Source: Amphirosellinia nigrospora (lineage: Eukaryota > Ascomycota > Sordariomycetes > Xylariales > Xylariaceae). From it: a stretch of 64,000 bases of DNA. Positions 1 through 64,000 of this stretch are shown piece after piece. Location of the stretch: the NCBI GenBank assembly GCA_004123355.1, contig SCHM01000001.1, forward strand, positions 2,348,001-2,412,000. The letters are read 5' to 3'. The translations under genes and the position numbers were made by a program. The notes under the pieces were generated by a model. That model was not told the DNA's origin and did not search any database. It worked only from the letters and a program-made list of their open reading frames with translations. Position 1 is the first letter of the stretch; each line of letters starts with the position of its first letter.

Positions 1-1881
1 ATCTGGATTGCACAGCAAAGAGGCTGAGAATAGGTCGCTTGGTCAACATTTGACTCCTCGCCACTAAGTAGAAGTTGATCCATAAGCTTCCACTTGGGAC
101 GGTACTCTGCCGGCAAGCTCTGGAGCGACTGATCAAGTTGTAAGATAATCTCACGGCATAAGCTATTTCGCAAATAATAGCTTTGCCCATGGCCGGCCAT
201 TGGGCACCCTGTCCGGTGAAGATGCCAAGTATATGCGGCTTCTTTCTGATGTCAGAGTTGGTTGCGATGGATTGCTTGCCTTCGACCAAAGATGCGTCGC
301 GTTCAAAGGCCTCGCAAAGACCTTGAACTGAAGAGACTGGGATCGCGTGACGAATCTGGAGATTCGATCGCTTCTTCAGCATCGTCCAGGCAAGATCCTG
401 CAGCTGTAGAGCTGGCTGGCTCTCGAGGAAGTGCTTAAGGTCTCCCATGCTAGCCCTTAGCGAAGCATCGGAATGTGCAGAGAGGAGTATTGGCACAAGG
501 CACGGTGTCGATGTCTGTATCTCACGACCTGTTGATTTCGACTCGGCAGTATAGGACTCGACGATTATATGGGCATTTGTGCCCCGAATCCGAAGGAATT
601 GACACTTACGCGCCTTGGTTGACCAAACTTCAGCTCAGGCCACGATTGTAGCTTGGTGACGACATGGAGATCTGAATAGAATGGGGCTACTCTGGGACTA
701 AGCTCATTGAAGAGCATGTTAGGTGATAGCAGCCCATTCTGAATGGCCATCGAAGCCTTGATTAATCCGGCAATACCAGCAGTACCTTCAGTATGGCCTA
801 TTATAGTCTTAATGCTACCGACGTAAAGCGGATCTTCGTCGGCCTCACGTTTCCTGTCGCCGAAAAATGCTGAAGAGATGGCCTGGGCTTCTTGTGGATC
901 TCCCGCCGGTGTTCCCGTACCGTGTGCTTCGAAATATTGACACCTATCCTCAGGCTTTGTCACGTCGAGGCCTGCTCTTTCGTAGACTTGGCGAATCAAC
1001 GCCTCCTGAGCTGAATGGTTTGGCATTGTTATTCCCGGGGTTTTGCCATCTTGATTAACACCGCTTTCTCGAATAATACACTCTATCCTATCGCCGTCTG
1101 CTATTGCCTGCCTAAGGGTCTTTAACACAACAGTGGCGACGCCTTCACCCCTGGCGTACCCATCAGCTGCGGAATCCCACATTCGAGAACGGCCAGTCGG
1201 TGAGAACATGTTCAGTTTACTGGCAGAGATAAAAGGAACTGGTCCCAATATCAAGTTTGAACCAGCAGCAACTGCCACCTTACTCAAGCCTGTTCGCAAT
1301 TGCTCGACCGCATGGTGAACAGCAACGAGTGAAGAACTGCAGGCAGTGTCGAATGTCATACTCGGCCCGTGCCAGTCAAAGACATAGGAGACTCTATTGG
1401 ACAGGATAGATGCTGATGTGCCGGTGGCGGCATAGATATTCAGGGCATCTAAGTCGTAGTTTTGATGATCGAGGAAATCCCGTTGCATCATACCAACATA
1501 AACGGCTGTAGGCGAACCACGAAGCTCTTCCATCCGTAACCCAGCCGAACAGAGACCCTCGTATACCGTTTCAAGAAGAAGACGTTGTTGGGGTCGATTG
1601 TATCGACCTCATTAGGAGGGATACTGAAGAAGGCCGGGTCGAAAGTGTATGGGTCTTCGTCCAGAAAGTAGGCATACCGCGCATTAGTACGGCCGTGATG
1701 TGACCCATCGTGATGATAGAAAGCATCGACGTTAAACCGATCTTTGGGACCTTTTTGACCAAGTCCCTAGGATTCTTCAGAAGTTCCCAGAGCTTTGAAG
1801 GACTGCTGGCACCGCCAGGGAAACGGCAGCCGCTGCCAATTACTGCAATGGGCTCATTATGCTGGGATCTCGATCGTCCAT
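1..1881 (-). CDS. Highly reducing polyketide synthase PKS-1, N-terminal part (KS and start of AT), cut by window edge
   Basis: This is the N-terminal part of a type I iterative PKS that condenses malonyl units into a reduced polyketide. The beta-ketoacyl synthase shows the expected opening ([15 protein letters not shown] near 1860-1815), the active-site Cys in DTACSSS (about 1340), the two His motifs [11 protein letters not shown] (about 930) and GHTEGTAG (about 800), and NSFGFG near 600. The acyltransferase opens with [12 protein letters not shown] near 215 and the gene runs off the window. The ATG at 1879-1881 is chosen because it lies 9 codons before the KS. The KS resembles the PKS-NRPS/LovB clade, so a downstream C or NRPS part is possible but not visible. 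Single-base frame breaks lie near 1850 (start to KS), 1741 (VPK/RFN), 1602 (DP/QQR), about 575 (a G run at FGG/TNAH) and 180 (MGK). Each is mended by one base, so I do not call it a pseudogene. Confidence 0.9.
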
Positions 1882-2577
1882 GGCTGCTATGGTAGACGTT
1901 CCCTGCAATGGGTCGCTACAGTCGCATGCGTCAAGGTGGTTTCTTGAAGATAGGTCAAAGTACGTGGCACTATTTGCAACATATCACAACAACACACGGC
2001 GAGTCATTCTGAAAGGAGGAGTTTATAAGTCTATCATAATACATCATCGCATCAATCATCAGCTCAAAGCTCAATGAACTAGTGGCGGTTATCTTTAGTA
2101 AGTACTTAAGTAACTATCGGTGTAGGCTTCATGCGCGGAGGGTGTTAGCGGTATAGTCGGCGTTTGGAGTAAGCGTACAGTAATTCTGTAGGATTCCACA
2201 TGTCCCCGAATGACCATGGTCACACAGAGCAGGCTGGGCTTCACAGTGAAAGTGCAAATCATGAACAGACTATGGTTTGAACGAGGGGGCTAAATCTTAT
2301 GTGGGATGCCGAGTTCATTGACATACTTTTCGGCCTTTCAATTAGTTTGGATATTATACTCTTCGCAGAGCGTTTATATCAGTGGTTGGTATTAGCATAT
2401 TGAACAATATGTCACCTTGGGATGATGCGAACAATTAAATCAACAAATAGCTGGATAGCTAAAAGATTGGATCTTCGGACTTCTGAGAAGTGGCCGAGAA
2501 TCTATCAGGATTCTAATGTACATTTCTATGATCAAATAATGTGTCTTCTATCTATCTATTTGTGTACTTCTATTTCT
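1882..2577. other. Upstream region of PKS-1
   Basis: This is the presumed PKS-1 promoter, between the PKS-1 start and the 3' end of the FSH hydrolase gene. Open frames here are short and show no family features. I see no further gene. Confidence 0.5.
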
Positions 2578-3289
2578 CTAACTCGGCGTGTCGATCGGCC
2601 TGTTAGCTGACGATAACCGCAAGATCTGATTCACCACTTCCGCCACCTCCTCTTTCCTCGTGGGCAGGTGGTGACCAGCCTCTGTTTGTATAACGGTAGA
2701 ATTTTCTAGACGATAATGATTCCGCACGAGCTTGCGTGCGCGACCGAGGCAAAAGTCTCGGTTGCCGTGTATATGGAGCGTCGGCACATCGATGTGAGCT
2801 TGGGCCTGGCCTTGAACGTGGGCCATGGCGGTGAGCCACTTGGATGCTTCGACAGGAAAGAAGCAGCAGCTCATGACAGCGAACTGTAGCCGTGGTAAAG
2901 AAGGGACTAGGCCCTGCTGCTGAACCCATAGCAACAGTGCGAGAGCCAAAGCCCCTTCAGAGAAGCCAATGCCGCCAACGATCTCTACTTCGGCGTCGCT
3001 GTTTGTCGCCTTCCATCTTGCAACTGACTGTTCAATCGAGGCGTTAATCTTTTTCATGCTCTCTTCGATAGGCGCGCCGCTGCCGGCGAACCAGCAGTAG
3101 TATGGCTCTTGGTCGGCGAAAAGAGGAAGAACGCCGGGCCCGGCAGCGCATTCTAGCGGCGCGTCGAGGAATATGAACTCAAACTCATGCCTCAGAAGAA
3201 AGCAGATCCTCGCTAGTTGCACGTTGAAGATACCCCTTCGAACCAGTGCCGTGGAAACAAAGGAGGGCTTTCGAGGGTTTCTTAGACAT
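2578..3289 (-). CDS. FSH1-family serine hydrolase, LovG-like (possible PKS product-release thioesterase)
   Basis: This is an alpha/beta hydrolase of the FSH1 (DUF341) family, about 237 residues, close to LovG in length. The N-terminus at ATG 3289 gives KALLCFHGTGSKG, the family's HG oxyanion motif, followed by NVQLARICFLLRHEFEF and FIFLDAP. The nucleophile is in GFSEGA (GxSxG), the Asp in HGNRDF, and the His in EAGHHLPT, in the right order. One extra G in a run near 3236 splits the first 18 codons from the rest, so a naive call starts wrongly at 3348. LovG releases dihydromonacolin L from the LovB PKS, and similar hydrolases accompany other HR-PKSs. Its place between PKS-1 and a trans-ER suggests the same job for PKS-1 (inference). 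It is transcribed in the same direction as PKS-1 and divergently from the ER at 4212. Confidence 0.85.
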
Positions 3290-4211
3290 TCTAATTCGAC
3301 CGTTGGTGAGTGATAGAGATAGCGAGGCAGGTAGTGATTGACTAACATGGTTGTGTTGAAGCAAACCCCAGTAGCAGTTAATCTCTCGGCACGAACCGAC
3401 CTAGCTTACCTAGCGTCTCCAAACGAAGTACCCGCTAACTATGGCTCTGTTAGTTAGTCTCTTAGTTCATCTTGCCGTGCCGAAATTAAATAAAAAAATC
3501 ATGGCTAGTGGATACTTCATTTCGGAGAAAAAAGGTGAGGATGGAATCCTTCGAGTTGAAATGAGCTGCACGCTACACTAACAGCGGCTGACGTGAGGCT
3601 AAGCTAACGCCTTGGGTATTGCGTTAGCTAGTGTAGATCAAAAGACCGACTCAAAACGCCGAAAGTGGATTCAAAATTCATAATGCGCGGCGTCGTAGGG
3701 CTCGAGCTAAGCCCCAGGATCTACGCCAAGGATTGGTGACCCTGGCCGCCGAACGCCAAGTTTCAGCTGCACTTATACGGAATTCTAGGCAATTGTCCAA
3801 CCTCATAAGAATGTGTGACATGATGTAAGTGGAAATACGCCGTAGACACAAGCTCACTCAGGGAGTTGAATAAGACAACTGCTTTGATAATGAACCAAAA
3901 TTACTTTATAAAGGCGACCAGCCAAGAAGGGGCGGATCTAGGTGTATAAAGGGGGGATCAAAGGGCTAACCACGAAAACTATCGCTTTACGTAGCTTGTA
4001 TCTTAGCTGTAGCGTCAGTTTTGATTTTATTAGGCACTTTATTATAATAATTTGAATAAGAAGTTCCTATATAAACCATATTAATAACCCGTTTCAGGTA
4101 GTCACTGGACGCCTATCCGCTAGTTTACACTGCTTCGCTAAGGTCGTAGGATCACCCAAGCCAACTCGCAACTAAAACTGTGGAACTTGCCTAGTTACCA
4201 CCAAACTCAAA
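3290..4211. promoter_or_regulatory. Bidirectional intergenic region between FSH hydrolase and trans-ER 1
   Basis: About 0.9 kb separates two divergent start codons, so both promoters should lie here. AT-rich stretches occur around 3480-3520 and 4020-4080. I do not recognise a specific operator, and there is no supported gene. Confidence 0.5.
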
Positions 4212-5422
4212 ATGCCTTCAGGCGGCAATGGAGTCACTACAATTCCGAAGACTCAGCGTGCGGTGATCATTGAAGCTGGAGATCAAGTGCGTGTACGAGA
4301 CGATGTACCCTTGCCTGCACTTCGAAACGGCCAGTTCCTCGTCCGGACTGATGCTGTGGCCATCAACCCCAGTGACACCAAGATGCGCGGCGACTTTGTG
4401 ACTTCTGGCGGTGTCCTGGGTACGGATTATGCGGGCACAGTCATCGCCCACGGGCGTGATGTCACCAAGGTCGCGATTGGCGATAGAGTATGCGGGGCGC
4501 AACATGCCATGAACGCCAACGAGCCGCTTCGTGGATCATTTGGAGAATATAACATTTCCGCCGGCAGCATCTGGCTGAAACTCCCCCGTTCCATAAGTAT
4601 CGAAAGCGGCGCTACATTTGGCGCCGGCATCAGCACTGCAGGGCTCGCTCTGAAACTCTTGGGGTTGCCTCTGCCTGATTCGCCAGTAGAGAAGCCTGCG
4701 CATGTCCTGGTATACGGCGGTAGTACCGCTACTGCGACGATCGCCATGCAACTGCTGAGACTGTGAGAGAAAACTCTCCCGATGTGTTCTATTAACAAGG
4801 TTGACATTAACTCGTCTAGTATCAACATGATCCCGATAGCGACGTGTTCTCCAAGAATTCTGATCAAGTCAAAGCATACGGTGCTGAAGAAACATTTGAC
4901 TATAACCAGCCAAACTGCGCTGCCGACATTGTGAGCCCCCCTTTCTCTGCAAGGTAGATTCGATAAGGAGGTCACTAACCGACATCTCTTCGTGCTGTAG
5001 AAAGCGTACACAAAGAACAATTTACGTTACGCTCTAGACTGCATCACAAATGTGCAAACTACAGCCTTCTGCTTTGCAGCGCTTGGTAGAGCTGGCGGCA
5101 AGTACGTCTCACTCGACCCTTTTGCGGAGCACGCCGCGGCAGCGCGGCCAACGGTGAAGACCGACTGGGTTCTCGGGCCCTCGATTTTTGGAGATGGGTC
5201 GACCTGGCCGGAACCCTATGGCCGGCCACCGAGTGAGGAGGGTCGTGCGTATGGGGAGAAATTGTGGACAATTGCACAACAGCTGGTTACCGATGGCAAG
5301 TTACGACCTCATCCTGTGCGGACGCTTGAAGGTGGACTTGAGCGAATACCGGAGGGATGGAATTGGTAAAGAATGGTCAGTTTTCGGGAGAAAAATGTGT
5401 TATTCGGCTACATAGTACATAA
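4212..5422 (+). CDS. Trans-acting enoyl reductase 1 (LovC-like MDR, zinc-lacking alcohol dehydrogenase fold)
   Basis: This is a medium-chain reductase that reduces the enoyl intermediate of an HR-PKS whose own ER is dead. Exons are 4212-4762, 4820-4930 and 5001-5422, with introns 4763-4819 and 4931-5000. The GroES-like half reads [13 protein letters not shown] and [13 protein letters not shown]. The Rossmann half has [18 protein letters not shown] (the GGxTATG-type nucleotide motif of LovC relatives), IPIATCSP and ALDCITN. The C-terminus [11 protein letters not shown] is followed by [13 protein letters not shown] and a stop at 5420-5422. Frame is lost once near 4852 (an A run) and once near 5356 (a G run). 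With one base added at each, the three exons sum to exactly 362 codons, the family's usual size. It sits divergently from the FSH hydrolase and near PKS-1, its likely partner. A second ER lies at 26.3 kb. Confidence 0.9.
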
Positions 5423-6043
5423 TCCCTTTTGTCTCTATTTACCCACTTTAATAATATTATGTGATAATTCGTATCTGAGAGTATACATGCTGAAATGGCC
5501 CAGGGTGACTAGGTTCCTGGGATTGGAGGTAATCTGGCAATTGCTCCTTCGAAATAGGTCTCAAGCACGTAGACGGGTGGAGAAATGGAGAATGTGTTAA
5601 TCGAATCGAATGTATTATATCGATAAAAAAAGTTGAAAAAAAAAAAAAAAACTCCGAAGTGTGCAGCTAATTGCGAAAAGAAAAATACAGCAAGGAAATC
5701 TAATGTTTTTACATGACATTACCCCTGTCATTTACCCCTAATTCTTTTGACTCAATTTGTCCTTTAATACACTCACGCACACTACTTCAATACCACCAAA
5801 GGTCCTTTAGAGATATATTACCAAACCCGAGGACATCGAGCTTTTACGGAACACTAACACCTTTGCAAAGTAAGTACCCAAGTATGTAATCGGATCGAAG
5901 TGCTATTGACGTGTAGGTAAATCCTCTCATTCCTTAAATGCTTTGGATTATGGCTCGTTATTCATACCACTATGGTCTACACCGACCATGTGCCTTATCG
6001 AGAAGACTTCAATTGCCTTCTATCAACCACACCTGGTTAAGCC
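5423..6043. other. Convergent intergenic region with A tract
   Basis: This is the 3' region between trans-ER 1 (plus) and P450-1 (minus). It holds a poly-A tract at about 5635-5651 and AT-rich sequence consistent with terminator and polyadenylation regions. No gene is seen. Confidence 0.5.
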
Positions 6044-7826
6044 CTAGATAATCGTATTAACCTTGGCACCCGCTCGAACTGCAATCCTTGCCTCTACGCC
6101 TTCCTGTTTCGCTAGCACCGTCTCCTTAATCTTCCATTCTTTGTTGGGTTGACGAGATGGATCTGGTGGATTGTCAGTCTCTTCATTCATGGCACTTCAA
6201 CTCATCTAGGGAACTCACATCAAAAACGGAATACAACGTAGCTATCAGCTTATACATCTCGCATCTTGCAATGTTCTTCCCATGCAGGCCCGGTCACCGT
6301 GGCCCCAGGTAAGATCTGCCTTGTTCATCCGACGTATGCGCTCGACAAAATCGCTCTGGCTTTCGGCGGCGCCTCTCAGCCAGCGCTCCGGTCGGAAAGA
6401 GAGCACGTCACTACCGTAAACCTCCTTGTTAAAATGCGTGGCCCACCCGAGACGGCGACTGCCGTGCCCGGTGGCAGGACGTAGCCGTTTTCGACAGTGA
6501 GGCTTTGGCCTCGCGGAACGGCGCGTCGCGATAACATGGCTCCGATAGGGTGGCACCTAAACGACTCGCGAATGACGGCGTCGAGATACGATAAGCTCTG
6601 GACCTCGGCCCAAGATGGGGGCATTGCGAAGCCGGAGGAATCAAGCTCTGATTGCAACTTCGCTGCGACCTCGGGGTGCTTGCCACAAAATAAACGACGG
6701 ATGTCAGGCCAATGGTTACTGTGTCGGCGCCAGCAAGGAGCGGCGTGGTGGCATACCCATGCATTACAAGGTCATTGACTACTTGTGGGTGTTTTCCTTA
6801 CTGTCTAGGATCTGGGAGTAAGTCTTCCCGGTCGCTGGTTTTTACAGCGCCACTGGCCTTTCTTGCCTGGATGAGCTCGCGGGCTCGCGCTGGGAATGAC
6901 CCCATGCGCTTTTGGAACACGCTCGTGATAGGGGTCCTTTAAGAAGATTATGAACCAAGGCATGCTGGCGGCCTACTATGCGTTAGTGATTGCTCTCATC
7001 GAATCTTATACGTGCGGCACATACCATAGCTCGATATGTTTGAGCTGCATCAACGCCCTTGAACATAGCGGTCTGATCAGCTTCGCCTCGAATGAGGCCA
7101 AAATCCGCAGAAACTGTCAGTTTCATGATGGTATCATATGCAACTACTGAGGAGTCAGTAACTTCCAAACGCTTAAAATGACCCTTAACCTGTAGCTTAC
7201 AAAAATGCATCCACGAAAAGACGGGAAAGGCCTTTTCCGTCGCGCAAAAGTCTTGGTCTAGCTTCTTGATGAGTTGCCGTATACATTCATTAATGAAACT
7301 CTCAGACTTGGTAACATTTGACATTGCATATACGCCAGCGATCGGTCTTTTGAGTGAGGCATGAGTCTGCGTGTCCTCGCTGGCTATTAGACTTGGATAA
7401 TGAACCCCTTTAATTCGGTCCGTAGCGGCATCCAGTGATAACTCTAAGAAGATACGGTTAATTGGTGCCCTAAATCAGAGATCAAGATAGTATAACATGC
7501 CTTCGGAAACGGCGAGCGATTGGCATAGACGACGTCTATCATCGCCGGGTCCGAGAACATCACCGTTCGTGGACCAACCGCCACCGTCGGGCCATATTCT
7601 CTGTGCAAGCGTTGAATGACTTGACAAGTGACTCCATTGTATGCATCCACGCCTGGAAAATATCTGTCAGAGTATTAGTGTCCATATGCCCAAAAGACTA
7701 TGCTGAACTGACCTGTGTAGCGACGCCAAAACGGCCCTGGCACGCGCCATAAGCCTGTGCGAAATGGCGTCGCGAGGAACCAGAGAAGGCCCGCCGAAAC
7801 ACACAATAGGAGAAAGCGCCTAACAT
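6044..7826 (-). CDS. Cytochrome P450 monooxygenase 1
   Basis: This is a haem-thiolate monooxygenase, presumably ER-anchored, probably oxidising the polyketide. The chosen start at 7826 gives a membrane anchor rich in L/F followed by the proline hinge LWRVPGPFWRRYTG. Further in come EYGPTVAVGPRTVMFSDP, the I-helix AGADTVTIG (near 6730), ExxR as VIRESFR, the PERF region as FRPERW, and the haem loop WGHGDRACMG with the Cys ligand (near 6290). The tail runs to TAG at 6044-6046 and ends KVNTII. Several introns are visible, for example one beginning after RRYTG with donor GTCAGT, and a last one near 6160-6220. Frame breaks occur at the N-terminal anchor (near 7816), around the K-helix and WATHFN segments, and just after the Cys loop (near 6272). 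All major motifs survive, so the gene is probably functional. Confidence 0.85.
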
Positions 7827-8190
7827 TTTTTTTTAGTGCAGAGAAGATTGCTACAGCACCTCTAATTAGAATTGATGGTTGTATTCTACTAATATCGTAC
7901 AGTATACGTTGACGTATAAGCTGAGACAGTAACAGGGGTTGAGTACCGGTCAGCAAGTGTATGTACATCAATGGCTGAAACGCCGAACTCGCCGAATGAC
8001 GGCCCAGCTGAAGGTTGTCATCAGGGGTAGCTTCAACAGCACTAAGTAGAAACTCCGTGGGTTGTTAAATAATTAATACGCCACCGCATTCAGGACAGTT
8101 CGATTTGGAATGAATTGCAGGGCTGAAGTCATCATCGGCGAAGTACTCAGTTGACGCAGTTAAATCTCACCGACACCACAGTGTAATGTT
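7827..8190. other. Upstream region of P450-1
   Basis: This 364-bp spacer separates the P450-1 start from the 3' end of the acyl-CoA dehydrogenase gene. An in-frame extension of P450-1 reaches 7971 but adds residues not expected before the membrane anchor. I see no other gene. Confidence 0.45.
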
Positions 8191-10024
8191 CTAGCCCCTG
8201 AAGCTGCTATAATGGCGACCTACGAATTTTACGATTCGTCTTTCAAGACTAGAAGCAACTCGTAGCTTTTCTAAATCCTTCCTCTCCTGCATGACCGCCA
8301 TTTCGCTCAGAATCTCTTCACTGCCGCCTCCGATGACGAGACTCTCACGTCCCTGCTGATCCTCTCGACACGAGCTCCCGGTCCGCCTCGGGTATAACCC
8401 AGCGCTCCCATGATCTGCTGGCTCTCCCTCACCGCCAACTCAGTTGCCTTGGCGGCGTTGACTTTGGCCAAGGCGCATAAGCCACCGATATTTGTCCCGG
8501 CCTCGTCTGCATGCGTAGCATTTTTGGAGGCCATGTCCCTCACTTGCACTAGAGACTCGAGTAAGGCGTACGCGCTCATGATTTGCATACCCATGTTTGC
8601 GAACTTGAGACGTATGGTTTGGCGATCTATTAGTGGCTTTCCAAAGGTTTCGCGTGAAAGCGCGTATTGGTAGGCATCTCCGAGGCAGATGCGAGCAAGA
8701 CGGAGGCAGTTTCCTGCTATCCAGAGTCTTTCATGGTTGAAGCCTAGGGGACTTGATTGGTATTGAGGTTAGATAATGATTGTGACGTAGTTGACACTTA
8801 ACTGAGCATAATTAATTTGAACCCTCCATTGAGTGAGCCGAGTAGATTGGTATCTGGGACTTCGACGTTGTTGAACTCAAGAGACGCGCACCCTAATGAA
8901 GATGGTTACGAATGATACTAACTGTCTTTCAAATGAAACATACCGCTTGAAGCCACACCGGAATTCCGTATCTTAGTCCGAGTAACCCCTGTTGCATTCA
9001 GGGGAATGACCAACACCGAGATCCCAGCTTTTCCAGGACCGCCAGTCCGGACGATGGCGGTACAATAATCGGCGAAGAGTCCGTTGGTCACCCACCGCTT
9101 TTTCCCGTTGACGATGAATACATCATTATGCCGTTCGGCCGTAGTCGAGATACTAGCGACATCCGATCCGGCTACATATCACCGTAACCTAAAATCAGCC
9201 TCGGTTGTCTGCAATTACGGCGAAGACAGTGACGGTGCAGCTAACCTTGTGGCTCTGTGATACCTAAACAGAATCTGATCTCGCCTCGAATGACGGGAGG
9301 CAGCCACATGGCTTTCTGCTCCTGAGTGCCGAAGTGAATAATCGGGGGGCACCCAATCGCATTACCGCAGCCGAGAGCCCACAAAACGCCGAGAGAGCCA
9401 CACCGGGCCATTTCATCGATGGCTATCAGGTCATGAAAGCTATCCCATTCTTCCGGCGAAACGTCACCGGGGAGCTTCACGTCCCCAAGGTATTCCCGGG
9501 TCTCAGACGGGTTGATAAGAAGGGCTGTATAGCCCAACTCCGAATGGCGTTTGAGAACCTACACGGCGGCCTTAGTTTAGCAAGTAAAACAAGTTTCTGA
9601 AATCGTCAATTGGAGATGACGGGAGTTTCGATCTTACTGATTTTGGCACCGCCTCGTTGGCTTCCCACTCCGTACAGAACGGCTCTATCTCTGTATCGAC
9701 ATACCGTCGGATCTCCTCGCGCAGGCGCCTGTGCGAGGCCGTATAATTGGGGTTTTCCCCCCGAGAGTACCATAAGGGCTCGGCAAAAGGGTACTTGATC
9801 CGAAGAATTCCGTCATATTGGAGTCCAAGTGGGGTCCAGAACTGATATTAAGAAATGCGATGTAGACGAGAAGAGGAGCGATGAGAAGACTGTCTTGTCC
9901 CTTCCTGTGGCCCTTACAGTGGTATGTAACAATTACATCGATAAGGCAGCCGCCCACCTACCACTTTCAGCGAATACATGGCGGCTGAGAATTCAGGGCG
10001 GCTGAGAGGCTGATGTCGTAGCAT
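8191..10024 (-). CDS. Acyl-CoA dehydrogenase family flavoprotein
   Basis: This is an FAD enzyme that desaturates an acyl-CoA (alpha,beta). Recognisable parts in order are the N-terminal helices (LWYSRG, EEIRRYVDTEIEPF, about 9780-9680), the central fold EYLGDVKLPGDVSPEEWDSFHDLIAIDEMARCGS, IHFGTQEQKAMWLPPVIRGEIRFCLGITEP (about 9340-9245), the region around 9180-8880, and the C-terminal bundle QQIMGALGYTRGG, RVERISRDVR and GGGSEEILSEMAV, ending at TAG 8191-8193. Introns are present, one near 8810-8750. Frame breaks include 8338 (RVLVIGG) and a G run near 9757. The start is uncertain: the ATG at 10024 begins a short first exon, but the domain proper begins near 9830. No peroxisomal PTS1 tail is seen. 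It is divergent from an enoyl-CoA hydratase at 10320, which implies coordinated beta-oxidation-like chemistry on a pathway acyl chain (inference). Confidence 0.8.
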
Positions 10025-10319
10025 TGCACCTAAGCTCGGTGTGTAAGCAAGGATCGCCGGAAGGATTACCGATGTGGATTCCACGTGCCCATCCGTCGGC
10101 GAAGTGTTGGTAGACGATGCATCGCGGCGCAGGTCGAGCCAAGCCAATCGCCGAAACATATATGTGTGACCGCCAAGTCCAAAAGATGCAGTCTGGCTTA
10201 CTGTGTGTATTGTCTGTTGATGAGCAATCAATAAAGTGAAGAATACTGAGATAGTCTAACTTACAAGTCGCGGGTAGGCGGCTTTATGTCCCGCCCTAGG
10301 AATGGACTTGTACATGTGA
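10025..10319. promoter_or_regulatory. Shared divergent promoter of acyl-CoA dehydrogenase and enoyl-CoA hydratase, with CCAAT box
   Basis: About 295 bp separates two divergent genes of successive beta-oxidation-type steps. A CCAAT pentamer at 10144-10148 is a possible HAP-complex site. The AflR-type palindrome (TCG, five bases, CGA) was looked for by eye and not seen. Confidence 0.5.
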
Positions 10320-11314
10320 ATGAATGCGCCACAAGCACTACAGGCAATGGAAGCTGTTCTTAGCATGATGCGACTTTCGACGGAATTCGACATGAATTCA
10401 ATCAGCAATTTTCTCCTCTTGCCTTGGTCAAAGTCCCTTGACACTAATGATGATGAATCAGACACAAATTTGTTCCTACCTAATACAACGGCGCCAGCAC
10501 CGTTGTGGACATCGGTACAGAAATATGACGGATATGAGGTTTCGCGCCAAGGAAGCACGGTCCGACTACGTCTCGACCGAATCCATCACGGGAATTCGTT
10601 AACTATCACCACAATGAAAGACATAACCTCCCTATTCAAGAAGCTATCCGCAGACGACTCAGTGCACCGAATCGTCATCACGGGGCGGGGCGCTATTTTT
10701 GCACGGGGATGGATCTGAAAGAAGACCTCTTTACCTCAGCCGCGGATCGATACACGGTGCTCCACGATCTCTTCTCCGCCATCGACACGTGCCCCAAGCC
10801 GACCATCGCGGTCGTCAACGGCCCGGCGTTCGGCGGCGGCGTCGGGCTAGCCACGGTCTGCGACGTCCGGATAGCGTTGTCTACGGCGTACTTTTGCCTG
10901 AGCGAGGTGAAGCTGGGTCTATGTCCTGCGACGATCGCCAAATACCTGGTACGCGAGTGGGGAGTCGGTCTTGCCAGGATGGCGATGGTGACGGGCCGGC
11001 GCATCAGCTCACAGGTGCTGTATGATGCGGGCATCATCCACGCTCTTGCGCTAGACGTCGACTCTTTAGAAGCCTCCATGTGGGGGTTCCTGGACGATAT
11101 GAGATTCGCCGCTCCCCAGGCTGCTGCTCTAACCAAGACGCTGGTCCGAGAAACTGCGCGTGGTGATGAGGTAACCTCGGACCAAGTGGCTAGAGAGATA
11201 TTCGAGGCCATGTTGACGCCGGGATCGGAGGCGGCGCACGGTGTTTCGCAATTCAAGCGTGGCATCAAGAATATAGTCTGGGAGGAGTTGAATAATGAGC
11301 GTGGATCAGCATAG
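10320..11314 (+). CDS. Enoyl-CoA hydratase/isomerase (crotonase) family protein
   Basis: This is a crotonase-fold enzyme, about 331 residues, probably hydrating an enoyl-CoA. The domain starts near 10525 (YDGYEVSRQGS), continues with LRLDRIHHGNSLT and HRIVITGRGAIFC, then the oxyanion-hole segment NGPAFGGGVGLATVCDVRIA (about 10818-10875). SEVKLGLCPATIAKYL carries the conserved Glu of this superfamily. The wording resembles the methylglutaconyl-CoA hydratase-like branch. Frame changes once near 10697 in a T run (GAIF/CTGMD); one extra T restores TGMDLKED. The first 65 or so residues, from ATG 10320, are not family-like, so a later start or an unseen intron is possible. The C-terminus ERGSA is not a PTS1 signal. 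It is the divergent partner of the acyl-CoA dehydrogenase. Confidence 0.82.
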
Positions 11315-12081
11315 ACGATAGAATTAGAGCCTGCTCTTCGGAAATACGAAAGGTAGCATTCGCAATATCGTCCGCTCCACCATTGATCTGCAGTTCGGAA
11401 GACGAGTTTGATATAGTCTATGTCGTGTTATGATCCGAGTACCACCTTAACCACTCCGATTGTAAGAACTCTTACGCGGTGAAGCATCTGTGGCACGATG
11501 GTGTTTGCTGGCATGGTGATGGCAAGGGGCTCTGTCGGAGGGTGTCGGAGGATCCCACTTGAAGATCAATAACGTTCGTCCCTGTAGCTGGGTGCATCCC
11601 CCATCCGGCGATTGATATACATTGGGTGAGGTGGGTTTCGCCTGGCCATGGTGACGTCGAGTCCCGTCCGTTGGAGACAAATAGTTAAAATTGCTGTCAA
11701 GGCAGTATATACATAACTCATACACCGTGTTGCCCTTTATTCTTATTTATCTAGACGTCTAACCCCGTATATAACGACCGAACAAGTGTCAAGTTAACAA
11801 TACACCTAACTATTCGCCCTTGTTCCCAGACACGTCACGCGATAGACTCAGCCCGACTGAAAAACGCCTGTCTAGAAATTTCAGTGCATGTGACCTCGCC
11901 GTCTCGAGTCAGTGACACGGAGAAGTCGCCAAATCTCCTTCTCGTCGTGTTGATTTAATTAGTCACCTACCTCGCCGTTGACGATTGCCTTGTTCCTCTG
12001 AAACCATGGGCGCCGTAGGCCAGCCTAGCTGTCACTACGGTTCGGCCCACATCGTCGTAAGAGTCATGAACTCCCCATACA
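11315..12081. other. Convergent intergenic region
   Basis: This is 3' sequence between the hydratase (plus) and the regulator gene (minus). Only short, featureless frames are present. No gene is supported. Confidence 0.5.
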
Positions 12082-13630
12082 TCACATACGCCCAAACTTT
12101 CCCCATTTTCTCTTCATATCTAGCCTAAGCTTAGAGCAGCTATCATATGCGTTAGTGGCATGGTCAAGGTCGGAGACGAAGATATATGAGCGTGCCCGAC
12201 AATCGGGAGGAAGAAGCACGTCGTGAGTGAGGCGGAGCGCATCATTGGCGCCGTTGGGGTCAACGATGACTTTGAGCAAGGCCTAGGATCGCGGCACGAC
12301 AGCGCTTGAAGTATGTTACCGCACATTTATGACCGATGCTGGTCTCGTATTCCCAGGTCGACGTCACAAGGCGCGCCGGCAAGGACCGCCTTCTCTGCTG
12401 GTCACTCCTCGGCGGCTCGTCGGGATTCGCAATCGGCATAGTCCCTGCTGCCATCTCGGGAGGTATCTCCAGCAACTGTTCCATCCTACCGAGTAGTTTG
12501 GCGCCCATCCGGAGAACGTTGACGGTGGAGTTGAGTGTATGGTCGAATGAGTCTGACGGAACAGCGTACAGGTCATCCAGTTCGAAGTGTCCGATCATGC
12601 TATGACTTGGGAACATGAAATCCACGTCAGCGCCCCCTAGGCCGCTGGCGAGCGGTGTCGTCTCGGAACCGCCGAAGTTGAACGAAAAACGTTGTGTGGG
12701 CAGTGGTGACGCTAAAAGACTCTGGAGCATCTTTTCCGACAAAGACACCATAAGCTTCAGGCACAGTATATAGCACTGCGCCGCCATCGACCCTGTTTAC
12801 AGTCCATGTACACATCGAACGGAGTCTGAGCCGCTTGGAATTGGGGCTTGGATCTCATGTGATCGAGCGTCAATAATCTCAGAAAGGCGTCAAAGGCGCT
12901 GAATACTTCGCCAACAGGATCTAGGTGTAACTTGTCAGCGGCTCACATGTTTCGATAGTTTGACATGTGGGTAATAATACATTGTAGGGTGTCTCGGTTT
13001 GGCTGATCTCTCGTCACCTTCCTCAACATTCCCTCCAAGGCCTGGCATACGTTGGCTAGGCGAGCTGAAAGATCAGCCGCCCCGTCGGCGGTGGAGAACG
13101 CCGCCTCGCCCAAACCCGAATTCCCTGAAAATGTGCTGCCGGTGGTCGTTGATGATGTCGAAGTGTCTGCACCCTGGATGGGTGCCAAGACATGGTCTAT
13201 AAGGGGCGGGATGTCCATGGCCTCCCAAGGCGATGGAATACTAGGGAAAAATTCGTCGAATTGCAACATGTCGCCACCGATAGTCTCGAACACGCCGGAG
13301 TGATGGCTCGGCGCCGGAGTCACCGGCCCAGGGCGAGCATGGTCCATGGTCTCGCTACTGTTCTTGCTCGGCTGCTTGCTGGATCGGGCACTGTAAACGC
13401 ATTCCACACCGGCCCGGCGGCAGCGTAGGCATGGTACCAAGGATGTCTTACTCCCGGCACATCGTAGCTTTTGTTGGTGGCATCGATCGCATGATTTTCG
13501 TAGCGATCGGCCGGAGTATGTCTAAGGTTAACGGCCCACTCTTGGTCAACAGGGGGCACCCGGGAGCCGATTCCGCGTTTCTTTCATCCTGATCATCCGA
13601 CGTTACAGCGATGCTATGGCTCATGGTCAT
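12082..13630 (-). CDS. AflR-like Zn2Cys6 transcription factor (cluster regulator candidate)
   Basis: This is a fungal binuclear zinc-cluster activator. The zinc knuckle is at about 13493-13385: CDRCHQQKLRCAG, then VPCLRCRRAGVECVYS, with six Cys in the C-x2-C-x6-C ... C-x2-C-x6-C pattern of AflR-type regulators. A Ser/Thr/Gly-rich linker follows (TSTSSTTTGSTFSGNSG), then SARLANVCQALEGMLRKV and the C-terminal regulatory region with CYILCLKLMVSLSEKMLQSLL, LGRMEQLLEIPP and AILGLAQ. The reading frame shifts near 12945, between about 12830 and 12730, and at about 12275, where the tail continues to 12082. The N-terminus is unclear. An ATG at 13630 opens MTMSHSIAVTSDDQDERNAE in a different frame from the zinc cluster. 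It is the only cluster-type regulator seen, so it probably controls some or all of the region. Confidence 0.82.
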
Positions 13631-14510
13631 TCGATTAATTGTGAGAGCAAAAAGTCTTTGGGTTGGGTAAGAGATCAGTCAGGCACTCAAGCAAAGCCTA
13701 CTCCAGACGTAAAGTAAGTATACAACATGTACGCCTCAGGCTCGCAGCGCCAGCCCTTCGAATGGCATTCTAACAATAATCTTACACTAGTCATATAAAC
13801 GATGGACAAGGGTTTCCGACGACACGGTAAGAGGGGCAAGGGGGCCCGGGACGCATCAATACGGCGGACCGCATAGTGTCCCGCTCGCCACATGAATCCC
13901 TGTTTAGGAAATAAAATGCTTGGCGGCTGTGCCTGTCTGCTGGTAACGTTCGATCCGCGCAACTTAGATGTTGGTCGGCTTGCGTCTACATACGATATGG
14001 CGGTCGACAATTAGCCAGCATATTTATCTAAGCATTATCCGTATATTTAACCCTCAAGGTGGGTAAGCTTACTTTCGCACCCTGGCCTTCAAGGCAGGTA
14101 GCTAAGCCTTTTTGAAAAGGGTACCACTGGTAATACTCCGATAGGGCCTCCCGCGTAAACGCTTGTGCTAACCACATCTGGTGTCTTGGCTTCAGCCATG
14201 TCTCAAGTCATTAGTTCCTTATTTTTTTGTCATACAAGCTGCAAGGTATATAACTGGTAGACATCAAGCGATACTGCTGACCGCATAACCCTCATATAGT
14301 AATCGTTATGTAGTTGCTGGCCAGTTATACTTGACGTCAAATTCAAAACTTGACGCAATAGTTCTGCTGTAACGCCGTGGAGGAAACTCTAGCTATGAAT
14401 ACACGAGTAGAGAAATTAAGCACTTTAGTCTATCATGGTCTTTGTTCTCATCTTGCTATCCTCTCTCTAACGCCTTTTTTGCCCTCATCTAAACTAACAC
14501 CGATCTCAGC
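13631..14510. other. Upstream region of the regulator gene
   Basis: This spans the promoter side of the Zn2Cys6 gene and the 3' side of the phosphate carrier. A CRE-type palindrome TGACGTCA lies at 14332-14339, nearer the carrier's 3' end than any start. No gene is seen. Confidence 0.45.
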
Positions 14511-15779
14511 CTATTTGGCGATCTCAACAGAATTGGTAGCACCTGAAGCTGCAGTCAGTCTTTGAAACGGGTGGCAGAAGAGAGCGGAGCGTGAGCCTAC
14601 CTAATGCTTTCTTGATGTCACCATAGATGGCGAATTGACCAGCAGTAAGTCCACCGACCATAAACAGACGTGTCGGAAGGCCAGCGAAGGATCCGCGTAC
14701 ACCAAGCTCACCGGCGATCTTGACTAGGCGGGAAATTGTACTCTCACCGGGTAGACCTTTGGTCTTGTTTATCTTAGATAGCATAGTATCGGCCGGCTGG
14801 GATACAATAGCGGCTGCAAAACCAGCCAAAAGACCTGAGCCCAAGTTGACGCCAGTGAGGGCACCACCCGAGAGTTTGGATTTGTCAAACTGAGCGAGGA
14901 TGGTTTCAGAGACCTTCTCAAACGCCACAAACTTTGTTACCGTATAAGGAATCCTGCATGGCTCATGTAAGTTACCAATCATATTTGGGCGACCAACCTG
15001 GCCGCCGTGACACATTGGGGCGGAGGGGGAGTGGGGATTTAGATGTGGGGGAACGTACTGCTTAAACAAGATAGGACCGAAGCCGGCGTAAAAGGCGCCA
15101 ATGCCCTCGGTAGTGAGAATCTTGCCAAAGCCATCTATCAGACCCTTGGCGTAACCAGGCGTGGAGACGAGGCGGATACGTGTAGCTTCTAAAGGACATA
15201 GAGCTATGGAAGCAAAAAACTCAGCCGATGCGGCGGAAACAGAATAGACGGCGGTGCGGTTCTGGCGAGCCTTCTCTATGCCGATGAAATCAATGGATTG
15301 CTTCTTGAAAAACTCATAACCACCGAACTTGAAAGCTCCCTGGACAAAATAACCAGTGAATGTTGGACCGAAGCCAGTTAGAAGCGCACGAGCGCCTTCG
15401 GTCTGGATGACCTGGCGGAACCCGCCAATCATGCCACGGTTGTAGGTCGCAGGATCAAGTTGTATTCTAGTCTTAACGCTGTGATATGGCGTTAGCGGGG
15501 CTGGCTATGAGTCCTACATATATATGTCGGCAGATGGTGCAAAGTGCATGATTGAGCGTGATGCATGACGGTCGGACAGGACGGGACAAGACGAAGCAAT
15601 AAGCAAGAGGTAAGACAAGACAAGACAAGACGAGACAAGACGTACACATCCACAGGGGTGAAGGCGCCGTGAGTAACAGAGCAACCGAGAGCGCCGGCGA
15701 GGGCAAAGCGAGAGTAGAGCGCCAGACCCTCTGGCTTCTTCTCGAGGGCGCCCTGGATGGGCGCAGGAGCGGTTGCCAT
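14511..15779 (-). CDS. Mitochondrial phosphate carrier (MCF family, Mir1/Pic2-like)
   Basis: This inner-membrane carrier imports phosphate into mitochondria. Three mitochondrial-carrier repeats are seen. The first has [31 protein letters not shown] (Px[DE]xx[KR]). The second has [19 protein letters not shown]. The third has [16 protein letters not shown]. The phosphate-carrier style [27 protein letters not shown] and [16 protein letters not shown] are also present. The start at 15779 gives [18 protein letters not shown]. Intron 1 is 15479-15645. Intron 2 is near 14955-15060 and happens to stay open in frame, so a naive call inserts about 34 foreign residues. Intron 3 is near 14546-14602, leaving a last exon [11 protein letters not shown] ending at 14511. 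No frameshift is seen, unlike most neighbours. It is probably housekeeping, though it lies between the two halves of the metabolite region. Confidence 0.93.
15612..15642. repeat. AAGAC pentanucleotide microsatellite in carrier intron 1
   Basis: Imperfect tandem AAGAC units (GTCTT on the coding strand) lie just inside the 5' splice site of intron 1 of the phosphate carrier, making a pyrimidine-rich tract there. Confidence 0.85.
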
Positions 15780-15801
15780 GTTGTGACGGATAGCGATGAT
15801 G

Positions 15802-15824
15802 ATCAATCAATCAATCAATCAATC
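15802..15824. repeat. ATCA tetranucleotide microsatellite upstream of the phosphate carrier
   Basis: About five and a half tandem ATCA units lie some 20 bp upstream of the carrier start codon, probably in its 5' UTR. Confidence 0.9.
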
Positions 15825-17763
15825 AGCAGCACACAGACAACGAAGGATGAATAATGAATGCGACGAGCGCGAGCGCGATCGGAGACTACGACGCAGCCGA
15901 TTGATTGAAAGCACAAAGCAGCGCACAACAGAGTAGAGAGACAAGGGAAAGGAAGGGAGGCAGGCCTCGGATCAGGCAGACGAACGCGTTGGTTGTTGTC
16001 AGGACTGGGAGGAGTGAGAGAACTGGGAGTGGTAGCGGAGGTGGAAGTAAAGGCGGTGGTGACTTGGGCGACTAGAACTGTAGGGGGAGGTACAGTGAGC
16101 GACTTGATTGTGGTGGTGAATGAGATGGCTGACTGCATGTGCGCAAGTGGCTGGCCAACAATCAATCTGGCCGTATCTGTATGACATGTGCAGTAGGTAT
16201 AGGTAATATGAGGACCCCCACTAACCCCACTAGGCATCTTGCTTATGATATCTTCATCATTTTATTAACTAGGTACTTACTGATTTGTTAGTTATACTGT
16301 TTAAGCTCATTTATTGAGGTATATTTTGTTCTCCAAACCATGCATTTGAGCACGTATCTAAGTAGGTACCTCCTTAAGGTATCCAGGTCGGTTGAATGTC
16401 CATGATAAGTTGATGAAGAGACTAAATTGGTCGAGCTTGACATGTTAAACTTCATAATTAATTGTATTTGCCTGAAGAGCCGCTCTCTCCCTTAATCTAA
16501 TCGGCTGCACAATAAAATTCCCATATAAACATTGAGAAGTTGACCCGATTTACTTATATTCAGAAAATATCAATAAGAAAACCCGAGCTGGGAAGTTTCT
16601 GATAAGGCTGCAGAAAATGCCATTGGTACCACACAAACAAATCCACGCAATTTCACAAACAAAAAGCCAAAAGGCAAACCAACACATTGTCGGTAAGCTG
16701 ATGCAGGTGTCGGGTCTGCCGCTTCACTAGAATAGAATAACTGAATCCTATCTGACGCTGGGTCAGTCATCCTGCATCATGCACACGCGGCCAGCTCCTA
16801 GGACCATCATACCAGAATCGCCGAAAATGACGTGGGCTCGTGTAATTTCGCCGAAGATTATGCACTTCAAGGCTCCATCATTGAGCATAACAGACGATGA
16901 AGATACTATGTAGAATGTATGGCGGAGATGTGGCGCCTATGTATCCTAAACAGTCAGCCACGCTCGTTCATATCCCGAGACATCACTATGCGGCAATGTG
17001 TAGACGAGGCTAAATCCTCCTGTATGGAACTTTTACTATGGACTGTAATTCAACAAAACTCGGCCCCGAGGCACGTGAACTCGAGCTGAGGTGTCTACAT
17101 GTCACAAGACGCGAGGGAGGCAGCACGTCAAAGAGATAAGACATAGTCTACGAGTGTCTATCTCGTCCAGAAGTTACAGGGGGTTTCTGATAATACCATC
17201 TGCGGCCCACCCTTATTTGTATTGTAGCCTTGTCCGCCTGACACCTGCATAGATCACCCTTACCGAGAATAAGCAGCCATGGAACTAACCTCGGCAGACT
17301 GCGTTATCAAGCAGCTGAGCTCTAAGTCGACGGTTCCCTTTTTAGATCGGCATGACTGGCTAGAACGTTCATCCTTACTAATAGCCACGTTAAGTGACTA
17401 CGGCACATCCCGAGAAGGACAGCCATAGGGCAGGGGCTCCACGTTCAGCAGTTCACTGAACGACACGGTAGCATCAGATGAGCTATCATACCCCCCAACA
17501 CAGCCTTCACGCTGGCCTTCCTTGCTGTAGAGTTTCTGAGTACCAGACTCCCGGGCAAGCCACGAGGGCGACGAAATTAGGGTCACTAATATTAGAACGT
17601 GTCCAGTCAGCTTTAGTCTCGTAATTGTTGGAAGTCCGTAGGCATAGACCATGAAATAATTTCTTTATAAAGAACTCAGGCGAAGGTGCAGATCGTGCTG
17701 GTTTGGGCCAACCTACGAGACCATCGCCTCCCGTATCTTTTGGTGTAAGTCATAATCAGCATC
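15825..17763. promoter_or_regulatory. Long divergent intergenic region (phosphate carrier / BBE oxidase)
   Basis: About 1.9 kb with no supported gene. The first 400 bp, next to the carrier, is purine-rich on the plus strand and gives short low-complexity open frames. TAGGTAC-type words occur near 16270 and 16360. The BBE oxidase promoter should lie at the right end. Confidence 0.45.
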
Positions 17764-19611
17764 ATGTTGTTTCGAGGATCAACTGCAGCCAAGCTTGGAG
17801 CTATCCTCCTCTACTTTAATGGGGGTCAGGCAACTACTGCATCATGCAAGTACCTACCTGGGGATGCTGGATGGCCAACGGTGCATCAGTGGTCATCGTT
17901 GAATCAAACTGTGGGGGTAGGTTGATTGCAACCGTCCCCCAAGCAAGCGTCTGTCATAATGCACCATACGGGGACTATAATGCATCGATGTGCGAGGAGC
18001 TGCAGGCCTCTTGGGACTTCCCCCAGACCTAGTACGTTTCCCGTCTCGCTAGAATCTTACCTACAGGAGAAAAGTCTTGGCTAAACCAATCCGCAGTTTG
18101 CTCAAGCCTGCAGAGATGATGAATCCGTACTTCCAAAACCAGTCCTGCGACCCCTGGACCCCGATAAACCGAACATGCGAGCTCGGGAACTACGCCTCTT
18201 ACTCTATCAACGTGACCGGAATTAACGACGTTCGTGCCGGGCTTACCTTTGCCCAGAAGAACAACGTTCGGCTAGTGATCCGAAGCACAGGCCACGAGTA
18301 AGCGAAAGCCTCCCCACGTGGTATCCAAGCCCTCGCTGACACCCACCATCACAGTTATACGGGGAAATCAACCGGCAAGGGCGCACTATCTTTGTGGATG
18401 CATAATCTGCGGAGCATCGAAATATTGAAGAACTACACAAGCGCTGGCTATAGCGGCCCCGCCGCCAAGGTGGGCCCCGGGGCGATCGGCGGCGAGGTCT
18501 ACGAAGCTCTCCACCCTCATGGATACATGGCGGTTGGCGGAGACTGCCCTAGCGTAGCATGGGGAGGAGGCTACTCTCAGGGGGTGGCCACTCACTGCTG
18601 AACAGTGTGTTCGGAATGGCGGCCGACCAAGTCCTGGAATGGGAGGTCATAACACCCGAAGGCAAACACTTGATCGCAACTCCTACCCAAAATTCTGACC
18701 TGTACTGGGCCTTGTCGGGCGGGGGTGGCGGCACTTTTGGTGTCGTTATCAGCATGATTTCCAAGATCTACCCGGAGACCCAGACCGTTGGAGGCGGCAC
18801 TCTGACCTTCAACAACTCGGTCGTGGGGAACGACACATACTGGAAGGCCGTGGGCACCATGTTCGGCCACCTACCCACGTACGTCGACGGACACAACTCG
18901 TTCGATTTTGAGGTTGCCCAATCTGCGGTGACTGTCAACAGCATTACGATGCTGGGCGGTAACGCCTCGACCGTCGAGACAATGATGGCCCCTTTCCTGT
19001 CCGAGCTGCGTGGCTATGGAATAGCCTATGATTTCAAACCTGTCACGTCAGCGTCGTATTTCGACCACTTTTCCATGGACTTCGGACCTCTGCCCTATGG
19101 CACTTATCCGCCAACCACTCTTTTCAGCAGCCGCCTAATTCCTCGAGCCAACGTCGAAACGGAGCAAGGCCGAACCAACCTCACAAACGCGCTCAAGGAA
19201 ACTCTTAACGATGAGTTCTTCATCGGGTGCCACGCACTAAACGTAAACACCCAGAAGCATCCCGACAACTCCGTCAACCCAGCGTGGCGAGACGCCATCA
19301 CCATTTGCATATACCTCGGGCTCTGGCCGTTCACGGCCCCATTGTCGCAGAATCTGGCCGACAGGCAGCGCCTGGTCGACTACGTCATCCCCACACTAGA
19401 AGCCGCAACGCCAGGAGGTGGAGTATACTTGAACGAAGTAGACTCCGGATACAAGGGCAACTGGAGACAGACGTTCTATGGCTCAAACTACGACCGTCTT
19501 CTGCAGATCAAGGACAAATATGATCCTACACACTCCCTCTGGGGATACACCGCCATCGGAAGCGATTACTGGTATCTGAACGACGACTCGAGACTTTGCC
19601 GTGCCTATTAG
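17764..19611 (+). CDS. Secreted FAD-linked oxidase, berberine bridge enzyme (BBE/VAO) family
   Basis: This flavin oxidase of the VAO fold is related to berberine-bridge-like tailoring oxidases such as solanapyrone synthase. A signal-like N-terminus (MLFRGSTAAKLGAILLYF) starts at 17764. The FAD-binding half includes MNPYFQNQSCDPW, VRLVIRSTGHDYTGKSTG (the His expected to bind FAD, spanning intron 18298-18354) and GGDCPSVAWGGGYSQGGGHS. The Cys of this last segment is the usual second covalent FAD link, so bicovalent FAD is likely. The substrate half ends YDPTHSLWGYTAIGSDYW and a stop at 19609-19611. Two frame breaks fall in G runs, at about 17925 (TVGG/RLIATV) and about 18582 (SQGGG/HSLL). A break or very short intron lies at 18032-18066. 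Several N-x-S/T sites fit secretion. It is a candidate for a late oxidation or cyclisation (inference). Confidence 0.9.
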
Positions 19612-22321
19612 GCACGTCATCGTCATTCCTCCTGAATCTACTTCACTGAAGTAGTTATACTAGCGCACAGGAGGACAATTCGCTTCTTTCTTCTCACAGC
19701 ATATTTCCCGGGTTATATGTGTAACAATTACGACTTGTACTTTTGTTATGTTCATTCCTTGGATCTCTATAGATAGGTGTTTTCTGGGTTTTGTTTATTA
19801 TTGTTTATCCGGGTTTCGTTAGATTGGGTATTAGACAGGCAGTGATAGATAGACTTCTACTATGGACCACTCCATATATACTTGCCGGCGCGTCTTCAAT
19901 AGGGGTCTCTACTACCAAGAGGTGTTTTTTTTCTATTTAGAGTCCTGGTCTAGTCCTCCCTTGCGGCAGCCAGGGAGTGACCAACTTCGAGACCGGGCAG
20001 TCTGTAGGAGAACCAATTGATTACCGAATTCGTTGATCATCTGTATTAGTGCAGCCCCTCGAAAGTGCAAGGTAGTCAAGTCCCTACTAGGTGCGGCATA
20101 GTGTGACGGGTTCTTGTGTCCAAGGGTCTAGAAAAGACGTGCGCAATTGATAATTCTCTTAGAATCTCAAGGGTCTCCAGTTTCTCAATCCTCTCTATGA
20201 CATGAACTCGTCCTTCTCTCTCTATATCAGGGACCCTCTGATGGGGTAGGCCATCTATACTTTTTGCCAGGAACAGAAATCTAGACACACGGATCAGGCC
20301 AGACAAATAGACTCTCTGTATATAGTCATGTAGTCACATGGAGCCCACGGAGATGGCTTCACTGGTTCTCCGAGCAACAACAGACGTCTACACCCTACCC
20401 TTACGAGGTCCCTGACACTTGTTTGTGTATCACACGGGCAAGCCATAGAACGTATCCACAGAGCAACACAGAGTCCTAGTCGCTGATTACTCTCCTAGAA
20501 TTATCGTGGGCTAAGACATGAGCTTGATAGCAGAGTAGCACTGCCTAGAATAGCCTCGACCCCTTTTGAAGAGTCATACACTCGGAGGCCTGCGAGCAGG
20601 AAAGACTACCAAAATAACTTCATAAACTGAGGCATGGGCGAAGCTACATTGAATGAACTGAACTCCAAATCAGTTCCAGGCAATTGAGCACAAGTCCTTG
20701 TCACATGTTGCACAAAGCTCTCTAGCTCTACCTCTCTCGGCGTAACTTGGTCATATACAGATAATCTGTTTGTTCGTGGCTTCGTGATACTCTATTTATA
20801 GACAGTCCTTAAGCCTGTCTTTCAGCCAGGCCTCCTATTGTATTAGTCCTTCTCCGCGGAGGCCTATTGCCTGTGATCTATCGAGGTGTCACACGGATCT
20901 CGCCTATTAACATAATACGAGGCTGACGGGGCCTTGCAAATATCATGAGTCTCAGCCACTCACCGAAGGCCGAAATTAAGCATTAAAACATGCAAATTAC
21001 GGAGACACAAGTCTACGGAGGTTATTGAGGCTGTGGGATAAATACGAGGTTATTTTGAGCATGAAAGGGATAGAATCCACTTGCCTAAAATTATGGAAAC
21101 ATAGATCTCCATGGCACCCCTGCGGCCATAGATGATTATTAGTCAAATTGAATCTATTCCAATCCCTCTCCTTAACCCTTGTTACACGAGGCTAATAGTC
21201 TCTTTATCTTCAGTTTTGCGGCTTAGTGTCAGGAGGTTGGTGGCGCTCTAAGTCTTCGTGGAGCTTTATGGCTCTGTAACTCAACTTTATGACGGGGGTT
21301 TATTTGGACAGGTTGTAGAATATGATGTTTTTACCTCTCAAACTAGGGAAAACATGATGAGTTTTCGATGGATATGAATGAGCCACTCTAGAGCAGCTTG
21401 GCATCAAGACAATGACAAGATAGCCTCAGCTGGGGTCTCGCATGGAGATGTTTATTACCGAATAATAAATCAGCCTTCGTTCCCTGTGCCCCTATACTAG
21501 GAGGTAATCTTGCTACTAGTTATCCGCTGCTTAGATTTATTCACTTAAATAGCGAAACGTATGATGGGAACTTAATACACTCTGGTCGTATAATCTCGAC
21601 ACTAGTATTAGTATATGCTAGGTACCTATCAAGTGCCAAAAACAAAAGGATATCACATTCATTTCTTTTATTTCTGTTTTCCCCTGGTTACTAGCGATGA
21701 TGTAGGCTTGATAACTAAGTTTATAATCACGAAGATCTAGCTGGTGGTGTTATACGTATCTCGCCTACGGCTTCAGCCCTTGAATATTTGTACCACTTGG
21801 AGCTATTCCGACTACACGAGCCAACGGAGGTTCGTTGGGGTAATCCGATGTTTGTGTAAATATATGCTAGTCAGGTCCGAGTGCTCTGCTAGAGAATCTA
21901 CAGAGTAAGAGCTCCTTTGACGACACAGCCAGTTATTACATTTGAAGGAATGAAGTTATTCCCAATCCCTTAAATCGAGCCCTTGTAACAGGTGATGAGA
22001 CAGTTAATATGATAACTGTTGAAAATAGGTGGCCCGACAACCCCACACACTCCTATATTAACCCATACATACTGAGGCGTAAGCCTCAGTCTGACGCCTA
22101 GAATCTGGTCCTTAATACAATGACTATTACAAGACCCAACTCCCAGGGCCAAGGCAAGACAACCGTGTACGACGGCATTGACAAAGTTTCAAATGATCAC
22201 CATATTCTGTATTTGGCATGCCAAGCCGTGACTTAAGCAGCATAATCACCATGTTGAACCAGCTCGTGCCGTATTGATATTCTGTACAGAATTTACTGTT
22301 GTCAAGCACGCCCTTTCCCAC
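19612..22321. other. 2.7-kb gene-free stretch
   Basis: All frames are interrupted at short intervals and no open frame carries a recognisable motif. The longest, 76 codons on the minus strand at 20076-20306, has no family signature. It may be a decayed mobile element, but I could not find terminal repeats or polymerase motifs. It separates the convergent BBE oxidase and P450-2. Confidence 0.5.
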
Positions 22322-24175
22322 TTAACGAATCCGCTTCCATCGGACCTTCATGTCACGGTCAGGTGGCATGGCGACAGCCCCGGCGTATTGCTCGTCATTG
22401 ACTGCAGGGCGGTCGGAAGGCCTTCCGTCATGGTGCGTCCATTCGAGGAACTCGATGTCGAACTTCGTCACCAAGAGACCAATAGTCATCAGAACTTCAT
22501 GCTTGGCGAAGTGGCGGCCTGGGCACATCGATGCTCCTCCCCCTGTAAAGATTCTTTGTCAGCGACAAGTCATGCGAGTTGGAAGTGTGAGAATAAGCAG
22601 CACTTACCAAAAGGAAAAAAGGATCCCGCGAGCCCTCCATGTTAAATGTGCGCTTCTTGACTGTACGGCCAGTCGCATCCTTCTCGTTCACGTATTTGAT
22701 ATGGCGAGCAGCCCAGAACTGATCGGCTGGGTGATTCTGAACAGACCAGATTTGTTCGTCGTAGTCTACTTGCATGGGTACCTGCAGCATTGTACCCGTC
22801 TTGACGTGGTACTGGTCAATCTTGATCGGCTCTTTTACCTGACGCATAACGTTGAAGGACATGTGTAGACGAAGGATCTCGGAAAAGACAGACTGCAGCA
22901 GCGGTAAGGCCATGAGCTTCTGAGTGTCCATCCTCTCCTTTCCTGTGATAGGGTCCTTGATGAACGTTGTCATGACCTCTGCCCGGATCTCTTGGAATAA
23001 TTCTGGATCACGGATAATTTCGATCAGAACCCACATGGCGATGGGTATGGAATTGGAGTTCTGTCTATTCGTGGAATTCCTCTTAGCCATGCCTCCGGAG
23101 TGTGGGAAAAGTACAAGCTACTTACGCAAAAAGCAGCGTGCTCAGGAAACCGGCTGATGTGTTCTCGCAGAATTTGCTACGCCTCATCCATTTAACGATC
23201 TCACGACAAACACGGGCGCCGAATTGAGGTTCCCAGTCTGAGTCCGCGTCCGGGCCGTCCCAGTCGAAATTTTCGACAGCCGAGTCCATGGCCTTCCTAA
23301 TCATACCGTAGTAACGATCCTGGACCTCATGAGGATAGGACTTCCATAGCCACTTTGGAACACCCAAGACAACTTGAAAATAACGGAATCAAATTCCCAG
23401 AAAGTTTGCAAGAAGTTGGGAAACATATCGAATGCCTTGGGCCCGATCAGAGCCTTCATGGCGCTCTCGGCTACTTGGCCCCGGCATACATCGACGACAC
23501 TTACGGTATTCCATTCTCCAAGTGGCAGAGCGTCAAAGCTCTCGGAGATGAATCGGAAGTAGGACTCACTCATCTTGTTCAAGTGTTGGGGTCGGCTCAA
23601 AAACTCCGAGTGGATATGGTCGTAGTCACGCCAGTGCCGTTGATCTTCAGGCGTGTCCTCGGTGCCTGGAATGGGTACTTTACCTCTTCCTGATTTGTCA
23701 TTTGCAAATCGGGCGATCTCATGCGGTGGTAAGCCATAAATCCTCGGAAGCACTATGCTAAGCATCAACTCCTCGTTGCCGATACTGGGCGACGTCGGAA
23801 GATTTTCTGGACATTTTGAGCTCCGGTAACGAGATAGACAGTTTTGGACCTAGATAAAATTTGGCAACATTGTGTGTTTTTCAAAGCCTGCCTATTCAGT
23901 TTGTGATTCTCATATTAACACCATTGCATCTTAAACCTAGAGGATGCCACAAAGGCCACTTACATAATACGCTCATGAAACTCTTATGGTTGGTCATGTA
24001 TTCATATGTGTTTGTAACATGCGCGTGTCCTTTAGAGCGGCGGTCCGGATGATGGCCAGAATGCCACAGCTGCCAATGCTATAAAATCACAGATGAAAGG
24101 ATTGGACAAGCGACCCGCCACCAAGGCTGGGTGCCGCAAAGAGCGGCTCTCAACAGGTGGAGCTGGAGATGCCAT
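22322..24175 (-). CDS. Cytochrome P450 2 (CYP7/CYP8-like, atypical I-helix)
   Basis: This P450 has the haem loop FGGGASMCPGRHFAKHEV (Cys near 22525), a K-helix ExxR as SEILRLH (near 22870), VPMQVDYDEQIW, QNHPADQFWAARH, and an N-domain with GPKTVYLVTGAQNVQKIF, EELMLSIVLPRIYGLPPHEIARF and SESYFRFISESFDALP. Introns are 23065-23125 and one near 22540-22605. The I-helix reads NSNSIPIAMW and has no acidic-Thr pair, as in the CYP7/CYP8 group. Such enzymes may still hydroxylate or may rearrange substrates. The end is TAA 22322-22324. The start is uncertain: ATG 24175 opens a Pro-rich then hydrophobic segment (FICDFIALAAVAFW) that would serve as membrane anchor, but the link to the first sure motif near 23860 crosses at least two frame changes. 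Further breaks lie near 23790 and 22620. Confidence 0.8.
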
Positions 24176-24801
24176 GATCAATCTGATGCTCGTGTTGGCA
24201 ATTTTGAGCGAGAAGAGTTTCACTTCGGAATTTTAACTCTACAGCCAAATCTAATACCAAGTATTTTCATGGCACGAGCTGTGTACTATATTAGCTTTTC
24301 ACGACCCCAGGTCGGGGCGGATGACTGCTTTTCCCCGCGTTGGTCGAGCAGATGAAACGTTGGTGTTGATGCATCCCCATAGAATTGCAGTGGTGGGGAT
24401 GACTGCATCCGAAAACACCGATACCTTGCATGAGAGGTATTGATTGTGCACCAAATTCGGGAAATTCTCACTGCATACATTTCACCGACGTCCCGCTCAC
24501 TGACAGCAAAGGAGCCGGCATAGCCGTGCCCGGCACTTGTGCCACTGGGTTACATGGTGAGATAAGGACCGTCTCACTTACATATCTTGGACTATACGAT
24601 GCCGTGAAGCAATGTAGTCAAGAAACTGTCACATATTATCAGGCCGCCTGCATCATTACTTCGCCTTTCATTGGCACCCCATCGAGTTGCTCCGAGTTAG
24701 ACCAGTCAGCCTGAAGATCCCCTTTCCTGCCCTGATAAGACTCAGTTCCACAGTTCTTTCCAGGTTTTGATTCCCCCTCCCTCGCTTACTTGTTCGTCAT
24801 A
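24176..24801. promoter_or_regulatory. Divergent intergenic region P450-2 / flavin oxidoreductase
   Basis: About 0.6 kb lies between divergent genes. A 94-codon open frame at 24430-24714 (plus) shows no recognisable domain and no homology I can name; I do not call it. Promoters of both neighbours are expected here. Confidence 0.4.
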
Positions 24802-26164
24802 ATGAACACCGCCACGGCGTCTCCCACGCCCGTCCGAATGAATCTGTTGTTATCAGCGATGTTGTCATCATCGGTGGGGCCAGCGCTACGTACGCTGCTA
24901 TCCGTCTCATGCAGTCAGAGAAGACTGTGACCGTTATAGAACAGCAGAATCGTCTTGGCGGACATGTCAGCACATACCATACCCCTACTGGAGAGACCAT
25001 CGACTATGAGTAATCTCCTACGAGGACACTGCAATTGTACGGAATTTCTTTCGGTACAATGATGTACCTTGCTCCCAGACCACTGCCAAAAACTTCTCGT
25101 AGCACTACAGTTCATGCCAACCTCCAATCGGATGTCGAGTTGTACATTAGACGAGTCGGTCCCATGGCAAACAAATACGAATGGTCGAGGCCTTGAAGGC
25201 ATTTCGGTCACAGGTCGCTCTTTACCCTTTCCTTAGACAAGGGCTTCCAACTTCCATCACCTGTCCCTGAGGATTTGTTACTTCCCTTCGGAGATTTCAT
25301 CCAGAAATACAGTCTCGAGCCAATGCTTGAATTTGTATTCATATGGATGGGAGGCTTACCCCGTATCCTTGAGCAAACAACTTTGTACATCATGAAGTCA
25401 TTGTGAGCACTGTGGATGCATTGATCGGTGAGGGTCCGGCCCATCTCACTACTGCGAAAGGCAACAACCAGGAACTTTATGATAAAGCTCTGGGCAAACT
25501 GACAGGTAATGTTTTTCTAGAGAGCACAGTCGAGTCAGTGTCTCGCAGTGATGAGGGGGTACACGTGGTTGTTTCCACACCATCTGGACACGTTCAAATT
25601 AAGTCTAAGAAACTACTCCTCGCCATACCGCCCCTGACATACGCTTTGAAGCGAATAGGTATGACCATGAGTCCTGAAGAGCAAGAAATCTTCAGTCAGT
25701 TTAGAAACTGCTTCTATTGGGTGATGGTGATCCGAGGTTCCGGACTCCCAGATGATAATTCATTTACCAACCGTCGACATTACGACACCAAGGGAAGTGC
25801 CTGGGCTGTTTTACGTCGCGGCTACCGGTGTCTCCGGATATCATATTGCATATTTTAGTAGCACATCCAAGATAGGCGATGCGCATGTGAAGAGAGACAC
25901 ACTTCAGGGGATCCAACGAATAGTCCAAGCAAATGGATACTCATCAGAGGGAAGCGCAGAGGTCGTTGCATTTCGCGATCATTCACCATATTTGCTTACG
26001 GCCTCATCGGAACTCATTCAACAAGGGTTCTATCAGAGACTGAACAATCTACAAGGCCAACAGGATACATATTGGACGGGGCGGCGTGGCAAGCACCCGA
26101 TAGTTCATTGATTTGGGACTGGACTGAGAAGAGCCTCCTTCCACACATAATCGCATCGTTGTAG
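24802..26164 (+). CDS. FAD-dependent oxidoreductase, amine-oxidase-like (beta-cyclopiazonate dehydrogenase-like)
   Basis: This flavoprotein has an N-terminal Rossmann FAD site: SDVVIIGGASATYAAIRL, then a Glu in TVTVIEQQNRLGGHV and TYHTPTGETIDYE. This pattern matches the fungal amine-oxidase-like oxidoreductases that include CpaO. Later parts are KYSLEPMLEFVFIWMGG, ALGKLTGNVFLESTVESVSR, HVQIKSKKLLLAIPP, AAWQAPDSSLIWDWTEKSLLPHI, and a stop at 26162-26164. The start at 24802 precedes the FAD motif by about 35 codons. Frame changes occur near 24830, between 25010 and 25230, near 25390, about 25780 and about 26070. The usual GxGxxG is shortened to GGASAT, possibly by undercalled G bases. It lacks a signal peptide. 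The neighbourhood suggests dehydrogenation or oxidative ring closure of the cluster product (inference). Confidence 0.78.
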
Positions 26165-26345
26165 TCGTAGCTTTCTTATTTTATGAGCTTCCTTTATAAT
26201 GAAATAACCATGAATTCATCTTCGTGGAATTTAGCTTTCTGTGCTTTCAACTCTCCTCTCAGCCCGTCACAGAAGCCCCTCAGTGATTTATGTGTACTTG
26301 TACTTGCGTAATTATGACTACCCAAACACTATCCTAAATATGCCT

Positions 26346-27543
26346 CTATGAATCAATCGCAACCACTAGCTTCTCACCTTTCACCTCCCCCTTCACCAAG
26401 CTTTCCATGGCTGCGATGACACCCTCGAAACGCCCCGGAATCTCCTTGATAGGTGCGTTCTAAACGAGCCATTGTCCAAGAAAGGCTGAAGCTCATGTGC
26501 CCACTTGGCCGCAACGGCGTGTAAAGCTGGGTTGGCTTTACGTGAGTAGACGGGATGCCCGAGGTCCACGTCGTAGTTCTGACCCTCAAACCCCATCACC
26601 ACGCCCACGGTGACAGCACGGCGCGTAATCCATGCATCGGGAATAGCTTCCAGACAGGCATAACGACCGCCGGTGCGGCCGATTGCTGCAAAGCAAGTGG
26701 CCGAAGACTCGGCGTCTGTGATGCAATCTAGCACATATGTAATTGATCTCCGCCAGCGAGCTTTTTTATTTCCTGCGCGCAACTTGGCGATGTGTACGAA
26801 GCTGTACCGATGCAGCCGTAACTCATCACTAACGGTGCCGACCTCTCGGAGCATACTGCAATAGGGTCGTAACCCGAGCTGCTCAATGTTTAGCAAATAG
26901 TAGACGTCAAACGGGACACAGTACCAGCGAGTACCGAGTACGAAAAGGGGAAAATCAACTAGGCAAAAGCAACCGCAGACTTACAGCTTCAACATCTGGA
27001 TGGCGACAATTCCCGTCGCTGTTGCACCGCCGTACACCAATACAGGCAAGCGCTTTTCGGCCGGCTTGGACGGTAGACCCGGGAGATTCAAGGCGTCTGG
27101 GCCCGAAATAGCCAGAGCCGCGGTGCCCCAGCCGATAGCACCAATGGCGGCGGCTTGTGGACTACTCATGTTGTCGGGGATCACGAGTAAGTGACGAGAG
27201 TCGGCGACGGCATATTCTTGAAATGCCCCGTTGCAAGGGTTATTGGGTCTGTAGGGGAAATCGGCACCAGTCACTCGGGTGCCGACGGCGAGCAACGACT
27301 GAGACCCAGCTTCTTCGATGATGCCGCAGAAATCACAACCGACCGAGTTTCCCTCCATGTAGAAGTGCGTGATCATCTTGTGATCGTTGGATTAAGTCCC
27401 ACAGCCAACACGCGTACGAGGACATGGTAAGGGGTAGTCAAGGTTGGCAACGACTTGTCGTGGACGATGCCCAGTGGAAGACTCAATTTCGTAGAGTATG
27501 TCTTGGATTGTACAACTGTTTGAGTCTTCTGGGAGACAGCCAT
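26346..27543 (-). CDS. Trans-acting enoyl reductase 2 (LovC-like MDR)
   Basis: This is a second LovC-type reductase, about 363 residues, starting at ATG 27543 ([12 protein letters not shown]). It shows [51 protein letters not shown], the nucleotide motif [17 protein letters not shown], intron 26879-26984, [51 protein letters not shown], and a tail [30 protein letters not shown] ending at TAG 26346-26348. One missing base near 27388 separates the first 50 residues, another break is near 26750, and one near 26462 mis-reads the tail. It sits 3.2 kb from PKS-2, whose own ER region has no visible nucleotide-binding motif, so it is the natural trans-ER for PKS-2. The two ERs in this window are only moderately alike, which argues against a recent tandem copy. 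Confidence 0.9.
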
Positions 27544-28323
27544 CTTGACTATTAGCTCTGATCAATCAACGTGTGCACTAAAACTGACGATGTCTGGGCT
27601 CTAGTCGAAGATTGACAGTGTCGTTAATATCATGGGGCCGTACCAGTATGGCATGCTGAGGCATCTCAGACGACAATGGCCCGCTGACGTAAACACCTGC
27701 TGCCATTGCGATATGCAGATTTCTATGCAGATTTCATTGACCAGTCGACAGAGATCGGCGAGCCCACCAACTCCTTGTCCATTCTCGCATCAAACGTAAG
27801 ACAATGTCACGTCAACCCCGACTCGGCTAATGCACCAGTCGGCAATACCACGGTCAACAAGTCAGTAAAGTAGCGATTTCGGCATTACACATGTACGACG
27901 ACAATTATTTCGCCGATGCAAGACCTGGCGATCCATAATCATATGTCAATTCGAGACCTTATCATCGTCGTTATTCACGCTGGCTGGCATCTACTTAGCA
28001 AAACATGTACAAACCAGCTAAATTACTTATCCGTGTCGATTTGGAGTAGCATTTATGTGTGTTACAGATACGATGAGCTTTGGCTCCGGTTTCTAGTCGT
28101 TCATAACGCAAGATGGCGTCCGCTGGACGTTATGTGCTGCTATAGATCACTAAACTGTATAGTTTGTTTCCATTTCGCCGTCACGATGCTTGAAGGACGA
28201 TGTTTAGAATCGCTACTGTAATGCAAATAACACGAGTAATCCTACGTCAGGGGGTTGTCACAATATTCAGCTAGGATGTATTGCGCCTTGCCGTTCGCCT
28301 ACGGCCAATGCAAGATTAGGTAA
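27544..28323. other. Intergenic region upstream of trans-ER 2
   Basis: About 0.8 kb lies between the trans-ER 2 start and the SDR 3' end. A 101-codon open frame at 27916-28221 (plus) has no recognisable domain and is not called. Confidence 0.45.
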
Positions 28324-29503
28324 CTATAGAAAGTTTTTAACCTGCTCCTCAGTCCAGTCCCAAAACTTCTGGCATGTCCGCTACCGCCTTCAGCTTCAGT
28401 CTTCGTAGCTGCAATCAAGTCATTGCGGATAGAATACAGTCGGCCCCACGGAACAACTACAATTGATAATACATCATTAGCAATGCAATCGTAAAATGTA
28501 GATAGATACTGAGTAACTTACCCCATTTGCCAGTATCCTCCATAGTTAAGTCAGGCGACAAGGCGGCGTACAGCTCAACATAAGCCCCATTCACCGGCGG
28601 GTACAGAGCGACAGCCTTTAGAATCGCCTTCAGAGCGGCATGACTGTCTCTCCACAGCCCAGAGGCTAGATGGCCCGGGTTGACTGGCATGCTCATGATA
28701 CCGTCTTGAGCATGGCGCCGCGCAAACTCGACGCCATGCAGCCAATTGCCCGCCTTACTCAATCCATAGCGCTCTAGGGGCGACATGAGCGGCCAATAGT
28801 TCACGTAGTCGGCAGACAAGCCGCGCGATTTCTCTCCGATAGTCTCAGTAGCCATGGATGAAACCCACACGACGCGTACCGAGCCCGGGGGCAATTGACT
28901 AGCCGTCGATACAAGAAGCGGCGTCAATAGTCGCGTGAACAGATACGGCCCCAGCACGTTGACGCCGAGATGCACTTCATGATCCTGTGCCGTCTTGCTC
29001 TTTGATCCATCAGCGTCGCTTAATGTCTGGATGCCGGCATTATTGATTAGTGCGTGCAGCTTTGTCTCTAAAGACGTGAATTTGAGGGCAGCTGAACGGA
29101 CAGCGGCCAAAATCAGCCAGGTCCAGGGAAAGGAAAATTAGCGAGCCGGTCGACCCGGGCGAAGAATTCTTAATGGCAGTGATAGCCTCTGATGCTCGAG
29201 TCTCGGATCGTGTGGCGATGTAGACCTTTGCGTTCTTGGAGTATAGGATCCGAGCCGTCTCTTGCCCTGCGCCCGAACTGGCACCCGTGACTATGAAGAC
29301 CTGAGCACGGTAGTTCAGCAAGTAGCTTATAATCACAGTATTTTAGAGGAAACAAGTAGCTCTCGTACCTTATTATTCAAGTCTGGAACATGGTCCTCTG
29401 TAAATACAGGCTTGGGCGGGTACATTTGAGTCAACAAACTCGAAACGGACTGTCTTCCAGTCGGAGGCTTTCTAGGTTTAATTGGGGCGTTTTGCGACGC
29501 CAT
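28324..29503 (-). CDS. Short-chain dehydrogenase/reductase
   Basis: This NAD(P)-dependent SDR of the classical (retinol-dehydrogenase-like) type has about 340 residues. Exon 1 (MASQNAPIKPRKPPTGRQSV ... DHVPDLNNK) ends at intron 29301-29368. Then come VFIVTGASSGAGQETARIL (TGxxxGxG), LDLADF, HALINNAGIQ (NNAG), VVWVSSMATET (Ser), YGLSKAGNWL (YxxxK, the catalytic pair) and VNPGHL. Intron 28457-28521 precedes the last exon, VVPWGRLYSIRNDLIAATK, with a tail WDWTEEQVKNFL ending at TAG 28324-28326. Frame changes once near 29105 (LADF/RSAAL) and once near 28370 (RSFW). It is divergent from PKS-2. It could oxidise the alcohol or reduce the aldehyde released by the R domain, as SDRs do in betaenone-type clusters (inference). 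Confidence 0.88.
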
Positions 29504-30730
29504 CTTTATGAAGAGGAATATCGTGCAGCGAGGATGTATTGAGGAGGTTAATTAACTGAAAACCACCGTTCTTGCTACATGAAGCGCTCCGGAAGAGTAG
29601 CGTAAGTTGAAGTTTACCCCTCGCATTCATTGATCAGAACAAATCTTACAAGTCCAGAGCACTCCCTACACACCTAATTCATGAAAAACCCGGCGAAATT
29701 CATTCCAAAGACTTCACTACTTTCTAAGCTATAGTTACAGAATCCTTCGTTTCCCTAGCTTACGCGGTTCCGGTCCGGCGCAACCTTGTCGGAGCTAGAT
29801 GGGTCTCCGGGTGGGGCTTTTCTGGGTCCCAGACGGCTAAAAACTCCGAAATAGCCTTTTGGGAAAGTGGAACTTCGAAATGCCGAAGCCCAGTTATTTC
29901 TCGCGATATAGTGCCTAGGTTGGTAGGATAAGCGTATATACGAGAAACAAAACAAAGAACCAGCATGAAATATAGAGACTATGATAGGTTTGGTAAATTT
30001 GATAGGTGTCTTAAGGCCGGAGTTCTGTATTGCCGACGCAGCCTACTTGAAGGTGAAACCAACAGTGCACCACTTTCTATGTTCTTAGATAGGATATTGG
30101 TTGTTGAGCTGCACCTAACAGCCTACTGCATCAAGATTCGGCGTTTTCGAAGAAAATCGTATCTCCTTAGCAAACCCGCTTCTTTATGTCAGAACAATCC
30201 TGCTAAGCCTTATGAGTGTGACGAAGAACCCTGTATCATGTAGCATGTTACATCAAACCCTTGAGTGCAGTGATCGCCAATGACCTGTTTTTTGTGATGC
30301 TATCGACGAGTCCTTTGCCACTATCACCAACTTCCGATGTCAAGCCGGTAGAGGAAGTGATACTTGTGTATGTGGTAAGATTCATGAGCCTTTTCGATGG
30401 GCTCAGCAATCGTGAAGTCCACCCGCAAGTAAATTCCGAGGAGAGATAGCCCGGGGAATGAAGGAGCTGCAGTCAGCAATGGTACCTTTGGCTTCATTCA
30501 TATAAAGATACAGTCGTACTGGTAGAGAATTCATCAATAAATTCTCGGAAAGACGTGTTTGTCTTAGACTCGGTTAAATCAAATCCTCTGGCGTTTTGTA
30601 TCTTCTCCCCCTTCCAGGGCAAACCAAACTCTAAATTTCAGTACACTATATGAATCGACTGGGATCGAGCTTAGGAGATCCAGGTCTTCAATCTTGAGCA
30701 GCTCTGTCCCGTCCATATCATTGCAGTATC
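29504..30730. promoter_or_regulatory. Divergent promoter region SDR / PKS-2
   Basis: About 1.2 kb lies between divergent starts. Open frames at 29965-30243 (plus) and 29755-29966 (minus) are short and featureless. PKS-2 and SDR promoters should lie here. I did not recognise a zinc-cluster operator. Confidence 0.5.
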
Positions 30731-33700
30731 ATGTCTAATTACAACCAATCCCTGAGCCTATCGCCATCATAGGCAGTGCGTGCCGCTTTGCGGGAGGAGC
30801 ATCATCGCCGTCCAAGCTATGGGACGTACTACGGGATCCGAAGGATATTCGTACAAAGATTCCTAACAGTCGGTTCAACGCTGAGGCTTCTACCATCCAG
30901 ATGCCACACCATGGCACATGAATGTCTTACACTCGTATCTTCTGGAAAGGATCCGAGGGAGTTCGATGCTGAGTTTTTTAATATCAAGGCCGTGGAAGCA
31001 CGGGCAATGGACCCGCAGCAGCGAATGTTACTCGAAATAGTATACGAAGCTATTGAGTCTGCGGGTCTCGGAATCGACAAACTACGGGGAAGCGATACTG
31101 CGGTGTTCGCTGGTCTTATGTGGCGACTATGAGGCCATGATGATGCGTGAATCTTGAGCAGGCGCCTACGTATCTCGCGGTGGGAACGTCTCGTGCCGTT
31201 CTCTCGAATCGCGTATCTTACTTCTTTGACTGGCACGGAGCCTCTGTCACTATTGATACAGCGGTGAGCAATTATCAAATCATTTCCTTCTGAGCTCAAT
31301 AGTTCCTTCTTAGGACTTGAGAGTACCTATAAGCTTCTGAAACCCTCACAAATCAGCTCCGAATGGCGATAACTGACTCCAATTGTTGTAGTGCTCTTCC
31401 AGTCTCGTGGCCGTGCACCAAGCCGTACACGCCTTCGGTCAGGCGACTCACACGTTGCCGTAGCATGCGGTTCGAATGTGATATTGGGCCCAGAACAATA
31501 TCATCGAGAGCAAGTTGAAGATGTTGTCACCCGATGGCCTTGGGTATGTGGGACAAGGATGCAACGGTTATGCCAGAGGTGAAGGTGTAGCTGCAGTGAT
31601 CCTCAAAACGTTAAGTCAAGCCTTGGCAGATGGTGATAGAATCGAAGCCGTGATCAGAGAAACCGGTGTTAATCAGGATGGAGCCACATCGGGGTTAACA
31701 TGCCAGCGCCAGCGCGCAAAAGGCTTTGATCAATCAAGTATACAGAAAAGCAGGGTTAGACCCTCAAAATCCATCGCATAGGCCGCAATAATTGAGGCAC
31801 ATGGAACCGGAACACCGGCTGGTGGTAAGCCTATTTCAAATCCTCGTCCTAACATGTTTCGAAATGTATGACTGATTACGGCCCGTTTTCTAGATCCTGT
31901 TGAGGCCGAGGCTCTCAGCACCGCATTCTTTGGCCCAAACAGCGATGTAGCTGTCAGTCCCATCTATGCGGGATCTATCAAAACTATCCTAGGTCATACC
32001 GAGGGCACAGCAGGTATCGCAGGACTTCTGCGGGTGACCCAGGCGATGCAAAATTCACCGTACCTCCCAATCTCCTTTTCAACGAATTGAGTCCTGCTGT
32101 GAGTCCATTTTACGGCAATCTTCAGATCACCAAGAAGTCAATTCCGTGGCCAGAGGTGGCCGAGAACCAGCCAAAACGAGCCAGTGTCAACAACTTTGGC
32201 TTCGGAGGAACTAATGCCCACGCTGTGGTGGAAAGTTATGATTCACCCAAGCCATCAGATACTATTGGGCCTCCGCTCCATTATTTCCCCATTCGTCTTC
32301 TCGGCAGCTTCTGAAGAGTCTCTTCGCTCGATCTGGCGGCGTACGTTGCTATCTTGATGCACATCCCGAGACAAGCGCTAGGGATTTGGCCTATACTCTA
32401 CAAGAGCGGAGATCGTTGCTCACCTACCGCGTCTCCTTCTCGGTCGCTACGGTGGAAGAACTGAACTCAGCTATTAAGGCTCGATTGGCATCGAAGATAG
32501 TCCGACTCTCGGGTTCGGACTAGGCCATCAGGGAACGGCCAGCCACCAAAACTACTTGGCGTCTTCACAGGCCAGGGTGCGCAGTATGCCCAGATGGGCG
32601 CGGAACTCATAAAACAATATTCCCTTGGCTCGCCAGGTCATCAAAGTATTAGAAGGTTATTAGCTGGGCTCCGGATCATCCACGTGGTCTCTCGAAGCTG
32701 AGCTGCTTGCTGATGCTTCGGCCACTCGCGTCGGAGAGGCGGAATCTCGCAACCCCTGTGCACAGCAGTGCAAATCATGATAGTTGACCAACTTCGCTCA
32801 GCAATGTCAGCTTTGCGGCGGTGATTGGCACTCCAGTGGCGAGATTGCAGCAGCCTTGCTGCCGGCTACCTTAGTGCTCGCGATGCTCGCCATAGCCTAC
32901 TACCGCGGCCTTCATTGCAAGCACGCTACAAGCCCCAATGGTGGCGTCAAAGGCGCCATGTTGGCAGCGGCACTTCATTCGAGGATGCCGATGAGCTATG
33001 CAACGAAGAGGCGTTTGTTGGGTGTTGGTGTTGCCGCCATTAACTCTTCTCTAGCGTAACTATCTCCGGGGACGAGGATGCCATCGTTGAGATGATGACG
33101 GTATTCAATGACGAGAATAAATTCAAGGCGCCTGAAAGTTGATACCGCTTATCACTCAACCACATGCTTTCTTGTTTTGACCATACGTCTCGTCTCTGCG
33201 AAACGCTGGCGTTGAGGCGAAGAGGACTGGCGGACACTGCACCTGGTACTCGAGTGTCTACTCCGGAAGACCAATTGACCCGTCGACAGACATGCTGAAT
33301 GACCAATATTGGGCCGAGAATATGACGAAGCCAGTGGCTTTCGCACAAGCCTGCCAGGCCGCCATCGCGGGTCTTACCAAGGCGGATCCGAACAGATCGT
33401 GTGGCGCTTGAGGTAGGACCCATCCTGCCTCGCAGGGCCTGCCCAACAAATATAGAGGAGATACTGGGGAGAAAGGTCCCATATCATGGCACCCTCAGCC
33501 GTGGCAGTGATGCCACGACAGCCTTCTCCGAAGCTTTGGGTTCCTTTGGAGTCATCTAGACACCGCCTCAATCAACCTAGCCAAGTCCAGGCAGCCATGA
33601 CCGGCCGTAGTAACTCTCTAGGTCGTCACCGTGTGCTCGGTGATCTACCTAGCTATCAATGGAAGCGCGGTACAACTTATTGGGCCGAATCCAGACGGTC

Positions 33701-36700
33701 ACGTCGCATCCGATTACGAGACCAAGCATACCACCCACTCCCGGCACATCTGTCCAGACAGTTCACCTCACTGTATGCGTTGGAAGAACGTCTTAAAGCC
33801 GAGGGAAATGCCGTGGCTCGAAGGTCACCAAGTACAAAACCAGATCGTACTTCCGCAGCAGCATATGTGTCAACAGCAGTTGAGGCGGCGCGTTCACTTG
33901 GTAGCGGTAAGACTATACGTCATTGAACTTAGCGGATTCCACATCCACAATGCTGTCACGTTCGATGAGGACGACTTGGGATCGAGTTTCATATCGAATT
34001 ATCCAAGATTGTAGACAAGGGGGCTCCATCACGGCACGGTTCACCTGTTCAGCCGCTCTGGAGGAGACACGGCCGAGCTCGCACTAGCTGCGGACGGGGA
34101 ACTTGAAGTTTCCTTGACTGATGAGTCTGATCCCGATTCTCGTCTTACTCTCTTGCCCCAGCGCCGAGATACTCCACCGCATGTCATCCCGGTTGAGGCG
34201 AGCCGTCTGTACGGTTTCATGAAGAGTCTAGAATACGACTTTTCCGGGCCATTCCAATCCCTAGCCAAACTTGAACGCAAGCTCGGCAGAGCAGCTTGTA
34301 CTGCCATTAAAGCCAGGACATCGATTGCAGATGCCGACGACCTCCTAGTCCACCCCGTCGATCTAGATGCTGCTTTCCAGTCCGTAATGCTGGCATTTAG
34401 CTACCCTGGCGACGATATGCTCGACTGCTACATCTGCCAACAAGCATCACCAAGGTCAGGGTCAATCCTGCCGTCCTTTCCTCCAAAGTGTATGCTGAAG
34501 ATGATACCACTATTTCGACTCGGAATGCAGTGCTTCGGACCGTGCGGCACCTGGAGATGGCTTCTCGGGAAGTGTCAGCATATATGCCCCTGGCCACGCA
34601 CATGCTGCTGTACAAGTAGACCAGGTTCAATTCAAACCAGTGGGATCTGACGCAAGCAATGACCGCGATGTGTTTTACAAAATGCATTGGGTGCCAAGCC
34701 AGATGGGGCCGCCGCTGCGGTGGATGTGCCAATCACCGCGGTTGACCACGAGCTTGTTTTTGTTTTAAGTCGCATTGCCGCCTTCTACCTTAGGATATTT
34801 GATCAAATGGTGCCCGAAAATGATCCAGCGAGGTCGGAAGCTCCTTGTGCCATTACCTCAACTACGCCCGACACATGACGGGTCTCCTAAAGCGTGGGGA
34901 ACATCGATGGGCTTATTTGGAATGGCTCAACGATATAGAGCAAGACGTTCTGGATGATATTGCATCCAAAGGGTAAGTGATGATTGAATTCCCCTGCCGT
35001 TTCGCTGTCTGAGATGCTAATACCTTGACCTTGACTCAAGTTTCATGGACAACTCGGACGTGAAAATAATGCTGCTCGTGGGTAAGACCATGCCTCGCGT
35101 CTTCAAGGGCGAGACGACGATGCTAGAGCATTTCCGGACTTCTGGTCTTCTGGACGAATACTACTCAAATGGCTTCGGAAAAACAAACAACTATCTGGGT
35201 TGGCAGTACGATCAAACAATTGACCGACCAACCCTCACTTGAGCATTCTGGAAATTGGTATGTTCTTAATCCCGCTTCTCTTTTGACCACCCTGCTATCG
35301 CTCTGACACCATGCTAACGAGATCTCCTTCTTAGGTGCTGGTACCGGCGCGCAACAAAGAACATTCTCGGAGCCATTGGTCACGACTTCGACAGTTACAC
35401 CTTTACTGATATCTCGTCCAGCTTCTTTGAAAATGCGGCAGAGGTATTCTCAGACTGGGAAACCATATGATCTTCAAAGTCTGCAACGCCGAGATCGATC
35501 CCATCGAGCAGGGTTTCCACCTGGATCATACGATGTCGTCGTCGCCTTCATGGTCATCCACGCTTGCGCAAGCCTCGACAAGGCTGTCGGTAACCTCCGG
35601 AAGCTGCTAAAACCTGGCGGCCTTCTAGTGTTGGGCGAGGGAGGTAGCGACGGCGCAATGCAGGCCGGCGCCGGCTTCATATTCGGTACGCTGCCAGGCT
35701 GGTGGTACGGCGTAGACGAGGGCCGTACGCTCTCGCCCTTGGTAAACCAATCGGAGTGGGAAGCCATCCTCAAGAAGAACCAATTCTCCGGAATTGACAC
35801 TATGTCACCTCCTGAGCTGTTCGACGCCTTTGGCATCACTCTCTTCGTCTCTACCGCTGTAGACGAGAGAATCGAGTTCATGCGTGAACCACGCTACCAC
35901 TACCACCACTTACAAAAAGGTGATCCTCGTCGGTGGTAAAACGGCTGCTGTGGCCAAGCTTGCCGAAGGCCTGCAGAGCCTTTAGCACCAATTACAGAGT
36001 CCTGATGTACAAGTCTGTGGAGGAGCTAGACGAGAGTGTGCTTGACATTGATTCCATGGTCGTCAGTCTCGTAGACTTGGAAGAGCCCGTGTTCAAAGAT
36101 ATCACGCCAGAAAGATGGGCCAAGTTGAGGGAGCTGTTCGTAGGCGAGAGAAAATGTTATGGCTCACTAGAGGGCGGCTTCAAGATGAGCCATGGGGCAA
36201 TATGACCGTAGGCTTCGGACGATCAGCCATGCACGAAGAGGATGCTCTACGGGTTCAATTTATTGATGTTCCAGATATCAATAGTCTTGATGCCCGGGAA
36301 CTCGTTCAGTATCTGTTGCGATTGACGGCCCGCCAGTTGGATAGTGAAGAGCTGCTTTACACCAAGGAGCCCGAGATCATGATCGACTCTCAGGGCCGGC
36401 GAGTTAGTGCCGCGACTTTTCACGATTCCGGACGCGAATGCTCGTCTGAACTCCACTACACGACCTATAATCCACGATGTGGATATCGGAAGATCTGTCG
36501 TTGAGCTGCATGACGACGGTGAGGGTCCTAGTCTACGAGAGCTGTCTCGTTATGAGACAGTCGAGAGCTCGTACGACGAAGGCATTCAGGTAAGTAATAC
36601 GCCAGGCATTTTGGCAATTCATACGATTTCAAAAGAAAACATTGCTAACGCGATGCATTCACAGTGGTGAGACTATCCAACTCCATGTTACCCACTCGGT

Positions 36701-39700
36701 GGCATCGGCCATCCGAACTCCCACCGGGTTTCATTTCCTCGTCCTGGGCGTAGACAAAGCCAACACCCGCTACCTCGCTCTTGTGTCTTCTCTCACATCG
36801 ATACTCGACGTTCCCAGGGAATCTGCTTTGAAAGTTGATTCTCCGAACATTTCGGATGTTGCTTATCTCGCGCACGTTGCCACCGAGCTCGTCGCTATGG
36901 CCATCGTCGAGCCCCTCTTCGCAGGCCAGAAGCTGGTATTGCATAGAACCCCTGAGGCAATCACACGGAGCACCGTTGAGCTGGCATCAACTAAAGGTAT
37001 AGACGTGATACTCACGGCAAACTCGGGAGACAAGATACAATCTTTCGCCCCTAGCGTCGTGTTCCCACGATTTGCTCCACGCTCTGAAGTGGCGCGGTTA
37101 CTGCCGTCTAACATAGCCTGTTTTGTCGGGTTTTCCAATCCTCAAGACGGCGAGAATGAATTAGCCATCCTTTCCTGCATCCCGACCCACTGTCGCAGGG
37201 AGAACCGAAACACCCTCTTTTCCACGGCTGGCATTAGCACAGGTTGCTCGCCAGCTATTCTTGGGCAAGTTCTATCACGAGCCGTCCAACAAGCGGTGGC
37301 CGACGATTCATCTCCACTCACGTCAGTCACTTTGGACCAAGTCGTCAGAGGGGAGAGTAGTAGTGATCCGCTGACTGTGGTCGACTGGACATCGACGACC
37401 ACTTTGCCCACGCGGGTCTCGCGACTGGAATCGAGACAGCTATTCAAAGAGGACAAGACTTACTGGCTCGTCGGCCTCTCGGAGCACTCGGAATCTCTTT
37501 GTGCGATTGGATGGTGGAGAGAGGTGTGCGTTATCTCGTTCTCACAGTCGAAACCCCAAGATCGATCAGCGATGGATCGACGATCACAAGGCCAATGGGG
37601 TCGTTATTAAAATTCTACTCTGGTATGTGGCTCTATTTCGAACCTAACTCTGTCCCTAATTCATTATATGTCAATATGTCTGGCTGATATGTCTGGCTGA
37701 CACGTCTTTCTCTCTTCTGTGTAGCGATGTGACCGACGAGAAGGCTATCCGGGCCGTCCATCAGACTATTGTCGACACATTGCCTCCCATCGTTGGTCTC
37801 CTCAACGGCGCCATGGTGTTAAGAGATGTCTCCATCCGGAATATGGAATACGAACAGGTCACAGATGTCATCAGACCGAAGGTGCTGGGAAGTATCCATC
37901 TCGATCGCATCTTTCACGATGTCGAGCTTGACTTCTTCGTGCTCCTGTCCTCGATCAACTGCGTGATTGGGAACATCGGCCAAGCTAACTACGCCGCCGC
38001 CAACATGGGCATGATTGGTGTAGCTGGAAACCGCAGGAAGCGTGGGCTCCGATCATCTGTCGTGAACGTCGGCGCAATCATTGGGTCGGTTACATCACGC
38101 AATCCGCCCGCCAGCTTGACTTGACCGTCGCCAAGACGGCCATGATGCATCTCTCCGAGCAGGACTTCCACCAGATTTTCGCAGAATGCATGGAGGCGGG
38201 CCATCTCGACAACCCCAGCGGACCGGAGATATCAACCGGTCTTCTCGCTCTCACGCCCGAGTCAACGCACATCCCTCCGTGGTACCACGATCCCAAGTTT
38301 GCCCGATTCCGTATCCACAAGTCCGCCGCCAATAGCAACAACACGAAGGACAAGGTGAGCTCGGCGTCTATCCAAGAACGTCTCCAGGGCTGCCAAGCAG
38401 AGGAAGAAGTATCTCAAGTCATCACGCAGAGCTTCAGCGCCCAGTTGCGCAGAATCCTACAAATCTCAGCCGCGGATGATGAGCTAATGATGATGCGGGG
38501 TGTCGAGCTCGGCTTCGACTCGCTGATCTCGGTTGACGTACGCTCTTGGTTCCTCAAAAATTTCCAGGTCAGCATCCCAGTCCTCAAAATCATGGCCAGC
38601 GACGTGCGCATGTCAACACTAGTACGGCTTGCGGTCGAGGGTATTCCTGCCGATTTAGTTCCTGGGTTGGAGCAGGAGAATGCCATCTCACCCGTTTCTA
38701 CTTCGAGTACGCCAGCAGTGAGCTCACACCGAACACGCCCCCGACCGAGCGGGCGTCGACGCCATCCGACTCTGAGGAGCCTAAGGCCAGCGGTGGCATG
38801 GTCGACTGGAAGACGGAGACACTTGCGCCGGAGCCTGACACCAATCCTCTACTCTCGGACACGCCCGCTCCCCGGGCTCAGCCGCAGGTTGTCCTCCTCA
38901 CAGGGTGTGCCGGGTTGCTAGGACATCACCTCCTCAACACGCTAGCAGCAGATTCGTCGATTCGCAAGATAATCTGTGTGGCCGTTCGGAAACTGTCGGA
39001 GCGGCTCGAGACTAAGCAACTCCCACCTCCAAGCGACCGCATTGTCTACTACGAAGGCGACCTAACGCAGCCGCGTTTTAGCCTCGCCAACGATACATGG
39101 GCGAGCATCTTCAACGAGGTAGACGCCGTCATCCACAACGGTTCCGACACGTCGCACCTCAAGTACTACTCGGCGCTGCGGCAGGCCAACGTAGTGTCGA
39201 CGCGACAGTTAGTCGCCGCGTGCCTTCGGCGCATGGTACCATTTCACTACATATCGTCGGCAGGCGTGGCACTATTCGCGGAGCGTGACGCTTTTCCTCC
39301 ATCTCGTGCACGCAGACGGGCAAAAAGCCACCAGCCGACGGCTCCCACGGCTACATGTGCGGCAAGTGGGTTGGCGAGAGCATGCTGGAGGCAGTGCAGG
39401 CCCGCCACCCAGCACTACGCATCGTGATCCAGCGCCCGTCGACCATCATTCGCGAGGGATGACGCGAGGTCCAGCGTGCCGGCTTCGATTGGGTCAACGT
39501 CCTACTCCATTATGCTCATAAGACGCGCACAGTGCCGCGCGTCGACCACAACGCCGGCGCCTTCGACCTCGTCTCCATAAAGACCTGTTGTCAAGACGTG
39601 ATGCGTGAACTGCAGGCTGCTCGGGCGAAGATAACAGCATCACATACGTCAACAATGTCGGCGATATCATCATCCCATGACTGCCATGGCGGACATAGGC

Positions 39701-39859
39701 CTAGACAAGACTGGCGAACGATACGCGGTGACACCTATGGACGACTGGATTCGCAAAGTCGTCGACGCGGGTATGCACCCGGCCGTTGCTGCGCTCATCG
39801 AGACTTTCGATGAGCCTGGGGTTGAAAAATATCCCAGGCTATTAAGGACAGTAGAGTAG
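30731..39859 (+). CDS. Highly reducing PKS-2: KS-AT-DH-cMeT-ER0-KR-ACP with terminal thioester reductase
   Basis: This is an iterative HR-PKS. The start is ATG 30731. [17 protein letters not shown]; intron 31264-31391 falls exactly between DTA and CSSS, and intron 31825-31893 is inside [21 protein letters not shown] (32575) and GHSSGEIAA (32828). [17 protein letters not shown] (about 33820) and [11 protein letters not shown] (34355). cMeT: LEI..GAGTGAATKNILG (35250-35370), [12 protein letters not shown], and [21 protein letters not shown]. An ER-like, apparently inactive region runs 35930-37450 ([21 protein letters not shown]). KR: VGLS with DVTDE and [19 protein letters not shown] (Ser/Tyr). 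[20 protein letters not shown] (38497). [16 protein letters not shown] (38890), [12 protein letters not shown] and [11 protein letters not shown] (YxxxK). The stop is 39857-39859. At least fifteen single-base frame breaks occur (for example 30752, 30880, 32310, 32828, 33500, 34430, 36420, 38110, 38710, 39300), but no domain core is missing. There is no NRPS C-A-T module. Reductive release to an aldehyde or alcohol is expected from the R domain. Confidence 0.9.
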
Positions 39860-40844
39860 TTGGTTGCTGTCTGCCAATCCTAAACAATCTTTTCCCCCCC
39901 CAAAGCGATGCGCTGTGGCCCTTTCGTTATTTCGATGAGTTATCGCGTTTGATGCTCCAACGAACGGAGTACAGCATAACTCAAACAACTCATTTACTCA
40001 TATTTCCCGTCGGATTCGGCTGTGCGGTGTTGGAGGTGCTGTTCTTTGGGCCATTACAGATCGTGGTATGGGAAGCGTATTATCGTACCAATAGCAGTCA
40101 AACCTCCAACGCGAGGAGACTGCGGGATTCAAGTGGCGCGGGGCTAGCGCGATTCTGAGTTCATATCGGTCTGGGACTTGTGTTTTTTTGTTCCTGGTCA
40201 TGTTTACTTTTAATAAATTATGATATGACTATTCGAGGTCATCACTATGCGAGGTTCTGTTTAGTATATGTCAAGCCATAAGGTTCAATCTTTTGTTCCG
40301 GGAGGAAGGTAAATTGCTTCGCGACACTCACGCGAATGTAATCAAGCTAACCCATTGCTGTTTGTGGCTGTCTAGAGTGGCTTGTGTGGCTGTGTAGAAA
40401 TTAGCTGTCAAATGAGGAATAGATATTAAGGAGGGTAACGCAACAAATAATATGATCCACGAATAGCAACAGTAAGACTAAGTGCTGATAATTACTGACA
40501 ATCAATGGCTTGGGCTCCATCCACCCGTTGAGCTTTTTACCATTTCAAAGCTCGCGACGTCGCCAAGGACATGATCCGTACCCAAAGGGCAACAGTTAAT
40601 TAAAGCGACGCGTAAAGAAAACGGCGTTTTTTCGGGTTAGGTGGTTACTGATTACGTTGCGCAAGAAATTAGCAAGTACCGGTGAAAGAACTTGATTCCA
40701 TTTTCCATCTCTGTCTGTATAGAAGGGGAAGTACAGGCCATCTACTACAATCAGTTGATAGCTACCCCTAACAAACCCTTGTAACAATCCTTTAAACATT
40801 AAAACACACCCTTTTTTTCATCATAAGTTCATAACCATGTACAC
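39860..40844. other. Convergent intergenic region PKS-2 / STE3
   Basis: A poly-C tract lies at about 39893-39900 and AT-rich 3' sequence follows. A 67-codon open frame at 40596-40799 (minus) has no recognisable domain. No gene is supported. Confidence 0.5.
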
Positions 40845-42691
40845 TTAGTGCGCAGCACCAATATCGTCACTGATGTCCGTCCACGCATCACTTGCAGTGT
40901 AGACGCTCGCAAACGTGGGTTCTCGAGGAAAGCTTGTGTTCTCTACCTCGCGGGCACGGACCATCCCAGCATCATTCCCACGTCGCATATTGAGTGTGGA
41001 GCGCTGATGCGCGACCTGGCGTACCTGGAGCGGTCTTTCAAGTCGCCAATTTGCCTCTGGTGTGTCACTGACCAAGATAGAATCCGAATCGCGCCATGAG
41101 TCCGCCTTCGGGGTACTGTACAGGGGGAGCATGGGGATAGAGTCGCCGTGGTTGAGGTCGGTCGCGTTGCCCGTCGTCTTGTTACCTGCGTCGTTTGCGT
41201 CGGCGCTGCTCGGGGTGCGACTCCGGAGAGAGGGAATGCGGAGCGAGTGCCGCATCGATCGCAGCGTGGGCGTTCGGAGGGTGAATCTTGGGCGCAGCGA
41301 GGAGTATCGGGGTGGGATCACTGGCGGGGTGTTGATTCCGGTTCGTGATAGCCAAGGCGCTTGTGACTTAGCTTTAGCCTTTCGAGCTGTGTCGGGTTGC
41401 TGAATTGCGGGCTTCCTAGAGTCGGGTACTAGGCTAAACAAGCTTTGGATGTTAGTCTTGTAGTTGCACGACGGACGATGATAGCAACATACTGGTGCTC
41501 TTTTGAGTCTTTGGTGGATTTCGGTAGCAGTTTTTTCTGCTTCCTCGACTCCCATCGCTTTCATTGACCGGACTGGGATCTCGCTTCTTTCCCAGCTTGA
41601 GCTTGTGGAGGAAACTCTGAAGCCCACGTTTTGGGAATATTGACGGTACATCTGCTGAGCGTCCATCGTCGTACCAAAGAATGCCACGATGACGATGGTC
41701 GTCGCGATGGCAACCAGGGTTGGTTCATGATTTCTGATGGAATGAGCCACGACGGGACGAAGAGAATGGTGTCCCACGGGTATGGTGTTGCGGACCAGTG
41801 CATCCTATGGTAGTCATATGCCTTATATGAAGAGACTGTGTCTTTGACGTTGCAGGCCAAGAAATAGATCATAACCGGTACATAGACTACCAAAATCGAG
41901 AGTGACATGTTGTAAAGTCGTCGGCGTGTGCGGTTCGCGCGAATCGAGATTTCACTATCAGACCTCAGAAATCCTCGTGTTTGCTTCGTAATGGCGTCAT
42001 ATCGTCGCCAAAGAAGGACTATGCAGAATTTCATCAGTAGGTAGTCTATAATAAGCGGACCCAAGCATCGCCCGGTAATCCAAGAAGTCGGTAGTACGCA
42101 CCAGCATAGGTACAGCCAGCAATGCGAACACGGCCGCGGGCACGTCATATACAATAACTTGGGCAAACTTGAATCATACACAGCCGAGCAACCTATAAGA
42201 GTGCCGATGATATAGCGTTGAGCGAGGTCGAACCACGTGAAGATTAGCTGAAAACAGGAATCGGGAAGATAATCGCAGCTTGAACAATGTTGCGCCGAAT
42301 CCTGTCCCTCCGATCGCGAGCTACTCTGGTGATCTTAACTTGTTGGGCGAGGTGGTACATAATGGCGAAGATCGAGGCAGCATAGATGGTCTGCAGAGGT
42401 ACCGATAGGTATACCTCGATGTCACAGAGACCCGTGCCGTCCCACCAGGTGCTCCAGTCATCATCGTGCCAGATGATGGCGTTGATAATAGTGGTGAGGT
42501 TCATAATCGCCACGTCGACGATGAACACCACCGGCGAACTCGCCATTGCGAACGAGCAGTCTGAAAGGTACCCAGCTAACCAAAATGCCCGAAAACGCCA
42601 ATATGACTCGTGACACGAGATTGGCTAGGAGGCCAGGGTTGCTTGTGTGCCCTTGCTCCATTGTTGGTAGAAGTTGAAGGAGTAGGTTCAC
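40845..42691 (-). CDS. ste3: STE3-family pheromone receptor (a-factor type GPCR)
   Basis: This is a seven-transmembrane mating-pheromone receptor. The start at 42691 (MNLLLQLLPTMEQ, or Met at 42661) leads to TM1-2 segments VSRVILAFSGILVSWVPFRLLVRNGEFAG and VVFIVDVAIMNLTTIINAIIW. The signature loop DDDWSTWWDGTGLCDIEVYL is close to the STE3 consensus W...WW.G.G.CDI. Next is VPLQTIYAASIFAIMYHLAQQV, then later TMs with MSLSILVVYVPVMIYFL. A long cytoplasmic C-tail of about 240 residues, rich in Ser/Arg/Pro, ends at TAG or similar near 40845. Frame shifts lie near 42541 (GEFAG/VVF), with introns or breaks near 42250-42180, around 42120-42050 and at about 41700 (NQPW/VAIATT). The direction is toward PKS-2. 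Its position beside a metabolite cluster is probably chance. Confidence 0.88.
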
Positions 42692-44728
42692 CGTGATGAG
42701 AAATTTACATGCACGCTGTTTTGGAACTATGTCACATTGCAGCGACGAGTTTCAACTCAGTACGCGTCCGTTTCGCGTTAGCGACCTAAACGTGAAACTA
42801 CGTGTTTATTTACCTACCTAAGTAGGTATTGTTGTGCTGTAGCCGAATAAGCAACGGACTTGTTGACAACTCTACGACTACCTGTCACGGTGCGTTTTAA
42901 GGAAGAGATATTAATATTGGACATTCCACACGTCTCTCACTGAATCCATAACGTTTATACAGTTTATTGAATTCTACTCTGCTCTTATTCATTAGTATAT
43001 ATGGAAATGGATAGTATTGCGTACAACCTCATGCCGCCTTGTTGTCTCTCAAAGTCTCCCTATAATTATGTGGTATAATCGATACCTGGCTAGGCATGTG
43101 GCAGTGTAATCAACTTCACGCAAAAGTAAATAAGCTAAGCTCAGAATAACCGCTATAAAGGACCAACGAGCTTTGCATAACGAAACAGATTCTTCAGTAC
43201 TCTGTGTACTGTCACGGTATATAGGGGTCAAGAAACCGCTCCTACTTCAAGGTCTAGATCAAACTAGAACTGACAGTATAAAAGATGCTAGGACACTCAT
43301 TCCTTATTCAATCCAATCTACGTACCTATTTAGTTTATACCTAAAACATTGCATGCCTCGGTTTGTCAAAATCCGTGCTCGGTATTGTACGAGTGTCTGG
43401 AAGGTCTGGACACTGACCAACAAGTTTGAAGAAGCCGGGAATCCGCTGATCAATACCTTTCATCTGCACCCCGCAAGCTTCTTACTCTTTATCGAGGACA
43501 CGGTCCCTCCCGAGGTACCCTTACTTTAGCCAACTGACTCATCGTATCTAATCAATGTGGCGATGGAACGTAGTATTTCATGGGTAGCTTTAACAAAGTT
43601 GTATATTAGTATCGCTTCAACTGCAGCCACTAAATATCATAGATCCCATAAGTATCGATACAGTGCTCGGCTTTTGGTTGCACGTACCGCATGAAAAGGA
43701 TTGATTCCGCAATTGGGAATCAGAAACTCTATCCCCTACCGGCGAGCGGGGTCTGTGGGCTTCAACTAAGCAACAACAGCCCAGCTAATGGTATGGAAGC
43801 CGCGACGGGTACGGTGTATCTGAGTAACCAGGTACCTACCTATGTGCATTTCATTGAGGGACGATCGCTTACGGAAGCCGCGAGCCTCTTGCTTCATTTA
43901 AGCTAAGCCTCAAACCGCCCTTGGCATCCAGGTACCTACACGATGTACTGCACAAGCCGAGCTTATAAGCAGTGTGGACCATGGACAAAACCATGGACAA
44001 AACCTTGGTCAACACCCATCCAGGCATTAACACACACCAGATCAATTGGTGGCAACAATTCACAGTCACAAATCCTGAAGCTGGAGAAAACCTGCGCTGC
44101 CGCTGATGATCTTTCAATGATTTTTCTTAGGATACGGTGCTTCCAATATCAACAGACTATGGGCACTGAAGGAGATATCGAAAGCACGGCCTTCTCTTAT
44201 TTCCTATGGTGAAGCAAACCTTGTTAACGATCAACGGCCGTATTTCCCATGACTTCGTCCGAAATATATCAATCAGAACGTCATTAACTCTACTAAGGTA
44301 CTTGAAAACTAATATCTAAGTATATAAGCCGCGTTGGGATATATATACAATCTTCCTCCGCATTATGGTACCTTGTGAGTTTGCCAATAATAGGGGTACC
44401 TTTACGTCAGCTCCCTAGACACGGCATGGCACGGAAACCATAATCTAGAACCTGCCTTCTTCCGGATTTCACGTACTCAATGACGAATTAGTAAACTTAA
44501 CAGCTGCTGACGCTCCCTGGTTCTCTTCCCTATCTCTCCCGCTCTTCTTTCCCAACGTCCCACATTTCCCCGCGCTACTAAACGATTATTCACGATCTTT
44601 TCATTCACGGAACGGCAATCTCATTAGTTTCCACTAGACCTCTTATGAGAAACTTATTCTTTTATTCTTTCTAGTTGATTGCTTCTGTGGAACGTGCGAG
44701 TACCATCCGCCCTAAAGTCCTCATCGCG
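42692..44728. promoter_or_regulatory. 2-kb divergent region STE3 / MFS transporter
   Basis: No supported gene. A near-palindromic TACCTACCTAAGTAGGTA word lies at about 42812-42829. A 12-bp unit (CATGGACAAAAC) is repeated twice at about 43979-44002. Other frames, such as 43173-43529 (plus), are featureless. Confidence 0.45.
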
Positions 44729-47397
44729 ATGCTTCACGATACTACGGAGAAGGACCCCAGTGTACGTGCAGGTACAACTGGCTCGAATAGGAACTCCATT
44801 GGGGACTCGACCCGGTAATTTCTCTACTCCCTGTCGATAGTCTGGGTTTATTGACAATGACGCGGTTAGTGACCCGCCAGCCGCTGGGGGCAACGATGGA
44901 TGTATTAAATCTAGCGGGAACGGACAGGGCGCCGAACAATGCCTGGACAGCGGAAGCGATAAGAACGCTACAAGCAATTCTGATGGGACGACAACTCTTA
45001 ATGGTAGCCAGGCCCCCTCAGAGCTAGCTTTGCCACTGCACCGGGTGTAGCTCAAGTCGATGGCGCCCGTGATGCTGAGAAGCAGCCAGTCGCGGAAGAG
45101 GACAGCAAACGGGAACTAACAGAGGACGACTGCGAGTTGGAATTAGGCTATGCTTTCTCGAGGCGGAAGAAATGGTGGATCTTGTGCGTCATCTTCCTCG
45201 TGCAAACCTCGATGAACTTTAACACCTCGCTTTATTCCAACGGCATCCTTGGCATCTCGCAGGAATTCCAAGTCTCGCCAAGTAGCCCGTGCTGGCGCTG
45301 CCATCTTTTATCACCTACGCCTTCGGTTGCGAGCTATGGGCCCCGTGGTCTGAAGAGTTCGGCCGATGTCGAATCCTGCAGCTCTCCCTACTACTCACCA
45401 ATATCTGGACTCTCCCAGTGGGCTTCGCTCCAAACATTACCACTGTTCTGATCAGCCGCGCTCTAGGTGGACTGTCCACCGCCGGTGGTAGTGTGACCCT
45501 TGGGATGATTGCCGATATGTATGATAGCGATCACCAACAATATGCTATTGCCTTTGTGTAAGTCATTGTCTTCCGTATGTTAGCTGTTTGCACGCCGAAG
45601 AGAGTAGATCATTAATGCCTTGAGTTACGCAGTGTCTTCTCGTCTGTCGCGGGCTCTATTCTCGGACCAATCGTTGGAGGCTTCGTCGAGATGTTACCTT
45701 CGCATCAAGCTTGGCGCTGGGTGCACCTGGATACAGCTCATATTTGGCGTGTCCGTGCAGGCACTCCATCTTTTCACCGTGCCTGAGACGCGGACGACAA
45801 TCCTGATGGATAGGACTGCCCGAAAGCGTAGAAAGACGCGGCAGGACATCAACGTATATGGGCCTGGCGAAATGAACCCCTTAAAGGAACGCTTCACTTT
45901 CGCTGAGCTTATGGAGACGTGGTCGCGAGCGTTCAAGATGCTCATCACCGAGCCCATTGTTAGAATTCTGTCCTTACTCTCTGGAGCGTCTGATGCTATT
46001 GTCTTCATGCAGATCCAGTCGATGAATCTTATTTATAAACAATGGGGCTTCAATTCCTGGCAGATAGGACTCGCCTTCGTCCCGTTCGCTGTCGGTTATT
46101 TCATTGCATGGATGATATTCATCCCGACCTTTCAGCGCAGCCAACGCAAACGAGAAGAGCAACCCCACGATGACCACGCACAATTCGAGTCCAGATTGCA
46201 ACCGATGCTCTACCTATCGGTATTTTTGCCCATTGGCCTCCTTGTCTTTGGTGCTGGGAGCATCCCTACTGCCCATTGGATCGTCAGCATGATCGGCACG
46301 GGCTTAATTGGCATCGCGAATTATTCCATCTACATGGCAACAATCGATTATATGGTTTGCGCATACGGTCCTTACTCGGCCTCAGCGACTGGCGGAAACG
46401 GCCTTGCTCGAGACTTCTTGGCTGGTGCTCTCACCCCAGTCGCCGTGCCCTTTTACCTCAACTTGGCGCCTGAGAGGTCGAGAAGCTTAATGCTGGGTTC
46501 CTTTGTGCTCTGCGTGATCTCGGTGATTCTAGTCGGATTCGCCTGGAGTGTCTATTATAAGGGTTCCTTCTATCGTCGCAGCTCACCATTTGCCCAGCGG
46601 TTGAGTTCGGGACGCGACGGGATCTCAGGTACCCACCCTCGCCTGAGCGCCCTCAAGAACCCTCTCTTGCGCAGGCTATTATACCCCCGGATTCCAACGT
46701 CTGGGAGGCATTCAACGGACGGCCCAGAATCTCTGCTCGACAGCCTTCCTTTGGTCCCACGTCCGCGCGCGGCGCGTACATGGCCAGCGTCCACGCCGCC
46801 TCTCGCCGCCAGAGCCGACACAACAGCAGGAACCCCAGCGCAAACGTCAGCCGACGAAACAGCCACGAGAGGCTGCAGGAAGCGGCGGTACCGCCGGGTC
46901 TAGTGGGATTGATGAACTTGCAGGAACACCCGCGGCTTATCGAGGCGCAACCCTCTAGGGATCGGCATAGCATGAGCGAGCAGAGCGTCTACGAGTCCGA
47001 TGCCAGCAATCAACCCGCACAGTCGCACGAATCCCCACGCGTTCAACATGTCGAGTACGCCGATGAACCAGCCCACGAGTCTAATAATCCATACGAGCAC
47101 CCAGACAACCTGGAATCGCCACCGAGCATTGAACGTCCCGAGCACCATGGCGGACGAACACGTCGACTTACTCCCGCCGAGGCCGTGGAGCAGCCTAGAG
47201 AGATACCGACCGTCGTATTAACCATGTGCCACGATCCGGATCCGGATCCGGATCCGGCTGGGCGCGCGGATGAGCCGCAACTGTCCCAGACCTTGGCTAT
47301 TTCGACTACCCCACCACCCCAATCCGAACAGCACTCGGCGCACCCGGATGATTCCCCGCATGCTCCTGCAGAGACTCGTAACCAGGGAGATAACTGA
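44729..47397 (+). CDS. MFS transporter, DHA1 (polyamine/drug:H+ antiporter) type, with long hydrophilic tail
   Basis: This is a plasma-membrane multi-drug or polyamine-type exporter. A hydrophilic N-terminus from ATG 44729 leads to ELGYAFSRRKKWWILCVIFLVQTSMNFNTSLY (TM1), QVARAGAAIF.ITYAFGCELWAPWSEEFGR (loop 2/3), ILQLSLLLTNIWTLPVGFAPN, LISRALGGLSTAGGSVTLGMIADMY, intron 45558-45632, FSSVAGSILGPIVGGFV, the family loop FTVPETRTTILMDRTARKRRK, GPGEMNPLKERFT, LLSGASDAIVFMQIQSMNLIY, and later TMs up to about 46560. A long Arg/Ser/Pro-rich tail of about 270 residues follows, ending NQGDN at 47395-47397. Frame breaks lie near 44820, 45050, 45280, 45305, 45720 and about 46610. It could export the metabolite but lies beyond the STE3 gene, so a cluster role is doubtful. 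Confidence 0.85.
47233..47256. repeat. Four tandem GATCCG hexamers inside the MFS tail
   Basis: Four perfect 6-bp units encode an Asp-Pro run in the C-terminal tail. The length is a multiple of three, so copy changes would keep frame. Confidence 0.9.
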
Positions 47398-47912
47398 TCA
47401 CCCTAATGCCGTTAAAAATAATATTTAAAAAACATTAAAAAAAGTTGGCATTGGCGATTTGGAGAAATACGATGCGTCATATCTGATTTCCGTCCCTTTC
47501 TTTTACTTTTTTTCTTTTTTTTTTCGATTTCATGATATTGGGTAAAAGCGTATTGGTCGGGATGGAATAGCGGTTTGTGTGTGCTTATCATCAAAACTAT
47601 CGTCGACACAAGGTTAGGCAACATAATATTACTAGTAGCTCTTAAGAAATCATGAATCGTTTTCTTTGCAAGATTGGGGACCCGTTGATCACAGTCGTTT
47701 TAGTCATTGGTAAAAGACAAGAATACAAGGAAAACCTAATGAAAATTGACAGACCCTTACATCAATCAAAGCAGGAAAATTCATTGATTTAACAGCTTCA
47801 ATTTGCTTGATTTATATATCTATCGTGTATCATAAAACTTCCGATTTCTGGTCGGCCTCCGTATCTATCCTGACACTGGCGCATGTATACCTCGGCACTT
47901 TGGCACATTATA
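47398..47912. other. Convergent intergenic region MFS / Doa10
   Basis: AT-rich 3' sequence has T and A tracts near 47430-47525. No gene is seen. Confidence 0.5.
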
Positions 47913-50900
47913 TTACATCCTAGTACTTCCTCTCCAGCCCGTAGACTTACCCGCCGTGCCGGTGAAGTTATGTAGGCGTTCCCCCATAAGGTAGGCCTCA
48001 TCCCTGATACGGACCTGCCAGCCCTGGAAGACACGGAGTAACCTCCGCAGCACCAACAAGGCGGCCCAGAAGAGCGCCGTGAGCGGATAAGCGAGCCTGT
48101 AGGCCGAGACCTGCATCTCATACGACACCTTTGTGGAGCTCTCAAGGCCCAGTTCAGCGTGGCCATGCGAAAAGAGGGGCATCAGCAACATGATCGTAGA
48201 GGCAACGAAGCCCGGGACCACAAAAGCACGAGTCAGCACGCCTATGTCGGGCTGAAGCCAGCCTTGGCGCGGACAGCCCGGACGGCTTGTGAAGGGCGTC
48301 CGCCATAAAGGGTCAGAGCCCGCGAACCTAATTTCAGGTAGAGAATTCCCAATGTCCACGCTTGTATGATCCTGACTGTATGTCCTTCCTGTGCACCTTC
48401 GAGGCGCAACGCACTCCCCGTTCCCGTTCCCATGTAGGTGTGTAGAGGGATGAGGACATACATTTCCACTAGAGCTGTGATCAAGATGGGGAAGATCATG
48501 AGAAGCATACTGTATGCGTAGGTCAGCTTCAAGGTGCGATAGGCTAGATGCGTGGCTCGATGTAACGCATTACGATCGAGGAGCGTGTCCGCAGTCGATG
48601 CCAACCATTCTCTAACCGTGTCATATGCGGAATGCAAATGGAATACGAGATAACTGGCAGAGCTGAGGACGTAGACGCCTATGCTGAAAGCGTATATATC
48701 GTTTGTACGGATATGTGGAGGTACGAGGGCTTTGAATATGCGGCGTCCGAGGACGAGTGGCAAAATGGTAGAACCCACACCAGTTATGGCGGCGAAGATC
48801 CATATAGACATGATGAAAACCGAGATGCGAGTCCTGAACCAAGGTGGGACATATACTACCTGGAACTGGTTGTCCGATTGGGGGTCTGCGTCTAGCCCAT
48901 TTGTTTCATAAATTTGTGCCATCTCATGCTCTGAGATATGCATGAATACTGGGTGTCCTTTGGTTATTTTCGCCTGGTCTGAAGCCGGTGAGCGGACAAA
49001 TCGGCCATTAGGCATCAATTTGCCGGATTCGACAAGCGACTTTTCAGGTCATTCATGGCGAGCATCTCCTCCCTCGGATGTTTGACGTTGGCTTTGAATC
49101 TCCGTCACTGAAAAAGTCTCTCCAACCTTTGAGGACGACCTCGTTCTTTGCGTAACTCCAAGGAACATGTTGCGCCATGACAATAATCCGTACCCGTTGG
49201 ACCCATCAAACCCACGAGCTTCCCTTCCTCTTCCACGCGTCGTTCCCCAAACAGAAACCATGTCAGCCGTAGCGCATTAGCACACTGGCGGAACCACCAT
49301 GTGTACATCGTGTGCAGGCCGTCGCTGGGTTTAAAGAACTTGACTGCTAAGGGCATGAGAAAATTGCAGAAGAGGAGATCCACGGGAAATTCTAGCACCG
49401 GTTCGTTATAGGTGTAATGAATTGGCAGGACATTGGGCAACGTTATAGATAGGCCCCAGACCACACCGCCGAGACAGATCACGACGAGGGCTCCATAAAC
49501 AAAGGCCGAGAACATAATCTTGCGTAGTTGGTAGATACGTTGCGTTCAAGCACATCACGAACCGGGTGGAACTCTGGATCGTCGGGATCGCGAATAAAGT
49601 CTATCGCCAGATTAGCCTCCACCCAAAAAGGGGCGCAAAGGGACTACAATACGTACATAAAACTCCTTTCCGCATGATTTTTCGACACATGGAGACAAAT
49701 AGGGCGAAGTGAAACATATAACCGGTACCGATGAACCAATGCACGAAGATAGAAGTGAGTGGATAGTTGTAAGCGAACAATAGACGTGATTTCAGTGTCG
49801 TATCCTCAAAAAGTGGAGAAGGGCAAAGTCCAGAAGGAGGCCACAGTATAGGGGAAATATCAGCATCTCAATACTAATAATAAGGATGACTTTCATGACA
49901 CCGCTAGCCTGATTCAGTGCATCTATGATGGAGGCCTCCCATTCTTGAGCAGCCTGCCCCGTCGAGAACATCGTCCCCCTACCAAGATACAATGCAGCCA
50001 TCAGGGTAAGAGAGGTATAACCGAGCAGAATGGCCCAGCTCCTGTCCTGCGCACCCCAGTAGGCGAGAGCAATGTTGAACTGTGGGGCTGGTGCCGGTGA
50101 GTTTAGGTCGATCATCCACCAACCGTTAAGGCGCAAATTGTGTGGGAAATTGTCTAGAGTCGAGATCAAGGTCGAACTAGCGGTGGTCCAAAATTCCCGG
50201 GCTCCTAACCATTTAGTCATGTAATCACCACCGAAGATGTAGAGAAGAGCATCCCTAAAACCAAAAAACAATAACGTATATCGCCCTTGAGGTCGAGCAG
50301 GGCCTGGTGACTAAGAGCGGAAAAGTTGCGAATCTCCTCTTCGGGTGGGATAGGCATATCCACATCGTACAGGAACATGCCCGCAACCCTATCTAAAGCC
50401 CCAGTCGTGAGTTGTCTCGCGTCTAGTCTCAAGGTTCTCAGCATCTGTTTCCCGTACTCTGCCCCTGAAACTAGCCTGAAGGCTTCGAGGATGTTGAATA
50501 CGAAAGTAGTAGTATAGCCAACAGCTAGAAGCGCCACGTCTTGGACGAGTTTAGCCAAGCTAAATAACATCCTGAATAAACGGCTGGGGTTGGCCAGAAA
50601 CCAGGCAGTCGCTCGTCCGATATTATAAGGCACGAATACGCCAACGAAGATGGAAATTGACACAAGAAATGCACAGAAGACGGCATTTTGAAAGAGGCCA
50701 ACTATTGGGCCACGCATGCCGATTAACTCCATGATACATCGAAGTCTTCGGCATCTTCAACAGCTTCGGGGTCAAGTCCAGCAGCAACAGCTGCCTCTAC
50801 GACGTCTGGCGCCATCTGATCGTCTTCCAGCTCACCCTCGTCACCATCCCCTCCCCGTGGCCGCCATGCATAAAAGGAGGATTCTGGTTGTCACCGAATA

Positions 50901-53165
50901 TGTCCACTGCCTCCTGGTTTACACCATCAGCATCGACAAGAGGCACATCACCCCACATAAAATCCGCAACACGGTCAACGATAGTATTGGGTTGTTCTGG
51001 GTGTAGAGGTAGTACAACACGGCGAACCTCCGTGTTAGGAACAGGCGCTGCTATTCCTCGTCTTCCTCGCCATTATCCACAGTTGGGGGGGGTATCTCGT
51101 TCGCTGTATCCTCGTGTAGGTTCAGTTGATCTACCATGCCAGTTGACTCGGACGAAGCTGGTGAGTGATTAAACTGTTCATTCGCAAGCGAGACGGTTGA
51201 AATATTGGTAGTCACCGATGTCTCTGTCAAATCATTGTTTGAATCGGCCACGAAACCTATCTCGGTCTCCGAATGTGTGGATTCGGCTGGTAATCCATCC
51301 ACGCTGGGATCTTGGGTTTGTTCAACTGTGTCAGACGGAAGGTTTGAGAAAGACCAGCTGTTATTTGCGAGAGGGTTAATTGTTTCGCGGGGTTGTGGGC
51401 CGTCAGATGTAGCCCGCGGCCGTGAGCTCGAACCAAGTAGAGTAGAAGGAGACGACGAGCTCTGTTCTTGTACGTCGTCGACAACGCTAGCCTTGCCTTT
51501 GCCCTTGTCTAATGGAGTCGTCGTATTGGTCACGTCATTTTCGTCATCGGAGCCAGCCCAGGTCCAACTTGAACTGTCGCTACCTGCCTTCTCGACCACC
51601 ATTGATGATGGCGACGATGAACGATTATGTAAGAATCGGCTAAACCGCGCCTCGTCAAGACCTTCCTGGCGAATAATCTCACGAATCTTTTCGTTATCTC
51701 CATCTGCAGCTCGATATATGCGTACGAATTCGCCGATCGTAGTTCGTCCCGTAGATCCATCCCTATCTATGCCAAGCGGGCTTGGCTCGCGTAAATATCC
51801 TGGCTGGCCGTCCTCAAGAAACCCTCTCGGGCTCCTAGGCGACACTGGCGAGGATCCGCGGCTTGTTTGAATTTGATCTGGTATGTTCAGTATGGGTCGT
51901 CTTCCCATTCCCACAATAGGTCGCTGGCGGAAATTAGGCCTAACTATTTCCGGCAAAGGCTCGGTTGGTCGCAAGCCCCTATGCTCGTCCGTATCTGGCG
52001 CAAAGTGGTTATCACTGTCCTCATCAGCTTCCTCCCCTGCCTCTTCGTTATCCTCATCCGAGTCTGGGTTCTGCACTGGGATATCGATGTGTGGGATAGG
52101 TGGTGCAGCGGCGCGGGAGGTGCAGGCGGTGCCATGTCATTTTCGGCATCTTCCACCGCCGCAAAAGCAGCACGCATATTGATCTCGGGTTGTTGCTGTA
52201 CAACGTAGTCACGAACTAGAATAATCAAAATGAAGCAGACGATGGCAAGCAATGTGATAATCTGCCCCTCCAACACGTTTATAATGATCCTGTTTATACC
52301 CGGATTTTTTGTTATGCGATTGAGGAAACCGACATTGCTTAGGAGAGACCGTCGCGGGTAAGACGCTACCGTCCTCGTCATTTTATGAAGCATGGCGCCG
52401 CTAGCGTTGTTGTAGACCTCCTGGGTAGGGACCTGAGGCTGTGGTGATAGGCCGAACAACATGCGCAACCACGAATGGGCGGTACTCGTATTGAACGACT
52501 TGGCCGCGGCCTTCATGAAACTGGCGGGAAGCTGGTCCATAACACTCCCGAGAGAAGCAGGCGTCGTGGCGGTAGCGAGAAGCGGTGTCGAAGGACACAT
52601 GGTCGTTCCCGTCACGGTTATAGACACTGTGTTGGTTCCTGGCACTGGGGGAGATTGCGCGTATCGAGGAAAGTGCCACCGAAACCCTCATCGCTGAGCC
52701 AAAACAAAAACGACCATATTGACCGCATGAGATAGGGAAGCCAGCCAAGCCAGACAGTGGTAACCAAGGCGGCCCTGAGCCAGACTAGAACATTCCGGAG
52801 TAAGTACCTAGTCATGTGATGGATAAATATATGGAATGGCAGATGCTTGGGCATGTCGGGCGAATAGAGCTTGGTAAAGCGGAAGGGCGTCTTGCACAGC
52901 TCGCAGTGTTTCTTCTGCGAATGCGATAACCACTCCATCAGGCAGTCCTGGTGAACATATTTTATGCTGCCGCTGCATTTACACGGGAAAAAGAGCGGCT
53001 CGTCGTCGGTGGCCTCGCCCCTGCAGATTCGGCAGGTGTCGAGATCAACCGGGGCATCATCGGCCCAAGGGTCAGCAGAGGTTATCGTATTGCTCCTGAC
53101 ATCGGCTCGAGTCAGGGACGATGCAGGGAGGTATCAGCCTCCCACGCCCAGTGAGACGTTCATCC
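47913..53165 (-). CDS. doa10: Doa10/TEB4-like RING-CH E3 ubiquitin ligase of the ER membrane
   Basis: This is a large multi-pass ER/inner-nuclear-membrane ubiquitin ligase for ER-associated degradation (SSM4/MARCH6 family). The N-terminal RING-CH lies near 53050-52880: CRICRGEATDDEPLFFPCKCSGSIKYVHQDCLMEWL, then CELCKTPF. This gives C-x2-C, C-x-C, H-x2-C and C-x2-C. It continues FRFTKLYSPDMPKHLPFHIF, TM segments (for example IINVLEGQIITLLAIVCFILIILVRDYV), an acidic Ser/Asp/Glu-rich linker (about 52080-51050), then many TM helices including GMRGPIVGLFQNAVFCAFL and, at the C-terminus, RIRDEAYLMGERLHNF, a conserved Doa10 ending. The last codons are uncertain (47913 or, with an intron, slightly further). 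Frame breaks lie near 53140 (N-terminus), 52640, 52080, about 50740, 50250, about 49540, 49060 and 48300; some may be introns. It is unlikely to be decayed in a living haploid fungus. Confidence 0.88.
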
Positions 53166-55703
53166 ATCGTCTCTAAGGGGGGTGAGTTGCTGTCTGAGAT
53201 CTGATGGGGGCGGGTATTGGCTCGTTGGTGAATTACTACGAGGGATGCCCTCGGGCCTATAGTGCAGGTATCGAGACCATTAGAGGGCGGCTAGCTGGAT
53301 GTGCTTGGAAACGCGGGAACTGCGGAATCAACGGGCGAGATCGAGGCAAGCACTCAGGTTTCGTTTTCGTCGTCGTTGTCGTTGTCGTTGTGCTATGGTT
53401 TGCTGTGCTTTGCTACGCTTGGCTCAACTGCTAATCTAGCGTCTCTCCGTCGAAGCGACCCGACCCGGTCTATACTAGACTGGCCTTCTCCGAAATCGAG
53501 GGACGACGAGGGGGCAGTGGGTTCAGTTCGGCTTGGTCGTCGCGATGGGTCGAAGTGAGGGCAACGAGATGGATTAGGTTTGCATTAAAGTTGTCGGATG
53601 CTGGAACTCTGCCTTGGTGGCAATTGCTTGAAAGGACGAATGCAGGGTCTTGGCATTGGCAGGACGGCACTAGAACCTTAAGAGGCATCAAAAGGCAGGC
53701 TGAGTGAGAAGTACCTACCTGACCGGACAGTATATATACAGTGTCTGTGCCCTAACTGTCAGGTAGCTGCGACGCATTTAAACCTTCGCACTGTCCCACA
53801 AACTGTGTTTATACTTATATGAATAGGTAGGAGGTTAGGTAGCCATGATACTAACGGGAGAATCACGAATGATGAATTCCATTGAGCTGTCGACTGCTAT
53901 TATAAGAGAGTACTCGGTGTGTTGCTACATGCCTTGTGCAAGTACTGTAATTCGACCAATGAACTTCAACTGGATATCACAGCTGCGATGGCATTTGGAC
54001 TGCTATGCCAACAAAGTGTTTTTCTATTTGGCTTACTTTACCTACTTACTTAGTAGGTACTATATTTGTTAGAACACATTCAATGTTCCTCCTCCGAATG
54101 TTGACGTAATATTGACATTGACCATGCTTCAAGAATACCTAGGTACCTCTCGCGCCTTCTGTTCCACGTTTACTACCTTGGTATGGTACTGGGCCTGTTA
54201 TTTTCGGTTTGACATTTGCCCATTCTCTTCTTTTTACTTTTGTTTTTTTTCGGGTTTTTCTTTTTTTGCAGTTCTCGTGACTTGCACTTGACTACCTACT
54301 TAGATCACCTATTTATGTAGCCCGACACAATCAAGTGTTGATACGGCCAAGGCGCAGTGGGCTCGGTGTGGCTCAAGCATACATAGATCCTGTATAGTGC
54401 AAGTTAACCTGAGCTAAAATTGCATCAACGCTCCCTTAGTATATTTTGTATTCGGCTGTAGGTAGATTTATCGAAAATGAGTGTGTGTGATATGACGTCT
54501 TGGGTTGGACGACCTCGGGGTCGACTTGCGCCAGCTATCTGGTTCGTCAGCCTGATTGGTCGACTGAGAGGCTAGCTACTATAGCATGCAGCTAGAGATG
54601 ATGTTGGCGCAGGTGTGTAACCGCGACATCGTCATAGGGGATGGCGATTGTGTTGGCGATAAGTCGCTGCTGCTAGATGCTGTTCAACTCGTGCTTGTGA
54701 TGAGATCCCACGAACTCAAAGAAAGTACCGATGTACTTAGCGATCTGCCCTGCTAGATATAACTTTTGTTGCTGGCCCAGATTAGCATTATAGCCAGGCG
54801 CCTTGTCATGAGTTCAAGAGATGAGATGGGCAGAGATCTTGACAATCGTATTGATATCGTACCGCAATGTAAAAGGTAAGAGTATCAGAAAATGTAAATA
54901 AAGCACTCGAAGCGAGAGGAATCTCCTGTTTGGATTGGTACTGTATTAATCAGAAGATGAGACGAGCAATTATTAAACGAAATCTGGTCAACAAGGTCCT
55001 GAAACACGTCGAGGATTGCTTCAAACAGGCTGCCCAGCGTTGGCTGTAGGGGGCCAGTGCTGTACATGTACCGCGGTAGGTATCTGATGTCAGACTGGGA
55101 ACAATGGGCCGTTGCAGCTGCACCAAATCTTGCAGCGCCAAGAGGTACCTATCTGCGCCCGGCGCTATAGCGGATACCTCTGTATACCTATCGACGAGCT
55201 CTCAGCTTGGCGAGCTGCCCACATGCACTCACATGTAAACTCCACCTTGTCATCATCATCGCCGCGAACTCTTATCTTTGCGACCTTGATTTTTCCCCCC
55301 TTCTTCCTACAGTCAATCACCAGTCACCTTCCACCTCTGCTATTCCTCCAGCTCTCCTATTCCGTATCAACGCATTTTGTGTTGGTGGTTTAGTGCTGTG
55401 GTGCTTGTGCAATCGTTCGTCTTGATTACTGCTGGATCAGTCCGTTGCGTCATAGCCGCCCGCCCTTTCTTTCTTGCTGCCGATCATCCCACGCGCATTG
55501 TGCATTGTGTGTGTGTGCGCGCGCTCCGGATGCAACAGTATATCCTCACGCTACATCGCACCACGTATTGACAACTCTCAACAAGGAACAAAGAACTAAC
55601 CCCACGTCAACTCTACATGCAAGACACACATCGCCATCTGCTATTTTTTATTTTGGTGATCGAGTCCTTTCCATAGATACTGTACTACTGTCTTTCTACT
55701 ACC
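53166..55703. promoter_or_regulatory. 2.5-kb divergent region Doa10 / coiled-coil protein
   Basis: No supported gene. A GTCGTT-type microsatellite lies at about 53366-53395. TACCTA/TAGGTA words are frequent (53710, 53825, 54040-54060, 54285). A pyrimidine-rich stretch at 55290-55350, before the next gene, looks like a fungal promoter/5' UTR. Confidence 0.45.
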
Positions 55704-58700
55704 ATGGCCGTCACCCTGAACGGCCAGAGGCAGCCTCTCACAAACGGCTCCCTAAAAGAGCCCAAAACCGCCAACGCGGGAACGGTGTCTTTAGGAAGCC
55801 CGGAATCGTCAACGGGAGGGACGGTATCAATGGACACGCCGTTTCAGCCCGCCACGAAGGCGCATGGCCTCCAGAAGACAGAGGGGCTTCTTTGCTTGGT
55901 CCTTCAATGTCATTGCCAGGTGCGCCCCTCACTCCTGTTGTCAAATCTCAAATCTCAAATCTCACGGTGACTGACTGCGGGCGCTCTTTGTTGCCGCTTT
56001 TGTATAGGCTCTTAACATGGTACTCCATCTTCACTCTATTATTTCGGTGTCCTGCTTCGCTCAGCGCGTGCGATGAGACATCCCCTAAGATCTGCAAACC
56101 GTATTTCCAAGCAAAACAGGCGGTCGCACCACATGTTAGCCCGTACTATGATGCCTACGCGGCTCCGTATGTCGAACTGGCCCACCCCTACTATGTCACC
56201 CTTGATCGCAAGGTAATCAAGCCAGGTCGCGCTTACGCGGTCAAATATGGAGGACCGCGTGTTGCTCAGGCCCGGACTTTTGGGCATGCCCAGTGGGAGA
56301 AGAGCGTGCAACCACAGATCCTTAAGTACCAGGCTTTGGCCAGAACACAGTACGATCATACCATTTCCCCTTACGTTGACAAAGCCGCTACGGGGATTGC
56401 GCCTACTATGACATCGCTCGGACGAACGCCCTACAAACCTATCACGAGATCCTAGTGCCAGCCTATACATTTGTCCAGCCTTACGCTACCCAAGGCTATG
56501 ATGTTGCTTATGGACTCACCAAGAATACTGTCATCCCTTCGACGGTCTGGGCGTGGAATAAGACATATGCTTTCCTCGATTCGTCTGGCCCCACGTACGC
56601 GACGTCTATGTCTTGAAAGTAGAGCCACAGCTTGTGCGCATCGGCGAGAGACTTGGCAGATACAAAGAGATTAAGCCTAAACCTGCAGTAGATGAAACTG
56701 AAGCGTAAGTATTGTTGTTAACAGTTGGTTTATTTTTTCTAATCAGTTACCAGGGTCATATCAACATCCACCTTCATCAAACCCACCTCGTCTATTTCAT
56801 CCACCACCTTCTCAGCTACCCAGGAGCCTACCCAGACTGCGTCGCGAGCGCCCGCTACGGAACAAGCCTATCAGGCTGAAGTCCATCCCGACACACCATC
56901 CAAGTCCGACGAAAAACCGAAAACAAGGGAAGAAATTCGCGAGCTAGCTGCTAAGGCTGTCGCAGAGGACTTAGAGCTATGGCAGGGCAAGTTTACTAAG
57001 GTTGCCGAGGAAGGTGCTACTGAAATAGAGGATCGTGTAGATGAGATTTCTGCGCGCATGATCGAGCACCATGCTAACGCCATGGGCAAGTCTCTCGTCA
57101 AACAGCTAGAGACAACCGTCCGCTCTGAGCTCGACAGTCTGAAAAAAGCCATCGTTGTGATTTTGGAGAACAGCAAGGGAGATGATAAGGGAAGAGACGA
57201 GAAGGTCGCGGCTGCGGTTCGTAGTGCTGGTCTGAAAATTAAGAGCAAGGCCCAAAACATCCGTGACTGGCGTCACAGTTATGAACAAGAGACCGAGATC
57301 GCGGTCACCAAGGCTGCCGAGGAACATTTCAGCATTCTTGACCAGACGCGTGATTTGGCACTACAGAAGATTGGCATGAAATGGGCGTGGATGGATGGCG
57401 TCACCTACAAAGACTGGCAAAAATATCATCAGCTCAAGGCTCGCTTTGACGAGTGGACAGAAGACCTCAAGCGCCTGATTACTACCCATCCTGGCCTCAT
57501 CGCGGCGCAAACTGCAGGCACTGGTATAGAGGATGAAGGCATGGCCATTGCTCACGAAGCGGCAGTGGAATTGAGTGGACTGAAGCAGGTAGCGGCATGG
57601 AAAGCCACTTCTGAGGATTTTACCGACGACTTTGATAGCAGTAGGATGCAGATGGCCGCCGAGGCCGCCGAGCAACGAATAACTGCGGCGGCTGAATCCG
57701 CCCGATTGGCCGCCGAAGCGGCTATTGACGAGGCTAACGCAAGTGCCGATGCCGAGGACACAGAGACCGTCACTGTCTCATTGTCTCACAACGATCAGGA
57801 GCAAGAGAACCTTGGTACTGGCCTAAGCTCAGAATCGCATGATTCCGAGTCTCGTACCTCCACCGATCCCAGCACTAGCGCAGCTAAACCTGTTGAGCCT
57901 CTTCCAAGTTCAGATCCAATTGATGGGCCAGAGCAATTAGAAGAGACAATCTTCGAATCGCCCGATTTACCAATCCATTCCATCGATGAAGACGCGGCCC
58001 CGACTACTGTTAAATCAGCCCTTTTCGGAGCAGCAGCTCAGTCCGTCCCCACTCGAAAACCCATATTAGATGACGATGTGTTCTCTTCAGCTTCAAGTGT
58101 GTTGTCCGTGGCCCAATCAGATGTGCCCGCAAGCATCACATCTGCTGCACAATCCGCCTACACGGCTGCAATTGCCGAAGCAGCAAACCAATATTCCCGT
58201 GCCATGTCTGCCGTGTCTGCTCAAGTATCTGGCGAACCAAAGCCTGTCCACGAAGAAATGTTCAGCTCGGTGTCGAACGGATACTTTGGGGCGATGGCCT
58301 CAGCTAACTCACGACTTAACGATGTTATAACCGCTGCATCAGAAAGCCTATACGGTACACCGACTACCCAGTGGGCCCCGGCGATGCCTGCAATGCCTAC
58401 AGTGCCATCAGTTGACTGGGAACGAGTCCAGTCTATTGCGCAACAACGATTCCAAGAATCAATCGATTGGGCCTCTGAACAATACGAATCAGCCAAAGTC
58501 GCTATAGGCGCGGCTGAACCTACCCCTAGCACTTATCTTGAGGGGGTGGAGAAGAGAGCTGAAAAATTGCTCGACCAAGCCAAGCATAATTACTTTGCTG
58601 GAGTAGGCGTTGCTCATGCCCGCTACTCTGAATTCCTATCCGCCGCTTCCACCGCTGTGAGCTCTTTAACTGCATCACCCACACCACAAATATCCAAGAG

Positions 58701-59345
58701 TCAGCATCATCGTGGTATCCGCTGCGAATGAAGCTGCAGAGTCAGTAGCATCATCTGTTGGGAACTAGCTGTAGAAGCCAAGGATTCGATTGGTGAGAGC
58801 TGGGATCTAGTGGTTAGCCGTGTCAGCTCGCAGATTACGGTGCTCCCACCCCAACACATGGTATGAAAATCTGTATGCAGCAGCAAGTGACCGTGCGTCG
58901 CAGGCTGGCGACTTTGCTGTGTCTCTACGAGGCTGTTGGCCATCAGATATCCGCTGCCTCGTCGATAGCTGAAGAATATGCTGCATCCGCTAATTCAGCG
59001 CCTCTTCGCAGTATGTGGCCGTGAGCTCACTCGTGTCCGAGCTGATAGCTGGGAAGGAGCCTAGCTACAGTGAGTCTGTGTATTCGCGCCCGCCCATGCC
59101 TATGCTACCGGCCTTGCCTCAGCATCGAGTATTGGCAGTGTTGCGTCTGCCTCAGCATCAAGTATCGGTAGTGTTGCGTCTGCCTCAGCTTCGAGCATTA
59201 GCAGTGTTGCGTCTGTCACAGCTGTCAGCGCTGCTAGTAGAGTAAGCGATGCGGCAAGCTCAGTATCGATGCGGTGAGTGAAGGCATAGCTGCGGCGACG
59301 GACAAGGTGAAAGACACAGTAGATCATGTCAAAGACGAGCTATGA
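55704..59345 (+). CDS. Large Ala/Ser-rich coiled-coil protein (fungal family often mislabelled 'transcription factor hoxa13')
   Basis: Function unknown. The start at 55704 gives MAVTLNGQRQPLTNGSLKEP. After an intron near 55918-56005 comes a hydrophobic segment (RLLTWYSIFTLLF), then a Tyr/Pro repeat region (KPYFQAKQAVAPHVSPYYDAY, YVELAHPYYVTLDRKV, ARTQYDHTISPYVDKA, YTFVQPYATQGYDVAYGLTKNTVIPSTVWAWNKTYAFLD) and LVRIGERLGRYKEIKPKP. A second intron lies near 56705-56754. A long charged coiled coil follows (EEIRELAAKAVAEDLELW to LKRLITTHPGL, about 56935-57500), then EAAEQRITAAAESARLAAEAAIDEA, an acidic Ser-rich linker, and Ala/Ser repeats with YFGAMASANSRL-type units. After a frame break near 58705, repeats continue to DKVKDTVDHVKDEL and TGA 59343-59345. 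Further breaks lie near 56450, 56600 and 58765-59090. The family is widespread in Sordariomycetes; the hoxa13 label is not supported by any homeodomain here. Soft confidence on the last 600 bp. Confidence 0.72.
59116..59214 (+). repeat. Three tandem 33-bp units encoding an 11-residue Ala/Ser repeat
   Basis: Three units of 33 bp (59116-59148, 59149-59181, 59182-59214) differ at a few positions. In the frame of the preceding gene they encode ASASSIGSVAS and variants. The frame-keeping length supports that this region is coding despite a frame break upstream. Confidence 0.85.
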
Positions 59346-62300
59346 GCTAGTACTGCAAGCACCTAGCCTAAGTCGTGATCAGTTTTGGGCATGCCGAACG
59401 TAACGACATATCCAGCATGAAATCAATCCGTTGTATCAGCCTGCTGCTACTATCGTAACTTGATCAAATTTTCTTGGCTTTTGTATCCCCCATCTCACTC
59501 TTTTAGCAAGATCACATATACCCTAAATAATCCTTGCCTATTCAGTAGACAAATCTTCCCTTTATCTACTACGAGATACCATACTAGGACAAGCAACACA
59601 CTGTCGATAACTTGCTTGTCTGGACAACCAAGGGATGTCGCAGGCTTAAAAATACCCACCCGCATATGTAGTCGCCTCTCCCCGCTTGTCTCCCCTTTCC
59701 TGGCGGGTATGGATTTTCTAACTGTACGACTATTCGTGGCTGATCACTTAACTGAGACGAGGGCGAAAAGGGGAAACGAGACTAGGCACGAAATAGTATC
59801 TCATGAGGATTAACTGGGTGAGCTTGTATGATATTCATGTAACAAATCTGAGTTATTAGTCGAATGAAATTCATGAATGATGTCAATTTTATTGATTGAA
59901 CTAGTGAGATACTCCGTATTTTTGATAAATAGTTTGCATCGTAGCCCAAAAAGTTGGGGCCTCGAGCTTCACCAGGTTCTCTAAGAGTCAAGCGCGGGCC
60001 ATTCGTGTCGACGAGACGGACTAGCATCGAGTGTAAAGTTGCATGAAACTTCAAGGGTGGGTGGTTCATGCAAAGAGGGAGGAAGACTGACTATTGAAGA
60101 CAGTTCAACAACATGAGAATTACTGGATGTGTAGAAAATATAGAAACAGAGCATACGAACTACCTACCAGAACAAGGTTAATTCTAAATATTTATATTAT
60201 TGCGTTCTAGCCCGAAGGAAAGACAGCACAAGATCTCGCCATATGAACAGCAGATTTCGTACTAAATCAGCCACGGTGATCTGTGGACTGGCTATTGGAG
60301 GTAATCGGCAATTACTCATCCAATATTAGATATATTACGAGATACTTGGGAACATGTTGGATCAAAGGAAACGCAAATATTTGTAGAATTATGAAAAAAG
60401 TTTTAAAAAACCAAAGATTCCGTCTTTAGCTAGCTAAGCAAAAGAAAGTTAAAGATATTTGGTTTTTTTATATAGACCTCAGCCCCCAGAGCCCCCCTCG
60501 CATCTCTATAGCTTCTGTAATATGACTGCATCTTTTAATACGACTTGTCATTATGCGCTCATGTGCCACGAGCATCGAGTACTGAACTAGTGCGTGTGTG
60601 TACGAGGGAAAATTAGGTCAAGGATAATAATGGTATTTAATCGGGGTACTATCATACAGAAACACGAGATTTGCTGATCTAGCTATAGACAACAAAATTT
60701 TCGATCTTTTTTGGCAACATCAATATATTGCATTCCCTTCAATCAGCAGACCCCCAAGATATCTACGTGACTGAGACCTTTATTGGATGAGTAATTGGAT
60801 TACCCCCAATCCTGGTGGCACCGGCACCCTAGGCCAATCCAGTACTCATCTGACCCAGCTTCTGCCCTCTGATATAGCCGAGACAACCATCCGGTAGATG
60901 TTTGCTCATACTAATGCCTGATGGCATGTAGGCAGTTCGTAGTTTGTCATAGGTCTTAATAGCTAACACTCTGACTTGCAGGCACGGATTATTTAAGAAG
61001 CGGTTTATTGCAGCTTGACCATGTCCATCCGAAGCTCTAGTTAGACAATAGCTTGATCCAGAAATCAATCGGCTATCACGGCACAACAAGTTCAGTTGAT
61101 GTTCTCTTATTATACGCATGTTGATAATAGGACCAAAACCGAAGCAATTTTAAAGCGAAGGAGCTAGAGACCTCATAATTGGAAGCTCTTATGTAGAGGG
61201 GTAAAGGGGTAAGACCTTCATCCCTCTTCATTCTCTAAAAGATCTTCACAACTCAAAAACCGCTTCTAGGCCTTTGTTTTATCTTTTACTTTGAGAGTGG
61301 TTATATGCCCCTCATGCCCCTCCTTTCGTCCGATGCCAATACTGAAGTCAAATAGTGGCCACCAGGACAGAGTGCACGATTCCCCGAATTCTTCCTATAG
61401 CTTCGCGGACCTCCGTAGACTCGTGTACGGAGTTTGTATGTCTTGGTGATCTTTCTTAGCTGTAGGTCAGTGACTAAGACTTACGATAACTTTGTACGAC
61501 TGGTTTAGCCTCGGGTAGTATTTGGCGAGCTTTGTGCAAGATCTATGTGACAGAAATGTTGGTCGTAACGTGGATTTGGGTGAGTAGATGCATGCGGGTT
61601 GAGAGCAATATTGTTTTGTTTCTTTGTTATAATGAATGTCGGGACTTTATGTCGCATGCTATGTACTGCATATTTTCAAGGCCACGCTATTCTTTCTCAA
61701 CGCGGATGAAGTCCGAAGAGGATATATTTCTCGAAGGTTTGACTTTGAAGTGGGGTTCCGCTACTAATAGTCTTTTAGTAAGTCGAGTTGTAGAAACTAC
61801 GGTTCAATATTATTGGTTCAGTCTACTTACCTAGGTAAGCTGGGGAAACACAAAGGCTCATATAAATAGAATGTAGTGCAGCCATCGCGTGGATAGTGGT
61901 TAGATCCTAGCGCTTAGCAATATACGTGCCACCAATTTGGTGGCCAAATTGGGCTACCAGGTTAATCAGGACTGCCAGGATCTCCGTATGCGGGTGTAGT
62001 ATGATACTTGTTGTCATTCAAATGATCTAAAACCCTTATCCCATAGGCCCGTCTCGTGTCTCTGGCTATACACACGCTCCTTCTCGGTCCCAGGAAATCA
62101 TCGTGCCAAGGACAGACCTGATATTATGGGCACAATCGGGATATCTGTTGTATTCCACATCGGGAAGTTATGTAGTGTGTGCCACTCGTTTGCATTTCAG
62201 CGGTCCCGAACGCAAGGTCACACTATTGGTGTCTGTGTGCCGACACGCGTAGCTCATTGTATATTATGAACCTGCTGCTGATACCAAAGACACAAAATAA

Positions 62301-63213
62301 AATATGTCGGTGAATTGACAATGTGCCCTTTCATAAGTAACCCGCATCTATAAGAGGCGCTTTGCATACCCCTTGTCGCGCGTTTACAGAGTGAAAACTA
62401 TCGTTCTTGTAGTAGTGGCGTGTTTGTTCACTCTTTCTCCTTGTACTTTATTCACCGTAAGTCAGAAGTTGTTAATTATAGTTGCAAGTCCAAGAATGGA
62501 GATTTTAATACGTGAGACGGATAAAACAGGGAATAAGTGAATAAGTGCGGCTGAGCTATTTTAATTGCCTGCCCAATGTGATCAAGGCTAAAAAGGGCAC
62601 CCAGCTCGTTTGAATCCTAAAATGACAGGGGTAGCCGCATGTGGTCCCAGCTTGAAATACTGCTTAGACTAGTCGCATAGGGCGGATCCATTACTTATGC
62701 ACGCCTACTAACCTTAGTACATTTACGCCTCATGAAGGAGGCACCATCTTTTAGAATAAAACTAGACTAAGCATTAGAAATTCAACAAGAGTGATTGTGT
62801 AAGACAGCGGCAGGCAAAGATACGTGCTATCACAGAACAATTCCTTGCAAGCACATCGCAAGATAGTATCACCGTGTAATCTAGTACTTAGCTGTTTCGG
62901 ATAGTTCCGTTGTTATACCACGCTCGGCCAACTTCTAGACTCAACATCCTTGGTGATTCCTCGTCGTGTAGGACTTTGCACAACCTGTAAGCAATATTGA
63001 ACTAAATCCTTCATTGTCTATTGATTACTGTTGCCTCGGTAGATACCGCTCCAAGTGAGAATACTAATGTCTATGGGATATACGTTGGAGGCTCGATATA
63101 TCTAGATAGTTTCCAGCTTCACATTTCCTGTACTGTTCTCAGCCTCATCACCCCTCTTTACTTGTCGCTCATTATATTCAGGAAACCCGGCTGTACTAGG
63201 CCGTTCTCTCAAA
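59346..63213. other. 3.9-kb gene-free stretch
   Basis: No open frame above about 117 codons and none with recognisable motifs (checked: 59460-59813 plus, 60829-61119 minus, 61532-61834 plus). The sequence is AT-rich with poly-T/A tracts near 60400-60470. It may contain decayed repeats or long UTRs, but I cannot show it. Confidence 0.45.
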
Positions 63214-64000
63214 ATGAAGTTCTCAGGTCTTGTTTCTTCCCTGGCCGTCGCTGGTGTCGCGACTGCTGGCCGGCTGAATTGCCAGCAGAAGCTGCCAACC
63301 ACCAAGATCGCTGGTGTCGAGGTCGTCAACACCCCGCTCGTTCAGGATGCTGTCAATCTCGTCAAGGGTTTCATTCCTCTTCAGCCTTACCTGGTGAGTG
63401 ATTTTCGGTGCCATTTCTTTCTGTCTCAGCAACTTTTAGAGCACCAAGAGACTTTCTTCGGACAAGAGAGTGTCTGGAGCTTCCAAAACTCCCACAAATT
63501 AGCTTCGATTAGCAATAACTGACTCCGAGTCTTTCAGTACTCACATTTGATGCGCTCATGGTTATTTGGTGCGGCTGCTTTGAATGCCAACGCCACACTT
63601 AAGGCCTCGATCGACCTTGAGCTCCACGCTCTTGGCACGTTGCTTCATGACTTGGGATGGGACAGTGAGTGCTCCTCAGCCAGGCCCAACTCGCATTTCT
63701 TCATGCTAACCACTCTGCAGTGCGCCCGGACACCAAATGGCACAGCGCGTATGTGTTACTTCTGTCTTGAATGACTACACCTACAAGCCGATGATAGAGC
63801 TAACATATGAACTGCTAAATAGTGGACGTCCTTTTGAAGTCGACAGCGCTCTTGGTGCCGTCGATTTCGTTAAGCAACACAGCAACCCCTGCTGGGACGC
63901 CGTTCGTCTAGAGAAAATGTACGATGCATTACTCTTCAGGGTATGGGTTCTTACCTCGCCGGAAAGAACGTCGACAGCAACTGGGTCGTGACGAGCATTG
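63214..64000 (+). CDS. Secreted HD-domain protein, cyanamide-hydratase-like, cut by right window edge
   Basis: A signal peptide (MKFSGLVSSLAVAGVATAG) at 63214 is followed by PLVQDAVNLVKGFIPLQPYL. Intron 1 starts at GTGAGTG near 63393 and ends near 63538. Then come HLMRSWLFGAAALN (the first His), LELHALGTLLHDLGWD (the HD dyad), an intron near 63665-63720, RPDTKWHSA, an intron near 63750-63825, FEVDSALGAVDFVKQHSN and WDAVRLEKMYDALLF, then a last segment running off the window. The HD superfamily uses His/Asp metal ligands; fungal members resemble cyanamide hydratase. The C-terminal part is missing, so the substrate cannot be judged. No frame break is certain, except possibly after LLF near 63938. 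Confidence 0.82.

Follow-up and report, generated by a model that had tools for sequence, protein, structure and literature searches.

A LovB-type and a betaenone/calbistrin-type polyketide locus side by side in Amphirosellinia nigrospora, probably two abutting clusters

Lovastatin and calbistrin are products assembled from two chains. In the lovastatin system of Aspergillus terreus, the product of LovB is released by LovG, and LovF is a diketide synthase without a terminal reductase. The available text of PMC6657885 describes Bet1 as a PKS with a terminal reductase and the betaenone cluster as carrying a stand-alone enoyl reductase (ER) and a ketoreductase. According to the accessible part of PMC11375781, SthB of stemphyloxin belongs to the BBE-like enzymes, and the betaenone producer has a 74% relative. 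CalA of the calbistrin/decumbenone cluster carries an R domain in the portion of PMC6299560 at hand. Both synthase types can occur in one genome. According to the accessible sections of PMC6657885 and PMC4936691, the LovB-like Hybrid8-3 and the Bet1-like PKS8-4 of Pseudocercospora fijiensis are two clusters, both on scaffold 8, and in M. eumusae the LovB-like cluster is present and the Bet1-like cluster absent.

We analyzed a window of 64,000 nt from contig SCHM01000001.1 (positions 2,348,001 to 2,412,000). Unprefixed positions refer to this window, negative ones lie to its left, and C1 denotes the whole contig. Two PKSs and two trans-acting ERs are found here within about 47 kb. An earlier note had described two outward-facing PKS genes that enclose one set of tailoring genes. 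Each gene class named in it was located at or near its place by profile and sequence matches, and the outward orientation stands, with PKS-1 on the minus and PKS-2 on the plus strand. The PKSs do not, however, enclose the whole set, since domain matches place further tailoring-type genes, namely a BAHD acyltransferase and P450-3, together with an MFS transporter, to the left of the window beyond PKS-1. Wherever frames break, gene ends were set by eye or by gene finder.

The N-terminal part of PKS-1, with the KS and the start of the AT domain, occupies 1-1915 (minus strand, upper end set by eye), and the gene extends 7.2 kb past the left edge to about -7170 (C1:2340830), so that the window truncates the left locus. 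PKS-1 contains KS, AT, DH, MT, KR, ACP (PP-binding) and a terminal condensation domain. Like the LovB type, it is a reducing PKS that ends in ACP-condensation without an adenylation domain. Its KS piece (565-1608, minus) matched LovB with 511 bits and 223 of 338 residues identical (66%), and the frame covering KR, ACP and condensation domain matched with 800 bits, reaching to within nine residues of the LovB end. The condensation domain runs to residue 801 of 812 and is followed by a stop; the convergent BAHD gene lies within 0.5 kb. In the P. fijiensis sources, as far as accessible, Hybrid8-3 has further NRPS domains, unlike PKS-1, where none were found.

The neighbors of PKS-1 extend the likeness to the lovastatin module. 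Beside it lies an FSH1-family serine hydrolase (2578-3405, minus; PF03959, E 1.7e-29), a candidate release enzyme for PKS-1, and ER1 (4176-5369, plus) is a stand-alone LovC-like enoyl reductase by sequence match (ADH_N and LovC, 187 bits, on 4176-4766). The ER1 piece 5001-5369 had no Pfam match, yet aligns with ERs of related loci. P450-1 follows at 6245-8064 (minus; PF00067 on 6376-6771 and below cut-off on 6245-6556; N-terminal end by eye). Unlike the lovastatin cluster, the left half also contains an acyl-CoA dehydrogenase (8307-9847, minus; Acyl-CoA_dh_1 on 8307-8768, Acyl-CoA_dh_N on 9241-9558 and 9572-9847), a crotonase/enoyl-CoA hydratase (10320-11314, plus; ECH_1, NCBIfam and PDB matches on 10538-11314; start by eye) and the BAHD acyltransferase, which carries HHxxxDG- and DxGxG-like motifs. 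A Zn2Cys6 transcription factor closes the left half (12260-13521, minus; PF00172 on 12943-13521; piece 12260-12796 without a Pfam match). A literature search for LovB, LovG, an acyl-CoA dehydrogenase and an enoyl-CoA hydratase in combination gave no paper.

Components of the lovastatin side-chain route were searched for and not recovered near PKS-1. No LovF-like PKS was recognised in the span, the only other PKS (PKS-2) ends in a reductase, and the next KS match leftward lies about 88 kb beyond PKS-1. The cluster contains no LovD-type acyltransferase (PF00144), the nearest of 28 matches being at C1:2874110, about 0.48 Mb from PKS-2. A statin self-resistance copy was considered and rejected, since no HMG-CoA reductase lies in the cluster or near the locus; the three matches obtained all belong to one gene at C1:8.48 Mb, about 6 Mb away.

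Homologue and NCBIfam matches mark the crotonase as isohexenylglutaconyl-CoA hydratase-like and related to Alternaria ACTT6/AKT6. Chain-shortening for the Alternaria EDA toxins is localised to peroxisomes. We rejected such a peroxisomal role for the window FSH and crotonase, as neither has a PTS1-like end; among their relatives such ends occur in none of 62 for FSH and in 45 of the best 120 of 483 for the crotonase, with none in the first 25. Neither LovG by name nor any A. terreus protein is among the 62 FSH homologues. The best of them is PFICI_07940 of Pestalotiopsis fici (75% over 77% of the query), and a crotonase homologue, PFICI_07937, is found in the same species. By locus number both are near PFICI_07941, a PKS that the available part of PMC4320822 groups with reducing PKSs bearing a truncated NRPS module and that is likely the counterpart of PKS-1. 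In contrast to the locus studied here, an additional PKS, PFICI_07942, directly follows PFICI_07941 on the flank opposite to FSH and crotonase (PMC4320822, accessible part), so that a cluster of the left type may contain two PKSs. The lovastatin synthase itself groups, in the same portion of PMC4320822, with PFICI_00294 and not with PFICI_07941, and no metabolite is assigned to the region there.

The right half resembles a different set of systems. It starts with a BBE-like FAD oxidase (17820-19611, plus; PF08031 on 18553-19611; start by eye), whose listed homologues include one annotated as bifunctional decalin synthase calF. P450-2 (22322-23849, minus; PF00067 on 22497-23117; ends by gene finder and eye) is followed by an FAD/NAD(P)-binding oxidoreductase (24771-26111, plus; NAD_binding_8 on 24771-25013). 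The pieces 25373-25858 and 25731-26111 of this second FAD enzyme had no Pfam match, and none of the four related loci compared contained a match to it. ER2, again LovC-like (26393-27561, minus; ADH_N and LovC, 58 bits, on 26981-27391), and a PRK06196-like short-chain dehydrogenase (28457-29503, minus) precede PKS-2. This SDR was scored as pieces, with adh_short at 26.4 bits (cut-off 26.6) on 28457-29137 and the best NCBIfam match, PRK06196, under its cut-off. No transcription factor or transporter was identified in the right half.

PKS-2 (30739-39859, plus) is a reducing PKS with KS, AT, DH, MT, KR and a terminal thioester reductase. Matches were obtained for KS pieces, the KS C-terminal extension, DH, MT and KR, and weakly, below cut-off, for AT; the ACP was placed only via alignment to PKS-1. 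The terminal reductase matched NAD_binding_4 (PF07993) with 82 bits over positions 1-142 of the 258-position profile, and its best NCBIfam match, TIGR01746, was below cut-off, as a piece. By domain and gene content, the terminal reductase, ER2, SDR and BBE liken this half to the betaenone (bet1-4) and stemphyloxin (sth) clusters, from which it differs by its second FAD enzyme. The combination of a reductase-terminated reducing PKS with a trans-ER, an SDR and a BBE beside it is likewise that of the calbistrin type. As far as the available text of PMC6299560 goes, the CalA R domain, the BBE-type CalF, the ER CalK, the PRK06196-type oxidoreductase CalI and the P450s of calA-M in Penicillium decumbens all have counterparts here. 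Unlike in calbistrin, there is no PF00144 counterpart of CalJ within about 0.48 Mb, and calA has, in that part of PMC6299560, no second PKS on its scaffold.

The left half is related to lovastatin machinery and the right half to betaenone/calbistrin machinery, and the two most likely work separately. The earlier note had weighed a two-chain pathway against two abutting clusters; our data support the latter, with the division near 13.6-17.7 kb. We consider it probable that the locus comprises two independent, abutting reducing polyketide clusters. Arguments for this reading are the contigs that FSH and crotonase have in common elsewhere, the paralogue that the right half has by itself at another site, and the distances within the PKS and ER pairs. 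Contigs were taken as common when their bp counts were equal; on this measure the 62 FSH homologues and the best 120 of 483 crotonase homologues have five apparently common contigs (P. fici, Hypoxylon crocopeplum, Aspergillus leporis, A. fijiensis and one JGI contig), with organism names agreeing in four. The BBE, the sole right-half gene used in this comparison, had among its best 120 of 1143 homologues no contig in common with either list. In A. fijiensis, a BBE homologue lies on a 609620-bp contig, and FSH and crotonase lie on a 494386-bp contig.

The paralogue of the right half is found in the same genome, 3.4 Mb away at C1:5.7715-5.7895 Mb, in the order ER (minus), SDR (minus), BBE (plus) and PKS with R domain (plus). 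Pieces of FSH, acyl-CoA dehydrogenase, crotonase, BAHD acyltransferase, MFS protein and transcription factor gave no match in 50 kb around it, and neither P450-2 nor the second FAD enzyme has a match at this locus. PKS-2 matches the PKS at C1:5.78 Mb with 47% and PKS-1 with 37%; ER2 matches the ER at C1:5.77 Mb with 51% and ER1 with 33%; the SDR has a 46% match at C1:5.77 Mb. By summed bits among the loci fetched, PKS-1 and PKS-2 were mutually weakest of five targets and ER1 and ER2 mutually weakest of four, although in a genome-wide ER1 search ER2 ranked sixth of 16 matches and hence was not the weakest. The cluster borders would lie at about -14.7 kb to 13.5 kb on the left and about 17.8-39.9 kb on the right, and the two clusters are presumably expressed independently.

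The best-surviving alternative is a single two-chain pathway in which the chains of PKS-1 and PKS-2 are joined by the BAHD acyltransferase, comparable to lovastatin or calbistrin; we regard it as unlikely. It would account for the crowding of two PKSs and two trans-ERs, the single recognised transcription factor and the BAHD gene adjoining PKS-1. A gap of just some 4 kb lies between the halves, and the additional PKS adjoining the likely PKS-1 counterpart of P. fici (PMC4320822, as far as accessible) also speaks against a separation, as do promoter features found in both halves. Of 11 promoters, 4 carry a dyad, CCG-N13-CGG (two on the left, two on the right), and 4 carry an 8-mer (three left, one right), each with an uncorrected 2e-6 among 7185 features against a small background of 61 windows. 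A regulator common to both halves is therefore conceivable. The best left-only 8-mer occurs in 4 of 7 left promoters, and another occurs six times in the left region and never in the right, although two or three of these copies fall within genes. The P450-1 promoter segment overlaps a possible coding start, and one motif match may fall within the gene. Against the single pathway stand the five contigs, none of them among those of the best 120 BBE homologues, and the stand-alone paralogue, which indicate that the halves occur separately, and its specific lovastatin-like form is further disfavored by the reductase end of PKS-2 and the lack of a PF00144 gene nearby.

Many genes of the locus have broken frames, which could mean a decayed cluster of pseudogenes. 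We consider such decay very improbable as the main cause. Frame breaks without room for an intron also affect the gene for the second-largest RNA-polymerase subunit and one chaperonin (CCT) gene elsewhere in the genome, while other chaperonin genes are open in one piece. Since some essential genes are broken likewise, the breaks point to assembly errors, in line with the sequence errors suspected earlier. Moreover, the interruption of PKS-2 at the KS active site, at least, resembles an intron, and long open pieces remain (812 aa at the PKS-1 C-terminus, 489 aa in BAHD and 352 aa in BBE). Growth of one cluster by local duplication of a PKS and ER pair is extremely unlikely, since, even though both ERs match LovC and the PKSs align to each other, the paired copies are mutually weakest among the loci fetched, the PKS C-termini differ (condensation versus reductase) and closer relatives of PKS-2 and ER2 exist at C1:5.77-5.78 Mb.

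For the two abutting clusters, every catalytic step, as well as decalin formation, is predicted from sequence. On the left, the LovB-type PKS-1 would be partnered by its own trans-ER, ER1, and the FSH-type hydrolase might release the chain in a LovG-like role. The released chain would then be oxidised by P450-1 and P450-3. The acyl-CoA dehydrogenase and the crotonase could generate or remodel an acyl-CoA, whose acyl group the BAHD enzyme would place on a hydroxyl; the MFS protein would export the product and the Zn2Cys6 factor activate the genes. A tentative and rather doubtful extension is that this set replaces the LovF/LovD side-chain route, with the dehydrogenase and crotonase making the acyl-CoA that BAHD attaches. 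In a bolder form, BAHD may couple what PKS-1 makes to the chain that PKS-2 releases reductively, giving a two-decalin conjugate. On the right, the Bet1/CalA-type PKS-2 would work with ER2 and its R domain would free the chain as an aldehyde, which BBE, P450-2, the second FAD enzyme and the SDR might oxidise, cyclise or aldol-close, and reduce.

The LovB-type left locus, whose FSH and crotonase genes apparently stay linked in five or more other sequences and for which our literature searches found no described product, is therefore a reasonable target for a statin-clade polyketide with a different side-chain route. As the paralogue in the same genome and the common contigs elsewhere favor splitting the halves, the locus also cautions against treating neighboring PKS genes as one pathway. 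Neither Rfam at its gathering thresholds nor a tRNA scan gave any match in the window, and the seam sequence 15810-17850 matched only itself when searched. Between the halves sits a mitochondrial carrier family gene that was absent from the earlier inventory (14524-15779, minus; three PF00153 stretches on 14524-15504; upper end from gene finder).

The window (C1:2348001-2412000) was analyzed with flanks of 30 kb on the left and 20 kb on the right, in an assembly of 48.1 Mb and 11 contigs; we take the source to be an ascomycete, judging from the relatives of three of its proteins (BBE, FSH and crotonase). Gene families were assigned by comparing open pieces with Pfam, NCBIfam and PDB sequences, and some pieces without a Pfam match were placed by position and by eye. 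In window coordinates (negative values lie to its left), the left half begins beyond the window edge with an MFS transporter (about -14.7 to -12.3 kb, minus strand), P450-3 (about -11.4 to -9.9 kb, minus) and a BAHD acyltransferase in a single 489-aa frame (-9107 to -7638, plus). It continues with the reducing polyketide synthase PKS-1 (about 1.9 kb down to -7170, minus) and, up to 13.5 kb, an FSH1-family serine hydrolase (FSH), the trans-acting enoyl reductase ER1, P450-1, an acyl-CoA dehydrogenase, a crotonase and a Zn2Cys6 factor. A mitochondrial-carrier gene (14.5-15.8 kb) lies between this and the right half, which comprises, up to 39.9 kb, a BBE-like FAD oxidase (BBE), P450-2, a second FAD/NAD(P)-binding oxidoreductase, ER2, a short-chain dehydrogenase (SDR) and PKS-2. 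Many window genes contain frame shifts. We read these as uncorrected assembly errors (indels), because some essential genes break too: an RNA-polymerase second-largest-subunit gene (C6:2233230-2234286) is split into six pieces that abut or overlap, and a CCT gene (C1:13069828-13071377) into overlapping ones; other chaperonin genes are open in a single piece. The break at the KS active site of PKS-2 looks like an intron, the DTA-CSSS motif resuming after it.

The earlier note had weighed one two-chain pathway against two abutting clusters, and counterparts of each half appear to occur apart from the other. On contig C1, which also carries the window, a second locus (5.7715-5.7895 Mb) encodes an ER (minus, 51% identical to ER2), an SDR (minus, 46%), a BBE (plus, 48%) and a PKS (plus, 47% to PKS-2) whose R domain is matched over its full length. 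The order and strands of ER, SDR and PKS are those of the window. Within 50 kb around this locus we found no match to the FSH, acyl-CoA dehydrogenase, crotonase, BAHD, MFS or Zn2Cys6-factor pieces, nor to P450-2 or the second FAD enzyme. Judging from these predicted genes, the right-half type is found alone in the same genome. The frame adjoining the ER (5769623-5770888) is Zn2Cys6-like by eye and gave no Pfam domain. A fungal rhodopsin-domain frame lies between BBE and PKS of this betaenone/calbistrin-type locus (5.7696-5.7895 Mb).

The left half, as represented by FSH and crotonase, appears elsewhere without BBE among the homologues listed. Five contigs were common to the FSH homologues (n = 62) and the best 120 of 483 crotonase homologues, and none was shared between the best 120 of 1143 BBE homologues, BBE being the one gene representing the right half, and either list; equal sequence length served as a proxy for the same contig, with organism names agreeing in four of the five (Pestalotiopsis fici, Hypoxylon crocopeplum, Aspergillus leporis and A. 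fijiensis). A BBE homologue of A. fijiensis lies on a different contig from its FSH and crotonase. In P. fici, FSH (PFICI_07940) and crotonase (PFICI_07937) are both 75% identical, and FSH adjoins PFICI_07941 by gene number. PMC4320822 places PFICI_07941 among the reducing PKSs that bear a truncated NRPS module, as would be expected for a PKS-1 counterpart. Two points from the same paper argue in the opposite direction: another PKS, PFICI_07942, follows directly, and lovastatin synthase groups with PFICI_00294, not PFICI_07941. By its number PFICI_07942 lies beyond PFICI_07941 as seen from FSH and crotonase, at the place that the BAHD gene takes in the window genome, and thus not in the position of PKS-2; it nevertheless makes a left pathway with two PKSs conceivable. 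Among the best 120 crotonase homologues, the closest informatively named are Alternaria ACT-toxin biosynthesis protein 6 (61%) and AKT6-1 (58%), a likeness that indicates family, not product. In many crotonase relatives (from homologue P0236 on), the hydratase is fused with a domain of the HMG-CoA-lyase type (PF00682).

The likeness to lovastatin biosynthesis extends to PKS-1 and not to the pair, since PKS-1 matches LovB and PKS-2 ends in a reductase. PKS-1 ends in KR-ACP-condensation within one 812-aa frame, to which LovB residues 2214-3037 of 3046 align (800 bits), and over 338 residues its KS shares 66% identity with LovB, versus 53% with PsoA. In contrast, PKS-2 is not LovF-like: its terminus is NAD_binding_4 in Pfam, and the best NCBIfam model is a thioester reductase, scoring below the model cut-off. 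No Pfam ACP was found in PKS-2, where that region is recognized solely by its alignment to PKS-1. Near the locus there was neither a LovD-type gene (PF00144 search) nor a second HMG-CoA reductase. Reductase ends are described for Bet1 (PMC6657885) and for CalA (PMC6299560), where the domain is proposed to yield an aldehyde; LovB, by contrast, depends on LovG (PMC6299560).

Local duplication of a PKS and its ER is very unlikely, as PKS-1 and PKS-2 were mutually weakest among five targets in the loci compared and ER1 and ER2 among four, in summed piecewise bits rather than a tree, the absent condensation domain lowering the PKS-1 versus PKS-2 sum. Among four related loci, a subset of the genome's PKS loci picked for their matches, PKS-2 and ER2 were both closest to C1:5.77-5.79 Mb and PKS-1 and ER1 to C6:6.6 Mb; thus each ER tracks its own PKS type. 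Genome-wide, ER2 ranked sixth of 16 matches to the N-terminal piece of ER1, so weaker ER1 relatives exist. Some 228 kb to the left of the window, a further PKS locus (C1:2.1088-2.1205 Mb) shows condensation as well as reductase matches; a 40-residue KS piece of it is 80% identical to PKS-1.

Two pathways rather than one are thus most likely. Going by gene families only, PKS-1 with ER1 would build a reduced chain for release by FSH, and this chain may be a decalin, as it is with LovB. Two P450s may oxidize the product and BAHD acylate it, using an acyl-CoA possibly supplied by the acyl-CoA dehydrogenase and crotonase; export would fall to the MFS protein. PKS-2 with ER2 would make a chain freed as an aldehyde, which BBE, P450-2, the FAD enzyme and SDR would then probably shape.

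The promoter comparison set seven segments from the left half and four from the right against 61 background windows. A dyad, CCG-N13-CGG, was present in two segments of each half, and one 8-mer in three on the left and one on the right (each 2e-6, uncorrected, 7185 features). Another 8-mer occurred in 4/7 left segments (1.5e-7, uncorrected, 4346 features); along 114 kb its six occurrences were confined to the left region, with two or three lying within genes, and 190 kb of other loci also held six, near chance.

Two dispersed repeat families lie between BBE and P450-2 (20264-20423 and 21748-21990), their listed copies being 88-90% and 77-85% alike, respectively (40 of 469 candidates scored). 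The left flank carries a HET-domain frame past the MFS gene. Right of PKS-2 are a STE3-like pheromone-receptor piece (41561-42334) and, in overlapping frames, pieces of a Doa10/MARCHF6-type E3 ligase (47913-53133; RINGv 52618-53133, MARCHF6_C 48242-49048).
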